Shown here in pieces: positions 1 through 64,000 of a stretch of 64,000 nt of DNA. How positions within the stretch are numbered: position 1 is the stretch's first letter; each line of letters begins with the position of its first letter. The DNA comes from Pseudobacter ginsenosidimutans. GTDB taxonomy: Bacteria > Bacteroidota > Bacteroidia > Chitinophagales > Chitinophagaceae. The notes beneath the pieces were generated by a model, which was not told where the DNA came from, ran no database searches, and saw nothing but the letters and a program-made list of their open reading frames with translations. Location of the stretch: positions 2,914,001-2,978,000 of the forward strand of contig NZ_CP042431.1 in NCBI RefSeq assembly GCF_007970185.1. The letters run 5' to 3'. Made by a program: the position numbers and the translations under genes.

Positions 1-92
1 CGAACTATAATTATATGCCATTCAATTATAATGGCGTGAAGCAGTTGAGTAACTGGGGCGGTGGAGTTGGTGTGAAGTTTCCATTAGAGTAG
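1..92 (+). CDS. C-terminal end of an unidentified protein (partial)
   Basis: The frame beginning at base 3 is open from the window edge to a TAG at 90-92 and gives 29 residues rich in Asn, Tyr and Gly, ending GVGVKFPLE. An aromatic and glycine-rich end of this kind is common in outer-membrane beta-barrel or secreted Bacteroidota proteins, but 29 residues cannot assign a family. Its stop lies 12 bases before hairpin repeat copy A. The first plausible terminator downstream is at 305-325. Confidence 0.55.
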   Translation, partial: NYNYMPFNYNGVKQLSNWGGGVGVKFPLE

Positions 93-103
93 TTGCCGCC
101 TCT

Positions 104-236
104 TGATATAAAAAATCCGGCTGTAAAACGAACCGCGCGGGAGGAGTGATGATTGAACTGTAGTTGGTGTGGTTGGATTGTGATAAATAATTTGGCTCCT
201 TCGCTTACGTTTTCAAGGCCGGAGTTTTTTATATCA
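104..236 (+). repeat. Long-hairpin repeat, copy A
   Basis: The arms 104-121 and 218-236 are complementary over 18 bases apart from one extra C. Inside them AAAACGAACC near 125 faces CGCTTACGTTTT near 202, extending the stem across a T/G-rich loop with TTGG motifs. Copies B, C and D (23987, 24548, 55690) share this core. Similarity to copy B continues about 25 bases past the right arm. The copy sits directly after the stop of the upstream gene and before that gene's likely terminator, so it is probably transcribed as 3' UTR. Confidence 0.75.
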
Positions 237-304
237 CTCGGCTGATGTGCCGGAAAGTGCAGCAGTTCTTAGTGAAGAATGAAAGTTTCCGGATGAATGG
301 ATAA

Positions 305-325
305 AGCCCGCAGCAGCGGGCTTTT
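305..325 (+). terminator. Rho-independent terminator
   Basis: A 7-bp perfect stem, AGCCCGC (305-311) with GCGGGCT (316-322), closes a 4-nt loop and runs into TTTT. It would end transcription of the gene truncated at the window start. Confidence 0.7.
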
Positions 326-403
326 GTGTTTGAAAGGTTGTCCTGATTTATAATTCAGTACAAGCCTTACACCTACAGTACTTCCGGCGGGAACTCATTT
401 GAG

Positions 404-411
404 TAGCTTTG
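404..411 (+). promoter_or_regulatory. Bacteroidota -7 promoter element (TAGCTTTG)
   Basis: This is an exact match to the Bacteroidota -7 consensus TAnnTTTG, 25 bases before the ATG at 437. No clear -33 TTG is seen at the usual distance. Confidence 0.5.
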
Positions 412-436
412 CGTATTCAGTAAATACGTAGCCCAA

Positions 437-2728
437 ATGCAATTAATAAACACCCGGAACATCTTGCCTGTATCATATCAAACTCCTTTCAATTCATTTT
501 TTTTCAACAGGAAATTATTAGCAGGATGCATGTTTGCCATTGCATCGCTGTGCTTTTGTTTGCAGGTGCAGGCTCAGTCATGGGATAAAATGACAGAAGG
601 CCACGACCGGAATGATATCCTGATGGCAGATGATCTGAAAGGATGGAATGTTGGCGCCAATGGTGTGATTGCCTATACCATTAATGGTGGCGTAAGGTGG
701 AACTACCAGCCATCAGGCACGTATGAAACCCTGAACCGGATCTGGAGATTCAATGACAATGATATCTGGGTAGCAGGTAACAATGGCACTATCCTCCACT
801 GGAACGGACAGGCATGGAGTACGCAAACATCCGGCGTTACCACCAATCTCACTGCTATCTGGGGTACAGATCCCAGTCATATCTGGGTGGCGGGCGCGAA
901 TGGTCTGATTCTTTTCTGGAATGGCAGCAGCTGGGCAACGCAAACATCGGGAACAACTGTTCGTCTCACTGGTATCTCCGGAACCGATGCCAGTAATGTT
1001 TGGGTATCCGGAGAGTCCGGCACCATCCTCAAATGGGACGGTAGCAGCTGGACGCCGCAATCTTCGGGCACGGGCAATCACCTCAATGATATATGGGCAT
1101 TCGATAATGATCATTTATGGGCAGTGGGTATATCAGGCACGGTATTGAAGTTCGATGGTACTTCATGGTCCCGCCAATCAGCCAATGCTGCCGGTGTGAT
1201 TATGCGTGTAACTGGAACTTCCGCTACCAATGTATGGCTTGTAATTCAGGAAGGTGGCGTAATTCAATATAACGGAACTTTCTGGATAAGCCGTAATGCG
1301 ATTGCCGGATTGAGTAGTGTATCCGTAATTGCTGCCAACAAAGTTTGGATCGCCGCTGCCAATGGCATGGTGCTCAAGTATAGCGGATCAGGCTTTTCCA
1401 TTCAAACAGAATCATTGGGTGATAATACCATCGCCATCTGGGGTACCAGTTCCACTAATATATGGGTTGCCAATCAAACTGACGTTCTTCAGAAATGGGA
1501 TGGAACTTCCTGGACCAGGTATAATACTCCGTTTCTGGGTAAATATAAAAGCCTCTGGGGCTATAGTAATACTGAGTTCTACGGCGCTTCCCATACCGGC
1601 AATATTATTTTGAAAAGTTTTGATTGGGTAGGCATGAATTTGTTCACCATGCATAATCTCAATTGTGTATGGGGATTGAATCAAACCTTTGTTTGGGCTG
1701 TGGGTGATAATGGTACGGTCAGAAAACGTGCAGTTCCTTACTGGGATGCCTATTATGCAGGCCCCGATCATTTGTATAAGATCTGGGGCACAGATGGGAA
1801 CAATATTTGGACGGTTGGCGCCAATGGTGGTATCTACAAGTTGACTGGAACAACTTTTACAAGAGAGGCTTCAGGAGTAAGCCAGCAACTGAATGCCATT
1901 CACGGAACAGATGCCAATAATGTTTGGGTAGCAGGAAAAGCCGGCACCATCCTGCATTGGGATGGCAGCACCTGGACGCAAATTGTTTCCGGTACAACCG
2001 TTGATCTCGCTGATATTTTCGTGAATGCTACAAATGATGTGCTGGTAGTAGGTACTGGCGGCACCATACGTCGTTGGAATGGCAGCATTTGGCAAACAGA
2101 AGTATCCAACACCAACAAAAACCTGACGGGCATTACCAAACTGGATGGCACAACCTATATCATTGGTGAAAAAGGATTGGTGATGACCTACTCCTCTGCT
2201 ACGCTCCCGCTTCGTTTAACTGCATTCACCGGTTACAGGAATAAGAGCAGTAACCGGATTGAATGGAAAACAGCGGATGAATCCAATACCAGCTTATTCT
2301 CCGTTGAAAGAAGTTCAGATGGCAGGAGCTATTCGGCAATCGCTTCCATTCCTGCCAAGGGGCAGGGGAACGGAATATATTCTTATGATGATCATTTCCC
2401 GGGTACAGGCAGCGCTACACTTTACTATCGGTTACAAATGATCGATAAGGACGGCGCCTTCACTTACAGCAAAGTGATTGTATTGAAAACCCCGGCAAAT
2501 GAAAGGATCATTGCTTATCCTAATCCGGTGAAGGATATCGTTACCATTGCCTTGCCAGATCGGCAACTGCTCAATACCAGCGCAATATTAACGGATGTCA
2601 ATGGCAGGAGGGTAAGAGAAATTACCATCACGCGTCAGCATCAGTTGATCGAAATGGGTGGGCTGTCTGCCGGGTTGTATATGCTCCGGTTTAGTAATGG
2701 CAAAACCATCGGCTTGCAAAAACAGTAA
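437..2728 (+). CDS. Secreted beta-propeller protein with type IX secretion sorting domain
   Basis: The 763-residue protein has a long n-region and a hydrophobic core at about 27-43 ending near QAQS, which looks like a signal peptide. Residues ~50-580 are many ~40-residue repeats of the form IWVAGNNGTILHWNG followed by W-T-Q-SGT and an LTxIWGT turn, like the Ycf48/BNR-type blades of beta-propellers. An FN3-like segment (~590-685) follows. The last ~75 residues carry YPNPVKD and end in the GLYMLRF pattern of a type A T9SS sorting domain, so it is probably exported and attached to the cell surface. The ligand is unknown; such repeats bind proteins or glycans. An internal start at Met32 would shorten the n-region. 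The downstream gene is convergent. Confidence 0.85.
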   Translation: MQLINTRNILPVSYQTPFNSFFFNRKLLAGCMFAIASLCFCLQVQAQSWDKMTEGHDRNDILMADDLKGWNVGANGVIAYTINGGVRWNYQPSGTYETLNRIWRFNDNDIWVAGNNGTILHWNGQAWSTQTSGVTTNLTAIWGTDPSHIWVAGANGLILFWNGSSWATQTSGTTVRLTGISGTDASNVWVSGESGTILKWDGSSWTPQSSGTGNHLNDIWAFDNDHLWAVGISGTVLKFDGTSWSRQSANAAGVIMRVTGTSATNVWLVIQEGGVIQYNGTFWISRNAIAGLSSVSVIAANKVWIAAANGMVLKYSGSGFSIQTESLGDNTIAIWGTSSTNIWVANQTDVLQKWDGTSWTRYNTPFLGKYKSLWGYSNTEFYGASHTGNIILKSFDWVGMNLFTMHNLNCVWGLNQTFVWAVGDNGTVRKRAVPYWDAYYAGPDHLYKIWGTDGNNIWTVGANGGIYKLTGTTFTREASGVSQQLNAIHGTDANNVWVAGKAGTILHWDGSTWTQIVSGTTVDLADIFVNATNDVLVVGTGGTIRRWNGSIWQTEVSNTNKNLTGITKLDGTTYIIGEKGLVMTYSSATLPLRLTAFTGYRNKSSNRIEWKTADESNTSLFSVERSSDGRSYSAIASIPAKGQGNGIYSYDDHFPGTGSATLYYRLQMIDKDGAFTYSKVIVLKTPANERIIAYPNPVKDIVTIALPDRQLLNTSAILTDVNGRRVREITITRQHQLIEMGGLSAGLYMLRFSNGKTIGLQKQ

Positions 2729-2757
2729 GTCCTGCTGTATAATGGAAGGGATGAAAA

Positions 2758-3309
2758 TTAATTCAGCTGAGGATCTGTTGGGTAGTTGGCCATCATCTCG
2801 TAGTCGCCGCCCAGTTCTTTCAGGGCGTCTTTCCAGATTTCTTCTATTTTTTTGTGGAATACAAGTTTGCGGGTAGCCTGTGCAGTGAGCCAGGATTTTT
2901 CCTTCAGCTCATCATTGAGCTGGCCATTACCCCAGCCGGAATAACCGATGAAGAAACGGATCTTGTTGAGATCGAGAGAGCCTTCTTTGATGAGGGAAAT
3001 GGCTGTTTCAAAATCTCCACCCCAGTAAATGCCATCCATTACCTGGAAGCTGCCAGGGATCAATTCAGGGTATTGATGAAGGAAATGAATAGTGTCCATC
3101 TGAACCGGACCGCCATAATAAACGGGGAGCTTGAGTTCTTCCAGATCGTTCATCAGCTCGTCAAGTGTATGATTGAAGGTCTTATTGATCACGAAACCAA
3201 AACTGCCTTCTTCCTGGTGATCGCACAAAAAAACCACTGTTCTCATAAAATTGGGATCCTTGAGAAAGGGCTCTGCTATCAACAACGTACCTGGACCGGG
3301 AACTATCAT
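2758..3309 (-). CDS. yqgE: YqgE/AlgH family protein (UPF0301)
   Basis: The protein has 183 residues, the usual length for this family. It opens with GTLLIAEPFLKDPNF and continues with RTVVFLCDH and GSFGFVINK, the diagnostic UPF0301 blocks; a YYGGPV motif and a FIGYSGWGNGQL motif follow in the expected order. The cytoplasmic family is widespread, but its biochemical role is unsettled (AlgH was linked to alginate regulation in Pseudomonas). It is a single gene convergent with the beta-propeller gene. On the minus strand TTTTG, 18 bases and TAATTTAG lie just before the start, an imperfect Bacteroidota promoter. Confidence 0.93.
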   Translation of the reverse strand: MIVPGPGTLLIAEPFLKDPNFMRTVVFLCDHQEEGSFGFVINKTFNHTLDELMNDLEELKLPVYYGGPVQMDTIHFLHQYPELIPGSFQVMDGIYWGGDFETAISLIKEGSLDLNKIRFFIGYSGWGNGQLNDELKEKSWLTAQATRKLVFHKKIEEIWKDALKELGGDYEMMANYPTDPQLN

Positions 3310-3466
3310 ATTTCTAAATTAAGACTTATATATTATTGACAAAATGATTGTTTAAAAAAAGAAAGGTTGCTCAAAACTTACTAAGTTAGCGGCGCGGCAC
3401 TGATAAATCTTAGTTAAAAGGAATCGTCTTCATTTAGTTGATTCCTGCCGTTCATCACCAGTTCAT

Positions 3467-3474
3467 TAAATTTG
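3467..3474 (+). promoter_or_regulatory. Bacteroidota -7 promoter element (TAAATTTG)
   Basis: Exact TAnnTTTG match, 47 bases before the first possible histidine kinase start at 3522. Confidence 0.5.
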
Positions 3475-3521
3475 CCGATTGAAATTACCTGCTGAGGAAA
3501 ATGATCTGACTTCCCTAACCA

Positions 3522-4955
3522 ATGGGATTGCTGCCGGTGGACAGGATGCGGGTAATGACAGCGACCACAAAAACATATCATTTGCAACTAAGGAAAATAT
3601 TTCCTGTGATCATTGTACTGATCAGCTTATCGCTGATCGGAACGATCTACGTACAGTATAACTGGCTGCTTACCATGGAAGCAGAAAAGCAGCACGAATT
3701 CAAATCGAAGCTGGTGAAGTCCATGGGCGAAGTGGCCAACTCACTGATGGAGCAGAAAAGCACCCTGCCTACGCTCAAGACCTTCAGAAATAAACCAGGT
3801 CTCACCTGGCCCTCCGAACAGTTCCGGCTGGAGCTGATGAAGCCGCCAACCATCGCGCAAAAATTCACTGAATTTGAAGTGCAGGAAAAACTGCAGAAAG
3901 CATTCGATAACCAGGAAGGTTTGAAAGGCATCAAATTCGAGTTCGCTATCACGGCCAACGTGAACCTGATGCACTACGAACTTAAATCCGCCAATTTCCT
4001 CAATCTCTGGCAGGACACAGTGAACAACCTGCAACTGGTCTACTATTTCCAGCCCGAAAGCGGTTCCGACCTGGAGAACCTGGTGCCGGAAGAAGTGATG
4101 ATGGTGGTAGTTCCCAACGTGAAGAAACTGGTACTGAAACAAATGAGATGGATGATCATCGGGGCCATCTTCTTCACCATCGTGATCATTCTTGCATTCT
4201 ATGTTACCGTGGCCGCACTGATACGTCAAAAGAAAATGAGTGAGATCAAGAACGATTTCATCAACAACATGACGCATGAGTTCAAAACGCCACTGGCCAC
4301 CATATCTCTTGCAGTGGATGCACTACGGAACGAAAAAGTGCTGCAGGACCGCCAGAAGATGGAATATTTCAGCGGCATCATCAAGGAAGAGAACAAGCGG
4401 ATGAACAAGCATGTGGAAACCATCCTCCAGGCCGCTGTGATGGACCGCCAGGAATTACAACTGGCCAAGCGCCCAGTGCATATGCATGAATTGCTCAACG
4501 ATATTATCGACGATTATACTTTACGGCTCCAGGAAAAGCAGGGTAGTGCTGAATTGCAGCTTAATGCACGCAGGGACCTGGTGGAAGCCGATCCCGTGCA
4601 TTTCAGGAATCTTTTTTCCAATCTCATAGACAATGCAGTAAAATACTCCAACGATAATCTTTTCATCAGGATCACCACACACAGCACCAATAAGAACCTG
4701 GTTGTACGTGTTGAAGACAATGGTATCGGTATGAGCAAGGAAACCGTGCGCCGGATCTTTGAAAAATTCTACCGCGCCCATACCGGAAATATTCACAACG
4801 TGAAAGGCTTCGGTCTTGGTCTCAGCTACGTGAAAACCATGGTGGACGCGCATCACGGGAAGATCAAGGTGGATAGCACACTGGGCAGGGGCTCTGTGTT
4901 CACGCTCGAGTTTCCCCTGTTGAAAGAAACAGCTGTTGATCCTGAAATGGCCTAG
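3522..4955 (+). CDS. Two-component sensor histidine kinase
   Basis: A 477-residue membrane kinase. TM1 lies at about 27-48 and TM2 at about 210-235, with a ~160-residue periplasmic sensor between them that I cannot assign. The H-box (NNMTHEFKTPLA, phosphoacceptor His near residue 252) is followed by the N-box NLIDNAVKYS, G1 VEDNGIGMS, the F-box IFEKFYRA and G2 GFGLGLSYVK, so the catalytic core is complete. Starts at 3546 or 3555 would remove 8 or 11 N-terminal residues and are equally plausible. No response regulator lies beside it, so the partner is encoded elsewhere. Its stop overlaps the stop of queA on the other strand by four bases. Confidence 0.92.
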   Translation: MGLLPVDRMRVMTATTKTYHLQLRKIFPVIIVLISLSLIGTIYVQYNWLLTMEAEKQHEFKSKLVKSMGEVANSLMEQKSTLPTLKTFRNKPGLTWPSEQFRLELMKPPTIAQKFTEFEVQEKLQKAFDNQEGLKGIKFEFAITANVNLMHYELKSANFLNLWQDTVNNLQLVYYFQPESGSDLENLVPEEVMMVVVPNVKKLVLKQMRWMIIGAIFFTIVIILAFYVTVAALIRQKKMSEIKNDFINNMTHEFKTPLATISLAVDALRNEKVLQDRQKMEYFSGIIKEENKRMNKHVETILQAAVMDRQELQLAKRPVHMHELLNDIIDDYTLRLQEKQGSAELQLNARRDLVEADPVHFRNLFSNLIDNAVKYSNDNLFIRITTHSTNKNLVVRVEDNGIGMSKETVRRIFEKFYRAHTGNIHNVKGFGLGLSYVKTMVDAHHGKIKVDSTLGRGSVFTLEFPLLKETAVDPEMA

Positions 4956-6178
4956 TGCCTGAAGAGCAAACAGCCGTCTCCATAACTCAGAAAACGGAAT
5001 CCATTCGACAACGCATAATGGTAGATCTCCTTCCATTTTGGACCGGCAAATGCCGCTACCAGTAACAGTAATGTAGATTGTGGCTGATGGAAATTGGTGA
5101 CCAGCGCATGAGGGATACGGATGGAATAGCCCGGTGCTATCAGCAGTTGTGTGCGGGTTAGCAACCTGTTCAAACCTTTTTGTTCGAGATACTTTAAAAG
5201 CGCTTCCAGCGCGGCTTTTGCAGGAATATCCCCTTTCATTTCATAGGCATCCCATTGTTGAACACTCAGTTCTTCTGGCTGGATGTCTGGCTGTGCCATT
5301 ACTTTGCTCCCCAGCCAGTAGAGCGATTCGATGGTGCGTAGTGAAGTGGTGCCTACAGCTGTAATATGCGTATCGATATGGTCAATTAGATTTCGTATAC
5401 TCTCCACCGTTACATCAATGAATTCGATATGCATTGGATGCCCTTCCAGTGTGCCGGATTTTACCGGCTGGAAAGTGCCTGCGCCAACATGCAGTGTAAC
5501 AAAGCTTCTCTTGATATTCCTTGCATCCAGTTTTTGAAAGATGGTATCCGTGAAATGCAGGCCGGCCGTGGGCGCAGCTACTGAGCCTTCATGTTTTGCA
5601 TAGATGGTCTGGTAGCGGTCTTCATCTGTCTGTTCCGCTTTCCTTTTGATATAGGGAGGAAGTGGCATCACGCCGGCCAGGTGCAGCACTTCCGCGAAGC
5701 TGAGATCCGGTTCGTTCCAGCTTAGTTCGATGGCAAAGCTGTCTTTTATCTTTTCAATATAAGCGGCGTGCAGCTTGAGTTCTGTGCTGCCATGCGGAAT
5801 CTTTTTTTCTAAGATGTTTCCGGGTTTCCATTTCGAGACGCCGCCAACGAGGCACATCCAGGTGACAGATCCGCGTGTACTCATGGCCGTGGTGATATCC
5901 GGGTATTTTGCATGTGGTTCCAGGCAGAAGATCTCTATTGTGGCGCCGGTTATTTTTTGAAAGAGCAGTCTGGCTGCCACCACGCGTGTGTTATTGAAAA
6001 CGAGTAAGGAGTTGGAAGGAAGATATTGATCGAGGTTACGGTAAATATCTTCACTGATTGTTTCTTCTTGCCAGATGAGTAAACGTGATGCATCCCGGTT
6101 GGGCAGGGGATATTTGGCGATCAGTTCTTCGGGTAGATCGTATGTGAAATCTTTGATAGCTATTTCTTTGGGGTGCAT
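4952..6178 (-). CDS. queA: S-adenosylmethionine:tRNA ribosyltransferase-isomerase QueA
   Basis: QueA transfers and isomerises the ribosyl group of SAM onto 7-aminomethyl-7-deazaguanine in tRNA, forming epoxyqueuosine. I place the start at the ATG whose complement ends at 6178, giving 408 residues that begin MHPKEIAIKDFTYDLPEEL. The frame stays open upstream to 6412, but those 78 residues are not QueA-like. Diagnostic blocks include LIAKYPLPNRDASRLL, NNTRVVAARL, EGSVAAPTAGLHFT, LHVGAGTFQPVK and ALVTNFHQPQSTLLLL. It is slightly longer than the ~350-residue E. coli enzyme, as is usual in Bacteroidota. It is transcribed divergently from mraZ across a 397-base control region. Confidence 0.95.
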   Translation of the reverse strand: MHPKEIAIKDFTYDLPEELIAKYPLPNRDASRLLIWQEETISEDIYRNLDQYLPSNSLLVFNNTRVVAARLLFQKITGATIEIFCLEPHAKYPDITTAMSTRGSVTWMCLVGGVSKWKPGNILEKKIPHGSTELKLHAAYIEKIKDSFAIELSWNEPDLSFAEVLHLAGVMPLPPYIKRKAEQTDEDRYQTIYAKHEGSVAAPTAGLHFTDTIFQKLDARNIKRSFVTLHVGAGTFQPVKSGTLEGHPMHIEFIDVTVESIRNLIDHIDTHITAVGTTSLRTIESLYWLGSKVMAQPDIQPEELSVQQWDAYEMKGDIPAKAALEALLKYLEQKGLNRLLTRTQLLIAPGYSIRIPHALVTNFHQPQSTLLLLVAAFAGPKWKEIYHYALSNGFRFLSYGDGCLLFRH

Positions 6179-6224
6179 GCGCGCAAAGGTAAGGCGGAGC
6201 CGCTGACGACACCCTGCAATCCCT

Positions 6225-6268
6225 CCCACTTTTCCCCCACTTTTCTCCCTTTTTCCAAAAACTCCACC
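6225..6268 (-). repeat. 11-bp-period array (AAAGTGGG type)
   Basis: Two near-identical 11-mers (CCCACTTTTCC, CCCACTTTTCT) are followed by two decayed units (CCCTTTTTCCA, AAAACTCCACC). On the minus strand the core reads AAAAGTGGG. The array lies in the likely 5' leader of queA. Confidence 0.5.
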
Positions 6269-6364
6269 CAATCCCATCAAATTGAGATTTCCATTTTTCC
6301 GGTTCCAAAGTGGAAAACGATACAATTCTGATCCCTTGATTTTGAAGAGATAGCAGCGCCGATG

Positions 6365-6411
6365 CACAGGATACGCACAGGTTTTGCCCGTGAATCCACA
6401 GGAAATCCACA
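6365..6411 (+). repeat. Helically phased CACAGG repeats
   Basis: CACA occurs at 6365, 6376, 6397 and 6408, and three copies continue as CACAGG. The steps are 11, 21 and 11 bases, so all sites lie on one face of the helix. On the minus strand they read TGTGGA or TGTGC. They are also within two mismatches of DnaA boxes (TTATCCACA), so DnaA is an alternative ligand. Confidence 0.45.
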
Positions 6412-6516
6412 AAAAGCTCTAAGGTTTTTAACATGTGAGGGTGAAATGCAGGCTGGTAGCGGGTTTGAAATATGCAAGCCTGTGGAAAAATTAAATTTTC
6501 CAATTCTCTCCACGGC

Positions 6517-6546
6517 TGTGGGAAAATGTGTTATTTTGTGTTTATA
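6517..6546 (+). promoter_or_regulatory. Candidate MraZ operator: three TGTG repeats, 10-bp period
   Basis: TGTGGGAAAA, TGTGTTATTT and TGTGTTTATA follow each other without gaps, ending 29 bases before the mraZ ATG. In E. coli, MraZ represses its operon by binding three direct repeats with the same 10-bp period; spacing and position match here, but the box sequence is not identical. The perfect dyad at 6483-6502 lies just upstream. Confidence 0.55.
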
Positions 6547-6575
6547 AATGGGAGTAAGGCATTTATCCGCTGTAA

Positions 6576-7052
6576 ATGATTGAATTTCTGGGAGAATATG
6601 AGGCTACGTTGGACGCCAAAGGGCGTTTCCTTCTACCGGCTGCCCTTAAAAAGCAGATTCCGGAAGAAGCGGGGACCCAGTTTGTGATCAACAGAGGTTT
6701 TGAAACCTGCCTTGTGTTATATCCCACGCTGAGCTGGAAGCCAATATTTTCCAGGTTAAGCAAATTGAATGATTTCGACCCCAAGGTACGCGAATTCAGG
6801 AGAAAGTTCCTGAACGGCGCCACCAACATCGAGTTGGATTCTGCGGGTCGCTTACTAGTTCCACCCAATCTGAAGGAATATGCAGGATTGGATAAAGACA
6901 TTGTGGTGGTTTCTGCCGTAAACAAAATCGAGATCTGGGATAAAGTTAAGTACCAACAGTTCTTTGAATCTTCTTCATCTGACAATTTCAGTCAACTGGC
7001 ACATCAGGTGATGGCAGGCGCCGACAGTGCCCCATCCGACCTAGAGTTATGA
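6576..7052 (+). CDS. mraZ: Transcriptional regulator MraZ
   Basis: The 158-residue protein has two AbrB/SpoVT-like swapped-hairpin repeats. The first carries the family motif ATLDAKGRFLLPAAL (about 10-24) and the second ELDSAGRLLVPPNLKEYAG (about 88-106). MraZ forms a ring-shaped oligomer that binds phased repeats and represses the dcw operon. It is the first gene of the cluster, with phased TGTG repeats 30-60 bases upstream, which suggests autoregulation. The stop overlaps the rsmH start (ATGA), implying translational coupling. Length is normal for the family. Confidence 0.97.
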   Translation: MIEFLGEYEATLDAKGRFLLPAALKKQIPEEAGTQFVINRGFETCLVLYPTLSWKPIFSRLSKLNDFDPKVREFRRKFLNGATNIELDSAGRLLVPPNLKEYAGLDKDIVVVSAVNKIEIWDKVKYQQFFESSSSDNFSQLAHQVMAGADSAPSDLEL

Positions 7053-7978
7053 TAAATGATCAGGAAAATAGTTCATACCACGTGCCCGTTCTCCTGCAGG
7101 AAGTATTGCAGGGATTGAATATTCAGCCTGATGGCACTTACGTGGACTGCACTTTCGGTGGAGGCGGACATTCCCGCGAGATCCTTCGTCTGTTGGGACC
7201 GCAGGGCAAACTCATCGCTTTCGACCAGGATGCAGATGCCAGGCAGAATCTTCCGGACGATCCCAGGGTCCTCTTCGTTCCCCATAACTTCCGCCACCTC
7301 CAGCGTTTCCTCCGCCTGAACAATGCCATTCCCGTTGACGGCATCCTCGCTGACCTCGGCGTCAGCAGCCACCAGTTTGATGAAGCAGACCGCGGATTCT
7401 CCACCCGTTTCGACGGCGATATGGATATGCGTATGGACACCCGGCAGGCACTCACCGCTTTCGATGTAGTGAACACTTACTCCGAACAACAGTTGCACAA
7501 ACTGTTTGAACAATACGGTGAAGTAACCAATGCCAAAACACTCGCCAGAACTATTGTTCAGGCAAGACAAACACAGTCCCTCCGCACCATCGCCAATTTC
7601 AAACAGGCACTGCATTCTGTGGTGAAAGGAAATCCCAACAAGTACTTTGCCCAGGTTTTCCAGGCGTTGCGCATAGAAGTGAATGATGAATTGGGAGCAT
7701 TGAAAGAAATGCTGCAACAAGTTCCTTCTCTTTTGAAACCCGGTGGCCGTGTTGCTATCATCACGTTCCACTCGCTGGAAGACAGGATTGTCAAAAATTA
7801 TTTCCGCAAAGGCACATTCGAAGACGAAGATCCAACCGATCTGTTTGGAAACAAACCATCAGAACAGGTTTTCAGGATCATCACCAAAAAACCGGTGACC
7901 GCTTCCGATGCCGAACTAAAAAGAAACCCCCGCTCCCGCAGCGCCAAGCTGAGGGTAGCTGAAAAAGCATATGAGTGA
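7049..7978 (+). CDS. rsmH: 16S rRNA (cytosine1402-N4)-methyltransferase RsmH
   Basis: RsmH (MraW) methylates N4 of C1402 in the decoding centre of 16S rRNA using SAM. The 309-residue protein shows HVPVLLQEVL, the SAM-binding DCTFGGGGHSREIL loop, DGILADLGVSSHQFD, RGFSTRFDGDMDMRMD, and the C-terminal ITFHSLEDRIVKNYF and NPRSRSAKLRVAE blocks, all in family order. It overlaps mraZ by four bases and ftsL by eight, so the first three genes are tightly coupled. Confidence 0.97.
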   Translation: MINDQENSSYHVPVLLQEVLQGLNIQPDGTYVDCTFGGGGHSREILRLLGPQGKLIAFDQDADARQNLPDDPRVLFVPHNFRHLQRFLRLNNAIPVDGILADLGVSSHQFDEADRGFSTRFDGDMDMRMDTRQALTAFDVVNTYSEQQLHKLFEQYGEVTNAKTLARTIVQARQTQSLRTIANFKQALHSVVKGNPNKYFAQVFQALRIEVNDELGALKEMLQQVPSLLKPGGRVAIITFHSLEDRIVKNYFRKGTFEDEDPTDLFGNKPSEQVFRIITKKPVTASDAELKRNPRSRSAKLRVAEKAYE

Positions 7979-8342
7979 CGAAAAAGAAATAAGGGAAGCG
8001 AAGGAAGCAAGAGAAGCCAGGAGAGAATGGCTGAAGATATTCAGCTACCGCTGGATCACTCGCAATATCCCGTTCTTTCTTTTTCTCGCAGCACTGGCAG
8101 TGGTCTATATCTATAATGGTCACTACGCAGACAAAACGATCCGCAGTATCAACAAAGTTTCAAAAGAACTGAAAGAACTGCACCATGAATACAAAACATT
8201 GAAAAGTGAAGTGATGTTCCGCAGCAAACAAAGCGAACTCGCCAAAGCGGTGGACACACTCGGCCTCAAAGAACTGACCGTACCACCCATCGTGCTGCGC
8301 GACTCAGTTTACAAAGCCGATTCACTGATGAAAAAAAGATAA
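7971..8342 (+). CDS. ftsL: Cell division protein FtsL-like
   Basis: The 123-residue bitopic protein has a charged cytoplasmic N-terminus (about 1-30), a single transmembrane helix (IPFFLFLAALAVVYIY, about 33-50) and a periplasmic heptad-patterned stretch (about 55-105) expected to form a coiled coil. This is the FtsL architecture, and the position between rsmH and ftsI is the canonical ftsL position; FtsL sequences are too divergent for motif proof. It would pair with a FtsB-like protein and FtsQ and activate FtsW-FtsI. The N-terminal EIREAKEAREARREW run is itself helical. It overlaps the rsmH end by eight bases. Confidence 0.85.
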   Translation: MSDEKEIREAKEAREARREWLKIFSYRWITRNIPFFLFLAALAVVYIYNGHYADKTIRSINKVSKELKELHHEYKTLKSEVMFRSKQSELAKAVDTLGLKELTVPPIVLRDSVYKADSLMKKR

Positions 8343-8357
8343 AAGAGGAACTGCTGA

Positions 8358-10505
8358 GTGGAAGTAAAACGCGACATATTATGGAGGGTATACCTCGCAT
8401 TCATCCTGATTGTGGTGTTCAGCATCACTATTCTTGGTCGCGCATTCTACATCCAGCAATTCCAGGGCAAGCACTGGATCGCTGAAGCCAACCAGCAAAT
8501 GGAGCGCTTCGTGGAAACAGATGCCGAACGCGGGACCATCTACTCCGAAGATGGCGCCATGCTCAGCACCTCCATTCCCTACTTCGATATCTATATCGAT
8601 TTCGCTGCAGACGGATTGAGAGCAAAAAGCGGAGAACGTTTCAAGAACAATGTGGATTCATTGTCCATCGGACTGGCCAATCTTTTCCAGGATATGACTT
8701 CACAGGAATACAAAACACTCCTGCAAAATGGCTACCGGAAAAAGAACAGGTACTATCTCCTTAAAAAGAATATCAGTTTCCAGCAATACAAAACGCTTCG
8801 TTCCCTTCCGCTGGTTCGTCAGGGAAAAGACAAAAGCGGGTTCATTGCCGAAGTGAAAGATAAAAGATTGAACCCCTTTGTACTCCTTGCCAACCGTACC
8901 ATCGGCTTGAGCCGGGAGTATGTTGATAGTGATGGAAAAGTGAAAAACACGAACGTGGGTCTTGAAAAAACCTACGATTCTTTGCTCAGAGGTGAAACCG
9001 GAAAGAAACTGATGCGCAAAGTAGCGGCAGGTGTGTTCATGCCGGTGGATGGAACGGAGATCGAACCGCAGAATGGGAAAGATGTAGTTACCACGCTCGA
9101 TGTGAACATCCAGGATATTGCTGAGAACGCGCTGCTGAAAGTGATGCAGGAAAATGAATGCACCAATGGCACCTGCCTGGTGATGGAAGTGAAGACCGGT
9201 AAGATCAAGGCGATCGCCAATCTCGGCAGAAGGCCTGATGGCAGTTACTGGGAAGATCTCAACTACGCGCTCCGCGCCTCTGAACCGGGATCTGTTTTCA
9301 AACTCGCCACCATGCTGAGCCTGCTGGAAGATAAATACATCACGCTGGATCAGCATGTGAACCTCGAAGGCGGCGCCTGGCGCTATATGACGCGCACCGT
9401 CTACGATTCCGAAGAGCACGGCAAACATGATGTAACAGTGAAACAGGCATTCGACGCCAGCTCCAACGTGGGAATGGCAAAACTGGTAACGGCTCATTAT
9501 TCAAAGAATCCCAACCAGTTTGTAAGCCACCTGAAAAAATTGCGCTTCGATAAATATTCCGGCATCGATCTTCTCGGAGAAACAACGCCGGTAGTGAAAA
9601 AGCCGAAAGACAGAACCTGGAGCGGCACCACATTGCCCTGGATGAGTTTCGGATATGAAGTGCTGGTCAGTCCGCTGCAATCGCTGATGCTTTACAATGC
9701 AGTGGCCAATGATGGAAAGATGATGAAACCCTACCTGGTGAATTCCATCCAGGAGAACGGACAGGTGATCAAACAGAATGAGCCCGAAGTGCTGGAAGAA
9801 TCGATCTGCAGTCAGGAAACACTGAAACAATTACAAAGCTGTCTCCGCTCCGTGTGCGCCACACCGGGAGGAACAGGATACAAGCTCTTTCTGGGGACGC
9901 CTTACGAAGTGGCCGGTAAGACCGGTACCTCACAGGTGGCCAATGGCAACAGGGGATACGCCGATCATATCCACCAGAGCAGCTTTGCCGGTTATTTCCC
10001 CGCCCGCGATCCGAAGTACAGTGTGATAGTGGTGGTTGTGAACAAGCCCTTCGCCTCAAAATATTATGGTGCGGCCATCGCCGGACCAGTGTTCAAAGAG
10101 ATTGCTGACAAGCTCTATGCTTTGAATGCAGATGAAGACAAAAGCAATGAGAGTTTCCGCGTAACGCGCATGAAGAAAGACAGCAGCAATTACCTGTATG
10201 CCGGACAGGCAGAAGACCTGCGGCTGATCATGGATGCTGTGCAGATGAAGTACAAGGATTCTGTGAAGAAAGATGAATGGAGCAGGATGTACGCAGTGAA
10301 CTATCAACCAGTCATGAGTGGCCAGGCTGTTTCCCGAAAAGAAATGCCCGATGTGAGAGGGATGGGATTGAAAGATGCCATCTACCTGCTGGAGAACATG
10401 CAACTGAAAGTGAATGTGCAGGGAAGAGGAAAAGTAAGTACACAAACAATATTGCCCGGTACCCCCATAACAAAGGGACAGGCAGTAACGATAGGATTGA
10501 ATTAA
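8358..10505 (+). CDS. ftsI: Penicillin-binding protein FtsI (PBP3) with C-terminal PASTA domain
   Basis: This is the septal peptidoglycan transpeptidase. The 715-residue class B PBP has an N-terminal membrane anchor (about 9-29), a dimerisation domain, and a transpeptidase domain with all three catalytic motifs: SVFK (Ser about 312), SSN (about 368-370) and KTGTS (Lys about 521). The last ~65 residues, starting MPDVRGMGLKDAIYLLE, form one PASTA domain, as commonly seen in Bacteroidota FtsI. The start is GTG at 8358, 15 bases after ftsL; no ATG fits better. Confidence 0.95.
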   Translation: MEVKRDILWRVYLAFILIVVFSITILGRAFYIQQFQGKHWIAEANQQMERFVETDAERGTIYSEDGAMLSTSIPYFDIYIDFAADGLRAKSGERFKNNVDSLSIGLANLFQDMTSQEYKTLLQNGYRKKNRYYLLKKNISFQQYKTLRSLPLVRQGKDKSGFIAEVKDKRLNPFVLLANRTIGLSREYVDSDGKVKNTNVGLEKTYDSLLRGETGKKLMRKVAAGVFMPVDGTEIEPQNGKDVVTTLDVNIQDIAENALLKVMQENECTNGTCLVMEVKTGKIKAIANLGRRPDGSYWEDLNYALRASEPGSVFKLATMLSLLEDKYITLDQHVNLEGGAWRYMTRTVYDSEEHGKHDVTVKQAFDASSNVGMAKLVTAHYSKNPNQFVSHLKKLRFDKYSGIDLLGETTPVVKKPKDRTWSGTTLPWMSFGYEVLVSPLQSLMLYNAVANDGKMMKPYLVNSIQENGQVIKQNEPEVLEESICSQETLKQLQSCLRSVCATPGGTGYKLFLGTPYEVAGKTGTSQVANGNRGYADHIHQSSFAGYFPARDPKYSVIVVVVNKPFASKYYGAAIAGPVFKEIADKLYALNADEDKSNESFRVTRMKKDSSNYLYAGQAEDLRLIMDAVQMKYKDSVKKDEWSRMYAVNYQPVMSGQAVSRKEMPDVRGMGLKDAIYLLENMQLKVNVQGRGKVSTQTILPGTPITKGQAVTIGLN

Positions 10506-10526
10506 TAATTATAGACTAACCCAGGC

Positions 10527-11993
10527 ATGGCAATTCTGCAGGACATCTTGTACAAGGTGCGGATCCGTTCCGTTCACGGCGATACCCGTGTAAATGTGAA
10601 TGCGCTTCAGCTCGATTCACGCAAAGTGAGCGCCGGTGATGCTTTCATCGCACTGAAAGGTGTGGCCTCCGATGGTCATGACTATATCGCTAAAGTGGTG
10701 GAGCAGGGCGCGGCAGCCGTGATCTGCGAAACAATGCCTGCCGATATCAAAGAAGGGGTTACCTATGTGGAAGTGGAGAACAGCCATGTCGCTGCCGGAT
10801 TCCTCGCTCATAATTTCTACGGACAGCCTTCAGAAAAACTGAAACTGGTTGGCGTTACCGGCACCAATGGTAAGACCACCATCGCTACTTTATTATTCAA
10901 ACTCTTTTCCGGACTGGGCCACAAATGTGGATTGCTCAGCACGGTAGACAATCATATCGGTGATCAGGTAATACCCGCAACGCATACCACGCCTGATGCT
11001 GTTAGTCTCAATGCACTGCTAAAACAAATGGTGGATGCCGGTTGCACCCATGTTTTCATGGAAACCAGCTCACATGCCATCCATCAGCATCGCATTGCAG
11101 GTCTCCGCTATGCCGGCGGCCTCTTCAGCAATATCACCCACGATCACCTGGATTATCACAAAACATTCGATGAATATATCCGCGTGAAGAAGTCCTTCTT
11201 CGATGGACTTCCTTCCGATGCATTCGCCATCAGCAATGCAGACGATAAGCGCGGAGCCGTGATGCTGCAGAATACTGCCGCGCACAAATATTTCTACAGC
11301 CTGCGCACGCTGGCTGACTTCAAAGGAAAGATCATCGAGAACGCACTCTCCGGACTGGTGATGAATATCAACGACCAGGAAGTGCATTTCCGCCTGATCG
11401 GTGAGTTCAACGCCTACAATCTCCTGGCAGTTTATGGCGCTGCCATCTGTTTGGGAGAAGAGAAACACGAAGTGCTGCGTGTACTCAGTATGATCACCGG
11501 TGCGGAAGGAAGATTCGATTATATCATTTCAAAGAAGGGACTGGTGATCGGTATCGTGGATTATGCACATACTCCCGATGCACTGCTGAACGTGCTCTCC
11601 ACCATCAAGAAATTGCGGAAAGGTCACGAACAGATCATCACCGTGGTGGGCTGTGGCGGTGACCGCGATAAGACCAAGCGCCCGGAAATGGGCGAGATCG
11701 CTTGTGAGCACAGTGATAAAGCCATCTTTACTTCGGATAACCCCCGCAGTGAGGACCCGCTGGAGATCCTGAAAGACATGGAAGCTACCCTGAACACTGC
11801 TGCAAGGCGCAAGTTCATTTCCATTGCCGACAGGAAGGAAGCCATCAAAACCGCCGTGAGCCTGGCGAATCCTGAGGACATTGTGCTGATAGCAGGAAAA
11901 GGACACGAGAAATACCAGGAGATAAAAGGAGTGAAACATCCTTTCGACGATAAGCAGGTATTGCAGGAAATGTTTGAAATGTTAGACAAGTAA
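10527..11993 (+). CDS. murE: UDP-MurNAc-tripeptide synthetase MurE (meso-DAP adding)
   Basis: MurE adds the third stem-peptide residue to UDP-MurNAc-L-Ala-D-Glu. The 488-residue Mur ligase has an N-terminal UDP-binding domain, the ATP loop GVTGTNGKTTIATLL (about 108-122), the central-domain ETSSHAIHQHR block and a C-terminal domain. Residues about 404-407 are DNPR, the signature of meso-diaminopimelate-specific enzymes, so the organism should have A1-gamma peptidoglycan. It starts 21 bases after ftsI. Confidence 0.97.
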   Translation: MAILQDILYKVRIRSVHGDTRVNVNALQLDSRKVSAGDAFIALKGVASDGHDYIAKVVEQGAAAVICETMPADIKEGVTYVEVENSHVAAGFLAHNFYGQPSEKLKLVGVTGTNGKTTIATLLFKLFSGLGHKCGLLSTVDNHIGDQVIPATHTTPDAVSLNALLKQMVDAGCTHVFMETSSHAIHQHRIAGLRYAGGLFSNITHDHLDYHKTFDEYIRVKKSFFDGLPSDAFAISNADDKRGAVMLQNTAAHKYFYSLRTLADFKGKIIENALSGLVMNINDQEVHFRLIGEFNAYNLLAVYGAAICLGEEKHEVLRVLSMITGAEGRFDYIISKKGLVIGIVDYAHTPDALLNVLSTIKKLRKGHEQIITVVGCGGDRDKTKRPEMGEIACEHSDKAIFTSDNPRSEDPLEILKDMEATLNTAARRKFISIADRKEAIKTAVSLANPEDIVLIAGKGHEKYQEIKGVKHPFDDKQVLQEMFEMLDK

Positions 11994-12017
11994 CCCAAAG
12001 CAAAACACCGAACCAGC

Positions 12018-13295
12018 ATGTTGTATCACTTAACCGAATGGCTTAGAGAATTAGGGGTGAAGTTCCCCGGGAGCGCATTGTTCCAGTTCATCACATCGCG
12101 TGTGATGCTGGCCGTGATCCTCTCTTTGCTGATCACTACCGTATTCGGTAAGAAGCTGATCAACTACCTGCGTAAAAAGCAGGTGGGCGAAACCGTTCGT
12201 GATCTCGGCCTGGCAGGTGAACAGCAAAAGAAAGGAACACCCACCATGGGAGGACTGATCATCATCCTCGCCATCCTGGTGCCTACTTTATTGCTGGCAG
12301 ATCTGAATAAAGCCTATATCCGCCTGATGATCTTCGCCACCATTTGGCTCGGCATCATCGGTTTCATTGATGATTACCTGAAGCTCCGCGCAAAGATGCT
12401 GGCCAAGAAAGCAGGAGTGGCTTATAAGAAAGGCGATAAGGATGGACTGGCAGGATGGTTCAAAGTATTGGGCCAGGTAGTGCTGGGTGTGGTTGTTGGA
12501 TGTGTGATCCTCTTCAACCAGAACACAAAAGTGTGGAGGGATTATACCGGACCTGTGAGAGCCAATGATACAACCATCATCAAAAGAACACTGGACGGAC
12601 AAACAAAATATTTCGTGGAAGCAGATGCGCCGATCACCACCATCCCTTTCGTAAAAAGCCATGAGTTCAACTACTCGAAACTTTTACCGGAAGCGCTGCG
12701 CGGCTTTACCTGGCTGCTCTATATCGGGATCGTGATCTTCATCGTAACTGCTGTTTCCAATGGAGCCAATATCACGGATGGACTGGATGGTCTGGCAACG
12801 GGCACCAGTGCTATCATCGGGGCATGTCTTGGCATCTTTGCCTATGCGAGTGGTAACCTGCGGTTTGCGGAATACCTGAACATCATGTATATCCCAAATC
12901 TTGGTGAGCTCAGCATCTTTATCGGTGCATTGATCGGTGCATGTGTCGGGTTCCTTTGGTACAACGCTTATCCCGCGCAGGTTTTCATGGGAGATACCGG
13001 CAGCCTTACGCTGGGTGGTATCATCGCTGCGCTGGCCATCATTGTAAGGAAAGAATTACTGATCCCCATCTTCTGCGGCGTATTCCTGGTGGAAGTGCTG
13101 AGTGTAACGCTGCAGGTGAGCTGGTTCAAGTATACGAAGAAGAAATATGGCGAAGGAAGAAGGATCTTTCTCATGAGCCCGCTTCATCACCATTATCAGA
13201 AGCTGGGCTATCATGAATCGAAGATCGTAACGAGGTTCTGGATCGTAACAATATTGTGTATCGTGTTCGCGGTAGTGACACTGAAGATCAGATAA
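12018..13295 (+). CDS. mraY: Phospho-MurNAc-pentapeptide transferase MraY
   Basis: MraY transfers phospho-MurNAc-pentapeptide from UDP to undecaprenyl phosphate, forming lipid I. The protein is polytopic with the family blocks [53 protein letters not shown] and the histidine-rich MSPLHHHYQ. At 425 residues it is longer than the ~360-residue E. coli enzyme because of an extra segment of roughly 60 residues (about 165-225, charged and hydrophilic) between transmembrane helices. I regard this as the Bacteroidota form of MraY, not a lineage-specific oddity. Confidence 0.97.
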
Positions 13296-13302
13296 GCATC
13301 GA

Positions 13303-14643
13303 ATGGCAAAACGATTGATCATATTGGGTGGAGGAGAAAGCGGCGTGGGCGCTGCCATCCTCGGTAAACAGAAAGGGTACGATGTATTCCTCTCTGATGC
13401 CGGGAACATTGCCGGCAAGTACAGGAAGGAACTGGATGAGTATGGCATCGCTTACGAGTCTGGCCGGCATTCAGAAGAGCGTATCCTGGGAGCCGATGAA
13501 GTGATGAAGAGCCCCGGCATTCCTGAAAAGAATGAGCTGGTGAAGAAGATCCGGAAGAAAGGTATCCGCATCATCAGTGAGATTGAACTGGCTTATCGCT
13601 ATAAAGGGAACAGCAGGATCGTTGGCATTACCGGCGCCAATGGAAAGACCACCACTACTTCGCTCATTTATCATATCTGCAAAACTGCAGGACTTAATGT
13701 GGCGCTGGTAGGGAATATCGGTTACTCATTTGCGAAGCAGGTGGCGCTTGATCCGAAGGAGTTGTATGTAGCGGAGATCAGCAGCTTTCAGCTGGATGAT
13801 ATCCATGAGTTCAGACCCAATGTGGCTGTTCTGACCAATATTACGGAGGACCACCTGGACAGGTACGAGTACAAATTCGAGAATTATATAAACAGCAAGT
13901 TCCGGATCGTCGAGAATCAGACTGCTGATGATTATTTCATCTATTGTGAAGACGATCCTGTAACGATGGAACATATCGGACGGTTCGCAATCAAATCTAA
14001 CCTATTACCATTTACTATGAACAAAGAGCCAAATCAAGGCGGGTTTATCAAAAACGGCCAAATGACTGTAGCGGTACGAGATGAGAGAATGGACATGAGC
14101 GTTTACGATTTCACCCTGAAGGGTAAGCACAATCAATACAACACCATGGCAGCAGGAATTGCGGGTTCCGTACTCGGTATCCGGAAAGAGAAGATCAGGG
14201 ATGCTGTTCAGACTTTCGAAAGCCTGGAGCATCGTATGGAGTTTGTGAGCACCGTGCGCGGCGTTGACTTTGTCAACGACAGCAAGGCCACCAACGTGAA
14301 TAGTACATGGTATGCCCTGGAGAGTATGGAGAAACCCACCATCCTCATTCTCGGTGGGGTAGACAAAGGCAATGATTACAGCAGCATGATGGACCTGGTG
14401 AAAGAAAAGGTGAAAGCGATCGTGGCCATGGGCACAGACAATCGCAAGATCCATGAAGCTTTCCAGAATGATGTGCCTGTAATTGTGAACACCGGCAACG
14501 CGCGTGAAGCGGTGCATGCAGCTTTCCATCTCGCCAACAAAGGTGATGTGGTGTTGCTCAGCCCTGCCTGCGCCAGCTTCGATCTCTTCAAGAACTATGA
14601 AGATCGCGGCAACCAGTTCAAGGATGCAGTTAGAGAGTTGTAA
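13303..14643 (+). CDS. murD: UDP-MurNAc-L-alanine--D-glutamate ligase MurD
   Basis: MurD adds D-glutamate to UDP-MurNAc-L-Ala. The 446-residue protein begins with the Rossmann-like LIILGGGESGVGAAIL and has the ATP loop GITGANGKTTTTSLIYH (about 107-123), ELSSFQ-type EISSFQLDD, the NITEDHLDRY motif, the HRMEFV block and FVNDSKATN in the C-terminal ligase domain. Order and length are standard. It starts 7 bases after mraY. Confidence 0.97.
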   Translation: MAKRLIILGGGESGVGAAILGKQKGYDVFLSDAGNIAGKYRKELDEYGIAYESGRHSEERILGADEVMKSPGIPEKNELVKKIRKKGIRIISEIELAYRYKGNSRIVGITGANGKTTTTSLIYHICKTAGLNVALVGNIGYSFAKQVALDPKELYVAEISSFQLDDIHEFRPNVAVLTNITEDHLDRYEYKFENYINSKFRIVENQTADDYFIYCEDDPVTMEHIGRFAIKSNLLPFTMNKEPNQGGFIKNGQMTVAVRDERMDMSVYDFTLKGKHNQYNTMAAGIAGSVLGIRKEKIRDAVQTFESLEHRMEFVSTVRGVDFVNDSKATNVNSTWYALESMEKPTILILGGVDKGNDYSSMMDLVKEKVKAIVAMGTDNRKIHEAFQNDVPVIVNTGNAREAVHAAFHLANKGDVVLLSPACASFDLFKNYEDRGNQFKDAVREL

Positions 14644-14655
14644 TAATCTATCATA

Positions 14656-15921
14656 ATGAGCAATAGCGGAGATATTGGTTTTGATGAGATAGCCAGCCCC
14701 GTGAAAATGGGGAACAGGTTATGGTCCAGGACCAGGGGCGATAAAGTCATCTGGGCCGCGGTACTGCTATTGGCTTTGGTATCGGTCCTGGTAGTATACA
14801 GCTCCACAGGATTGCTGGCCTACAAGATGAACAAAGGGAATACCGAGATCTACCTGTTCAAACAGATCGTGTTCATCGCAATTGGTTTGGCAGTGATCTA
14901 TTTCTCGCATCTGGTGAACTACACCGTATATGCGAGGGTGGCGCGGATCCTCTTCCTGATCTCGATACCATTACTGATCTATACTTTTTTCTTTGGTGTA
15001 CGATTGAATGAGGGTAGCCGCTGGATCAGGCTGCCGATCATCAACCTTACTTTTCAGACATCGGATCTTGCCAAGCTGGCGCTCTTTATGTACCTCGGGC
15101 GGTTGCTGAGCAAGAAGCAGGATGTGATAAAAGATTTCAGAAAAGGGTTCCTGCCTGTGATCACTCCGGTAGTGGTCATTTGTGCATTAATAGCACCGGC
15201 GAACCTTTCAACAGCCCTGCTGGTGGGCGCCACCAGTATGCTGCTGTTATTTATCGGAAGAGCAAGCGCCAAACATTTGCTGCTTACTATCGGTGTGGCA
15301 GCAGTTCCGGTGATACTGCTCGTCACCATCGCTCTTTCTTATTACGATTCATCGGAAGGAAGATCGAAGGAATTGCCAGGTGTGCTTTCTGTAGGCCGTC
15401 TGCCAACCTGGATCAAACGTGTACAGAATTTCGTGTACAGCAACAAAGAGATCGATAAAGACGAGAACTACCAGGTGAACCAGGCCAAGATCGCCATCAG
15501 TAAAGGCGGTATGCTGGGACTGGGACCGGGTAACAGTGAAACGAGGAATTTTTTGCCGCACCCTTATTCTGATTTCATCTATGCCATTATCATAGAAGAA
15601 TATGGAATAATCGGAGGCGCATTCATCATATTGATCTACCTGATCTTTTTGTTCAGGTGTATCAGGATCTTCAGGAAATGTCCATATGCGTTTGGAGCAT
15701 TCCTGGCATTGGGGCTGAGTTTCACGTTGGTGATACAGGCCCTGATCAATATGGCGGTAACGGTGAATCTCTTCCCGGTAACGGGGGTAACACTTCCGCT
15801 TGTGAGTATGGGAGGTAGTTCATTTCTTTTTACCTGTCTTGCAATCGGCATCATATTGAGTGTTGCAAGGAACGTAGAACAGTTGGAAGGAAAAGAACCG
15901 GTACCTGAAGTAAAAGCATAA
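14656..15921 (+). CDS. ftsW: Lipid II polymerase FtsW (SEDS family)
   Basis: FtsW is the septal glycan polymerase working with FtsI. The 421-residue polytopic protein has about ten transmembrane segments and the SEDS blocks VYSSTG, GSRWIRLPIINLTFQTSDLAKLALF (here GSRWI followed by the conserved Q-S-D-L-AKLA), GLGPGNSETRNFLPHPYSDFI and VTGVTLPLVSMGGSSF. The N-terminal ~30 residues are cytoplasmic. It follows murD by 12 bases. Confidence 0.95.
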   Translation: MSNSGDIGFDEIASPVKMGNRLWSRTRGDKVIWAAVLLLALVSVLVVYSSTGLLAYKMNKGNTEIYLFKQIVFIAIGLAVIYFSHLVNYTVYARVARILFLISIPLLIYTFFFGVRLNEGSRWIRLPIINLTFQTSDLAKLALFMYLGRLLSKKQDVIKDFRKGFLPVITPVVVICALIAPANLSTALLVGATSMLLLFIGRASAKHLLLTIGVAAVPVILLVTIALSYYDSSEGRSKELPGVLSVGRLPTWIKRVQNFVYSNKEIDKDENYQVNQAKIAISKGGMLGLGPGNSETRNFLPHPYSDFIYAIIIEEYGIIGGAFIILIYLIFLFRCIRIFRKCPYAFGAFLALGLSFTLVIQALINMAVTVNLFPVTGVTLPLVSMGGSSFLFTCLAIGIILSVARNVEQLEGKEPVPEVKA

Positions 15922-15927
15922 GATTAA

Positions 15928-17040
15928 ATGAGCACAGGCAATACAAATAGCGGTACGAAGATCATCATTGCAGGTGGAGGCACAGGCGGACATATCTTTC
16001 CTGCCATCGCCATCGCCAATGCATTGAAGAAAGCGGATCCTGGCATCGAGATTCTTTTCATCGGTGCAAAAGGAAAAATGGAAATGGAGAAAGTGCCGCA
16101 GGCTGGCTATAAGATAGAGGGGATCGATATTGCAGGGTTCAACAGAAGTTCTTTGTTAAAGAATATCGGGCTCCCGTTCAAGCTCATCAGGAGTTTTTTC
16201 CAGGTGAGAAGGATCGTGAAAGCATTTGCTCCATCGGCCGTGGTGGGCGTGGGAGGTTATTCCACTTTTCCTGTTTTAAAATTAGCGCAGGCAAAAGGGA
16301 TACCTACTTTCATCCATGAATCGAATTCGTTTGCAGGTAAGAGTAATATGATGCTGGGAAAGAATGCAACGAAAATTTTTGTAGCAAGTGATGGAATGGA
16401 GAAATTCTTTCCGGCAGCAAAATTGCAGATCACCGGCAATCCTGTTCGTGAAGCGATTGTACAAATGCATACAGACAGGCATACGGCAAGCATGAGCTTC
16501 GGCCTCGATCCTGCAAAACAAACAGTACTGGTTACGGGTGGCAGTCTTGGCGCAAAAGGCATCAACGAAGCCATCGATGTAGAACTGGATGCTTTTGCTC
16601 AGAACAATGTTCAACTGATCTGGCAGACCGGAAAGCCTTATGCAGCAAAGGCTGCAGCCCGCGTGAAAGGACAGTCGAATGTATGGACCGATGCCTTCAT
16701 CACGAAAATGGAGAATGCTTACGCAGCCGCCGACATTGTGATCTCCCGTGCAGGAGCCATGGCCATCGCGGAATTATGTGTGGTGAAGAAGCCCGTGATC
16801 TTCGTGCCTTTCCCTTTTGCAGCAGAAGATCATCAGACCGTGAATGCACTGCACCTGGTGGAGAAACATGCAGGGATCATGATCAAAGACAGTGAAGCGA
16901 AAGAGAAACTGGTGCCTGCCGTGATCGCGCTTTCAAAAAATGAAGAACAGCAACGCGAGTTGCAACAGAATATAGGAAAACTGGCAGTAACCGATGCGGA
17001 CACGCAGATCGCATCGGCGATTTTAAAAGCAATCAAATAA
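15928..17040 (+). CDS. murG: N-acetylglucosaminyltransferase MurG
   Basis: MurG transfers GlcNAc to lipid I, making lipid II, on the cytoplasmic membrane face. The 370-residue GT-B protein (family GT28) has the N-terminal glycine loop IAGGGTGGHIFPAIAIA (about 12-28), GVGGYSTFPVL, HESNSFAGKSN, the second-domain GGSLGAKGIN loop and the donor-binding SRAGAMAIAELCVVKKPVI and PFPFAAEDHQTVNA blocks. It starts 6 bases after ftsW. Confidence 0.97.
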   Translation: MSTGNTNSGTKIIIAGGGTGGHIFPAIAIANALKKADPGIEILFIGAKGKMEMEKVPQAGYKIEGIDIAGFNRSSLLKNIGLPFKLIRSFFQVRRIVKAFAPSAVVGVGGYSTFPVLKLAQAKGIPTFIHESNSFAGKSNMMLGKNATKIFVASDGMEKFFPAAKLQITGNPVREAIVQMHTDRHTASMSFGLDPAKQTVLVTGGSLGAKGINEAIDVELDAFAQNNVQLIWQTGKPYAAKAAARVKGQSNVWTDAFITKMENAYAAADIVISRAGAMAIAELCVVKKPVIFVPFPFAAEDHQTVNALHLVEKHAGIMIKDSEAKEKLVPAVIALSKNEEQQRELQQNIGKLAVTDADTQIASAILKAIK

Positions 17041-17065
17041 GCAGCGGACAAACCGCCCAAAGGAT

Positions 17066-18430
17066 ATGGTTCAACTGGAAGACATCAAAAAGGTATACTT
17101 CATCGGCATCGGTGGTATCGGAATGAGCGCCATTGCGCGCTATTTCAAATTCCACGGAAGGTCAGTGAGCGGCTACGATAAAACGGAGACCGTACTCACC
17201 AAACAACTCGTGGCCGAAGGTATCCCTGTGCACTATGATGATAACCTGGAACTGGCGCCGAAAGATGCCGACCTGGTGGTGTATACGCCTGCCATTCCGA
17301 AAGATCACAGTGAGCTGAATTTTTACCGTGATAATAAGTATGTGCTGATGAAGCGCAGCGAAGTGCTGGGTGTGATCACGGAAGGCTCTTTCAATATCTG
17401 CGTGGCCGGCACGCATGGGAAGACCACTATTTCCACTATGATTGCACACCTGCTGCGTCATACCGGTTATGGCTGCAATGCCTTCCTTGGTGGCGTGGCC
17501 GTGAACTACAACAGCAATTACTGGAGCGATAAACGTAATGTTTGTGTAGTGGAAGCCGACGAATACGACAGAAGCTTCCTGCGTCTCAGTCCTGATATCG
17601 CCGTGATCACCGCCATGGATGCAGACCATCTCGATATCTACGGAACACCCGAGGCCATGGAAGATGCCTATATCGAATTTTCGAGAAGAGTGAAAAAAGG
17701 AGGATGGATGATCAGCAAGCATGGCCTGAAAAGAAGCGCCGCGCTGGAAAGCACGCACCAGCTGACTTACAGCCTGCTGGACCAGGGATCTGATATACGC
17801 GCCGAGAATATCCGTATGGAGAATGGTTCCTACCATTTCAATGTAGTGACCCGTCTCTGGCATTTGAATGATATCACCCTGAACATGGGTGGGCTGCATA
17901 ATATCGAGAATGTGATCGCAGCTATCATGATCGCTCACCATCTCGGAATCGCAGACGATAAGATCAAAGCAGCTGTTGCGGATTTCAAAGGAGTGAAGCG
18001 CCGTTTCGAGTATATGATCAAAACACCTTCACTGGTGTTTGTGGACGATTACGCGCATCACCCGGAAGAGCTGAGGGCATTGATCAGCGGAGCAAGAAAA
18101 CTGTTCCCCGACAAGAAATGCACCGTGATCTTCCAGCCGCACCTGTTCACGCGTACGCGCGACTTTGCGAAGGAATTTGCTGAAAGCCTGGATCTGGCCG
18201 ATGAAGTGGTATTGCTGCCGATCTACCCTGCCAGGGAATTACCGATCGAAGGCGTTACCAGTAACCTGATCCTGGATCAGATGACAATCGAGAACAAACA
18301 GATCCTGGAAAAGGCGCAGGTACTGGATCTCATCAAACAACAAAAAAACGACAACTGGTTATTGATCACAGCCGGAGCGGGAGATATAGATACCCTGCTG
18401 CAGCCCATCAAAACCATATTGGATAAATAA
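17066..18430 (+). CDS. murC: UDP-MurNAc--L-alanine ligase MurC
   Basis: MurC starts stem-peptide synthesis by adding L-Ala to UDP-MurNAc. The 454-residue protein opens with the UDP-binding YFIGIGGIGMSAIARY block and has the ATP loop AGTHGKTTISTMIAHLL (about 114-130), EADEYDRSFL, NMGGLHNIEN (substrate-binding HN), FKGVKRRFEY and DDYAHHPEELRA, followed by FQPHLFTRT. All are in family order. It begins 25 bases after murG. Confidence 0.97.
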   Translation: MVQLEDIKKVYFIGIGGIGMSAIARYFKFHGRSVSGYDKTETVLTKQLVAEGIPVHYDDNLELAPKDADLVVYTPAIPKDHSELNFYRDNKYVLMKRSEVLGVITEGSFNICVAGTHGKTTISTMIAHLLRHTGYGCNAFLGGVAVNYNSNYWSDKRNVCVVEADEYDRSFLRLSPDIAVITAMDADHLDIYGTPEAMEDAYIEFSRRVKKGGWMISKHGLKRSAALESTHQLTYSLLDQGSDIRAENIRMENGSYHFNVVTRLWHLNDITLNMGGLHNIENVIAAIMIAHHLGIADDKIKAAVADFKGVKRRFEYMIKTPSLVFVDDYAHHPEELRALISGARKLFPDKKCTVIFQPHLFTRTRDFAKEFAESLDLADEVVLLPIYPARELPIEGVTSNLILDQMTIENKQILEKAQVLDLIKQQKNDNWLLITAGAGDIDTLLQPIKTILDK

Positions 18431-18445
18431 GGAATAACCGTAGTA

Positions 18446-19495
18446 ATGGCTAAGATCGCTAAAAAGAAGATACTGCTTTTCCTGCTCTGGTCTGTGATCG
18501 GAACAGTAGTGGTGGTATTATCTGTGAAAGCCATGAGCATGCAGAAGGAAAAGACCTGCAGCGGTTATACGATCCAGATAGTTGGTGGCGGCGATCATTT
18601 CTTTATCGATAAGAATGATGTGCTCACCATTCTCAATAATAACGGATCGAAGGTGATCAAGGGGCGTTCCCTCAAATCTTTCGATCTGCGCGCAATGGAA
18701 AACCAGATGGAGAACAATCCCTGGATCCGCGATGCGCAACTGTTCTTTGATAATAATGGACAATTGAATGTTTTGATCACGGAGGCCGAGCCGATTGCCA
18801 GGATCTTTACCGTTACCGGCAATAGCTTTTACATAGATACGGCCATGAAGCGTTTGCCGCTCTCTGCAAAACTGTCTGCCAGGCTGCCTGTGTTCACCGG
18901 CTTTCCAACAGACAAGGCCCGCCTGAATGCCACCGACAGCGCGCTGATGGCGGATATCAAAGGAATGAGCCGGTTCATGCAGAAGGAGCCGCTCTGGATG
19001 GCGCAGATCGCACAGGTGGATATTACACCCGACAGAAAATTCGAAATGATGCCCACTATCGGAAGTCATGTGATCGAATTCGGAAATGGACAGGACTTTG
19101 AAAAGAAATTCCGCAGACTGCTGATCTTCTATAAAGATGTGCTCAGCAAAACCGGGATGGACACTTATAGCAGGATCAACGTACAGTTCGACAGGCAAGT
19201 GATCGGAGTGAAAGGAGGGAGGACTGCAACTGCACCCATTCCTCTGCCCGTAAGGGATAGTTCGTTCAGCAGAACAACTTCCACCTTATCGGCAGGCAGG
19301 ACAAATCCCGCAAACACCGAAAAACCACCCATAGATTCCCGACCTGCCGCTATCCGGAAGAACCAGTCCGGAGCCAAGAAAAATCCACCTTCGAAAAGCC
19401 AGTCCTATGAAACCCCGACGAAACAGTTGAACAAGAAGGCAGGTTCAACGGACACCAAACCCAAAGCTGTGATGCCAAAACGCAATTCCCATTAA
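18446..19495 (+). CDS. ftsQ: Cell division protein FtsQ/DivIB
   Basis: The 349-residue protein has a short basic cytoplasmic tail, one transmembrane helix (ILLFLLWSVIGTVVVVLSV, about 9-28) and a POTRA-like plus beta domain to about residue 255, with NPWIRDAQLFFDNNGQLNVLITEAEP as the recognisable FtsQ core (NPWI, then V-x-ITEAEPIARI). It nucleates the FtsQ-FtsL-FtsB subcomplex. The last ~95 residues are low-complexity, rich in Pro, Ser, Thr, Lys and Asn, and likely disordered. It sits between murC and ftsA, as expected. Confidence 0.92.
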   Translation: MAKIAKKKILLFLLWSVIGTVVVVLSVKAMSMQKEKTCSGYTIQIVGGGDHFFIDKNDVLTILNNNGSKVIKGRSLKSFDLRAMENQMENNPWIRDAQLFFDNNGQLNVLITEAEPIARIFTVTGNSFYIDTAMKRLPLSAKLSARLPVFTGFPTDKARLNATDSALMADIKGMSRFMQKEPLWMAQIAQVDITPDRKFEMMPTIGSHVIEFGNGQDFEKKFRRLLIFYKDVLSKTGMDTYSRINVQFDRQVIGVKGGRTATAPIPLPVRDSSFSRTTSTLSAGRTNPANTEKPPIDSRPAAIRKNQSGAKKNPPSKSQSYETPTKQLNKKAGSTDTKPKAVMPKRNSH

Positions 19496-19547
19496 ATCAA
19501 TAACAACACAACTAATCAAATAACAACAACTAAAAACAGGATAGATT

Positions 19548-20927
19548 ATGAACAATGAGCAACAACCCATCATCGTCGGGCTGGACATCGGCACGACGAA
19601 GATTGCAGCGATTGCGGGTCGAAAGAACGAGTACGGGAAACTGGAGATCATTGGGTTTGGTCGAGCCAACTCCAACGGAGTGAAGCACGGTCAGGTTTTG
19701 AACATCGATGAAACCATCAAGGCCATCCGCATGGCACTTGATAACTGCTATGCTTCCAATCCCAACCTGGAGATCAATGAAGTGTACGTAGGTATTGCAG
19801 GGCATCATATCAAGAGCCTGCAAACCCGCGGCGACATTGTACGCCAGCACACGGAAGAAGAGATCACTCACCGTGAGATCGACCAGCTCATCGCTGACCA
19901 GTACAAAACTTATATCCCTGCAGGTGATCAGATCATCGATGTGATCCCGCAGGAATTTACAGTTGACAACTTTCAGAACATCCCGAACCCTATCGGTTAC
20001 GGTGGTGTGAAGATCGGCGCCAACTTCCATATCATTACAGGTGATAAGAATGCCATCCGCAATATCAACCGCGCTGTTGAGAAAAGCGGACTGCATACAA
20101 AAGACCTGGTACTGCAACCGCTGGCTTCTGCTGCGGCTGTGATGGGACATGAAGACCTGGAAGCAGGTGTTGCCATTGTTGACATCGGTGGTGGTACTAC
20201 TGACCTCGCCGTGTTCTATGAAGGTATCCTGAAACATACAGCGGTTATTCCTTTCGGTGGTGAGAATATCACCAATGATATCAAGACCGGTCTTGGTGTA
20301 TTGAAAACCCAGGCTGAACAAATGAAAGTACAGTTTGGCTCGGCTCTTGCTAATGAAGCAAAGACAAATGCATTCATCACTATCCCGGGTCTCCGCGGCA
20401 TGCCTGCCAAAGAGATCAGCGTGAAGAACCTGGCCAATATCATCCAGGCGCGTATGAATGAGATCATGGACTTCGTTACTTACCATCTGAAACAGGTAGG
20501 GCTCGACAATCGTACATTGAATGGCGGTATCGTGCTTACCGGTGGTGGTGCACAACTGCGTCACCTGATCCAGCTGACTGAGTATGTAACAGGATTGAAT
20601 TGCCGAATCGGTTTCCCAACTGAGCACCTGGCAGCAGGTCATATCGAAGAGCTGGCAAAGCCAACTTATTCAACCTGTATCGGTCTTATCCTGAAAGGAT
20701 ACAGCGATTACGAGAACAACCGTAAGCAGTTCGAACATCAGTTCAGGAAGGTTGAGATTCCTGAAACACTGAAGAAGCCAACTGTGATCGAGAATATAAC
20801 AGAAGAAATTGCAGAACCGGAGCAATCCGAAAAAGTAAAGAATCGTAAGGGGATCAAAGATTTCTGGGGCAAATTCAAAGACGGCATCATTGACCTGTTC
20901 AAAGAAGAAGAGGACCACGCTCTCTAA
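19548..20927 (+). CDS. ftsA: Cell division protein FtsA
   Basis: This actin-like ATPase tethers FtsZ to the membrane. The 459-residue protein has phosphate-1 loop VGLDIGTTKIAAIAG (about 9-23), the 1C subdomain with VYVGIAGHHIKS, phosphate-2 VDIGGGTTDLAVF (about 206-218), and GGIVLTGGGAQLRHL as the adenosine motif. The C-terminal end (about 400-459) is charged and finishes with KFKDGIIDLFKEEE, a plausible amphipathic membrane-targeting helix. The 52-base leader after ftsQ is A-rich. Confidence 0.96.
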   Translation: MNNEQQPIIVGLDIGTTKIAAIAGRKNEYGKLEIIGFGRANSNGVKHGQVLNIDETIKAIRMALDNCYASNPNLEINEVYVGIAGHHIKSLQTRGDIVRQHTEEEITHREIDQLIADQYKTYIPAGDQIIDVIPQEFTVDNFQNIPNPIGYGGVKIGANFHIITGDKNAIRNINRAVEKSGLHTKDLVLQPLASAAAVMGHEDLEAGVAIVDIGGGTTDLAVFYEGILKHTAVIPFGGENITNDIKTGLGVLKTQAEQMKVQFGSALANEAKTNAFITIPGLRGMPAKEISVKNLANIIQARMNEIMDFVTYHLKQVGLDNRTLNGGIVLTGGGAQLRHLIQLTEYVTGLNCRIGFPTEHLAAGHIEELAKPTYSTCIGLILKGYSDYENNRKQFEHQFRKVEIPETLKKPTVIENITEEIAEPEQSEKVKNRKGIKDFWGKFKDGIIDLFKEEEDHAL

Positions 20928-21025
20928 CCCTGGACCCATCGATCATTTACTAACCCATTATTAGAAACTGTCTCCGGATGGGCTTTCAGGTGAAGCGAGG
21001 CCTGGTGAGACACAAAACGAAAGCT

Positions 21026-22926
21026 ATGATTCATTTTGATCTACCGAAAGAGAAATCATCCATCATCAAAGTGATTGGTGTGGGTGGTGGTGGCAGCAAT
21101 GCTGTCAATCACATGTTCGCGCAGCAGATAGAAGGTGTGAATTTCATCATCTGCAATACGGACGCACAGGCCATTGCGCAAAGCAATGTGCCCAATAAAA
21201 TACAGCTCGGACCACACCTTACACAAGGTCTGGGCGCCGGCGCCAATCCGGATATTGGCCGTCAGGCTACCGAAGAGAGCCTGGAAGAGATCAAACGCAT
21301 ACTGGAAGTGAATACCAAGATGGCATTCATTACAGCCGGTATGGGCGGCGGCACCGGAACTGGTGGCGCTCCCATCATTTCAAAGATCTGTAAAGACCTT
21401 GGTATCCTCACGGTGGGTATCGTTACCACACCCTTCACCTATGAAGGAAAGAAACGTCAGATCCAGTCTGATGAAGGTATCAAGAGCCTGAAACAATATG
21501 TAGACACCCTGCTGGTGATCAGCAACGATAAGCTGCGTCATCAGTTCGGTAACCTGAAGATGAAAGAAGCGTTTGCGAAAGCAGACAATGTACTGGCTAC
21601 CGCTGCCAAATGTATCACCGATGTGATCAACAGCACAGGCCAGATCAACGTAGACTTTGCAGACGTTTGTACGGTTATGCGTAATGGTGGTGTTGCCATC
21701 CTCGGCAACGCGTCCTGCTCCGGTGAAGACCGTGCACAACGCGCCATTGAAGAAGCGCTCAATTCACCATTGCTGAACGACAACGATATCAGCGGCGCCA
21801 AATGGATCCTCATCAATATCAACTCTGCCGAGAACGAACATGAGTTCACGATGGATGAGGTAGACACTATCCAGAACCACCTGCTGAGCCAGGCCGGTGA
21901 AGGAACAGATGTGATCCTCGGTTTGGGTTACGATAATTCACTGGGAGACCAGATCGGCATCACCCTCATCGCTACCGGCTTTGAGTACAGTGATCCTTTC
22001 ACCAAAAGGCTGCGCAGCCGAAGAAAGAAGAGAAGATCCTCTTCAATCTCAGCCAGCAGCCTGAACCTCCCGTTACGCCTGTACCTCCTGTTGCGAGCCA
22101 GCAACAGCAGCAACAGCAACAGCCACAGGCTTCTGCCACCAGGCCATCGGTGATCATGCCGAAGAAAGAAGAACCTCCGGTGCAGCCACAAATGGTTGCC
22201 GAGCAACCTCCTGCTATCAGGGAAGAGTTGCAACCGAAGCTGGTGGACATGGATTCTCCTTCTGCCTCCACGCCGCTTGTGCTTTTTACGAGCGATGAGC
22301 CTGGGAAAAATACCGTGGATAAAAATGATGAGCCGGAAAGGATTGAATGGGTACTTTCGCAGCCTTCCCAACCTGCTCCCCAATTGAACCAGCAGCAAGC
22401 TAGCAACGCTGCTGCGTCTCAGAGTTCAGGCGGATTTCTCGCGCGACCATCCAATATTTATGCTGATTCCGCATTTGAAGATTCCAAACAAACTAAGCCT
22501 GTGAATCAACCCGTCCAGAACCAAGCCACTGTAAAGCCCGTCAGGGAGGAAGATCCCAATGACATGCAGTTGGTGTTCCGTGATGATATTCCAGCGGCGG
22601 ATGTGCCTGGGGCCCACCAGACTCCACCAGTTGTTATGGCATCTTCTGTTGAGGAACCAGCGATGCTGGACGAAGCAGAGGAGCAAAAACGTCGCGCAGC
22701 CGAAAGGATTCAGAAGTTACGTAACCTGAGTTTCAATATCAACGGCGCTGACCCTAACAATGAGTTTGAAACTGTGCCGGCTTACATCCGCCGCAATCTT
22801 GAACTGTACAACACCATCAGCAGTGTTGAGAATTTCTACAGTAATTACGAAGTAAAAAATGATGAGAATAATAAAACCAGTATCTCTACCATCAACACTT
22901 TCTTAGATGGAGAGAAACCGGATTGA
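21026..22926 (+). CDS. ftsZ: Cell division GTPase FtsZ, reading frame broken by one missing base
   Basis: FtsZ is the tubulin-like GTPase that forms the Z-ring. I choose the ATG at 21026 (MIHFDLPKEKSSIIKV, typical of Bacteroidota FtsZ); an in-frame ATG at 20978 would add 16 atypical residues. Visible motifs are VGGGGSNAVNHM, the tubulin signature GGGTGTGGAP and T7-loop residues (NVDFADV). The frame is normal to FEYSDPFTK, then switches at 22004-22007, and that frame ends at 22153. From there the -1 frame stays open to 22926, encoding KKEEKILFNLSQQPEPP, a Gln/Pro-rich linker and the conserved C-terminal FETVPAYIRRN peptide. Restoring one A in the AAAA run gives one ~633-residue FtsZ. An essential gene is unlikely to be broken, so a sequencing deletion is the favoured explanation. 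Confidence 0.93.
22004..22007 (+). other. Site of frame break in ftsZ (AAAA run)
   Basis: Upstream of the run the frame reads ACC AAA AGG CTG; with a fifth A it would read ACC AAA AAG GCT GCG CAG, joining the GTPase domain to its linker without any other change. Confidence 0.85.
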
Positions 22927-22992
22927 TCCATCGTTCATCTCTTTCCTGTATTAAGTCTATTAAAATACAGCGATTGTTGTTTTTAGTTGTTT

Positions 22993-23024
22993 CCCTCCTG
23001 ATTCCTCGGGAGGGATTTTTTTTT
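22993..23024 (+). terminator. Terminator of the dcw operon
   Basis: CCCTCC (22993-22998) pairs with GGAGGG (23009-23014) and is followed by a run of nine T. It lies 70 bases after the ftsZ stop. Confidence 0.75.
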
Positions 23025-23027
23025 GAC

Positions 23028-23035
23028 TAAATTTG
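23028..23035 (+). promoter_or_regulatory. Bacteroidota -7 promoter element (TAAATTTG)
   Basis: Exact TAnnTTTG match 22 bases before the epimerase ATG at 23058, immediately after the dcw terminator. Confidence 0.5.
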
Positions 23036-23057
23036 TAAAGGCACTCAAATCCTGATT

Positions 23058-23993
23058 ATGCAAACAGTTCTCATTACAGGAGGCACCGGCCTGGTAGGGT
23101 CCGCACTTACCCGATTGCTGGTGAACAAAGGTTACCAGGTGATCATCCTCACACGCAGGTCAAAGCCCGCAGAAGGCGCTGTGTCCTACGCCGAATGGGA
23201 TCCTGCTGCCGGAACCATCGACGTCAAAGCTGTGCAGCAGGCCGATATGATCGTTCACCTGGCGGGCGCCAATGTGGGCGAGAAACGCTGGACAAAAAAG
23301 AGAAAACAGGAAATCCTCGATAGCCGTGTAAAGAGTGCCAACCTCATCGTTCAAACGCTTCAATCGAATCCCAATAAATGTCGTGCCGTGATCAGCGCCT
23401 CTGCCATCGGCTGGTATGGTGATGATAATCTGCGTCCGGCAGGTAAAACCATGTTCACCGAAGAAGCGCCTGCCGACACGCAATACCTTGGCGCCACCTG
23501 CAAGGAATGGGAAGAAAGTATCCAGCCAGTCACGGCCATGGGTAAGCGCCTTGTGATCCTCCGCTCGGGCATCGTACTCAGTAACCATAGCGGCGCATTC
23601 CCCAGTTTCAAGAAGCCTGTGAAAATGGGATTTGCTGCTATTCTCGGCAATGGCAGACAGGTGATCAGCTGGGTCCATATCGAAGACGCTGCGCGCCTCT
23701 ATCTCTTCGCCATCGAAAACGAACATCTCCAGGGCATCTTCAACGCAGTAGCACCGCAGCCCGTCACCAATGAACATCTCACTGTCACACTCGCCCAGAA
23801 AATGAAGGGCAAATTCTATATCTCCATCAATGTTCCTTCATTCCTTCTGAAGATCATCCTCGGCGAAATGAGTGTGGAAGTTCTGAAAAGCGCCACTGTC
23901 AGCAGCGCGAAAATCAGTAAGGCCGGGTTCCAGTTCCTGTATCCAACGATTAATGTGGCCATAGATAGCCTCATAGGTCGCCTCAGGGTATAA
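23058..23993 (+). CDS. TIGR01777-family NAD(P)-binding epimerase-like protein
   Basis: The 311-residue extended SDR protein has the N-terminal nucleotide-binding VLITGGTGLVGSALTRLL (about 4-21), AGANVGEKRWTKKRK, the SASAIGWYGD block replacing the usual catalytic YxxxK region, and FNAVAPQPVTNEHL near the C-terminus. These are hallmarks of the TIGR01777/SDR39U1 (YfcH, SULA-related) family, whose substrate is not known. It has its own promoter. Its stop codon lies inside the left arm of hairpin repeat copy B. Confidence 0.9.
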   Translation: MQTVLITGGTGLVGSALTRLLVNKGYQVIILTRRSKPAEGAVSYAEWDPAAGTIDVKAVQQADMIVHLAGANVGEKRWTKKRKQEILDSRVKSANLIVQTLQSNPNKCRAVISASAIGWYGDDNLRPAGKTMFTEEAPADTQYLGATCKEWEESIQPVTAMGKRLVILRSGIVLSNHSGAFPSFKKPVKMGFAAILGNGRQVISWVHIEDAARLYLFAIENEHLQGIFNAVAPQPVTNEHLTVTLAQKMKGKFYISINVPSFLLKIILGEMSVEVLKSATVSSAKISKAGFQFLYPTINVAIDSLIGRLRV

Positions 23994-24120
23994 AAAATCC
24001 GGCTGCAAAACGAACTGGCGCGGGAGAATAAGTATTTGACTGTGGTTGGTTGGATTGGGGTTTGGTAATTCTATTGGACTGTTTCGCTTACGTTTTGAAG
24101 GCCGGAGTTTTTTTACACCC
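23987..24120 (+). repeat. Long-hairpin repeat, copy B
   Basis: The arms 23987-24004 and 24101-24120 pair through TATAAAAAATCCGGC-type sequence. The outermost three bases are GGG/CCC where copy A has TGA/TCA, a compensatory change. The inner GCAAAACGAACTGGCGCG and TTCGCTTACGTTTTGAAGG blocks match copy A closely. It begins at the stop codon of the epimerase gene and has the same orientation. Confidence 0.8.
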
Positions 24121-24706
24121 TTCGGCTGATGGTGTCGCGGGTGCATCAGTGTTGATAGATAGGTAGCAAGGGCGTCATTTCTTTTGTTTGGGTACTTTTT
24201 GTTTGAGCAATTATCTCGGTTGTTGATTCTTTGCGTTGTTTCAAATGTGAGAAGAAGATTTGACTTTTGTGTTTTGGATGAAGAACTGGCTCTGCTGTTG
24301 GAAAAAAATCAGGGAGTTTAAGTGGCAGATAATGCACATTGCTTTTGATTGGGGTGATTTGAGTTGTTTTTTATTTTTCTCTTTTACACGTCTGGATCGC
24401 AAAGTATGGACGGAGTGTTGCGTTACTGATGTTCTTCTGCGAGTTGAAAACAATATTGCTTTTGTGAAATACTATTGATGGTTGATGGAGTTTTAGTAGT
24501 GTATTATATCCTCAACCAAAACTGTTGCAATATTATCGTGCTGGAGGCGAAGTGATATGATAAGCTGGTCCTGGAAACAAAAGCGAAAAAGCCTGGCTCA
24601 GCACTACATTCACATTCAACCAACCAAAGCCCAATACCACCACAAATGCGCGGGTTTGTTTCCCAACCAGCGTTCATATCCTTCGCCGACTCTCAAAGAA
24701 AAAAAA
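23994..24706. other. Convergent intergenic region with hairpin repeats B and C
   Basis: The 713 bases between the convergent epimerase and metzincin genes hold most of copy B at one end and copy C at the other. The ~425 bases between (24121-24547) are AT-rich. Short frames of 60-100 codons occur on both strands, but none has gene-like composition, a convincing start or a recognisable motif. Confidence 0.65.
24548..24685 (-). repeat. Long-hairpin repeat, copy C
   Basis: Read on the minus strand, the arms (24663-24685 and 24548-24573) pair with small bulges. They have a different sequence from A and B, but the inner core is shared: GGGAAACAAACCCGCGCA on one side and TTTTTCGCTTTTGTTTCC on the other. 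It starts 21 bases after the stop of the minus-strand metzincin gene and runs in the same direction. Confidence 0.75.
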
Positions 24707-25357
24707 TCACCCATGTTTTGAATGATATAAACTACTAAACTCCCCCAAAACCGCAACTCCATTCCCATCAAAATCAAGCTTGTTCAACTTCAGATCCGCA
24801 ACATCGGTGAGTAAGACTCTCCGCCATTGCGGGTCCAGCGTGCCTCCCTTCGCCCCTGGTGTTGCGTTGGGATCGTACTGGTATTGCGGATCACAGAGAG
24901 TGCCACGTGGGAACATGATGCCCGGAGCGCCTTTGCCGCGTATGTCGAGATTGGTGGGGTGTTCCAGACCAAGCGTATGTCCATACTCGTGAGCGGCAGT
25001 AGTGGCGGTTTGTTTCAGGTTGGCGAGTTTGAAGTAGCCGGTATTGCTGCCAAGCCCATCAACGAAGGAAATATCGAGATTGCTGAACTCTTCGATGCGG
25101 AAGAAATTGAGACGGGGGTTATCATTGTACCAGACCTTTTCCGGAGGGAGATCGGGTTGGTAACTGCCTTCGATCTGAAAGCGGAGGAGGAATTCCTGAT
25201 CTTTTATTTTGATGATGGCTTTCGGTTCGTTCCAGATAAAAGCGATATCATCTGCCATTTGCTGTGCCAGCGTTTGATCGGCGGCGTCGCCATAAATGAT
25301 GATACTGGAGTGAATGGTCAGTGTGGCGTTGGTATGATCGAGTGAGGCTTCTCCCAT
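24707..25357 (-). CDS. Metzincin-type zinc metalloprotease-like protein
   Basis: The 216-residue protein contains AAHEYGHTLGLEH (about 132-144), an exact HExxHxxGxxH zinc motif, with PGIMFPRG about 14 residues later as the expected Met-turn; together these define a metzincin fold (matrixin/M10-like). The region before it (about 10-120) is beta-rich and without recognised motifs. No signal peptide is visible at the ATG chosen. In-frame codons upstream (25358-25393) encode a short hydrophobic run (IFFTIFI) but contain no ATG, GTG or TTG before the stop near 25451. The protein is thus either cytoplasmic or its start is misread. The C-terminal LDFDGNGVAVLGEFSSL resembles a dockerin-like or EF-hand DxDGNG loop. 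Confidence 0.75.
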   Translation of the reverse strand: MGEASLDHTNATLTIHSSIIIYGDAADQTLAQQMADDIAFIWNEPKAIIKIKDQEFLLRFQIEGSYQPDLPPEKVWYNDNPRLNFFRIEEFSNLDISFVDGLGSNTGYFKLANLKQTATTAAHEYGHTLGLEHPTNLDIRGKGAPGIMFPRGTLCDPQYQYDPNATPGAKGGTLDPQWRRVLLTDVADLKLNKLDFDGNGVAVLGEFSSLYHSKHG

Positions 25358-25555
25358 ATGAGGTGATTGTTGAATAAAGATAGTAAAGAAGATGGAGGGG
25401 CAATCGGAGCAGGCCGGGAGTGTATGAAGAGTGTATGCCGGGTTGGTGGTTTACTGGGGAAGAGTTGCTGCCGGAGGTATGTGGAGGCTATGCGGGAGGC
25501 ATGGAAGAGGTACGAAAATGGCATGCGGAGAGCAGGTGCCTGCCGGGAAATAGAA

Positions 25556-25590
25556 AGGGGTTGCCCTGACTCAACAGAACAACCCCGTTT
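25556..25590 (-). terminator. Possible bidirectional terminator after the FadN-like gene
   Basis: GGGGTTG and CAACCCC pair across a ~15-nt loop, followed by TTT on both sides. It lies about 55 bases downstream of the fadN-like stop. Confidence 0.4.
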
Positions 25591-25643
25591 TCTCTCATGT
25601 GACCCGACCCCCGTGGGTCTTGAGTCTTTTATCGGGCTAACCC

Positions 25644-28025
25644 CTAGTTGCGAATGGGTTTGCCGCCCTTTAATACGCTTTGAATTCTTTCGAGTGATTT
25701 CTTCTCGCCGCAGAGGCTGAGGAAGGCTTCCCTTTCGAGGTCGAGCAGGTATTGCTCGCTTACGAGGGATTGCTCGCTCAGGTCGCCGCCGCACATTACG
25801 TAGGCCAGTTTTTTGGCTACGGTAACATCGTGGTCGGTTGCGTAGCCGGCGCGCCACATGCCGTTGATTCCGGCGTAGAGTGCGCCGAGCGCTGAACGGC
25901 CGAGGACTTTCACGTCTGTGCGAGCTACCGGCATGGTATAACCGCTATCGTATATTTCAATGACGCTTTTCTTTGCTTCTGCGATCCTTCTTCCCTGGTT
26001 CATTACTATCTCATCATGTCCTTTGCGCAGGATTCCCAGATCATAGGCTTCGGCAGCGGAAGTAGCCACTTTGGCCGTTGCGATGGTGAGGAACCTGTTC
26101 TTGAGGGTGATGCTGTCGGGTTCGTCTTCATGCATTTCATCTGCTGCCCGCAGTGCGAACTCCTTGGTGCCACCGCCACCGGGAATGAGGCCCACGCCCA
26201 GTTCCACGAGACCGATATAAGTTTCTGCAGCAGCGCATACCTTGTCTGAATGCAGGCTCAGTTCGCAGGCTCCGCCGAGGGTGAGTGCATGTGGGGCTAC
26301 AACAACCGGAATGGCTGAATAGCGCGCCCGCATCATCGTTTGCTGGAAGAGGCGGATGGCCATATCCAGCTCGTCGTATTCCTGCTCTATCGCAAGCATG
26401 AAAATCATGCCAACATTTGCGCCGGCACTGAAATTAGGGCCGTCATTCGCGATCACCAGGCCCTTGTAGCCTGATTCTGCGAGTGCAATGGATTTTTGAA
26501 TTCCTTCGAGCACTTCACCGCCAATGCTGTTCATCTTGGTACTCCATTCCAGTCCGAGAACATTATCACCTAAATGATAGGTGCGGCATGAGCTGTTTTT
26601 CCAAACGGTCTGGTTCTCGAAGTTCTTCATCACCAGGAAGGCTTCGCCGCCGGGTAATGCTTTGTATGATTTGGTAGGAATATCGTAGTAGAGCCTGCGT
26701 CCGTTCTCCACTTTGTAGAAGGAGCTGGCGCCGGAGGCGAGCATTTCATCTACCCAGGGGGCCAGGGTGTAGCCGGCTTCTTTCATTTTCTTCACGCTGT
26801 TGGCAACGCCCAGTACGTCCCAGCTTTCAAAGGCACCGATCTCCCAGCCGAAACCCGCCATCATGGCGTCATCCACGCGATAGATATCATCGCTGATCTC
26901 GGGAATGCGGTGTGAGATATAGGAAAACAAGCCATAATGAAAGTGACGATAGAAATCACCTGCCTTGTCCATTCCTGTTACCAGCGCTTTCAGCCTGGTC
27001 TTCAGATCATCGATGGGCTTTGCAGCTTCCACCGTTGCGAACTTTGGTTTCTTGCGTGGCTCGTATTCGAATGTTTCGAGATTGAGTGTGTAGATCTCTT
27101 TTTCACCCCCGGCGCCTTTCCTTTTGGAGAAAAAGCCTTGTCCGGTCTTATCGCCGAGCCAGTTATTGGCTACCATTTTATCCAGCCAGGCTGGGATAGT
27201 GAATGCGGCCCGCTGTTCATCATTTGGACAATTCTCTGCCACGCCTTTGGCAACTTTCACCAGCGTATCGATACCCACTATATCAGCGGTTCTGAAGGTA
27301 GCGGATTTCGGACGGCCGATGATGGGGCCGGTGAGTGCATCGATTTCATCGATGCTCAGTTTCATTTTCTCCACCAGTCCGAAGATGGCCATAATGCCGT
27401 ACACGCCGATGCGGTTGGCGATGAAGGCTGGCGTATCCTTGGCCAGTACAGTGGTTTTGCCGAGTTGAAGATCTCCATAGTGTAAAAGGAAATCGATAAC
27501 GGCAGGATCTGTATATGGAGTAGGGATGATCTCGAGGAGACGCAGGTAACGCGGTGGATTGAAGAAGTGTGTACCGCAGAAATGTTTTTTGAAATCTTCA
27601 CTTCTGCCTTCCGCCATCAGGTGAATGGGAATGCCTGAAGTGTTGGAGGTGATGAGGGTACCGGGCTTACGGTATTTCTCCACTTCTGTAAAGATCTGCT
27701 GCTTGATGTCCAGGCGTTCCACCACTACTTCGATCACCCAGTCGTAGCCCCCGATATCCTTCATATTGTCTGTGAAGTTGCCGGTGCTGATGCGTTTGGC
27801 TACATCTTTGGTAAAAACGGGAGATGGATTGCTTTTGAGTGCGGCCTGCAATGCGTCGTTTACCAGTTTGTTCCTTTCGCCGGGTTTGGTACTTTCTTCT
27901 GCTCCTTTTGCCAACATATCTAACAAGAGTACCTGTAAGCCTGCGCCTGCAAAATGGCAGGCGATCCTCGATCCCATTACACCGCTCCCAAGTACTGCAA
28001 CCTTTCTGATGATGCGATTGGACAT
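25644..28025 (-). CDS. fadN: 3-hydroxyacyl-CoA dehydrogenase/enoyl-CoA hydratase (FadN-like)
   Basis: This is a bifunctional beta-oxidation enzyme of 793 residues. The NAD-binding domain comes first (RKVAVLGSGVMGSRIACHFAG, about 7-27), followed by the HAD C-terminal domain with GTHFFNPPRY and DTPAFIANRIGVY. The crotonase-like domain is C-terminal (about 470-740), with NDGPNFSAGANVGMIF and LVELGVGLIPGGGGTKEFALR. This order is the reverse of E. coli FadB/FadJ and matches Bacillus FadN. No FadA-type thiolase lies next to it, so the partner is elsewhere. On the minus strand TATCTTCG, one base from the -7 consensus, lies about 50 bases before the start. Confidence 0.92.
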   Translation of the reverse strand: MSNRIIRKVAVLGSGVMGSRIACHFAGAGLQVLLLDMLAKGAEESTKPGERNKLVNDALQAALKSNPSPVFTKDVAKRISTGNFTDNMKDIGGYDWVIEVVVERLDIKQQIFTEVEKYRKPGTLITSNTSGIPIHLMAEGRSEDFKKHFCGTHFFNPPRYLRLLEIIPTPYTDPAVIDFLLHYGDLQLGKTTVLAKDTPAFIANRIGVYGIMAIFGLVEKMKLSIDEIDALTGPIIGRPKSATFRTADIVGIDTLVKVAKGVAENCPNDEQRAAFTIPAWLDKMVANNWLGDKTGQGFFSKRKGAGGEKEIYTLNLETFEYEPRKKPKFATVEAAKPIDDLKTRLKALVTGMDKAGDFYRHFHYGLFSYISHRIPEISDDIYRVDDAMMAGFGWEIGAFESWDVLGVANSVKKMKEAGYTLAPWVDEMLASGASSFYKVENGRRLYYDIPTKSYKALPGGEAFLVMKNFENQTVWKNSSCRTYHLGDNVLGLEWSTKMNSIGGEVLEGIQKSIALAESGYKGLVIANDGPNFSAGANVGMIFMLAIEQEYDELDMAIRLFQQTMMRARYSAIPVVVAPHALTLGGACELSLHSDKVCAAAETYIGLVELGVGLIPGGGGTKEFALRAADEMHEDEPDSITLKNRFLTIATAKVATSAAEAYDLGILRKGHDEIVMNQGRRIAEAKKSVIEIYDSGYTMPVARTDVKVLGRSALGALYAGINGMWRAGYATDHDVTVAKKLAYVMCGGDLSEQSLVSEQYLLDLEREAFLSLCGEKKSLERIQSVLKGGKPIRN

Positions 28026-28109
28026 AGCGAAAAAATTAGTTAGTTAAACAACTATTTCCATCGAAGATAGAACAAAAAACGATAAAGGGCTAGCGGGTGG
28101 TTGAAAAAA

Positions 28110-31100
28110 TTATTCAAAATATTGAATAGCAGGCAACTCATTTTTTTTGAGCGCCTTGTGGTAACGTTTGAGGAGTTTGCGGTTTTTCTTTACGCCAACA
28201 CTGCTGGCCGCACCACTGAGTGTCATCTTCACCCAGTAATTGAAAATGGAGCGGTCGCGGAAACGGGGGAAATACACAGTGCCTGTTCTTTTTGCATTAT
28301 GTTTTCGAAGCACCAGGTGATTGGCGGCCCAGGTAATGAAGCGTGTTACGAATGTCGTCTTTTCCTCAATTCCATTTTTCAGGAATTGGATATTAAGATT
28401 CCTGTATTGCATTTGCATTTCTCCGAGGGAAACGTAATCGCGACCTATGGCGCGGAGGATCATCGTGTCCAGCTCCCCGCTGCGCACTTTGATACTGGCC
28501 AGTGGTTCGAGTATTGAGTTAAGCATAGGAAGATGGGCAGGGCTCATGTGCACATCCAGGAAGAAGCCTTTCAGGCTGTCTGTATAGCTTTCGTCCATAT
28601 TCAGTTTGATCCCGATCTTATCCATGAACCTGGCGGTTGCCCGCAAACGCAGGCTATCGGTATCGCTCATGTCAACATTCCTTACCGGATAAATAGCTGC
28701 ATCGATATGGGTGAAGAGCACAACGCCTGTTTGTTCTGTTTTTGCGCTGAGCTCGGAATATTGTGCAGTGAGGTCATGCACCTGGATGGTGTCGATGGAA
28801 AACAGGAACGGGATCTTCTGTATCAGTCCGGTGGGCAATGGCTTATAAATGCCATGCTGAAAGGGTGGTCGTTTATCCCGGAATACTTCGATACGGGGAT
28901 GCTGAATGGAAACAGTTGAAATAAAAAGTGTACTGTCGTTGAAATACATCCTGGGTTCGATATTCTTTATTTTGACAGCGCCGGTCTTTGCCTGGATATA
29001 ATCGGTCTGGAATGGATGGGCTGCAATATATTCTTCCCTGCTTGCCACAGGCGTGTAACTGAAGGAATCCAGGGAGAGCTCTTTCTGTTTGTTGCTATAG
29101 CGCAGGTTCTGCCAGGTTAAATGGTTGCTCTTACTGATATGATAGCCGGTGAAATGATGTATGGACATGGCCGGGCTGTTCCTGAAGAATTGTTCAGGTT
29201 CTTTCAGCCAGGCAGTATTGAAATGCAGGTTATCCAACGAAAGCGAATCAGCGCGAGTTGAATTGCCCTTGTTCCTGTTTGTGCTCTCGAAATCCTGAAT
29301 GGCTGCATGCTGCAGCAGGGCAGTGGCTTTCATAGCTGAAGCCTGCTGGAGTAATATGTCTTTGAAATGAACGCTAAGTGCTCCGGCAGCGATCCGGCTG
29401 CTGTCCTTTCCTGACTGATCGATATGGAACTGACTGCTTTCCCATTGAGCTGTGGCTGCGGTCAGTTGATTATGCGGAGAATGGTGTACGCGGATATTTG
29501 TAAACGTTAGTCCATCTGCTAACTTGCCGGGCAGCAGCTGCATAAATGTAAAACTGGAATCTTTATATTCCTTTATGTTCACTGCCGGCCTCAGCAATTT
29601 GAGAGAGCTCATTTCCAAATCCGGCCAGCGCTGGCTTTTGTGAGAGGTTTTCTGTACGTGAGGGTATACACTCATGTTCAATTCAGGCTCATTGATCACT
29701 ATATCGTTGATGCGAAGCGGGCCTTTCGATGCTGTTTCGATGAATGGCGTGAATGAAACTGATTTTGCATTCAGGTAGACCGAATCCTTTTGCTGATGAT
29801 GTCTTACCAGTATGCCATCCAGGCTGGAATTGCGGCTTTCATGGATATCATAGGCAGAGATGCCGATGGCGGTTCCCGGCTCCGAGAAAGTGAGCGGGCC
29901 GCCTCTAAGATGCACCTGGTTCAGTTGAACGGGAGCGTCCGTTTCTTTGATGATACTGCCTGCGGATGCCTGCCTGATAAAGGTCTTGAGCAATTGATGA
30001 CCCCGCTTGAAATTAATATTGGTATTGTTGAGCTGTATGCCATTCACGAAAAGCTTTAGCGGAAGGGGAGCTGCGGCACTATCGTTTTGCGATTGCTTCA
30101 TTTCGATATCCACATCAGCTTTCTTCCAGCTGATATGATCTATGCGGAGCAGGTGGATACTGTCGTTCAGCAAGAGGTCCTGCAATGCAAGATCATCTGC
30201 GGATATGCGTACCTGTTGTTCCTTATGATGAAGGTTGAATTTCCTGATCACCAGTGACCGGCTGCCTCCTTCAAAGTAGGCGCGGTCCATATCTATAAGC
30301 AGGTGTTTGGTAGCGATATTGCCTTTGGAGAAGGCGAGGCTTTCAACGGAGCTTTCGATGAAGCCTGAACTGGTGGCGCTCAACAGGCGGTCTGTGTTCA
30401 CTGAACCATTGACGTTATTCAGTACAATGCGGGTATTGCTGTTGAGTTTGAAATCAAGTTGTCCGTCAATCATGCTGATGCGCCGAAGGTTGATGATGGT
30501 ATCCAGCACAGTGAACAGTTCGTAGATGGACCTCCGGTCTGCCGTGTCTTTCCAGGGGAGTTTTTCGTAATGCAGCACAGGTTTGTGCAATATAGCTTCG
30601 CGGGCAGCGATATGGCGGTGGAATAGCAGGTCCTGCCAGCTTAGTCCTTTCAATTCAAATAATGGGATCCGGTAATTCCTGATTGCGGGCACACGGGCGC
30701 CGGGCGTGGTGGTGATAGAAAAATTATCGAGGCGGACTGTGTTGTTGGTGAAACGGATGCTGTCGAATTGCAGCCGGTAGGCGCTGTCTTTTCCATAACC
30801 ATCGTAATTGCGGATGGCCATGAGGAATTGTTCAACGCTGATGGGCTTTTCGGCCCTGGTATCCACTATTACATTATACAGTTCGAAATTGTTACGGCTG
30901 CTGGAAAAAGTATTGGTCTGATGGCCTTTCGAAGTGGTTACATTCACGCTGGAGTTCTTCACGCCGATATAGGCCAGTTGCATATCGCTTGCGATGCCAC
31001 TGAGTACATGCTGGATATTGAGGGGCTTCTTGTTTTTTCTTCGGGGCGCGATACTGTCTTCTTCGATATTCAACCGGATATCGCTGTTCACCAGGTATAC

Positions 31101-31964
31101 AGAGTCTGCGCGGATAAGGCCCTGCCGCGATAACGCCAGGAAATCGACATTGGTGAGCATCATCGTATCCACAAACATCTTGAACACGGGCAAGCTGCCA
31201 TGATGCCGGTAAGCGGTAATGGTGCAGCTATCCAGTTCTACCAGCCTGTTCCTGATATTGATGTTGAAATTCTTGTAAGCGATATGGTGATTGCCGTCCG
31301 GCAACATGAAGGATTGATGGTCTGAGCTCAGCACCACATTATCTGAGAACAGGAATTTGTCGCGCTGCCGGTGAGCGGAAGTGTCTACCTTGAAATTGTC
31401 TATATGAAAATGCAAACGTCCGATGGTGAGTGGTTGCAGTTGGGGAGCAGTCTTATCCAGCAGGGTGAACTGCGCGTTATCGATCTGGAAGCGGCTGATC
31501 TCGAGTACCTGCAATGCTTTTTCGATCGACTCATAGATCTTGCCCATTTCTTCGGGCAGCGACATATGTCTTTCTTCACTTTTCTGCAAACGGGTGATAG
31601 TGATATCGGGCGATTGCACCAGGATGGAATCGATGAGCAGTTGTTTGTCGAAGATGAGTGAGCGGACAGACCTTACCGTTAGATGAAGCTGACGGATCTG
31701 GAAATTGTATCCCATTTTCTCATCTGTGGAGTCTGCAGTATAGAAGCTGATGTTTTGAATGGAAAGTTTTCTGCCGTAGTTGTATTTGATCTTACCGATC
31801 TCCACTTTCAACTTACCATGACTTTGCAGGTACACTACATCCTCGATGGCCCTTTCCGCATGATGGATGAACCACCAGTAGAAAAGGGCCAGCAGGATGA
31901 CCAGGGAACCGATAATGATCCCTGTTATTTTGAGGAATTTCTTTCCCAGCTTAATAAAGGTCAT
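28110..31964 (-). CDS. Very large AsmA-like membrane-anchored protein
   Basis: The 1284-residue protein has one N-terminal transmembrane helix (ITGIIIGSLVILLALFYWWFI, about 14-34) and a very long extracytoplasmic part of alternating hydrophobic and polar residues, predicted beta-rich. Phrases such as KLSIQNISF, LLIDSILVQSPDITI and INDIVINEPELNMSV (V-IDSIxVxxPxIxV) recur at intervals as in AsmA/TamB/YhdP-type repeating beta-groove proteins, which are thought to move lipids between membranes. Exact family membership cannot be proven by eye. It lies 47 bases after metG on the same strand, with a perfect 17-bp palindrome between them. Confidence 0.7.
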   Translation of the reverse strand: MTFIKLGKKFLKITGIIIGSLVILLALFYWWFIHHAERAIEDVVYLQSHGKLKVEIGKIKYNYGRKLSIQNISFYTADSTDEKMGYNFQIRQLHLTVRSVRSLIFDKQLLIDSILVQSPDITITRLQKSEERHMSLPEEMGKIYESIEKALQVLEISRFQIDNAQFTLLDKTAPQLQPLTIGRLHFHIDNFKVDTSAHRQRDKFLFSDNVVLSSDHQSFMLPDGNHHIAYKNFNINIRNRLVELDSCTITAYRHHGSLPVFKMFVDTMMLTNVDFLALSRQGLIRADSVYLVNSDIRLNIEEDSIAPRRKNKKPLNIQHVLSGIASDMQLAYIGVKNSSVNVTTSKGHQTNTFSSSRNNFELYNVIVDTRAEKPISVEQFLMAIRNYDGYGKDSAYRLQFDSIRFTNNTVRLDNFSITTTPGARVPAIRNYRIPLFELKGLSWQDLLFHRHIAAREAILHKPVLHYEKLPWKDTADRRSIYELFTVLDTIINLRRISMIDGQLDFKLNSNTRIVLNNVNGSVNTDRLLSATSSGFIESSVESLAFSKGNIATKHLLIDMDRAYFEGGSRSLVIRKFNLHHKEQQVRISADDLALQDLLLNDSIHLLRIDHISWKKADVDIEMKQSQNDSAAAPLPLKLFVNGIQLNNTNINFKRGHQLLKTFIRQASAGSIIKETDAPVQLNQVHLRGGPLTFSEPGTAIGISAYDIHESRNSSLDGILVRHHQQKDSVYLNAKSVSFTPFIETASKGPLRINDIVINEPELNMSVYPHVQKTSHKSQRWPDLEMSSLKLLRPAVNIKEYKDSSFTFMQLLPGKLADGLTFTNIRVHHSPHNQLTAATAQWESSQFHIDQSGKDSSRIAAGALSVHFKDILLQQASAMKATALLQHAAIQDFESTNRNKGNSTRADSLSLDNLHFNTAWLKEPEQFFRNSPAMSIHHFTGYHISKSNHLTWQNLRYSNKQKELSLDSFSYTPVASREEYIAAHPFQTDYIQAKTGAVKIKNIEPRMYFNDSTLFISTVSIQHPRIEVFRDKRPPFQHGIYKPLPTGLIQKIPFLFSIDTIQVHDLTAQYSELSAKTEQTGVVLFTHIDAAIYPVRNVDMSDTDSLRLRATARFMDKIGIKLNMDESYTDSLKGFFLDVHMSPAHLPMLNSILEPLASIKVRSGELDTMILRAIGRDYVSLGEMQMQYRNLNIQFLKNGIEEKTTFVTRFITWAANHLVLRKHNAKRTGTVYFPRFRDRSIFNYWVKMTLSGAASSVGVKKNRKLLKRYHKALKKNELPAIQYFE

Positions 31965-31981
31965 GAATAGGATTCCGATTC

Positions 31982-31998
31982 ATCAGTAATTTACTGAT
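31982..31998. promoter_or_regulatory. Perfect 17-bp palindrome
   Basis: ATCAGTAA-T-TTACTGAT, with arms of 8 bp around a single base, lies between metG and the AsmA-like gene. The one-base centre suits a protein operator better than a terminator hairpin. The ligand is unknown. Confidence 0.4.
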
Positions 31999-32011
31999 TT
32001 CTATCGAACTA

Positions 32012-34090
32012 TCAGCTAACGCCTGAGCCGGGATCTACAACATTTTCAGGTTTTACGAAATGCAGTTTTCCTGCTGCGTCCTCTGCCATCAGGATCATGC
32101 CATTGCTTTCGATGCCTTTCATCTTGCGTGGAGCAAGATTGGCCACTACCACCACCTGTTTACCAACAATGTCTTCAGGGTTGTAGTGAAGGGCTATACC
32201 GGACACGATTGTACGCTTTTCGAAGCCGAGGTCCACTTCCAGTTTTAACAGCTTGTCTGCTTTTGCCACTTTCTCTGCAGAAAGGATGGTGCCTGTTCTG
32301 AGATCGATCTTTGCAAAGTCGTCGAACTGAATGGCAGGTTTTACTGTTGCGGCTGTAGGCGTAGCTGCGGGAGCAGTAGAAGAGGTGGGCTTCACCATAT
32401 TGGCGTGCAGCTTTTCCACCTGTGCTTTTACGGTATCTTCTTCGATCTTATTGAAGAGCAATTCAGGAGCACGAAGCGAATAGCCAACACTCAGTAGTTT
32501 TGTTTTTCCTGCATTCTCCCATTCCAGCATTTTGTCTACCACTTTCATTTTGTGGATCATCTTTTGTGCGGTGAATGGCAGGAAGGGATTGATGAGGATA
32601 GCGAGGTTGGCGGTCAGTTGCAGGCAGATATGCAGGCAGTTGTCGATATCCTTTTGCAGTGCCGGGTTTTCGGCCAGTTTCTTCTCCACCTTCCAGGGCT
32701 CTTTGTTCTGCAGGTATTTATTGCCTTTGCTGCTCAGCTCGATCACTTCAGCGAGTGCGTCCCTGAACCTGAATTGTTCCAGGTGGGCTTCCACTTTGCC
32801 TTTGGCGATCTCGAATTCCGCCAGCATTGCTTTATCTTCTTCAGTGAGAATGTCAGTATGCAATACGGGGACTTTTCCGCTGCAGAGTTTATGCATCAGA
32901 ACAAAAGTGCGGTTCTCGAAGTTTCCGAAAGAAGCCACCAGTTCATTGTTCACCCTGTCAGCAAATTCTCTCCAGGTGAAATCATTGTCTTTTGTTTCCG
33001 GTGCGTTGGCGCAGAGTACATAGCGCAGGAGGTCCTGCTGGTCCGGAAAATCTTTCACGTATTCATCTATCCAAACGGCCCAGTTGCGGGAAGTGGATAC
33101 TTTTTCTCCCTCGATGTTGAGGAATTCATTGGCAGGCACATTATCGGGCACTACAAATCCGCCATGCGCTTTGAGCATGCTGGGGAAGATGATACAATGG
33201 AAAACGATATTGTCCTTTCCGATGAAATGGATCAGTCTTGAATCCTCCCTGCACCAATAGTCTTCCCATTTATCTGTCAGTTCTTTGGTGGCGGAGATAT
33301 AGCCGATGGGAGCATCAAACCAAACGTAGAGTACTTTGCCTTCGGTGCCGGGGAGGGGTACTTTCACGCCCCAGTCGGAGTCGCGGGTCATGGCGCGGCT
33401 TTGAAGGCCGTTCTCGATCCAGCTTTTGCATTGTCCATATACGTTATTCTTCCATTCCTTATGACCATCCAGGATCCATTCTTTGAGCCAGGGCTCATAG
33501 TTCTGTAAGGGGAAATACCAGTGTTTGGTCTTTTTCTTTACAGGGATGGCGTCGCTGAGTGAGCTGCGCGGATTGATGAGCTGTTCGGGACTGAGGCTGG
33601 TGCCGCAGCGCTCACACTGGTCTCCGTAAGCGTTCTCATTGCCGCAAACCGGGCAGGTGCCCATGATGTAGCGGTCCGCAAGGAAGAGGCCGGCTTTTTC
33701 ATCGAAGAACTGTTCGGTTTCTTTTTCCTCGAAAAGTTTCTCGTCGTACAATTTTTTGAAGAAAGCCTGTGCAGTCTCGTGGTGCACTTTATTGGAGGTA
33801 CGGCTGTAAATATCGAAGGAAATGCCCATCTTCTCAAAGCTGTCTTTGATGATGGCATTGTATTTATCAACTACCTGCTGTGGAGTAACTCCCTCCTTCC
33901 TGGCCCGGAGATTGATGGGTACGCCATGCTCATCCGATCCGCAAATGAATTTGATATCAGTTTTGCGGGCACGCTTGTAACGTACATAGATATCTGAAGG
34001 GAGGTAGCAGCCTGCAAGGTGACCAATATGCACGGGGCCGTTTGCGTAGGGCAGCGCTGCTGTAACTAAGTATCTTTTAAAATCTGTCAT
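32012..34090 (-). CDS. metG: Methionyl-tRNA synthetase
   Basis: MetG charges tRNA-Met. The 692-residue class I synthetase has the HIGH motif in [15 protein letters not shown] (about 13-27), a [18 protein letters not shown] zinc knuckle (about 145-162), the KMSKS loop in the variant form GEKVSTSRN (about 336), an alpha-helical anticodon-binding domain and an Arc1p/EMAP-like tRNA-binding domain at the C-terminus ([20 protein letters not shown], about 590-692). The linker before it is Ala/Thr/Pro-rich. A strong promoter match precedes it. Confidence 0.97.
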
Positions 34091-34134
34091 TTGTAGTATT
34101 GATCTTTAGGATCTGATTCATCAGACGTTGGCTG

Positions 34135-34166
34135 CAAAAATACCGGAATTGGGGGCAACGTCAAAA
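34135..34166 (-). promoter_or_regulatory. metG promoter (TTTTG-N19-TATTTTTG)
   Basis: On the minus strand TTTTG is followed after exactly 19 bases by TATTTTTG (34135-34142), matching both Bacteroidota elements and their spacing. The start codon is 44 bases downstream. Confidence 0.7.
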
Positions 34167-34191
34167 TGCGCGGATTCGATAACTTTAGGAG

Positions 34192-35232
34192 ATGAACCGT
34201 AAACATTTCCTTCGCTCCCTTACCCTGGCCGGCGCCAGTTTGCCGGTGATCCCGTCCATTCCGGCCCTCGCAGCAGCAGAGCAGGCTGTTTCTTCTGAAG
34301 CATTGCCGGCAATTCCTCCCTACCTGAAACCCGGAGATACCATTGGCATCACCTGCCCGGCGGGATACATTACGCCCGATTCCATCAAACCTGCCATTCA
34401 GCAAATGGAAAGCTGGGGGTATAAAGTTCGTCCGGGCAAGACCGTGGGCATGCGGGATTTTACATTCGGAGGGAGAGACCAGGACCGGTTCCAGGATTTC
34501 CAGGAGATGCTGGATGATCCTTCTCTCAAAGCGATCATGTGTGCCCGCGGAGGATATGGTATGGTGCGCATCATCGATCAGCTTAATTTTTCCGGCTTTG
34601 TGCAACAACCCAAATGGATCATCGGGTTCAGCGATATTACTGTTATGCATTGCCACCTGAGCGCTAACTATCCCGTTGCCAGTATCCATTCCAAAATGTG
34701 CAACAGTTTTCCAGATGATTGGAGCAAGGCTGATCCACTTCAGCAAGACACAATCCTGAGCATTCGACGTGCGTTGTCTGGTGAAAAAATGGAATACAAA
34801 ACACCGCCATCGGCTTTCAATCGGATGGGGATGGCAGAAGGACTACTGGTTGGCGGCAATCTCAAAACCATCGAGAGCCTGAGCGGCAGCGCTTCCAGTA
34901 TCAATACCAAAGGCAGGATACTGTTTGTGGAAGATACAGGTGAATACCTCTACAGCATCGACCGCATGTTCTGGAATCTGAAGCGGGCCGGTAAACTGTC
35001 TGACCTGGCAGCGCTGGTGGTTGGGGGCTTCAAAGTAAAGCCCGACGATCCCGGAGAGGAATTCGGCAGAACGGTGATCGATATCGTGATGGAGAAAGTG
35101 AAGGAGTTTAAGTATCCGGTTTGTTTTGATTTCCCGGTTGGGCATCAGAAGAATAATTTCGCGCTGAAATGTGGCGTAATACATCAGTTGACTGTGGGAA
35201 CAGAAGGTGTGGAACTGAAGGAGAAAAGATAA
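34192..35232 (+). CDS. S66 family LD-carboxypeptidase, exported copy
   Basis: S66 peptidases cleave the terminal D-residue of muropeptide tetrapeptides (LdcA) or peptide-nucleotide antibiotics (MccF). The 346-residue protein has a signal sequence (about 1-30, LTLAGASLPVIPSIPALAAA) absent from the paralogue at 36342. The catalytic set is present: nucleophile serine in IIGFSDITVMH, glutamate in FVEDTGEYLYSIDRM, and histidine in FPVGHQKNNF. PPYLKPGDTIGITCPAGYI is the usual family start. The signal peptide suggests action in the periplasm. It is divergent from metG. Confidence 0.9.
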   Translation: MNRKHFLRSLTLAGASLPVIPSIPALAAAEQAVSSEALPAIPPYLKPGDTIGITCPAGYITPDSIKPAIQQMESWGYKVRPGKTVGMRDFTFGGRDQDRFQDFQEMLDDPSLKAIMCARGGYGMVRIIDQLNFSGFVQQPKWIIGFSDITVMHCHLSANYPVASIHSKMCNSFPDDWSKADPLQQDTILSIRRALSGEKMEYKTPPSAFNRMGMAEGLLVGGNLKTIESLSGSASSINTKGRILFVEDTGEYLYSIDRMFWNLKRAGKLSDLAALVVGGFKVKPDDPGEEFGRTVIDIVMEKVKEFKYPVCFDFPVGHQKNNFALKCGVIHQLTVGTEGVELKEKR

Positions 35233-35254
35233 GATCAATCAATAATAATAGTTG

Positions 35255-35288
35255 AACCCTGCCTGTATACGGCAGGGTTTTATTTTTC
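35255..35288 (+). terminator. Terminator after the exported S66 peptidase
   Basis: AACCCTGCC (35255-35263) pairs perfectly with GGCAGGGTT (35271-35279), followed by TTATTTTT. Confidence 0.8.
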
Positions 35289-35326
35289 GAATAGACGGCA
35301 GGGTTAGAAAAATAGTTGAGAACCGG

Positions 35327-35364
35327 CTAGTAAAAATTTCCTCGTTTTTTGTTATCAGGGAGGA
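35327..35364 (+). repeat. Direct repeat upstream of higB (copy 1)
   Basis: About 38 bases starting CTAGTAAAAA and ending in a purine-rich GGGAGGA resemble the segment at 37290-37329 upstream of the DUF6934 gene. The two copies bracket the higB-higA-S66 block. Confidence 0.5.
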
Positions 35365-35447
35365 GCGTGTTTTTTAATTCGAAAGAATGTGGAGAAAAAA
35401 AAGTACGCGTTTTGAGAACTTTTTTGATAACTTTACAATTCGGTTGC

Positions 35448-35783
35448 ATGAAGAAGGTTCATTTGGTAAAGGAGGAGACCCTGAAAAAATATGTGAAAGA
35501 GAGTGCTGTATTAAGGAGCGCTGCTAGGCATTGGCTATTTGTTTTAGGAAAAGCCCGCTGGCAGGTCCCGTCAGATCTGAAGTCTGACTTTGGAGCTGCA
35601 GATTTTCTCGGAAACGGATCTTGCAGGGTTGTATTTGATCTGGGAGGGAATAAATTCAGGATGATCTGCAAGTATGAATTCGGAAGAAAGTTTGTGCATT
35701 TGTACATCAGGTGGATTGGTACGCATGCGGCTTATGATGAGCTTTGTAAAAAGAACTTACAGTATACTATTCAAGCATTCTAA
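35448..35783 (+). CDS. higB: HigB-family toxin (mRNA interferase)
   Basis: The 111-residue protein matches the HigB_toxin family: an N-terminal helix pair (ETLKKYVKESAVLRSAARHW), a W-x-x-x-x-DLKSDFGAADF block, then RVVFDLGGNKFRMICKYEF and VHLYIRWIGTHAAYDEL, the signature end of the family. It is predicted to cleave mRNA on the ribosome. The frame is open from 35349, but the residues upstream of Met at 35448 are not HigB-like. TAACTTTA, close to TAnnTTTG, lies about 15 bases before this ATG. The antitoxin starts 10 bases after the stop (toxin-first order, as usual for higBA). Confidence 0.9.
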   Translation: MKKVHLVKEETLKKYVKESAVLRSAARHWLFVLGKARWQVPSDLKSDFGAADFLGNGSCRVVFDLGGNKFRMICKYEFGRKFVHLYIRWIGTHAAYDELCKKNLQYTIQAF

Positions 35784-35793
35784 AATTACTGTT

Positions 35794-36345
35794 ATGGAAA
35801 TACAACTCCCATTTAAAGTTATCAAAGATTATAAACAATATATTGAGTATTGTAATATTCTTGAGCAATATACAGATATGAAAAAACATTCTGAAGCTCA
35901 GGAAGATATTATTGAACTACTTACAGTGCTTATTGAAGCATATGACAGAGAACAGGATGCTGAAGAAGATCAGGAGCCCATCGATCCTGTATCATCCCTC
36001 AAATTTGTGATGGAGCAGAACCGGATGAAGGCTGCTGATCTGGCAAAGGAATTAGGAGTAAGCAAGAGCCTCGTATCTGATATCCTTCATTACCGCCGTG
36101 GTTTTTCCAAATCGTTCATCCGCAAACTGGGCATGCGTTTTAGTTTCAGGCAGGAGTTATGGAACAGACCTTATAAGCTCAATCCTTCAACTAGATCTGC
36201 TAAAAGTTCAAAAGCAGCAAAGGCCGTCAAATCCGGTAAGGTTTCAAAAAAGACAAAACCAACAAATGGGATTTTGGCCAAATCAGCAAAGCCAGTCAGC
36301 CGCAAAAAAGCTTCTGCATCTTCCAAAAAAAACGTTGTAAAATGA
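35794..36345 (+). CDS. higA: HigA-family antitoxin with histone-H1-like lysine-rich tail
   Basis: The 183-residue protein has an N-terminal helical region (about 1-65) and an HTH domain (about 66-125), with MKAADLAKELGVSKSLVSDILHYRRGFSKSFIRKLG showing the XRE helix-turn-helix pattern. It should neutralise HigB and repress the operon. The ~53 residues from about 131 to the end are almost only Lys, Ser, Ala, Thr, Pro, Val and Arg (SAKSSKAAKAVKSGKVSKK), like histone H1 or bacterial Hc1/AlgP tails, which ordinary HigA lacks. I choose the ATG at 35794; the frame is open from 35674 inside higB. The stop overlaps the start of the next gene (ATGA). Confidence 0.88.
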   Translation: MEIQLPFKVIKDYKQYIEYCNILEQYTDMKKHSEAQEDIIELLTVLIEAYDREQDAEEDQEPIDPVSSLKFVMEQNRMKAADLAKELGVSKSLVSDILHYRRGFSKSFIRKLGMRFSFRQELWNRPYKLNPSTRSAKSSKAAKAVKSGKVSKKTKPTNGILAKSAKPVSRKKASASSKKNVVK

Positions 36346-37250
36346 TCAAAGTACCTGCATACCTGCAACCAGGAGATACCATCGCTATTGTTTGTCCGGC
36401 CGGCTTCATGGCAAAAGAAAAAGCTCAGAGCTGTATCGATGTCTTACAGGAATGGGGATACAAAGTGAAAGTAGGCAAGACCCTCGGCAGCGATTCTGAA
36501 AATTATTTTTCAGGCACAGATGAAGAACGTTTGCAGGACTTACAGCAAATGATAGATGATGATTCTGTTCAGGCTATCCTCTGCGGAAGGGGTGGTTATG
36601 GTGTGGGAAGGATCATCGACCGGATCAATTTCAAATCTTTTAAAAAGAAGCCCAAATGGATCATCGGGTTCAGTGATATTACGGTCCTGCATGCGCATAT
36701 CTATTCTAATTATAAGATCGCCACTTTGCATGCGCCCATGGCGGCCGCTTTTAATGATGAAGGCTTCAGGAATGAATATGTGCTGAGCCTTAAGAAAGCG
36801 ATGGAAGGTAAGAAGGCTAAGTATTCCTGCGTACCACATACATTCAATAATAAAGGAGAAGCTGTTGGAGAGCTGGTGGGCGGCAATCTGGCTTTGCTCG
36901 CGAATATTACGGGAACTCCTTCGCAATTGAAAACTAAAGGACGAATACTATTTATTGAAGATGTTGGGGAATATCTCTACAGTATCGACAGGATGTTCTA
37001 TCAACTCAAACGCAGCGGACAGTTGGAGAAACTGGCAGGATTGATCATTGGTGGTTTTACTGATATGAAAGATACAGAAAGGCCATTCGGTAAAACAGTA
37101 GAAGAGATCATCCATGAATTGGTAAGCGAATATGATTACCCGGTTTGTTTCAATTTTCCCGTGAGTCATGGGAAAGAGAATTATGCATTGAAAGTAGGAG
37201 TAGGCTATAAGCTGAAAGTAGGAGCGAATAAAGTGACGTTGGAAGAATAA
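36342..37250 (+). CDS. S66 family LD-carboxypeptidase/MccF-like, cytoplasmic copy
   Basis: This 302-residue paralogue of the gene at 34192 lacks a signal peptide and starts directly with the family block PAYLQPGDTIAIVCPAGF. Catalytic positions are intact: serine in IIGFSDITVLH, glutamate in FIEDVGEYLYSIDRM and histidine in FPVSHGKENYAL. As a cytoplasmic enzyme it could recycle muropeptides (LdcA role) or detoxify a microcin-C-like compound (MccF role). Its ATG overlaps the higA stop by four bases, so it is translationally coupled to the antitoxin, an unusual arrangement. Confidence 0.9.
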   Translation: MIKVPAYLQPGDTIAIVCPAGFMAKEKAQSCIDVLQEWGYKVKVGKTLGSDSENYFSGTDEERLQDLQQMIDDDSVQAILCGRGGYGVGRIIDRINFKSFKKKPKWIIGFSDITVLHAHIYSNYKIATLHAPMAAAFNDEGFRNEYVLSLKKAMEGKKAKYSCVPHTFNNKGEAVGELVGGNLALLANITGTPSQLKTKGRILFIEDVGEYLYSIDRMFYQLKRSGQLEKLAGLIIGGFTDMKDTERPFGKTVEEIIHELVSEYDYPVCFNFPVSHGKENYALKVGVGYKLKVGANKVTLEE

Positions 37251-37289
37251 TTACGATTATAGATTTGCGTAAATTATTTTGAATACTGA

Positions 37290-37329
37290 CTAGTAAAAAA
37301 ACACCGTTTATTGTTTCTATGCTGGAGGA
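37290..37329 (+). repeat. Direct repeat upstream of the DUF6934 gene (copy 2)
   Basis: This is the counterpart of 35327-35364. CTAGTAAAAA is identical, the middle keeps CGTTT-TTGTT, and both copies end in GGAGGA. Here the GGAGGA lies 8 bases before an ATG and could act as a ribosome binding site. Confidence 0.5.
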
Positions 37330-37337
37330 CATAAACG

Positions 37338-37789
37338 ATGAATTATGAAAAGTATGAGTTTGTGCGCGTTCATAAGAATATGAAGGAATTCAAGTTTTAC
37401 AGTTCGGGACCGAATGGCAATGTAGAAATGATGATTCAATTTCAGCGTATCAATTTACTGACCTGTAATCTCGTAATGGAAGAGCAAGGCAGGATGGAAG
37501 CATGGATGATGCTTATAATGTCAGTAATCAAGACAGAAACAAAATACTGGCAACAGTTGCCGGGGCTGTTTATGAGTTTACAGCAGCCTATCCCGACAGA
37601 GTTGTTTATTTTTCCGGTAGTACGCCCGCGAGATGCCGGCTTTATCGAATGGCCATCGGCAATAATTTGAATCAATTGGCATTGTTTGAAATATTGGGAG
37701 ACAGATCAGATAGTTCAGAATATATTGTAGAGGACTTTGTTAAGGATGCTCAGTACTTTGAGTTTTTCGCAAAAAGAAAAAACAATTAA
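37338..37789 (+). pseudogene. DUF6934 family protein, frame broken
   Basis: The first frame (from ATG 37338) gives MNYEKYEFVRVHKNMKEF and FYSSGPNGNVEMMIQF, then runs into unrelated sequence after NLVMEEQGRM (about 37495). The -1 frame from about 37496 continues with MDDAYNVSNQDRNKILATVA, VYEFTAAYPDRVVYFSGSTP and ARCRLYRMAIGNNL to TAA at 37787. Joined, the parts match the DUF6934 family of short (~150-residue) Bacteroidota proteins, recognisable by GSTPARxRLYRM. One base appears missing between about 37491 and 37503. It may be a sequencing error or a recent mutation. Function of the family is unknown; the small gene that follows may be its partner. Confidence 0.75.
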
Positions 37790-37799
37790 ATTCGATATT

Positions 37800-37988
37800 A
37801 TGGAAAATAAAAAGAAATTATCCGGAGCGGAAATCCTGGGCATTAAAGTAATAGTGGACCCGGATATGGAATGCTCTGACCAGATCCTCTTCCCCGAGAA
37901 GCTCGCCAAAGCAAAAGAAACCATCAAAAAGATCAAGAACTGGCCTCCCGGCTTTGAAGGATGCGGAGAAATGGACCCCGATGAATAA
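37800..37988 (+). CDS. Small conserved-looking protein of unknown function
   Basis: 62 residues starting MENKKKLSGAEILGIKVIVD and ending in NWPPGFEGCGEMDPDE. It is mixed in charge, soluble and has two cysteines; I do not recognise a family. It starts 10 bases after the DUF6934 stop, so the two are probably one transcript. TAAATTCG, one base off the -7 consensus, lies 5 bases before the ATG and could alternatively give a leaderless message. The longer frame from 37737 is less likely because it overlaps the DUF6934 gene. Confidence 0.6.
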   Translation: MENKKKLSGAEILGIKVIVDPDMECSDQILFPEKLAKAKETIKKIKNWPPGFEGCGEMDPDE

Positions 37989-38086
37989 TCACCACGCTTC
38001 ATCTTTTTTTTCATCCTGTTCACTTCCTTTTATTTTATAGCCCTCTTCTCTGTTCCAACTTTGCGGAAACAATCAATGAATTCCGC

Positions 38087-38509
38087 ATGACAACCCAACA
38101 GATACAACTGATCAAACAAAGCTGGGCCAGCGTAGCAGCGCTGGATACCCTCACTGTAGGCACGCTGTTCTACGACAAACTCTTTTCAATTGCGCCGGAT
38201 GTAAGGCCAATGTTCCGTTCTCCTGTTTCCGACCAATCCCGCAAACTCCTTTCCATGATCGGTTATGTGATCAACAAACTGGAAAGACTTGATGAGATCG
38301 CCCATGAAATTGGCGGGCTCGCCAAAAGACATGTTCACTACGGTGTTAAGAACGAACATTACACCGTAGTTGGAGAGGCATTGCTCTGGACCCTTCAGCA
38401 GGGCCTCGGACATCAATGGAATGACGAAATGGAAGCCGCCTGGACCAACTGTTACAGGACCCTCTCCGGCGCCATGATCCTTGCTTCCAAAGAAACAGCC
38501 ACCGCATAA
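38087..38509 (+). CDS. Single-domain globin, copy 1
   Basis: The 140-residue protein has the flavohaemoglobin-type globin fold without a reductase domain. Visible are the A-helix start QIQLIKQSWASV, the CD region FYDKLFSIAPDVRPMF, and the F-helix with proximal histidine in LAKRHVHYGVKNEHYTVVGEALLWTL (the RHxxYGV pattern), then W-x-x-C-Y in the H-helix. It should bind haem and O2 or NO. A near-consensus promoter, CAACTTTG, lies at 38056-38063. It is followed after 8 bases by a second globin. Confidence 0.9.
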   Translation: MTTQQIQLIKQSWASVAALDTLTVGTLFYDKLFSIAPDVRPMFRSPVSDQSRKLLSMIGYVINKLERLDEIAHEIGGLAKRHVHYGVKNEHYTVVGEALLWTLQQGLGHQWNDEMEAAWTNCYRTLSGAMILASKETATA

Positions 38510-38517
38510 TTTTTGAA

Positions 38518-38931
38518 ATGACCAATAGCCAGATCAACCTGATCAAACGTTCCTGGAAAGTTTTCAGAGATGCAGACCCTCGTATTGTTGGCGATGCCTT
38601 TTACAGCAAACTCTTCAACGACACACCCACACTCCGGAAAATGTTCCCCGTCCAAATGGACGCTCAGTACAAAAAGCTCATAGATATGCTGAGTACCATC
38701 GTTGCCCGGCTGGACAGACCGGATGATATGCAGGATGAACTAACGGCTATGGCCCACCGCCACGCTGGTTACGGTGTACGTCCCGCACATTACAGGCTTG
38801 TAGGAAAAGCATTGATCTGGACCCTGCAGCGCGGACTGGGACCCGATTGGTCGCCTGAACTGGAAGAAGCCTGGACCACCTGTTATTCACAGCTATCGGA
38901 TATGATGATCAATGCCTCTGTAGCCAACTGA
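38518..38931 (+). CDS. Single-domain globin, copy 2
   Basis: The 137-residue paralogue of the preceding gene starts with SQINLIKRSWKVF and has FYSKLFNDTPTLRKMF and the proximal histidine region MAHRHAGYGVRPAHYRLVGKALIWTL. It has the same length and motif order as copy 1 but is clearly diverged, so the duplication is not recent. The 8-base gap indicates co-transcription. NO or O2 handling is likely from the family. Confidence 0.9.
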   Translation: MTNSQINLIKRSWKVFRDADPRIVGDAFYSKLFNDTPTLRKMFPVQMDAQYKKLIDMLSTIVARLDRPDDMQDELTAMAHRHAGYGVRPAHYRLVGKALIWTLQRGLGPDWSPELEEAWTTCYSQLSDMMINASVAN

Positions 38932-38959
38932 CCATTACTTTAATCAATCGTAAAATAAA

Positions 38960-39709
38960 ATGAAAGCAATCACATTAATCCTGCTTACGACTATTGTATT
39001 GACAGGATGCAAAAAAGAAAAAGACACAACATCATCTGATGGTAAGAAAAAGGTACAGTCCATTACGCTGACTGGTTATGAAGACAAATCCATCTTTACT
39101 TACGATAACCAGGGCAGGATTACACAAATCGAAGAAAACTGGGGTACTGTATTTTATAGTTATGAGAATAACAAGGTGCTGATCAGTGCAAGACGGAATA
39201 ATGAAGATACCGAGCGCTACACCGGAGAGATTTCGTTAGACGGCAAGGGCCGTTTCAGCAAAGCGGTTTATGAATACATAGAATCCGGCAGCATTATAGA
39301 TTACACTTTCCAGTATAATGCGGAAGGCTATTGTAATAAAGTGACGAGGGCTGTGAAAGATGGAAATATTGAAGTATATGACTACAAGATCGTTAAGGGT
39401 AACCTGGTGCAGACGAATGAATTCAGGAATGGAGCACCGTACAGGGCAGTCAAGTACACTTATTACGAGGATAAACCTTATAAGCTGAATCAGGATAACA
39501 GGTATGGCAACAACACTGTTACAAATGGTATGACAGGCCTTTTTTCAACCAATCTGGTGAAAAGTTATTTTGTGGAAGATGCAGGTGGTAATGTTATTCA
39601 CAAAGCAGACTTTAGTTACCAGTTAGACAAAGCCGGGTATGTTATCAAAGAGATCATTTCATATCCCATGCAGAATGAAGAATTGCATTGGAACTATGGT
39701 TACAAATAG
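38960..39709 (+). CDS. Lipoprotein with beta-rich DUF4595-like body
   Basis: The 249-residue protein has a lipoprotein signal, ITLILLTTIVLTGC, with the lipobox cysteine at about residue 17. The body is built of short strands with phrases such as FTYDNQGRITQIEE and YQLDKAGYVIKEI, typical of YD-like or DUF4595 lipoproteins of Bacteroidota, which have no known function. KKEKDTTSSDGKKK after the cysteine forms a charged tether. It is probably outer-membrane anchored. It lies 28 bases after the second globin and ends with a clear terminator. Confidence 0.7.
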   Translation: MKAITLILLTTIVLTGCKKEKDTTSSDGKKKVQSITLTGYEDKSIFTYDNQGRITQIEENWGTVFYSYENNKVLISARRNNEDTERYTGEISLDGKGRFSKAVYEYIESGSIIDYTFQYNAEGYCNKVTRAVKDGNIEVYDYKIVKGNLVQTNEFRNGAPYRAVKYTYYEDKPYKLNQDNRYGNNTVTNGMTGLFSTNLVKSYFVEDAGGNVIHKADFSYQLDKAGYVIKEIISYPMQNEELHWNYGYK

Positions 39710-39728
39710 GGTGTTGTTGATAAAAACA

Positions 39729-39763
39729 GAAAGACCGTCCCGGAAGGGGCGGTCCTTTCTTTT
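39729..39763 (+). terminator. Terminator of the globin-lipoprotein unit
   Basis: AAAGACCGTCC pairs with GGGGCGGTCCTTT around a CGGAA loop, followed by CTTTT. Confidence 0.8.
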
Positions 39764-39872
39764 ACCAGAGCGTTAAAACAGGTTAGGACAGGGTTTGAAA
39801 ATTGGTTTGGGAATAATGATACAAAAGTTAATAATTTTGGCGATAAATCAGATCGATTGATTTTATACGATC

Positions 39873-39887
39873 ATAGCTAAAATCTAT
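39873..39887. promoter_or_regulatory. OxyR-type operator (ATAG-N7-CTAT)
   Basis: ATAG (39873-39876), seven bases and CTAT (39884-39887) match exactly one half of the E. coli OxyR consensus ATAG-N7-CTAT-N7-ATAG-N7-CTAT. The expected second half upstream is not conserved. It overlaps the -7 element of oxyR by three bases, so binding would block transcription of oxyR itself. Confidence 0.55.
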
Positions 39888-39892
39888 ATTTG
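39885..39892 (+). promoter_or_regulatory. oxyR promoter -7 element (TATATTTG), leaderless start
   Basis: Exact TAnnTTTG match only 4 bases before the oxyR ATG; transcription would begin at or next to the start codon. Confidence 0.55.
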
Positions 39893-39896
39893 TCGC

Positions 39897-40832
39897 ATGA
39901 CCTTTGTGCAACTGGAATACATCGTGGCCGTAGATACCTTCCGCCATTTCGCTTTAGCCGCCGAGCATTGTTATGTTACTCAGCCTACGCTTAGCATGCA
40001 GATCCAGAAACTGGAGGAAGAGATGGGCATCAAAATTTTCGACAGGAGCAAACAACCCGTAGTGCCCACTGAAGCTGGAATGGAGATCATCGAGCAGGCG
40101 AGGAAAGTACTGGCAGAGCGGAACCTGATCACCGAGATCGTTCAACACAAGCGGGGTATCCTCACCGGCGAATTGCGGATAGGTATCATCCCTACATTGG
40201 CTCCCTATCTGCTGCCTTTGTTCGTTCCGGCTTTCAATAAAAAATATCCGCACGTTAAACTGATCGTGCAGGAAATGCGCACTGAGTATATCATCAACCG
40301 CCTTCGCGAAGGCCGTATCGATACCGGCATTCTTGTTACGCCGCTCCAGGAGAAAGGCATCAAAGAACATGTTCTGTTCTACGAAGAATTCCTGGCCTAT
40401 GTTTCACCAAAGAATGCTGCTTTCAAAAAAACATATGTGCTTCCCCAGGACATCGACCCCAATAAGCTTTGGCTGATGGAAGAAGGGCATTGCTTCCGCT
40501 CACAGATCGTGAACCTCTGCGAGCTGCGCAAGGCTACGGAAATGGGCACCCAATTTGAATATGAAGCCGGTAGTATCGAAACCCTGCGCCGAATGGTGGA
40601 ACTCAATGATGGCATCACCATCCTTCCGGAACTCACTACCATGGATATGGACCATAAGAAAATGCAGCTGGTCCGTCATTTCAAAAAGCCCGCTCCCATG
40701 CGCGAAGTAAGCGTGGTGGTGCACAGGGATTTTGTAAAGAAAAGATTGATCGAGGTATTGAAAGATTCCATTATTGCCGCTATTCCCGATAAAGTAAGAA
40801 AGAACAAAAACCTCAAAGTGGTGCCGGTATAA
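39897..40832 (+). CDS. oxyR: Hydrogen-peroxide-responsive LysR-type regulator OxyR
   Basis: OxyR senses H2O2 through a reversible disulfide and activates peroxide defence genes. The 311-residue LysR protein has the N-terminal winged HTH (FRHFALAAEHCYVTQPTLSMQIQKLEEEMG) and a regulatory domain whose sequence EEGHCFRSQIVNLC places two cysteines eight residues apart (about 201 and 210), exactly as Cys199/Cys208 of E. coli OxyR. The GHC context distinguishes it from other LysR proteins. An OxyR half-site overlaps its promoter. It is convergent with the hydrolase gene, with two bases between them. Confidence 0.95.
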   Translation: MTFVQLEYIVAVDTFRHFALAAEHCYVTQPTLSMQIQKLEEEMGIKIFDRSKQPVVPTEAGMEIIEQARKVLAERNLITEIVQHKRGILTGELRIGIIPTLAPYLLPLFVPAFNKKYPHVKLIVQEMRTEYIINRLREGRIDTGILVTPLQEKGIKEHVLFYEEFLAYVSPKNAAFKKTYVLPQDIDPNKLWLMEEGHCFRSQIVNLCELRKATEMGTQFEYEAGSIETLRRMVELNDGITILPELTTMDMDHKKMQLVRHFKKPAPMREVSVVVHRDFVKKRLIEVLKDSIIAAIPDKVRKNKNLKVVPV

Positions 40833-40834
40833 GA

Positions 40835-41644
40835 TCAGTTCCTCAGCAAAGAATCCATTTTCTGCTGATAGAGGGGGAACCCGGGCAGATCGTTATGACT
40901 GCCGTCTTCAATAGTGATGAATTCATCTTTTGATTTCAGGAATGGTTTCAGTCTGGATGCATTCCTGTAAGGTATCACGCCATCGGATGTGCCATGGAAG
41001 ATGGAAACCGGGGCCGTCACCTCCTGGAGGTATTGCCAGGTGGGGATCTTGAATTTGATCATTCGTTCCATTGGATAAATGGGGATCCTTGAACTGAGGA
41101 TGCTGGGAAAATCATAGTAGGGAGTTTCGAGGATCAGTTTCCTGCAATCCCTGATTGCTCCCAGTTGCGCGGCAATGCCAGAACCCATGCTGCGACCATA
41201 TAAAACGATGCTGTCCGGCTTATAGCTTGCACGCGCCAGCTTGTATAACAGTAATGCCCATTCGTATAATTTCGCTTCCGTGAAAGTGCCGGTGCTTTTG
41301 CCGAATCCAGGGTAGTCGAGCATCCAGACTTCATAGCCAGTTCGTGTGAACACCGGAGCGTTCCTGGCATACCAGGAAATATTCCGGCGATTGCCATGGA
41401 AATACAGCACCACGCCTTTGGGAACGGAGTCTGTGGTAGTGAACTGGATCACGTTGATGTTCACATTGGAAGAGTAGGGGAGATTCACCTCGCGGTAAGG
41501 GATCCTGAAATCATACTTATGCGATTTGTCAACAGCAACTGGTCGGAACATGATATAGTCCTGCAATCCATAGATCGCGATGCCGATGATGCAATACACC
41601 AGCAGCAATATTTTCATCCACCTGATGATCTTCTTTTTGTTCAT
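40835..41644 (-). CDS. Membrane-anchored alpha/beta hydrolase, copy 1
   Basis: The 269-residue protein has an N-terminal hydrophobic anchor (ILLLVYCIIGIAIYGLQ, about 12-28), the oxyanion HGN in VVLYFHGNRRNISW, the nucleophile elbow YGRSMGSG (about 148-155), an acid region near SIFHGTSDGVIP and the histidine in EDGSHNDLPGF. This resembles ABHD13/17-type or BEM46-type serine hydrolases; the substrate is unknown. It is a tandem paralogue of the gene at 41675, with 30 bases between them. Confidence 0.85.
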   Translation of the reverse strand: MNKKKIIRWMKILLLVYCIIGIAIYGLQDYIMFRPVAVDKSHKYDFRIPYREVNLPYSSNVNINVIQFTTTDSVPKGVVLYFHGNRRNISWYARNAPVFTRTGYEVWMLDYPGFGKSTGTFTEAKLYEWALLLYKLARASYKPDSIVLYGRSMGSGIAAQLGAIRDCRKLILETPYYDFPSILSSRIPIYPMERMIKFKIPTWQYLQEVTAPVSIFHGTSDGVIPYRNASRLKPFLKSKDEFITIEDGSHNDLPGFPLYQQKMDSLLRN

Positions 41645-41674
41645 ACGAATGCCTGCAAGTTAGCAAGGCGGCAG

Positions 41675-42490
41675 TTAATCCTTGAGAATATCACGGATAA
41701 AATTATGGTACTCGGGAAAGTTGGGAAGGTTATTGTGACCACCGCCGTGGATTCGGATCAGCGTGATCATATCAGGATTGATGGCCTGCAGTTTCTCGCT
41801 GTGGCGGATGGGAATGAGCCAGTCGCGGGTGCCATGAATGATATAAGTATGGCATTTCACTTTCCGGATCCAGAGATCGGTGCGCAGGTGGTACTGCAGT
41901 ACAAAGCGCACAGGAAGGATGGGAAGAAAGCGGTCCACTACCTTTTTGAAGCTGTAATAAGGGCTGTCGAGGATCAGGTAGCGGGGATGGTTATCCGAAG
42001 CGATCTTCGTGGCAAATCCGCTGCCGATACTGCGTCCATAGAGGATCAGGTAATTCTCGGGGCATTGTTTTTTGAGCCTGTCGTATACGAACTGCATATC
42101 GGACAGCATCTCTTTTTCACTTCTTTTGCCGGTGCTTTTTCCGAAGCCACGGTAATCCACCATCACTACATCATAATCGTACCGGTAGAAATCGCGTGCG
42201 TACCTGGCCCAACCCTTGATGCTGCGGGTATTGCCGTGGAAGTAGAGGATGATGCCTTTGGAGTCTTTCCTGTAAAAATGGAGGCCATTGATCCTTACGC
42301 CGGGCTCGATATCGAAGAAGAGCTCTTTGAAGGGAACATCGTATTTGAACTGGAAATCGGCGGGCAGCCTTTCCGGTTTGAAGATGAGTTTATCCTGTAT
42401 GAAAAAAGCAATGATGCTGAGTGCGGCAATTCCGATGATGATATACCAAACGAATGTAGGCAATACAGTCAGGTTTGCTGTAAGATACAA
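41675..42490 (-). CDS. Membrane-anchored alpha/beta hydrolase, copy 2
   Basis: The 271-residue paralogue of the downstream gene has a transmembrane segment (FVWYIIIGIAALSIIAFFI, about 13-31), the oxyanion block GIILYFHGNTRS, nucleophile elbow YGRSIGSG, acid region YIIHGTRDWLIPI, and histidine in HGGGHNNLPNFP. The complete triad argues that both copies are active. It lies 17 bases downstream of kup on the same strand and may be read from the same message. Confidence 0.85.
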   Translation of the reverse strand: MYLTANLTVLPTFVWYIIIGIAALSIIAFFIQDKLIFKPERLPADFQFKYDVPFKELFFDIEPGVRINGLHFYRKDSKGIILYFHGNTRSIKGWARYARDFYRYDYDVVMVDYRGFGKSTGKRSEKEMLSDMQFVYDRLKKQCPENYLILYGRSIGSGFATKIASDNHPRYLILDSPYYSFKKVVDRFLPILPVRFVLQYHLRTDLWIRKVKCHTYIIHGTRDWLIPIRHSEKLQAINPDMITLIRIHGGGHNNLPNFPEYHNFIRDILKD

Positions 42491-42507
42491 AAAGTCCGCG
42501 CTCTTGC

Positions 42508-44490
42508 TTAAAATCCGTCGTCGTTATTGATGCGTTTCAGGTTGAGATTAGTTACCGGTGCAACGATCAGCGGGAATTTCTCCACCGTTACATTGCTCAC
42601 ATCGAGCCCAAATCCTCTTTCTTCCGAGAGGCTGTATTCCTTGATCCAGAAGTAGAGTTTCATGATCATACGCTCGGTGATAGGCAGCTCGATATCCTGG
42701 CTGAGGAATTTTTCCATTACGATGAACTGGAAATCGCCTACCACATTGTTCCTTTCGAGGCTTTCGTAGCGGCTGGTGATATTCACTTCCTTATTGGCTA
42801 CCAGGTCTGCCACCACTTTGCGGAACATGAGGTTGATCTTCGGCTCGATCCTGAATCCCAGCCTGAATTCCACGCGGATGATATCATTGGGGATGATATG
42901 GTCTACTGAATACTCGCAGGTATAGGGATCATCCAGTGTATCTACGTGAACGAACCAGTAGATATCTGCGCGTTTCGGTTTTTTGTTGAGGATAGAGTAG
43001 ATGATCTTATGCTCGATCTCCTTGGGGTTATTGGCGCTGGTGAGGTACACCAGGTGGGTTGCATATTTGGGAACGGTTTTATCGTTGCTCAGTTCCTGTA
43101 TCTGCGGGATATAATGTTCCAGCCGCACAAATTCCACGTACCTGTTCTTGATCTTGCGTGCCCGGTACCAGATATACATTACGGCAAAGAGTCCTCCGCC
43201 TACTATCAGGGTCACATAACCGCCGTGCGGGAATTTGTCGAGGTTGGCGGAAAGGAAACTGAGCTCGATACTGAGATAAACGGTGAGGAAGAGATAAATG
43301 AAAATGGGCTTCGTCCTCCTGCTGACCAGGTAATTGGCAAACAGGATGGTGGTGGCGATCATACACATGGTGATGGCCAGACCGTATGCGGCTTCCATCC
43401 TTGATGATTTCTGGAAATAAAGTGTGATGCCGCAACAACCGAGGAAGAGCATGGTGTTGATGCCGGGGATATATAACTGACCTCTTTCTTCCGTGGGATA
43501 GTTGATGCGCATTTTAGGCCATTGGTTCAGGCGCATGGCCTCACTGATAAGTGTGAACGAACCGCTGATCAATGCCTGGCTGGCGATGATAGCTGCAGCC
43601 GTAGCGATGATGATACCCGGCAGTACGAACCACTGGGGCATGATGGCATAGAAAGGGTTGAAGCCTTCCGCCAGCATCTGGGCTGTCATTTTATCGCCTT
43701 CGAAATTGGCGAGGAGGTAGGCGCCCTGTCCGAGATAGTTCAGGATCAGACAGCTCTTCACGAAGATCCAGGAACGGCGGATATTGGAGCGTCCGCAGTG
43801 GCCGAGATCCGAGTAAAGCGCTTCTGCACCGGTGGTACAGAGAAAGACGGCGCCGAGAATCCAGAATCCTTTCGGGTAAGTGGTCAGCAGATCGATGGCA
43901 TACCAGGGGCTGAAAGCTTTGAAGATATGCAGATCGTCCTGGAGGTGCACGCTGCCCAGGGTTGCCAGCATGATGAACCAGCAGAACATGATCGGCCCGA
44001 ACATCTTGCCGATGCTATGGGTGCCGAACTGTTGCAGGAAAAATAGCACGGTAAGTACACCCAGTACAATGTAAACGATAGTGGAATCCGGAATGGGACC
44101 CAGCTCATCGATATTGCGCAAACCTTCGATGGAGGAAGTGATGGAGATGGGAGGCGTGATCATTCCATCCGCAAGAAGCGCAGCTCCGCCGAGCATGGCC
44201 GGCAGCACCAGCCATTTTTTCTGACGTCTCACGAGTGCGTACAACGAAAATATGCCGCCTTCCCCCCGGTTGTCTGCCCGGAGAGTCAGGATCACATACT
44301 TTACGGTAGTTTGTAATGTGAGGGTCCAGATGATACAGGAAAGCGATCCCAGGATCAGTTTTTCCGTTATCACCTTATCACTGATGATTGCATTCAGTAC
44401 GTAAAGAGGGGAGGTCCCGATATCGCCGTAGATGATCCCTAAAGCAATGAGTAGAGTTCCTGCCGTGACTTTATTAATATTTTTGCCCAC
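42508..44490 (-). CDS. kup: Kup-type potassium transporter
   Basis: KUP/HAK/KT proteins are proton-coupled K+ importers. The 660-residue protein begins with the family signature LLIALGIIYGDIGTSPLYVL (about 15-34) and has about twelve transmembrane segments, including ALYSDLGHCGR and FNPFYAIMP blocks. A long cytosolic C-terminal domain (about 445-660) carries TVPKYATHLVYLTSA and DPYTCEYSV. Length is normal. It is divergent from the gene at 44659. Confidence 0.95.
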   Translation of the reverse strand: MGKNINKVTAGTLLIALGIIYGDIGTSPLYVLNAIISDKVITEKLILGSLSCIIWTLTLQTTVKYVILTLRADNRGEGGIFSLYALVRRQKKWLVLPAMLGGAALLADGMITPPISITSSIEGLRNIDELGPIPDSTIVYIVLGVLTVLFFLQQFGTHSIGKMFGPIMFCWFIMLATLGSVHLQDDLHIFKAFSPWYAIDLLTTYPKGFWILGAVFLCTTGAEALYSDLGHCGRSNIRRSWIFVKSCLILNYLGQGAYLLANFEGDKMTAQMLAEGFNPFYAIMPQWFVLPGIIIATAAAIIASQALISGSFTLISEAMRLNQWPKMRINYPTEERGQLYIPGINTMLFLGCCGITLYFQKSSRMEAAYGLAITMCMIATTILFANYLVSRRTKPIFIYLFLTVYLSIELSFLSANLDKFPHGGYVTLIVGGGLFAVMYIWYRARKIKNRYVEFVRLEHYIPQIQELSNDKTVPKYATHLVYLTSANNPKEIEHKIIYSILNKKPKRADIYWFVHVDTLDDPYTCEYSVDHIIPNDIIRVEFRLGFRIEPKINLMFRKVVADLVANKEVNITSRYESLERNNVVGDFQFIVMEKFLSQDIELPITERMIMKLYFWIKEYSLSEERGFGLDVSNVTVEKFPLIVAPVTNLNLKRINNDDGF

Positions 44491-44658
44491 AGTGAGTTAG
44501 CTTTCCCGTTATCAAAGGGTTTTTTCAAAAAAATAATAGCACCTGGGATATTCCGGGCGCTGGTACAAAGGTATAAGCAAAAAATTGAATCCGGGGGCGG
44601 TTTTTTGACCCTTCTCCAAATGAACATAAATACTTAAAATTATCCGTAAATTTTGGGC

Positions 44659-46248
44659 ATGGAACTCACAATGCGTAATTTGGCTATTATGAAAAACGGA
44701 ATGAAAACCCTGTGCAGTCTGCTTGCTGTGCTTTTGCTCACAGGACTGCTGCCCTTCACTTCCCGGGCGCAAAAGATAGCCTACGCCGAACCCGAACGGG
44801 AAGATAACCGCCGCACCAATTTCGAGATCATCGGAAAGGTGGGCAATAATATCCTCGTATTTAAAAACAATCGTACAGACAATGCCATTAGTGTGTACGA
44901 CAACGATATGAAACTGATCAACCGGGTGAAGCTGGATTATATGGACGACCGGTGGATCAATGTAGACTTCATCCCTTATGCCAACCATACCTGGATGATC
45001 TACCAGTTCCAGCGAAAGAATGTAGTGTATTGCATGGGCGTGAAACTGAATGAAGAAGCAAAGCGGCTGACAGATCCCATTGAGCTGGACACTACCCGGA
45101 TTGGTTGGTCTGCCAACAACAAGATCTACACTACCATCTTCAGTGACGATAAGCAGCAGGTGATGGTATTCAAGATCAACAGCAAGAACCCGAAGAATTT
45201 TCTCTTTACCACAATGCTCTTTGATGCCGAATTGCAGTTAAAAGAAAAACAACAATTGTCGCTCCCCATGGAAGAACGCCATGATTATCTCACAGACTTT
45301 TTACTGGACAATGAAGGCGAGCTGGTATTCGGCAAATTCAGGAGAAGGAACAGCAACGATTATATCACCGATCTCCAGATAATACGTAAAAAGCTCAACC
45401 GGACTGAATTCTCCTCCAATGTGCTGAATGACGACGAGAAGCTGTTGCTGGATGAAGTGAAGATCAAGGTTGACAATACAAACAGGCGCTACCTCTTCTC
45501 TGCACTTTATTACAAACAGAAAAGAGGAAATATAGAAGGATTGTATTCCGTGGTGTGGGACAAGGCCACAGACACATCTGTTCGCGTGAGCACGCTTATG
45601 TTCAGCGACGATCTCCGCAAACAGGCAAAAGGCTCGGATGCCAATCTTCGGTTAGCCTTCAACGATTATTTCATCAAGAACATCATCATAAAAAAAGATG
45701 GCGGTTACCTGCTGGCGGCAGAGTCCATGTACACAACTTCACGTGGCGGCCCCTTCAACAGGTGGGATTATATGGGCTGGGGTAACCCCTGGGCATACCC
45801 GATGGATTATTATTCCTGGGGTTCGCCTTACTATTCTCCCTGGGGTTGGAGCCGCTATGGCTACAACAGGTGGGGCGGAAGTCAATCCACCCGTTATTAT
45901 GCGGAGAACATCATGCTCCTTTCCTTCGACAAAGATGGGAATATGGAATGGAATAATGTGATCCCCAAGAGCCAGTTTGATGATGATAACGACGATCTCA
46001 TCTCCAACAATATCATGAATACAGGCGGCCAGCTTCACTTCCTTTTCAATGTGTACGAGCGCCGTACGCTCATCCTGAATGATCAGAGCATCGATGCCAA
46101 TGGTAAAATTACGAGACACCCAACGTTGAAAAACCTCGACAAGGGCGTAGATTTCATGCCCAGATTGGGCAAACAAATAAGTTCCCGTAGTATGGTTATG
46201 CCTGCTCTGTACAGAAACTATATTACTTTCGCAAAAATCGATTTCTAA
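44659..46248 (+). CDS. Secreted protein of unknown function with aromatic low-complexity loop
   Basis: The protein has about 529 residues with a signal peptide; the hydrophobic core is TLCSLLAVLLLTGLLPF and cleavage is likely after SRAQ. The start is uncertain: ATGs at 44659, 44671, 44689 and 44701 are in frame. I give 44659; 44689 would yield the most typical signal peptide. The body is strand-rich (phrases like NILVFKNNRTDNAISVYDND), suggesting a propeller or lipocalin-like fold; I recognise no family. At about 370-420 an insert is extremely rich in Trp, Tyr, Gly and Pro (WGNPWAYPMDYYSWGSPYY). The DUF6427 gene follows after 11 bases. Confidence 0.75.
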   Translation: MELTMRNLAIMKNGMKTLCSLLAVLLLTGLLPFTSRAQKIAYAEPEREDNRRTNFEIIGKVGNNILVFKNNRTDNAISVYDNDMKLINRVKLDYMDDRWINVDFIPYANHTWMIYQFQRKNVVYCMGVKLNEEAKRLTDPIELDTTRIGWSANNKIYTTIFSDDKQQVMVFKINSKNPKNFLFTTMLFDAELQLKEKQQLSLPMEERHDYLTDFLLDNEGELVFGKFRRRNSNDYITDLQIIRKKLNRTEFSSNVLNDDEKLLLDEVKIKVDNTNRRYLFSALYYKQKRGNIEGLYSVVWDKATDTSVRVSTLMFSDDLRKQAKGSDANLRLAFNDYFIKNIIIKKDGGYLLAAESMYTTSRGGPFNRWDYMGWGNPWAYPMDYYSWGSPYYSPWGWSRYGYNRWGGSQSTRYYAENIMLLSFDKDGNMEWNNVIPKSQFDDDNDDLISNNIMNTGGQLHFLFNVYERRTLILNDQSIDANGKITRHPTLKNLDKGVDFMPRLGKQISSRSMVMPALYRNYITFAKIDF

Positions 46249-46259
46249 ACCATTTTTGC

Positions 46260-47246
46260 GTGACAGGAACCTTTAAACAAAAAAACTCCGGCAATACGCT
46301 GGTATTGCTGGTGTATGGTTTAATACTAAAATTCAGCATCTTCCTTCGCCCGCAGGGGCCACTGGTACAGCCGGACGACGATCACTTTCTGTACAAATGG
46401 TTGATCGGATTCCTGGAGCCATTGCATCTATGGCCGGGCGTTTATTCCCTGATAGCATTTCTGTTGCTGTACAGTCAGGCATTGTTACTGAACCGTGTCT
46501 GCAATGCCCAGAAAATGATGGCCCGCCCCAATTACCTGGTGGCGATGAGTTACATGCTGATCACTTCCCTGTTTCCTGACTGGAATTATTTCTCTGCGCC
46601 CTTGCTGATCAATTCACTGCTGATCTGGTTGTTCTACAGGTTGAACACCCTGTACAATGCTTCCAAACCAGGCTCGGTTGTGTTCAATGCCGGCCTGATC
46701 ATGGGCTTTATCACACTGCTGTACCAGCCTGCCATCGTATTCGTATTCTTCCTGATGCTGGCGGTCTTCATTGTGAGGCCTTTCCGGATCAAGGAGTGGC
46801 TGATCGGGCTGCTGGGTGTTACAGCACCTTATTATTTTATCGGGCTGGTGCTCTATCTCACCAATCAGTGGGACTGGAAAAAATTGCAGCCTGATATTTC
46901 ATTCAGTCTGCCGCCAATGCCGGATTCGATATTCATCACCATCAGTCTTGGTTTGCTGGTATTGCCATTTATCATTGGAGGTTTCTTTGTTCAGAACAAT
47001 CTCAGTAAAATGTTCATCCAGGTGAGAAAGAGCTGGAGCCTGTTGCTGGTTTGCCTTGTAACCAGCACTCTCATCATCCTGATCAACGGGGGCACCAACT
47101 ACGTGAACTGGAGTCTTTGCGCAGTACCGCTGGCTGTATTCCATGGTGCGGCCTGGTTCTATCCGCAGGGGAAATTAATCCCTTCCATTATGCATTGGCT
47201 CATATTCGGATACGCCATGTATCTGAATTACTGGCTGCCAGCATAA
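46260..47246 (+). CDS. Polytopic membrane protein, DUF6427 family
   Basis: The 328-residue protein has about eight to nine transmembrane segments and an N-terminal block (LRPQGPLVQPDDDHFLYKW) followed by WLIGFLEPLH; in Bacteroidota this corresponds to the DUF6427 family, of unknown function. The start is GTG at 46260, 11 bases after the previous stop. It probably belongs to the same transcript as the secreted protein upstream. Confidence 0.75.
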   Translation: MTGTFKQKNSGNTLVLLVYGLILKFSIFLRPQGPLVQPDDDHFLYKWLIGFLEPLHLWPGVYSLIAFLLLYSQALLLNRVCNAQKMMARPNYLVAMSYMLITSLFPDWNYFSAPLLINSLLIWLFYRLNTLYNASKPGSVVFNAGLIMGFITLLYQPAIVFVFFLMLAVFIVRPFRIKEWLIGLLGVTAPYYFIGLVLYLTNQWDWKKLQPDISFSLPPMPDSIFITISLGLLVLPFIIGGFFVQNNLSKMFIQVRKSWSLLLVCLVTSTLIILINGGTNYVNWSLCAVPLAVFHGAAWFYPQGKLIPSIMHWLIFGYAMYLNYWLPA

Positions 47247-47281
47247 TCCACTTGTTCCGCTATGAAATGATTCAGGTTTCG

Positions 47282-47289
47282 TATCTTTG
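47282..47289 (+). promoter_or_regulatory. purQ promoter -7 element (TATCTTTG)
   Basis: Exact TAnnTTTG match, 22 bases before the purQ ATG. Confidence 0.55.
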
Positions 47290-47311
47290 CAATCCTCAAT
47301 GTATACCCATT

Positions 47312-48019
47312 ATGAAATTTGGCGTTGTAGTTTTTCCAGGATCAAATTGTGACAGAGATATGCAGGATGCCCTGCAGAATGATCTTAACCAGGAAGTGAC
47401 CATGTTGTGGCATAAAGACAAGGACCTCAGCATGTTCACCACAGATGATTGCATCGTGCTTCCCGGAGGTTTTTCTTATGGCGATTACCTGCGCTGCGGC
47501 GCCATCGCCCGTTTCAGCCCGATGATGCAGAGCGTGATCGAGTTCGCCAACAAAGGCGGCAAAGTGCTGGGCGTTTGTAACGGCTTCCAGGTGCTTTGTG
47601 AGGCAGGCCTTCTTCCCGGCGTGCTCTTACGCAATGCTAACCAGCAGTTTATCAGCAAAAACATTTATATCAAAGGTCTGGGTTCCAACCAGGCGCTCAA
47701 GATCCCTATCGCTCACGGTGAAGGCCGCTACTATGCAGACGAGAAAACGCTCGATGCGCTGGAAGCCAATGGACAGGTGATCTACAGGTATTGTGATGAG
47801 AACGGTAACATCAACGTAAATGCCAATCCAAATGGCGCTACACGCAATATCGCTGGTATCAGAAATGCCAATGGAAATGTATTCGGAATGATGCCTCACC
47901 CTGAGCGCGCAACCTCCGAAGCACTGGGCAATATCGACGGTAAGATCATATTAAACGCCTTGTTGATAAACCCCGATAGCACGTTGGTAAAGACTTCCGC
48001 TGAATTGGTCAACTTTTAG
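47312..48019 (+). CDS. purQ: Phosphoribosylformylglycinamidine synthase, glutaminase subunit PurQ
   Basis: PurQ supplies ammonia from glutamine to PurL in step four of purine synthesis. The 235-residue class I glutaminase begins MKFGVVVFPGSNCDRDM, has the oxyanion and nucleophile block GGKVLGVCNGFQVLCEAGLLPG (Cys about 90) and the catalytic His-x-Glu in FGMMPHPERATS (about 205-208). I use the ATG at 47312; the frame is open from 47051 inside the upstream gene, but that part is not PurQ. PurS and PurL are not adjacent. Confidence 0.96.
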   Translation: MKFGVVVFPGSNCDRDMQDALQNDLNQEVTMLWHKDKDLSMFTTDDCIVLPGGFSYGDYLRCGAIARFSPMMQSVIEFANKGGKVLGVCNGFQVLCEAGLLPGVLLRNANQQFISKNIYIKGLGSNQALKIPIAHGEGRYYADEKTLDALEANGQVIYRYCDENGNINVNANPNGATRNIAGIRNANGNVFGMMPHPERATSEALGNIDGKIILNALLINPDSTLVKTSAELVNF

Positions 48020-48046
48020 AGATTTGTTAGCTTTTTTTAGTTGAAA

Positions 48047-48114
48047 TTTACAAGCATGATCGGCAGGTGAAAAGGATTCCTGCTAAAGGAATGAACCTGA
48101 TCGTGATTTGTAAA
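48047..48114 (+). promoter_or_regulatory. 68-nt stem-loop between purQ and the DsbD-domain gene
   Basis: TTTACAA at 48047-48053 pairs with TTGTAAA at 48108-48114, extended inward by GATC and AGGT pairings. Inside is a second hairpin, ATTCC-N7-GGAAT. No long T-run follows directly, so it is either a weak purQ terminator or a leader structure of the next gene. Confidence 0.4.
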
Positions 48115-48131
48115 CTCTTAATTTTTGTCTG

Positions 48132-48587
48132 ATGAAAAAGTTAGCATTACTCGGTATAGTTTGCCTGATCGGCTCTGTAGCCCTGGCCCAGTCTTCTAAA
48201 GCTGTTAAATGGACATTCACCTCCAAGAAAGTTGCTGCCGGCACTTATGAAGTGCATATGACAGCTGCTGTTAGCGGAGACTACCATATCTACGCTCAGA
48301 ACGCTGGCGTTGAAGGACCTCTTCCTACCGTATTCACTTACACCAAGAATCCTCTGGTTACTGCTGAAGGCAAGGCCAAAGAAGTAGGTAAGCTCATCAA
48401 AAAGAACGAACCTGTTTGGGGCGGTGATGTGAACTACTACGAAAAAACTGTCACCTTCGTTCAGACAGTGAAAGTAAAAGGCAAAAGCAAAACAAACCTG
48501 GCTGGTAAAGTAGAGTTCATGGTTTGTAACGAAGAACAATGCCTTCCTCCCTCCGAAGTAGAATTTTCTGTTAATATCGGCGGATAG
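48132..48587 (+). CDS. Stand-alone DsbD N-terminal (alpha) domain protein
   Basis: The 151-residue protein has a signal peptide (KLALLGIVCLIGSVALAQ, about 2-20) and one immunoglobulin-like domain ending in FMVCNEEQCLPPSEVEFSV. The C-N-x-x-Q-C-L-P-P motif is the redox-active motif of the DsbD N-terminal domain, which passes electrons from the membrane domain to periplasmic partners. It is followed, after its own terminator, by a DsbD-like gene whose N-terminal domain lacks these cysteines. Confidence 0.88.
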   Translation: MKKLALLGIVCLIGSVALAQSSKAVKWTFTSKKVAAGTYEVHMTAAVSGDYHIYAQNAGVEGPLPTVFTYTKNPLVTAEGKAKEVGKLIKKNEPVWGGDVNYYEKTVTFVQTVKVKGKSKTNLAGKVEFMVCNEEQCLPPSEVEFSVNIGG

Positions 48588-48616
48588 TCGTTATGCGACT
48601 AAACTGATTCACATAT

Positions 48617-48656
48617 AAACGGGTTCTTTATTTATTGAAGACCCGTTTTTATTTTT
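48617..48656 (+). terminator. Terminator between the two DsbD-related genes
   Basis: AAACGGGTTCTT (48617-48628) pairs with GAAGACCCGTTT (48637-48648) and is followed by a T-rich tail. Confidence 0.8.
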
Positions 48657-48678
48657 TGCACCCGTATAATCCATCGTA

Positions 48679-50694
48679 ATGAAGCAATTTATTACCCGGT
48701 CGCTTGCGTTCCTACTATTAACGTTTGTGTCTCTTGGCGTCTGGGCTCAGGACTCCTCCCAGGTTAAGCTCTCTTATTCTTCTGAAAGATTGAATGACAA
48801 AGAAGTTCTCCTCACCATCAAAGCCGTAGTGGTGGGTGAAGGAAAGAAATTGTATTCTGTAAACAAACCATCGGAAGAGTCTGTGAACTCTACGGTGGAG
48901 TTTGATAGTTCAGTATTAAAATTCTTCAAGGATCCCCTGATTGAAAAGGGGAATGTGAAGACTGAGAAAGATTCCGAACTGGAAGTGGATGTAAAATATG
49001 TAACCGATAGTCTGGTTTGGCAGCAGAAAGTATCGCTTGCGGATACCATTACCAAAGCATTCGATGGGAAAGTAAGTTACTTCATCAAGGATGGAAATGA
49101 ATTTAAAAGCGGTGAAGCTGTGTTCAGCATCACTGCAAAAAAAGCTGGTGGAGAGAAAGCTGATAAGGCAGCATCCGAAACAGCAGCAACAGAAGAAGAG
49201 AAAGAGCCTGAATCTTTATGGGAGTTCTTTCTCGTGGGGCTCATTGCTGGTATCGGTGCATTCATCATGCCCTGTATCTATGCAATGGTGCCTGTAACTG
49301 TGAGCTTCTTCACCAAGCGCAGCACCAGCCGCGCTGCTGGTATCAAGAATGCACTTATCTATTCTCTATCTATCATTCTTATTTATACACTACTTGGATT
49401 TTTGATCACACTGATCTTCGGGCCAGGTGCATTGAATGAAATGGCGAGCAGTGCTGTGTTCAATATTTTCGTGTTTGTGATGTTTGTGGTATTCGGTATC
49501 TCCTTCCTCGGTGCATTTGAAATTACATTGCCTGCATCATGGAGTAATAAGATAGACAGTAAATCCAATTTTGGTTCTGTATCGGGGCTTTTTTTCATGG
49601 CACTTACACTGGTAATAGTTTCTTTCAGTTGTACAGTTCCTTTCATTGGAACGCTTACTGCGTATACTGCCAAGGGTGGGTCTATGGCCGCTCCGCTGGT
49701 TGGATTTTTCGGTTTCTCATTCGCGTTAGCAATGCCTTTCGCACTCTTCGCGTTCTTCCCTGCATTGCTGAACAAAATGGGTAAGTCCGGTGGATGGTTA
49801 AATACAATCAAAGTAGCACTCGGCTTTATCGAATTGGCACTCGCATTGAAATTCCTGAGCAGCGCTGATCTGGCTTACCACTGGGGTATCCTGGACCGTG
49901 AGGTGTATCTTTCACTGTGGATCGTGATCTTTGGTCTGTTGGGACTTTATCTGCTTGGTAAACTCAGGTTCCATCATGACAATGATCTTCCGCTGAATGA
50001 TTATGGCAAGCCATATCTCACTGTAACAAGATTGTTCTTTGCGATAGCTGCGCTTTCTTTCACAGTATTCCTGATCCCTGGTTTGTGGGGAGCTCCTCTG
50101 AAAGGATTGAGCGCATGGTTGCCTGAAATGAAAACACAGGATTTCAACCTTGCTGAAGCAAGAACAGCAACTGTATCATATGCTGAAGGTGGAGCAGAAG
50201 ACAAGAACAGAGTGAAACCTGTAAAATATACAGACTTCCTCAAATCTGAAATTCCGGGAGTAGATGCATTTTTCGACTATAAGGAAGCGCTAGAAGCCGC
50301 TAAGAAAATGAATAAACCTTTAATGGTAGACTTCACTGGTCATAGCTGCGCCAACTGTCGTAAGATGGAGCAAGAAGTATTGAATGATCCTGAAGTGATG
50401 AAGAGATTAAGTCAGGATTTTGTGGTGGTGTCTCTTTATCAGGATGATAAATTCCGTTTACCTGATGAAGAAAGATTTGAATCGAAGCATGGTCTTGGTA
50501 CCATCAAGGATATCGGTAATCTGAACAAAGAGATATCTCTCGAGATGGTGAGCAGTCTTGCTCAACCTCTCTATGTATTTGTTGATACCGATGGAACTGT
50601 TATCAAGAATGCAGGAGGATACAAAGCTGATATTCCAAGATTTGTGAAGATCCTGGATGAAGTGAAGGAAGCCTTCAAAGCAAAACACAAGTAA
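48679..50694 (+). CDS. dsbD: DsbD-like thiol:disulfide interchange protein with cysteine-free N-terminal domain
   Basis: DsbD carries electrons from cytoplasmic thioredoxin to the periplasm. The 671-residue protein has a signal peptide (about 1-23), an N-terminal DsbD-alpha-like domain (to about 155), eight transmembrane helices with the paired cysteines in FIMPCIYAMVPV and VSFSCTVPFIGT, and a C-terminal thioredoxin-like domain with the CxxC motif in FTGHSCANCRKMEQEVL (about 554-558). In the N-terminal domain the stretch matching the CNxxQC motif of the upstream gene reads YFIKDGNEFKSGEAVFSI, with no cysteine. The upstream stand-alone protein may therefore provide this relay step. Confidence 0.92.
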   Translation: MKQFITRSLAFLLLTFVSLGVWAQDSSQVKLSYSSERLNDKEVLLTIKAVVVGEGKKLYSVNKPSEESVNSTVEFDSSVLKFFKDPLIEKGNVKTEKDSELEVDVKYVTDSLVWQQKVSLADTITKAFDGKVSYFIKDGNEFKSGEAVFSITAKKAGGEKADKAASETAATEEEKEPESLWEFFLVGLIAGIGAFIMPCIYAMVPVTVSFFTKRSTSRAAGIKNALIYSLSIILIYTLLGFLITLIFGPGALNEMASSAVFNIFVFVMFVVFGISFLGAFEITLPASWSNKIDSKSNFGSVSGLFFMALTLVIVSFSCTVPFIGTLTAYTAKGGSMAAPLVGFFGFSFALAMPFALFAFFPALLNKMGKSGGWLNTIKVALGFIELALALKFLSSADLAYHWGILDREVYLSLWIVIFGLLGLYLLGKLRFHHDNDLPLNDYGKPYLTVTRLFFAIAALSFTVFLIPGLWGAPLKGLSAWLPEMKTQDFNLAEARTATVSYAEGGAEDKNRVKPVKYTDFLKSEIPGVDAFFDYKEALEAAKKMNKPLMVDFTGHSCANCRKMEQEVLNDPEVMKRLSQDFVVVSLYQDDKFRLPDEERFESKHGLGTIKDIGNLNKEISLEMVSSLAQPLYVFVDTDGTVIKNAGGYKADIPRFVKILDEVKEAFKAKHK

Positions 50695-50709
50695 GCACTG
50701 GCTTCAGAT

Positions 50710-50749
50710 AATAAAAGGGCGCAATCGAATAGATTGCGCCCTTTTATTA
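50710..50749 (+). terminator. Terminator of dsbD
   Basis: AATAAAAGGGCGCAATC is followed after six bases by its near-perfect complement, GATTGCGCCCTTTTATT. The A/T flanks make it usable in both directions. Confidence 0.85.
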
Positions 50750-50799
50750 TTGCTCTAGAATGTAGTGATGGCAAAGGTTATAGCGAATTGTAAAGTATA

Positions 50800-50831
50800 T
50801 AAAACCCCGCTTTACTCAAGCGGGGCTTCAC
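50800..50831 (-). terminator. Terminator on the sigma factor side
   Basis: CCCCGCTT (50805-50812) pairs perfectly with AAGCGGGG (50818-50825) around a 5-nt loop. On the minus strand the stem runs into TTTTATA, so it would stop transcripts from the sigma factor gene. Confidence 0.7.
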
Positions 50832-51124
50832 AATTAGGCGTCATTCTGTTCCAGCCTTCTGACCAGCAAGCAAATCAGTGAAAAAGTCTGATGGAGGACC
50901 AGAATGACAATATTTTCCAGTTAATTTCTTTCAAATTTAAAGTGTGTATCCGTTCCCTTTTTACGGTTACCGTTAATCTTTTGCAAAGAAATGGTACTGG
51001 TTGAGTCAAATTCTATTCATCGTTCTTCTCTGAAAAATAGGCTTCGTACTGTCTATTTTTCTCAATTCTTTTTGTTGAACAAGAGGTTCAGTGAAAAGTT
51101 CAATGGCTTTGAAAAATTGCGTGC

Positions 51125-51706
51125 TTATAAAGCGATCTTTTTTTGCGTCATCATCTTGCGCAGGTTGATCAGGCCGTAACGCATTCTTCCCAAAGCCGTG
51201 TTGATACTGCAATTGGTGAGAGATGCGATCTCTTTGAAGCTCATGTCTGCATAATGACGCAGAATGATCACTTCACGCTGATCGTCTGGCAGCAGGTCCA
51301 GCATCTGACGAACCCTGTCGTAACTTTGACGTTTCATCATTTTCTGATCTGCACCATCTTCCGTAAAATTGATCACTTCGAAAATGTCACGGTCATCACT
51401 TGTTTTGATAGCCGGTGTTCTTTTTACTTTTCTGAAATGGTCTACACACAGATTGTGTGCAATGCGCATTGCCCAGGGCAGGAACTTTCCTTCCTCAGTG
51501 TAACGGCCGCTACGGATTGTGTCGATGATTTTGATAAGCACATCCTGGAAGATATCCTCAGCGAGGTATTTGTCTTTTACGAGGAACAGGATGGAAGTGT
51601 ACATTTTGTCTTTGTGACGGAGAATCAACGTTTCAAGGGCATAGAGATCCCCATCCTGGAAGTCCTGGATGAGTTCATGGTCGGTCTTTTTGCGTAGTAA
51701 ATTCAT
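51125..51706 (-). CDS. ECF-type RNA polymerase sigma factor
   Basis: The 193-residue sigma-70 family factor has region 2 (HKDKMYTSILFLVKDKYLAEDIFQDVLIKII, then LPWAMRIAHNLCVDHFR) and region 4 (LLPDDQREVIILRHYADMSFKEIASLTNCSINTALGRMRYG) joined by an acidic linker, with no region 3. No anti-sigma factor is encoded beside it, so control is probably not by a neighbouring membrane partner. It is divergent from uvrA across 337 bases. Confidence 0.94.
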   Translation of the reverse strand: MNLLRKKTDHELIQDFQDGDLYALETLILRHKDKMYTSILFLVKDKYLAEDIFQDVLIKIIDTIRSGRYTEEGKFLPWAMRIAHNLCVDHFRKVKRTPAIKTSDDRDIFEVINFTEDGADQKMMKRQSYDRVRQMLDLLPDDQREVIILRHYADMSFKEIASLTNCSINTALGRMRYGLINLRKMMTQKKIAL

Positions 51707-52043
51707 AAACTTCTACGGGTTTTGAAGGTTATAGGATATATATAAATGGATTTTATTGGTTAGGTCGGCTTTTCAGTGTAGAAGTAACTAAATCAATAGG
51801 CTGTAATGTTTGGTGAAGTTTTTATTGTCGGTTTAGTAAATTAAAGATAGAGACTTTTTTGAAATAAGCAAACTTTAACCATATTTTTAAAACATTTGCA
51901 TACTATTGAATATGACTTATTTAACATAGATCAAATTGCTTGATTTAAGTCAAATTCCGGGGCGATTCCGTTAAACTTTCTGCCTTCCCATATGTAGTAT
52001 ACAATATTCTCCCGATTGCAATAATTTTGTGCTCCATTATAAT
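51707..52043. other. Sigma factor-uvrA divergent intergenic region
   Basis: These 337 AT-rich bases separate two divergent genes. The uvrA -7 element is at 52022-52029. On the sigma factor side I see only AT-rich sequence with TATATATA and no convincing TAnnTTTG. No gene or repeat is seen. Confidence 0.55.
52022..52029 (+). promoter_or_regulatory. uvrA promoter -7 element (TAATTTTG)
   Basis: Exact TAnnTTTG match 14 bases before the uvrA ATG at 52044, implying a very short leader. A GTG at 52029 inside the element is therefore not the start. Confidence 0.55.
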
Positions 52044-54848
52044 ATGACAGTTACTACCAAAAAGAGCAAAGCCACTTCCAAAAAGGCCGGACCTCCCAAT
52101 ATACAAGACAGCATTTATGTTCAAGGCGCACGCGTACATAACCTGAAAAATGTTTCAGTGAGTTTCCCGCGCAACAAGTTCATTGTGGTGACAGGTGTTT
52201 CCGGATCAGGAAAATCATCGCTCACCATCGATACACTTTTTGCAGAAGGACAACGTCGCTACGCAGAAAGCCTCAGCGCATACGCACGCCAGTTCATGGC
52301 CAGGATGGTGAAGCCGGATGTAGACTTCATCAAGGGACTTTGTCCTGCCATCGCCATCGAACAGAAAGTGATCACACGCACACCGCGCTCCACGGTCGGC
52401 AGCATGACAGAGGTCTATGATTATCTCCGCCTTTTGTTCGCACGCACAGGAAAAACCATCTCACCCGTCTCCGGACAGGAAGTGAAGAAAGATGATGTGG
52501 CCGATGTGATCGAAGCCATCAAAAAACAGAAGGCGGGCGACAAAGTGCTCATGCTGATCCCCTTCAAACAACACAAGAACCGTAAGCCACAGGAAGAATT
52601 GAATATTCTCCTGCAGAAAGGTTTCACCCGTATCTACGATGGCGAAGTGCAAAGCATCGAAGACCTGCTGGAAGCAAAAAGCTGGAAGCCTGCTAAAGAA
52701 ACTTATGTGCTGGTGGACCGGATGATAGTGAAGGATTTTGATGAAGATGATATTCATCGCATGGGAGATTCCATCGGCACCGCTTTCTATGAAGGCGAAG
52801 GCAGCATGGTGATTGAAATAAATGGTTCAGTCAAACGAACCTTCTCCAATAAATTTGAACTGGACGGCATCGTATTCGAAGAGCCGGTACCCAATCTCTT
52901 TTCATTCAACAATCCATTCGGTGCCTGCCCTACCTGCGAAGGCTTCAGCCAGGTACTGGGGATCGATGCGGATCTGGTGATCCCGGACAAACGTTTAAGC
53001 GTATACGAAATGGCCGTTGCTCCCTGGAAGGGCGATAAGCTCGGCTGGTGGAGGGATCAATTCATCAAAGGTGCGCGCAAGTTCGATTTCCCCATTCATA
53101 AGCCTGTTATCGATCTTACAAAAGATCAATACACTACACTCTGGCAGGGAAATGAATTTGTACAGGGCATCAATGATTTCTTCCGTGAAGTGGAAGCCAA
53201 TCTGTATAAAGTGCAGTACAGGGTATTGCTGAGCCGCTATCGCGGAAGAACGCAATGCCCGGATTGTAATGGTTACCGCCTTCGCAAGGAAGCGCTCTAT
53301 GTAAAAGTAGGCGGCCTGCATATCGGTGAGCTTTGTGAAATGCCTGTTCGTGATCTGCAACAATGGTTTGCTGATCTGAAACTGAGTGTGTATGATCAAC
53401 AGGTAGCCAAACGTATTCTCATCGAGATCAATCATCGTCTGAAAACTTTGATGGATGTTGGTCTCGGTTATCTCACACTGAACCGTCTCGCCAATTCATT
53501 GAGCGGCGGCGAAAGCCAGCGTATCCAGCTGACCCGCTCACTGGGCAGTAATCTCACCAACTCATTGTACATCCTGGATGAGCCGAGCATCGGCCTCCAC
53601 TCACGCGATACTGAAAGATTGATCCGCGTATTGAAAGAACTGCGTGATCTCGGCAATACTGTAGTTGTTGTTGAGCACGATGAACTGATGATGCGTGAAG
53701 CTGATCATATCATCGATATGGGCCCGCTGGCTTCACATCTCGGAGGAGAAGTAGTGGCAGCAGGAAATTACGATGAGATCATCAATAACGAGAACAGCCT
53801 TACAGGAAAATACCTCAAAGGTGAAATGACCATCGATGCGCCGAAGACCGTTCGCAAGTGGACGCGCTCCATCAAAGTGGAAGGAGCTCGTCAGAACAAC
53901 CTGCAGAATGTTACAGCCGAGTTTCCGCTGAATACCTTCACGGTAGTAAGTGGTGTGAGCGGAAGCGGCAAGACCACACTGGTGAAACAAATTCTTTATC
54001 CCGGTCTGCAAAAGATCAAGGGAGAGTTTGCTGATAAAGTGGGATTGCATAAAAGCATTACAGGAGATATCGATCTGATTGCGCAGGTCGAGATGGTGGA
54101 CCAGAACCCCATTGGTAAATCTTCCCGCTCCAACCCGGTAACTTATATCAAAGCATACGATGAGATCCGCGATCTCTACGCCAAACAACCGCTCAGCAAA
54201 ACACGCGGCTTCCAGCCCAAACATTTCTCCTTCAACGTAGACGGAGGAAGATGCGACGCCTGCAAAGGTGAAGGCGAACAAATTGTGGAAATGCAGTTCC
54301 TCGCGGATGTGCATCTCACCTGTGAAGTTTGCGGTGGAAAGAAATTCAAGGAAGAAGTGCTGGAAGTACAATACAAGGGCAAGAGCATCTATGATATCCT
54401 TGAGCTCAGTGTTGATGAAGCGCTGGAATTCTTTGCAGCAGAAAAAGACATAGTGAACCGTGTGCGTCCTCTGAGCGATGTGGGATTGGGCTATGTAAAA
54501 CTGGGGCAATCATCCGATACGCTCTCCGGTGGTGAGGCGCAGCGTGTGAAGCTGGCTTCTTTCCTCGGCAAAGGAAAAGGGCAGGGACAGATCCTATTCA
54601 TCTTCGACGAACCTACTACTGGTTTACATTTCCACGATATCCGCAAATTGCTGGCGAGCTTCAATGCGCTGATCGAGCAGGGGCATAGCATCCTGGTGAT
54701 TGAGCACAATACAGATGTGATCAGGAGTGCGGACTGGGTGATCGATCTCGGCCCTGAAGCCGGCGATGGCGGCGGCACTATCGTGTATGCCGGCGTTCCA
54801 TCAGGATTGAAAAAAGTGAAAGAAAGCTATACAGGAAAATTCCTGTAA
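52044..54848 (+). CDS. uvrA: Excinuclease ABC subunit A (UvrA)
   Basis: UvrA recognises DNA damage in nucleotide excision repair. The ~934-residue protein has two ABC modules: Walker [21 protein letters not shown] near the N-terminus and [15 protein letters not shown] in the second half, with ABC signatures [13 protein letters not shown] and [13 protein letters not shown]. Zinc modules include CPTCEG and CPDCNG in the first half and [10 protein letters not shown] with CEVCGG in the second. The order matches canonical UvrA. The short N-terminal [11 protein letters not shown] stretch is basic. It has its own promoter and terminator. Confidence 0.97.
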
Positions 54849-54866
54849 GCTGAAAGCAAAATAGTG

Positions 54867-54910
54867 AACAGGCCGGGGTTGTTAAGTCTCCGGCCTGTTT
54901 CCTTTTTTTG
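54867..54910 (+). terminator. Terminator of uvrA
   Basis: AACAGGCCGG (54867-54876) pairs perfectly with CCGGCCTGTT (54890-54899), followed by a long T-run. Confidence 0.85.
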
Positions 54911-54930
54911 GGGGCAGCTGCCCAGTAACC

Positions 54931-54986
54931 CGCCTCCGGCGAGTGACCTGTATTAGTTCGCCTCCGGCGCACACCCTGTACTTTAA
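54931..54986 (+). repeat. Two tandem 28-bp units headed by CGCCTCCGGCG
   Basis: CGCCTCCGGCG occurs at 54931 and 54959, exactly 28 bases apart. The rest of each unit is partly similar (about 18 of 28 bases in all, sharing CCTGTA). Each head can fold as GCC-TCC-GGC. It lies between the uvrA terminator and the next gene. Confidence 0.5.
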
Positions 54987-55038
54987 CTTTTCTACCTCTT
55001 CCTCTTATCTTTTCTTTGCTTCACAATTCAGCGCTGAT

Positions 55039-55542
55039 ATGTTCCGAATTCTACTTTTCTTCTTTTTCATTTTTTCTGTTCATTTTTCCAATGCGCAGCA
55101 GGTTACTGTTGCCGAGTTGAGGAAGTTCATGGACTATGATCATTTCCGCATCGATACCACGCTTAAAAAGAGAGGCTATCTTTTGATGCAGAAAGATATC
55201 GACTCTACCAGCTCCCTCTATCAATACTCGCATATCGATCATAAGGAGGATGATAAAGATGGCAGGCCTACCGTTATCCGTTCGGTGCAATACATGGATG
55301 TGAATACCGAGAAATACAGCAGCCGCCTTCTCACTTACCGGACCTACGACAAAGATGAATACAAAGACATTTCCGTGTACCTGCTCTCACACAATTTCAG
55401 GTGTACCGAGAAATACAATTTCCAGGGAGCCGAGAATCTCGTATATAACAGTGGGGATCAAACGATCCGGATCAAGATCTTCACCACGCCGATGGGAGAT
55501 GGCCGGAAGTTCACGGCCTATGAAGTGGAGCTGGGAAAATAA
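55039..55542 (+). CDS. Small secreted protein of unknown function
   Basis: The 167-residue protein has a strong signal peptide (FRILLFFFFIFSVHFSNAQQ, about 2-21). The mature part is soluble, charged and has one cysteine; phrases such as LRKFMDYDHFRIDTTLKKRGY and a RTYDKDEYKDI strand suggest an alpha/beta fold. I do not recognise the family. The start is set at 55039 because a normal signal peptide begins there; the frame is open upstream to 54943. Confidence 0.75.
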   Translation: MFRILLFFFFIFSVHFSNAQQVTVAELRKFMDYDHFRIDTTLKKRGYLLMQKDIDSTSSLYQYSHIDHKEDDKDGRPTVIRSVQYMDVNTEKYSSRLLTYRTYDKDEYKDISVYLLSHNFRCTEKYNFQGAENLVYNSGDQTIRIKIFTTPMGDGRKFTAYEVELGK

Positions 55543-55689
55543 TTTCGCTTAACACGTTTCTATATAAAAATGGCGGCCAAACGGTCGCCTGTTTTTTTCC
55601 TAAAACCATTCTACGAAGTACAAAAAAATTTACCCTTACTCAAGCCTGCTGCACCTTTACCACCATAAAGCTGCCCCGGAGGGAGATTC

Positions 55690-55846
55690 GCAAATGGCGT
55701 GGGGGGATGTTATTGGAGGCCTTCGAAACAAAAGCTCCAAAGCTCAACAATGAACAGCAGCTCATCCTTCGCACCAAAGTAAAAAGATTATCCAACTGCG
55801 CTGGTTTGTTTCACAGTCTCCAATAACATCCCCCCACGACATTTGC
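55690..55846 (-). repeat. Long-hairpin repeat, copy D, with 29-bp near-perfect arms
   Basis: The arms 55690-55718 and 55818-55846 match at 28 of 29 positions and include a GGGGGGATGTTATTGGAG run. Read on the minus strand, the inner core GTGAAACAAACCAGCGCA and GGAGCTTTTGTTTCGAAGG is shared with copy C and, more distantly, A and B. The orientation is that of the minus-strand DUF4293 gene, 58 bases upstream in transcription, but a terminator lies between them. Confidence 0.8.
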
Positions 55847-55852
55847 AGCAAT

Positions 55853-55882
55853 AAAAAAGGCTGACCCAATTGGACCAGCCTC
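55853..55882 (-). terminator. Terminator of the DUF4293 gene
   Basis: On the minus strand AGGCTG and CAGCCT pair, with inner CC/GG pairs around AATT, followed by TTTTTTATT. Confidence 0.7.
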
Positions 55883-55904
55883 AATGATGATATTTAAATG
55901 ATTT

Positions 55905-56333
55905 TTATCTCAGTCTATCCAAACTCTTCACCAGTTTCTGGTCCCTGTAAATTCCGCGCAGTGCGAGGAAGAGCATAATGGGAACCACCAGGGCCACCAG
56001 GGCGGAGATGCCATAATTACCTTCGCCCGGAACAAATTTTTTGGTTTGCAGGTAGAACAGCAGCAGGTTGAGCAGGGAAAGCACCAATGCGATGCCCACC
56101 AGTTTGATCTGTAATTTCCTGTCTTTGAAAATAAAGATGGAGATCAGCGCCAGCAGGCCCGTTCCCACTGTAGTGATCAGGAGCAATGTACTGGTTTGTG
56201 CAGTGAGGGCAGTGAATTGTTTGATGGCCATTCCCTCCTGGATCATATTGCCGGTATAGAAAAATAATTTCAATGTCAGGAAGGCTGCAATGGCAGCCAG
56301 CAGCAACCATATCGTTTGTATACGTTGGATCAT
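55905..56333 (-). CDS. DUF4293 family membrane protein
   Basis: The 142-residue protein starts MIQRIQTIWLLLAAIAAFLT, the usual beginning of DUF4293, and has four predicted transmembrane helices (about 6-24, 48-66, 80-98, 112-130). The family is restricted to Bacteroidota and has no known function. The frame is open to 56366, but the 11 extra residues are atypical. It is flanked by glyA upstream on the same strand, separated by the glyA terminator. Confidence 0.85.
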   Translation of the reverse strand: MIQRIQTIWLLLAAIAAFLTLKLFFYTGNMIQEGMAIKQFTALTAQTSTLLLITTVGTGLLALISIFIFKDRKLQIKLVGIALVLSLLNLLLFYLQTKKFVPGEGNYGISALVALVVPIMLFLALRGIYRDQKLVKSLDRLR

Positions 56334-56389
56334 AATGGTTAGTTTGACAGGCCCAAAAATAATCATTTGTCCGTTACTTCCGCATCAAA

Positions 56390-56422
56390 AGAAAAAGCCT
56401 GCCGTAATTGGCAGGCTTTCCT
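56390..56422 (-). terminator. Terminator of glyA
   Basis: AAAGCCTGCC (56394-56403) pairs perfectly with GGCAGGCTTT (56410-56419); the minus strand continues TTTTTC. Confidence 0.8.
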
Positions 56423-56440
56423 GTTTATGAAATGAATTGA

Positions 56441-57721
56441 TTATCCAAGTTCGGGATAAAGCGGGAACTGTTTCATGAATGTGTTCACATCATTCTTAAC
56501 ACCGGCGATGGTTGCCTCATCATCGATCTTGGTGAGCACTTTGTCTATAAAGCCGGCAACAGTTTCCATATGCGCTTCATTCATACCTCTTGAAGTGATG
56601 GCAGGCACGCCGATACGGATACCGCTTGTAACAAACGGGCTCTTATCGTCGAAAGGCACTGCATTCTTGTTGAGGGTGATATGTGCTTTATCAAGTGTTT
56701 CCTGCGCTTTCTTACCGGTGAGGTTCTTGTTGCGGAGGTCGATCAGCATCAGGTGATTGTCTGTACCGTTGCTGATGAGGTTGTAACCGCGGTTCACCAT
56801 TGCTTTGGCCATGGCCTGGGCATTGTTGATCACATTCTTTCCATAAGCAGTGAACTCATCTGTGAGGATTTCTCCGAAAGCGATGGCTTTGGCTGCGATC
56901 ACATGCTCCAATGGTCCGCCCTGTGCGCCGGGGAATACGGCGAGGTCCAGCAGCTGGCTCATGGTACGTGTATTGCCCTTTGGATCTTTCAGGCCCCATG
57001 GGTTCTCGAAATCATGACGAAGCATGATGATACCACCACGTGGTCCGCGCAAAGTTTTATGTGTAGTGGAAGTTACGATATGGCAATGATCGAAGGGATC
57101 ATTGAGAAGGCCTTTGGCGATCAGACCTGCAGGGTGTGCAATGTCTGCCATCACCAGGGCGCCGATCTTGTCGGCAACAGCGCGGATGCGGGCATAGTCC
57201 CAGTCGCGGCTATACGCAGAAGCTCCGCAAATGATCATCTTTGGTTTTTCTGCGAGGGCGATCTGCTCCAGTTGATCGTAGTCAACGATGCCGGTATCTT
57301 TTTTCACACCGTAGTGCAGCGCCTGATAGTATTTGCCGGAGATATTGGCGGGGCTGCCGTGTGTGAGGTGTCCGCCCATACTGAGGTCCAGACCGAGGAT
57401 CTTATCACCTGGTTTGAGGCAGGCGAGGAACACGGCTGAATTGGCTTGTGCACCGGAGTGGGGTTGCACGTTGGCCCAGGAGGCGTTGAATACTTTTTTG
57501 AGGCGTTCGATGGCCAGGGTCTCTATCTCATCAATGACTTCACATCCGCCGTAATAACGTTTGCCAGGATAGCCCTCTGCATACTTGTTAGTAGCAACAG
57601 AGCCCATAGCCTGTATTACCTGCAGCGATGTGAAATTTTCAGATGCGATCAGTTCAATGCCGTGGCGTTGGCGGTCCAGTTCCTTACGGAGGAGGTCAAA
57701 AACGAGCGTGTCTTTTTGCAT
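56441..57721 (-). CDS. glyA: Serine hydroxymethyltransferase GlyA
   Basis: GlyA interconverts serine and glycine with tetrahydrofolate, feeding one-carbon units to purine synthesis (purQ is 8.4 kb away). The 426-residue PLP enzyme shows IELIASENF, the [15 protein letters not shown] block, HSGAQAN, GHLTHG, and the PLP lysine in [15 protein letters not shown] choose the ATG at 57721, which yields [11 protein letters not shown]; the frame is open to 57766, but a -7 promoter element lies inside that extension. Confidence 0.97.
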
Positions 57722-57725
57722 GGCG

Positions 57726-57733
57726 CAAAAATA
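57726..57733 (-). promoter_or_regulatory. glyA promoter -7 element (TATTTTTG), leaderless start
   Basis: Exact TAnnTTTG match on the minus strand with only four bases (CGCC) before the ATG, the same spacing as at oxyR. Confidence 0.55.
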
Positions 57734-57823
57734 GTGAGAACGCCCCATAATTTTCACTATTTTCACGGTTTCGTAAGGAACCAGCTTTGTTGTTTTTGGA
57801 TAAGCTGAAAACAGAATTTCGAT

Positions 57824-58822
57824 ATGAAGGCAATTATTCCCGTAGCCGGTGCAGGCACCAAACTACGGCCACATACATATACTCAACCCAAGGCTCTCAT
57901 CCCGCTTGCAGGAAAAACAATCCTCAGCATTATTGTGGACCAACTGAAGAGTGCAGGGATCAATGAATACATTTTTATCATAGGCTATCTCGGACAAAAG
58001 ATCCAGGACTATGTAAGAGATAATTATCCCGATATCAAGGCGCATTTTGTACACCAGACTGAAAGACATGGGATCGGTCATGCGATCCAGCTCACCAAAG
58101 ACATCGTTGAAGACGACGAGATGTTTGTGGTATTGGGCGATACCATCTGCGAGTACGATGTAAAAGCCGTGCTGGATATGCCGCATTCCGCGCTGGGTGT
58201 GAAGAGGGTTGACGATCCCCGGGAATTCGGCGTGGCCGAGATCGGGGAGGATGGGTTTATCAGCAGGGTGGTGGAAAAGCCGCAGATCCCCAAATCGAAT
58301 ATGGCGCTGGTGGGCATTTACCGGATCAAGGAATCCGCTTTCCTTTTTCAATGCCTGGAAAGTAATGTGCGTAACCAGGTGATGACGCGTGGCGAATATT
58401 CATTTACAGATGCACTGGAATGTATGATCCGCCAGGGGGCAAGGTTTCAGGCCTTCAAAGTACAGAACTGGTTCGATTGCGGAAAGAAAGATACACTGCT
58501 GGAATCCAATGCCACCATGCTGAAGAAATTCGGCAGCATGATCTCCCAGGACCATAACTTCGAGAACACTATTATAGTTCCTCCTGTCAGCATCGCGAGG
58601 GGCTGCGATATCCGCAATTCCATTGTGGGCCCCAACGTCAGTATCGGCGAAAAGACCGTGGTCAATTACTCCATCATCAAGAACTCCATAATCGGCTCAT
58701 TTGCTGATCTGTACGATATTGTACTGAGTGAATCCCTGATCGGCAGCGATACCGAAGTGAAGGGCGAAAGCCGGAGTCTAAACATTGGTGATAATACGGA
58801 GATCGATCTTGGGAAATCATGA
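57824..58822 (+). CDS. Sugar-1-phosphate nucleotidyltransferase
   Basis: The 332-residue protein has the N-terminal nucleotide-binding signature [16 protein letters not shown] and [12 protein letters not shown] (about 3-33), then VLGDTI as the metal-binding region and VGIYRIKE, ending (about 245-332) in left-handed beta-helix hexapeptide repeats ([18 protein letters not shown]). It resembles RmlA/GlmU-type enzymes that activate sugars for glycan synthesis. The exact sugar cannot be read from the sequence. The first loop reads GAGTKLRP where GxGTRLRP is usual, a conservative change. Confidence 0.9.
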
Positions 58823-58994
58823 CAATTTTCCCTTAAAATTTCTTTAAAGCTTCACCCGTTATCAGGGAGATTGAGTAACTTTCATGGCTGAATGCAACAT
58901 TCGGTATAGCTGTCTTGTCTTTTTACAGAGAAGACAGAGTATGGACAGTGTGATCGGCAGGTAATCAACTTTGCCAACCTTTTAAACTCCTATT

Positions 58995-59429
58995 ATGAGA
59001 GTTCGGAAAAAAATGCTCCTTATGACGGCAATCCTGCCGCTGGCCCTTTTAGCCAAAGCTAACAATGGAAATAATGGGGAGAAGGAGCGCGGAAAAACAG
59101 AACCTGTTTTGTATGGCATGGTAGCTGATGCTGTGACCAAAAAGCCTGTGCAGGGAGTAACATTATCCATTACTACTGCAGCGAAGGGACAGGAGAACGT
59201 GAAGGATAGAAAAGAATATGTAACCGATGCGGCAGGGCAGTTCAAAGTGCCTCAGATGCCGCCAGGTGAGGTGGTGATCGTGTTAGAGAAGAAAGGCTAC
59301 AAGACTTACAAGAAAGAGAATGTGATTATCAAAGAAGGAGTTTCCCTTAAAATGAATTTAGATCTGACCGCCGATGAAGATGAAAGTGACGTATTTCATC
59401 CACTAATGCGGATGATGGACGGTGATTAA
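58995..59429 (+). CDS. Secreted carboxypeptidase-regulatory-like (CarboxypepD) domain protein
   Basis: The 144-residue protein has a signal peptide (KKMLLMTAILPLALLAKA, about 5-22), a charged spacer and one beta-sandwich domain: LYGMVADAVTKKPVQGVTLSI, then YVTDAAGQFKVPQMPPGEVVIVLEKKGYKTY. This is the CarboxypepD_reg-like pattern found at the start of SusC/TonB receptors, here alone. Its acidic C-terminus (DEDESD) is unlike a barrel. The role is unknown. A ~170-base leader contains a CTGTCTT/AAGACAG hairpin. Confidence 0.85.
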   Translation: MRVRKKMLLMTAILPLALLAKANNGNNGEKERGKTEPVLYGMVADAVTKKPVQGVTLSITTAAKGQENVKDRKEYVTDAAGQFKVPQMPPGEVVIVLEKKGYKTYKKENVIIKEGVSLKMNLDLTADEDESDVFHPLMRMMDGD

Positions 59430-59453
59430 TACACATCGGGGTTTACCCACAGT

Positions 59454-59496
59454 AAGAAGCCGCTTTGTAATACAAGGCGGCTTCTTGTTTTTGTAG
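59454..59496 (+). terminator. Terminator after the CarboxypepD-like gene
   Basis: AAGAAGCCGC pairs with GGCGGCTTCTT, enclosing a TTTGTAATACAA loop that itself pairs, followed by GTTTTTG. Confidence 0.8.
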
Positions 59497-59567
59497 ACGT
59501 TTCCTTTATTGTGACTAAAAAAAGCGGAACTGAGAACAGTCCCGCGTATAACGCAAATGAGAAAACA

Positions 59568-60362
59568 CTAATCGTGTAAAAAATCAAGATTTCCGTCTTC
59601 CTTCTTCAGTGTAACGGAATCTTTTTTGAAATACTTCCTGTATTTGTTGGTAACTGATTCCGGTTGTTCATTGCCGTTAATGCTGAGTTTACTGTCGTTG
59701 TAGCGGATGGTATAGTCTTTCTTCGTATCCAGCAGTCCGTCTGCTTCCATGGCATAGATCATCTCCTGGTATCCCTTCAGCTCGATCTCTGCTTTTTTGA
59801 TCTCTTCTTCTGCGCTGCGGATAGATTTTTCTATGTCCAGCTTGTCGAACCTGATATTCTCTCTGGCTTCTGCAATTTGTTTTTTGGCGCGCCCGATCTG
59901 TTCCTTCACTTGTTTCTCATGGCGCTCCTGGCTAAGGCGATGTTCTTTTTTCGCTTTTTCCATTTGCAGTTTTACTTTTTCCATCACTTCTTTGCTGATG
60001 TGTTCGGTTGCTCCCGTGGAGTGCTCAACAGCTTCTTCCACCTGACGTTGTATGGCTTCAAAATCGATATTCTTCAGCGCTTCTTCTGCATGGAGTTGGG
60101 CTTTTTCGATATCGATCTGGTCAAGGGACCTGAGCATTTCCTCCTGTGCTTTTTTCCAGTCTTTGGTCATTTGTTTCTGCAGGTTGCCCCTGGCTTTTTC
60201 AAGCTGATCCAATTCTTTGTCCAGGTCTTTGAGGTATTGTTTCTTAGCCGGATCTTTTGATTTTTCCTGGCTGAATGCGGGGGAGGTTATCAATACTCCG
60301 GCAATGGCGGCGGCTGCCAGCATGGGGCGGACAGTCAGTCTGTTCATGTGTGACAATTTCAT
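59568..60362 (-). CDS. Secreted coiled-coil protein of unknown function
   Basis: The 264-residue protein has a signal peptide (VRPMLAAAAIAGVLITSPAFSQ, about 12-33). Residues ~40-200 are almost continuous charged heptads (KQYLKDLDKELDQLEKARG, EIKKAEIELKGYQEMIY), a long coiled coil. The C-terminal part (KDYTIRYNDSKLSINGNEQP, then VTNKYRKYFKKD) recalls an end module seen in Bacteroidota proteins near M56/BlaR-type or anti-sigma systems. No such regulator is adjacent here. A second ATG at 60347 is possible. Confidence 0.75.
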   Translation of the reverse strand: MKLSHMNRLTVRPMLAAAAIAGVLITSPAFSQEKSKDPAKKQYLKDLDKELDQLEKARGNLQKQMTKDWKKAQEEMLRSLDQIDIEKAQLHAEEALKNIDFEAIQRQVEEAVEHSTGATEHISKEVMEKVKLQMEKAKKEHRLSQERHEKQVKEQIGRAKKQIAEARENIRFDKLDIEKSIRSAEEEIKKAEIELKGYQEMIYAMEADGLLDTKKDYTIRYNDSKLSINGNEQPESVTNKYRKYFKKDSVTLKKEDGNLDFLHD

Positions 60363-60499
60363 GCGAACATGGTTTTAATAGTAATATACGATGGTTTTCG
60401 TAATAAAGTACGACGATTTTCGTAAAATGTTGCATGGAGCTTGAAAAAGAAAAAGGTGCATCTTTCGATACACCCTTTGAAACTTATTGTGATACGTAA

Positions 60500-61795
60500 T
60501 CAGTTACTTCTGAAAGCCCATTTCCACATTTCTTTCCAGGTAACTTTTTTACCGTAGAGGAGGATGCCTGTGCGGTAGATCTTTCCTGCCAGCCAGGTGG
60601 TGCCGAGGAAACCGAGTACCAGCAGGACCATACTGGTGATCAATTCCCAGACTGCCACGCCATCGGGGATGCCATGTGCCACGCGTGCCATCATTACAAC
60701 CGGTGAAGTGAGCGGGAACAGGCTGCCGAATACGGCGAGGCTGCTGGTAGGATCATTCACCGCTTTCATGGCGATTACGATCGCGAAGATGATGGGCAAT
60801 GTGATTGGCAGCATCAGGCTTTGTGCATCCTGTGGATCCTCATTCACGGCACTGCCAACAGCAGCGAAGAGAGATGAGTACAAAAGATAGCCGCCCAGGA
60901 AATAGAAAAGGAAACAAGGCAGGAGCAGGGGCAGCATTTCTTTCACCTGGTCAAGGAAAGTAGCCGCTCCACCCTGAGGCATTTGTTGGGCAACATCTGC
61001 CATCTGACTGGCCGCCGGGGTGTTTACACCCATCACGAGTGTTACTATCAGGTTCATCGTAACACCCAGAACGATCCATATAAGGAACTGTACCAATCCT
61101 ACTGCACCGATGCCAAAGATCTTACCCATCATTAGTTGTATTGGCTTCACGCTGCTCACGATCACTTCTGCAATGCGGTTCACTTTTTCTTCCATCACAC
61201 CACGCATTACCATGGTACCGTAAATGAAGAGTACGATATAGATCAGGAAGCCGGAGATCATGCCTACTGCATAGGCAACTCCGGATTTATCCTGTTTCTT
61301 ATCGCTTTCAAGTTTATTGATATCGAGGATGGCATCACGTTGCGCACTATCGAGTTGTGCTTTTGAAACGTAAGCCAGCATTTTGTGTTCCTTTATCGTG
61401 TTGTTGATCCTCTTTTCCACTTTTTCCCTGGTGATCAGTCCGAGGGACTTTGCAGTTCTGATACGGATGGAATCAGTAGCAGAGTTGAATTGTTCAGGAA
61501 TGTACATGTAGGCATTGAAGCTGCCTGACTGCACACTGTCGCCCAGTTGATTTTCCTTCAGAGAATTCTGAAATGTGAAGCTGATATCTCCGTCGTTTTT
61601 CAGTTTTCCTTCAAAGACGTTAGATCGGTCAGACACCAGCACCTTTACAGAATCTCCTCCTTTAACAGAGAACCAGATGATGGCGGCATAGAATCCTGCA
61701 AACAGCAGGGGTAATAATATCGTTGTCAGCAGGAAGGTCTTTTTACGAACCCTGCTGGTAAATTCTCTCTGTGCAATGATCCAGGTTTTGTTCAT
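60500..61795 (-). CDS. ABC-2 type transporter permease (NatB-like)
   Basis: The 431-residue permease starts with a cytoplasmic segment and TM1 (TFLLTTILLPLLFAGFYAAIIWF, about 20-42), has a large extracytoplasmic loop (about 45-170) and five to six further transmembrane helices in the C-terminal half, with GTMVMRGVMEEKVNRIAEVIVSS between them, the usual NatB/YhaP-type block. Together with the ATPase gene upstream (11-base gap) it forms an exporter; the NatAB family includes Na+ and drug exporters, but the substrate is not evident. Confidence 0.92.
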   Translation of the reverse strand: MNKTWIIAQREFTSRVRKKTFLLTTILLPLLFAGFYAAIIWFSVKGGDSVKVLVSDRSNVFEGKLKNDGDISFTFQNSLKENQLGDSVQSGSFNAYMYIPEQFNSATDSIRIRTAKSLGLITREKVEKRINNTIKEHKMLAYVSKAQLDSAQRDAILDINKLESDKKQDKSGVAYAVGMISGFLIYIVLFIYGTMVMRGVMEEKVNRIAEVIVSSVKPIQLMMGKIFGIGAVGLVQFLIWIVLGVTMNLIVTLVMGVNTPAASQMADVAQQMPQGGAATFLDQVKEMLPLLLPCFLFYFLGGYLLYSSLFAAVGSAVNEDPQDAQSLMLPITLPIIFAIVIAMKAVNDPTSSLAVFGSLFPLTSPVVMMARVAHGIPDGVAVWELITSMVLLVLGFLGTTWLAGKIYRTGILLYGKKVTWKEMWKWAFRSN

Positions 61796-61806
61796 GGTCA
61801 GTTGTT

Positions 61807-62739
61807 TTAAGCGTTGATCGATTCAAATTGACGGGCAGTGGGCGTTCCTTCCACCAGCCTGATAAAGATCTCGTTGAGCGATGGCAGTATTTCCTGGAAA
61901 GCGGTTATACCTGTGGGTTGGTCCAGGAAAAATTGCAGCACATCATTGGGTCTGCGGCCTTCGTGGATCTTCACTACCAGTTCATGCTGATTTTGTTCGA
62001 TCACTTCAAATACATCTGATATGATTGATTTCGGATTTTCTTCAAAGCTGATACGGAAGAGATGTTCCTTGAACTGTTGTTTCACCTGTTTTACGGTGCC
62101 ATCCAGGATCTTTTGTCCTTTGTTCACAAGAATGATATGATCGCAAATCTCTTCCACCTGTTCCATCCGGTGGGTACTGAAGATGATGCTGGCGCCGTTT
62201 TTGGCCAGGCGGTAGATCTCGTCCTTGATGAGGTTGGCATTCACAGGATCGAGTCCGGAGAAGGGCTCATCGAGGATAATGAGTTTCGGTTCATGGAGAA
62301 CGGTAGTAACAAACTGCAGCTTCTGGCTCATCCCTTTACTGAGGTCTTCCACTTTTTTATTCCACCAGCTCTGCATATCGAAGCGGATGAACCATTCTTT
62401 CACTTTCTCTGTGGCAGCGGCCTTGCTCATTCCTTTGAGTTGAGCGAGATACACAGCCTGTTCACCGATCTTCATCTTTTTATACAAACCACGTTCTTCC
62501 GGCATATAGCCTGTGAGAAGAATATCAGTCTGTGTGTTGAAAGGTTTTCCGTTGAACAGGATCTCACCCTCGTCTGGGTAGAAGATGCCGGTGATCATTC
62601 TGATGAGGGTGGTTTTGCCGGCTCCGTTGGGGCCCAGCAGTCCGAATATGCTACCGGGCGCCAGTGAGAAACTGATATCGTCCACTGCTTTCTGGGTAGC
62701 ATAATACTTCCTGAGGTTTTTGACTTCAAGGATGTTCAT
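61807..62739 (-). CDS. ABC transporter ATP-binding protein (NatA-like)
   Basis: The 310-residue ATPase has Walker A GLLGPNGAGKTTLIRM (about 34-49), Q-loop GYMPEERGLYKKM, signature LSKGMSQKLQFV, Walker B LIILDEPFSGLDPVN and the H-loop FSTHRMEQVE. A ~90-residue C-terminal extension (DUF4162-like) is typical of this subfamily. I choose the ATG at 62739 (MNILEVKNLRKYY); the frame is open to 62802. It is the first gene of a two-gene unit with the permease. Confidence 0.95.
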   Translation of the reverse strand: MNILEVKNLRKYYATQKAVDDISFSLAPGSIFGLLGPNGAGKTTLIRMITGIFYPDEGEILFNGKPFNTQTDILLTGYMPEERGLYKKMKIGEQAVYLAQLKGMSKAAATEKVKEWFIRFDMQSWWNKKVEDLSKGMSQKLQFVTTVLHEPKLIILDEPFSGLDPVNANLIKDEIYRLAKNGASIIFSTHRMEQVEEICDHIILVNKGQKILDGTVKQVKQQFKEHLFRISFEENPKSIISDVFEVIEQNQHELVVKIHEGRRPNDVLQFFLDQPTGITAFQEILPSLNEIFIRLVEGTPTARQFESINA

Positions 62740-62854
62740 GAATAATGCTTTGGTGAAGTTGAAAAAATAGGGGTTACGTCCCCGGAGGGGTAAAGCAACC
62801 ACTCTTTAGTAGCATAAAAGTTAAAATTATTACAAACGGTTCCAAATAAACCTT

Positions 62855-64000
62855 TCATGAAGGCTGCAGAATGGCATGGATGGCAGCGGCTACGCGCTCA
62901 CCGTCCATTGCGGCGCTGACGATGCCTCCGGCATATCCCGCGCCTTCAGCACAGGGGTAAAGATTGGTGATCTGTGGATGCTGCAGGGTTTCTGCATCGC
63001 GTGGGATCCGCACCGGGCTTGATGTCCGGCTTTCGGTGGCTACCACCAGGGCCTCATTGGTGAAGTAACCGCGGGCGCCATGACGGCCTGGCATCTTTTT
63101 ACCAAATTCTTTAAATGCCTGTTTGAGGGAATGATGAACGAAGCCTGGGAGCACATCTTTCAGGGAAGCGGCGTGAAGGCCCGGCAGGTAGGAGCAGTCG
63201 GGCAGTGTAGAAGAGACTTTTCCTTCCACAAAATCGACCATCCTTTGCGCGGGCGCAACCAGTTTTCCGCCACCAGCGTTCCATGCTTTTTGTTCCACGG
63301 CTTGCTGGAAATGCATGGCGGCAAGTGCTCCATATTTATTATACGAACCGAGGTCAGACAATTCCACGGATACCACCATTCCTGAATTGGCGTAAGGATT
63401 ATTTCTTTTGGAGGGAGACCACCCATTTACCACCAGTTCGCCTTCGGCAGTGGCAGCAGGAGCGATGATACCGCCCGGGCACATACAGAAAGAAAAAACA
63501 CCACGTTTATCTACCTGTTGCACCAGACTATATGAAGCAGGCGGCAGGAATTCTCCACGCGAAGGACAATGATATTGCAGTTGATCGATGAGTTGTTGCG
63601 GATGTTCTATGCGCACACCGAGTGCAAATGGTTTTGCTTCAATCAGTATCTTACTATCGTGCAGGAGTTGAAAGATGTCGCGGGCGGAATGTCCGGTTGC
63701 CAGGATCACTGCATCGCCGTGGAACATATCTCCTCTGGCAGTAGTAACAGCTTTGATGATCCCATCTTTTATTTGCAGGCCTGTCACTTTTTGTTCGAAG
63801 AGGAATTGGCCTCCGCAATCGATGATGGCTTCGCGTATTGCGGTGATGATCTGTGGCAGTTTGTTGGTGCCAACGTGAGGGTGTGCTTCGTACAATATCT
63901 TTTCATCTGCGCCGAACTGAACCAGCAGTTGAAGGATGCGGTTGACATCGCCGCGTTTGTTACTTCTCGTGTACAGTTTTCCATCACTGTAGGTGCCTGC
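62855..64000 (-). CDS. Uncharacterised FAD-dependent dehydrogenase (COG2509-like), N-terminus beyond the window
   Basis: The frame is open from the TGA-side end at 62855 to the window edge, giving about 380 residues. Readable blocks are GTYSDGKLYTRSNKRGDVNRI at the edge, HVGTNKLPQIITAIREAI, GDAVILATGHSARDIFQLL (FAD domain), FSFCMCPGG, NGWSPSKRNNPYANSGMVVS and TNLYPCAEGAGYAGGIVSAAMDGERVA near the C-terminus. This is the COG2509 (YtfP/HI0933-related) pattern; the substrate is unknown. The apparent start at 63895 is an internal TTG, since the family sequence continues upstream. Confidence 0.9.
   Translation of the reverse strand, partial: AGTYSDGKLYTRSNKRGDVNRILQLLVQFGADEKILYEAHPHVGTNKLPQIITAIREAIIDCGGQFLFEQKVTGLQIKDGIIKAVTTARGDMFHGDAVILATGHSARDIFQLLHDSKILIEAKPFALGVRIEHPQQLIDQLQYHCPSRGEFLPPASYSLVQQVDKRGVFSFCMCPGGIIAPAATAEGELVVNGWSPSKRNNPYANSGMVVSVELSDLGSYNKYGALAAMHFQQAVEQKAWNAGGGKLVAPAQRMVDFVEGKVSSTLPDCSYLPGLHAASLKDVLPGFVHHSLKQAFKEFGKKMPGRHGARGYFTNEALVVATESRTSSPVRIPRDAETLQHPQITNLYPCAEGAGYAGGIVSAAMDGERVAAAIHAILQPS

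Follow-up and report, generated by a model that had tools for sequence, protein, structure and literature searches.

The four long hairpins of the window, a stretch of 64,000 nucleotides of the Pseudobacter ginsenosidimutans genome, are best explained, with a probability of about 0.5, as members of an old, genus-specific family of giant REP/BIME-like DNA palindromes that are held as gene-border elements and act as DNA. Their border effect in the cell is putative and is read from sequence.

Hairpin copies and family size

The initial annotation described four long-hairpin copies at 104-236 (+), 23987-24120 (+), 24548-24685 (-) and 55690-55846 (-) with common inner left and right blocks. All four are found as placed, the blocks align, and a genome-wide search with a covariance model returns exactly these four matches (A to D) within the window at E <= 0.001 (Table 1). 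All four fold better than shuffled sequences, although for copy B 2 of 200 shuffles fold equally well. Each unit consists of a long locus-specific stem, a common T/G-rich core of about 60-80 nt and a short 3' tail. At the median, a stem comprises 43 outer pairs and spans about 236 nt. The tail is conserved, follows each hairpin and ends in TGCRNCA, which goes beyond what the window alone shows. An uneven internal loop is also conserved, with CTG on the left side and AAGG on the right. Partial tandem duplications affect the outer 5' arm in 5 of 115 copies and in 4 of 109, and the 3' side in none, a pattern suggestive of slippage when the hairpin is replicated. Indels in the core led, on inspection by eye, to the dismissal of a coding role for it.

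Table 1. Positions of the hairpin copies, their tails and the spacer in the window
Feature	Position	Strand	Evidence
Hairpin copy A	97..245	+	model R1, 109.6 bits; fold z -4.78
Copy A 3' tail end, TGCAGCA	258..264	+	pattern match, tails compared
Hairpin copy B, left member of facing pair B/C	23979..24128	+	model R1, 153.4 bits; fold z -2.92
Copy B 3' tail end, TGCATCA	24142..24148	+	pattern match
B-C spacer including both tails	24129..24541		413 bp
Copy C 3' tail end, TGCAACA	24523..24529	-	pattern match
Hairpin copy C, right member of facing pair B/C	24542..24690	-	model R1, 105 bits; fold z -4.10
Copy D 3' tail end, TGCAGCA	55647..55653	-	pattern match
Hairpin copy D, single	55693..55840	-	model R1, 99.4 bits; fold z -10.21

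The four copies had been taken for a dispersed family, with a search for further copies as the check. Such copies are abundant, though not visible from the window alone. The window genome (G000) holds at least 115 (115 of 119 matches at E <= 0.001 are used), Pseudoflavitalea rhizosphaerae (G004) at least 109, G002 at least 110, and G001 at least 30 diverged ones. These counts are lower bounds in all genomes; in G000 the best 150 of 1843 candidates were scored, and the other genomes were handled alike. G003 and G005 of the window's genus show no model match; the genus can therefore do without the elements. Among 147 genomes of a Chitinophagaceae sample, with stricter filters and the best 21 candidates scored per genome, three match, and all three belong to the window's genus. 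Sequence comparisons with G001 use 16 of its 30 matches, picked for pairs and high scores, and pair counts in G002 use 102 of 110 matches, the other 8 being weak or at contig edges.

Stem constraint, probably at the level of DNA

Both sides of the stem change together. Two-sided change occupies 260 cells versus 92 in shuffled data (0 of 500; 113 copies), which bears out the proposal of a fold under constraint rather than a drifted repeat. The initial annotation would have been refuted by a lack of further copies or of covariation, and both checks, the second made against shuffled data, came out in its favour. In the inner stem of the same 113 copies, columns 33/139 hold GC in 65 and AU in 40, columns 37/135 CG in 89 and UA in 21, and columns 38/134 AU in 76 and GC in 34. 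The outer arms differ among copies yet are self-complementary, as had also been proposed: each arm matches its own partner with a score of 15.35, while shuffled partners score 7.85 (sd 0.20), in a comparison that covers the arms outside the modelled pairs. Between orthologues, the outer arms show 77 two-sided changes versus 17.8 expected, and 55 of the 77 are Watson-Crick (both directions summed). Identity between G000 and G004 is 93.9% in stems, 83.0% in loops, 84.5% in spacers and 71.9% at fourfold sites. Because loops show no extra constraint relative to spacers, a role that depends on the loop's own sequence is unsupported. The stem constraint itself is incomplete, since 243 of 355 single stem changes between the two genomes break a pair.

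Selection on the stem as one RNA should leave a preference for G-U pairs, and none is seen. Single stem changes lead to G-T in 142 cases and to A-C in 123 (p = 0.27), and the standing 1x1 stem mismatches are 25 G-T and 38 A-C in G000 and 19 G-T and 25 A-C in G004. This argues for DNA, or for both strands, instead of one RNA. The initial annotation had suggested an RNA or single-stranded DNA fold; the constrained fold stands, and the RNA half is unsupported. Its statement that no named element fits agrees with the Rfam searches, which give no match in the window (gathering score), none in 16 loci, and none for the B/C locus even at E <= 1. With stems that covary without RNA wobble and places held across species, selection on DNA structure becomes separable from RNA selection and from mutation bias by genome comparison of this hairpin family.

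Gene borders, facing pairs and proposed exchange of cores

The copies keep their places. An orthologous copy exists in G004 for 104 of the 115 copies in G000. Six of nine G001 loci fetched by hairpin matches are syntenic with G000 hairpin loci, as is the copy B locus, fetched by its gene, where G001 has a paired hairpin; 13 of 16 loci of a MAG, presumed to be G002, lie at the same place as window-genome loci. In the window, copy A lies 5 bp from the end of the upstream + gene and has no nearby partner found. The model match of copy B (96% identical to its G004 orthologue) shares 14 bp with the end of the + gene 23058-23993. Copies C and D lie 17 bp past the end of the - gene 24707-25357 and 65 bp past that of the - gene 55905-56366, respectively. 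The median distance from the outer end of a pair to a called gene is 36 bp, with 58 of 71 ends within 100 bp; in single copies, the outer end is the one closer to a gene in 24 of 30 (p = 0.0014). Of the outer ends, 69 face a stop, many within 40 bp, and 35 a start. Genes were called with our own scripts, and the tally of gene context that includes the pair orientations below covers 70 of 77 loci, those with a G004 match. A scan of 52 loci for tRNA genes beside copies gave a single tRNA-Cys. At some loci, one hairpin family has taken the place of another.

Neighbouring copies form a facing pair in all 118 cases; the initial annotation did not see that B and C make up one such pair. The flanking genes of 36 pairs are convergent in 16, in one direction in 17, divergent in 2 and unplaced in 1; with 19 of the 36 lacking convergent genes, the idea that pairs face each other because genes converge is rejected. 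Spacers mostly have no homology between pairs, so a single transposon with a fixed inside is also unsupported, and some spacers share a second short repeat. They change fast and are often replaced between orthologous pairs with the flanks intact. The B-C spacer aligns over its full length with a 413-bp spacer of G004, and another G004 spacer measures 1879 bp where G000 has 441 bp; it carries open frames that look, by eye, like GNAT- and ASCH-type proteins. No spacer inversion is found in 36 pairs between G000 and G004, some spacers being too diverged to tell. The cores of paired members are more alike than other cores, and the arms are not; this separate behaviour, too, lay beyond the reach of the initial annotation. 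Mean identity is 0.71 for pair members and 0.78 for orthologues, so conversion is too rare to erase the orthology between G000 and G004. Each facing pair offers a natural replicate in which conversion between inverted repeats can be measured.

If the palindromes act as DNA at gene borders, the stem would form a hairpin or cruciform where the DNA is supercoiled or single-stranded, and a structure-specific protein may recognize the uneven CTG/AAGG loop. The transcription unit could in this way be capped, with supercoiling absorbed, read-through limited, or a nucleoid or topoisomerase factor held. Non-crossover conversion or template switching would carry core sequence from one facing member to the other.

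Known palindromes and other explanations

The purpose of REP-like palindromes is a long-standing question, and REP/BIME was one of two near ideas in the initial annotation. As described in the portion of Di Nocera et al. 2013 (PMC3733652) used here, REP/BIME elements of the GTAG and CGTC types are dispersed intergenic palindromes that mostly lie close to gene ends, between convergent or one-direction genes; many are inverted dimers with variable spacers, the units measure 20-40 bp, and the CGTC type has no dedicated transposase. The present family is similar in being intergenic, palindromic, high in copy number (at least 115) and arranged in facing pairs, which supports that idea. It differs in the size of its units, its long loops, places kept across species, covarying stems and homogenised pair cores. 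Twelve of 115 copies carry GTAG or CTAC close to the model ends (a raw count without chance control), short of a general GTAG tag. REPIN/RAYT systems, as far as they are covered in PMC3116915 and PMC8049555, likewise repeat an inverted pair of palindromic units, but the present copies have unrelated spacers, move little and have no adjacent Y1 transposase. Y1_Tnp occurs in all 6 genomes of the genus, including two that lack copies, and none of 9 Y1 loci adjoins a model match except one at E 0.16; no RAYT link is found.

The other near idea, integron attC, is rejected. These sites carry R boxes (RYYYAAC / GTTRRRY) and share with the present family folded DNA whose arms vary yet are self-complementary and in which unpaired bases are conserved, but they stand in one-direction arrays and not in facing pairs. 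R-box pairs occur in 4 of 115 copies versus a shuffled mean of 3.25, and no integron integrase (TIGR02249) exceeds the cut-off in 4 genomes. Small palindromic mobile elements include NEMIS/Correia, ERIC and Yersinia palindromic sequences. Such elements resemble ours in being about 100-200 bp long, intergenic and able to fold, and the portion of PMC2229807 used here mentions no facing pairs with covarying locus-specific arms. MITEs are marked by target-site duplication and recent movement; as to movement, 104 of the 115 copies are in place in G004.

The preference of outer ends for gene stops, faced twice as often as starts and many of them close by, would also fit an element that terminates transcription or stabilises mRNA 3' ends, perhaps working from both strands. 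Copies A and B have a T run past the right arm, and the REP literature, in the part of PMC3733652 cited, favours RNA roles. We nevertheless regard an RNA-level element as unlikely, since the stems lack a G-U preference, roughly one outer end in three faces a gene start, the core would be a very long loop in an intrinsic terminator, whose GC stem has a short loop and is followed by a U run, and C and D have no T run. It is less probable still that the hairpins have no function and descend from mobile palindromes that spread in an old burst and have had their stems kept complementary by template switching in replication. That process can make and repair stems (PMC8794818, in the part consulted), the partial duplications of the 5' arm suggest slippage, and template switching could yield part of the two-sided changes without selection. 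However, stems change far more slowly than loops or fourfold sites, a reduction larger than repairing mismatches by itself should bring, and the two-sided changes look scattered, not in blocks (by eye). A mobile unit or exchange site, with the facing pair bracketing swapped, cassette-like DNA, is very doubtful. Spacers replaced between intact flanks, among them the 1879-bp one, are what it would leave, but copies barely move, no inverted spacer is found among the 36 pairs (some too diverged to tell), no Y1 transposase lies beside a copy, and no integron integrase exceeds the cut-off.

Beside the preferred reading of gene-border elements acting as DNA, we tentatively consider a possible two-part border system, in which vertically inherited, locus-specific DNA stems under structural selection hold an exchangeable core. 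The core would be copied between facing members and genome-wide, and a dedicated structure-specific enzyme may do the copying. In nature the core does come apart from the stem: one G001 locus has similar arms around an 8-nt loop with the core absent, and at 11 orthologous places the G000-G001 loop identity is 0.584, no higher than the 0.595 of random cross-genome loops (global alignment; shuffled baseline 0.559). G002 loops were cut slightly longer than those of G000, which lowers cross-genome identity, so only the comparison of orthologous with non-orthologous loops is used.

Copies and covarying stems

All four hairpins that the initial annotation described in the window are found at their places, fold more stably than dinucleotide shuffles, and share a core confirmed by alignment. 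The covariance-model search that it proposed does find further copies. With a model built from 22 copies, the 7.8-Mb genome of the window (G000) contains at least 115 at E <= 0.001 (best 150 of 1843 candidates scored), and those in the window are the same four hairpins. The covarying stems, also claimed there, are well borne out by 113 copies. Across the 12 modelled pairs, pairing reaches 94.0%, compared with 77.8% in shuffles, and there are 260 two-sided cells against 92 shuffled, a count reached in 0 of 500 shuffles. When the partner is shifted by one column, pairing of the modelled stem falls to 39–51%. Because this alignment was fitted to the model, the outer arms beyond the modelled pairs were scored separately; they reach 15.35 with their own partner and 7.85 (sd 0.20) with shuffled partners. 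When orthologues of G000 and G004 (a congener taken as Pseudoflavitalea rhizosphaerae) are compared, 77 two-sided changes are counted in the outer arms, where independent sides would give 17.8, both directions being summed and events paired in both genomes counted twice; 55 of the 77 are Watson-Crick.

Level of selection and conservation of place

Stems are 93.9% identical between G000 and G004, loops 83.0% and fourfold sites 71.9%; the stretch beyond the hairpin tail is 84.5% identical over its aligned part. Among single stem changes, 243 of 355 disrupt a pair (4 of 104 orthologous copies, with too few pairs, are excluded from these counts). Selection on one RNA strand is expected to tolerate G-T over A-C. 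Single changes that leave Watson-Crick pairing go to G-T in 142 cases and to A-C in 123 (p = 0.27; 111 and 98 in the outer arms alone). Standing single mismatches are 25 G-T and 38 A-C in G000, 19 and 25 in G004, with folds that barred G-U pairs so that neither was favoured. This lack of a G-T preference argues for stem selection on DNA or on both strands, and an RNA role may still exist at some copies. Of the original proposal of an RNA or single-stranded DNA fold, the one-strand RNA part is not supported.

A reciprocal-best orthologous copy in G004 exists for 104 of the 115 G000 copies. Two of the other 11 were inspected: one place is occupied in G004 by a different hairpin family, and at the other G004 lacks the neighbouring stretch and carries that other family. 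In G001, a further congener, synteny with G000 hairpin loci holds for six of nine loci fetched by hairpin matches and also for the locus of copy B, fetched via its gene. At the copy B locus the flanking proteins are about 70–72% identical to those of G000, and a well-paired hairpin directly follows the gene, its sequence largely different from copy B. For a metagenome-assembled Chitinophagaceae genome (MAG; presumably G002), 13 of 16 loci are syntenic.

The same model finds 109 copies in G004, 30 in G001 and 110 in congener G002, and none in congeners G003 and G005. The host genus belongs to the Chitinophagaceae, and the proposed search of that family gives matches confined to the genus (3 of 147 sampled genomes under stricter filters; these three do not include G002, which was presumably not in the sample). 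Plain BLAST with copy B matches 4 of 39 relatives, all of the same genus (G000 counted in or apart). Among named genomes, a list possibly omitting G000, the exact DNA pattern of the core is present in P. rhizosphaerae KACC 18655 and one Chitinophagaceae MAG.

Facing pairs, cores and arms

Copies less than 2.5 kb apart always form a facing pair (38/38 in G000, 38/38 in G004, 36/36 in G002, 6/6 in G001). The G000 pairs lie between convergent genes in 16 cases, one-direction genes in 17 and divergent genes in two, with one unplaced, and the median distance from the outer ends of pairs to a called gene is 36 bp. Spacers of different pairs mostly show no relation to each other; in orthologous pairs the spacer is often replaced and the flanks retained. 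One G004 pair surrounds two open frames (346 and 124 aa), missing in the G000 orthologue, which by eye resemble GNAT- and ASCH-type proteins. The gene after copy C encodes HEYGHTLGLEH, seen by eye in translation, a HExxHxxGxxH zinc metalloprotease motif.

Cores are more alike between pair members than among other copies (p = 0.00075 in G000, 0.000019 in G004, 0.00033 in G001), whereas arms show no such excess in these genomes (p >= 0.3). For 10 of 33 pairs, likeness between the members inside one of the two genomes compared exceeds the likeness of either member to its orthologue, most clearly at G000 912747/913207; mean likeness is nevertheless higher for orthologues (0.78) than for pair members (0.71). 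At 11 orthologous places, loops of G000 and G001 show no excess (0.584, random cross-genome loops 0.595), and likeness among copies inside one genome is higher (0.658 and 0.638). The orthologous signal is weak in arms of these genomes (0.629 and 0.684 against 0.592 and 0.642) and in loops of G000 and the MAG (0.633 against 0.606; 17 orthologues, p = 0.04). We read this, from small samples, as vertically inherited stems on which cores are occasionally converted or replaced. Independent insertion into the same sites is a weaker alternative. A G001 hairpin has similar arms and an 8-nt loop without the core. By eye, part of the core of copy A closely resembles the thrombin-binding G-quadruplex aptamer; the likeness is probably chance.

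Known elements and a second hairpin family

REP/BIME elements and integron attC sites had been named as the nearest ideas. attC does not fit, judging by the boxes and the integrase. REP elements form inverted dimers close to gene ends, according to PMC3733652, and so does this family; however, it differs in size, GTAG tag and transposase link, and because of these mismatches it is REP-like, not a REP. Template switching can create and repair stems, as PMC8794818 describes, and may contribute. No paper on this family appears by title or abstract among the matches listed, in a search with subscription journals largely outside its scope.

There is also a second hairpin family, about 110 nt long and containing nested hairpins (CAGTCGCTCGCC...GGCGAGCGACTG). 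It is present in 30 of 74 G004, 1 of 77 G000 and 0 of 12 G001 stretches examined (L258 overlaps L259). In three cases it stands in place of a first-family hairpin or interrupts one.

Positions of individual features (L numbers label genome stretches around hairpin loci)
Feature	Sequence	Position	G000 counterpart
Copy A	window	97-245 (+)	
Copy B	window	23979-24128 (+)	
Copy C	window	24542-24690 (-)	
Copy D	window	55693-55840 (-)	
G-quadruplex-like stretch, copy A	window	157-174	
Gene after copy C	window	24707-25357 (-)	
Second-family hairpin	G004 L258	near 4068	L057
Second-family hairpin	G004 L248	near 1372	L061
Second-family hairpin	G004 L161	near 4174	L058
Pair around open frames	G004 L126	4001-6180	
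Hairpin with 8-nt loop	G001 L250	about 300 bp before 1501	1380775

Arm duplications are absent from the opposite (3') side in 115 G000 and 109 G004 copies. Partial tandem duplication of the outer 5' gene-facing arm is seen in five of the former and four of the latter (e.g. L058 and L119 in G000, L155 in G004).
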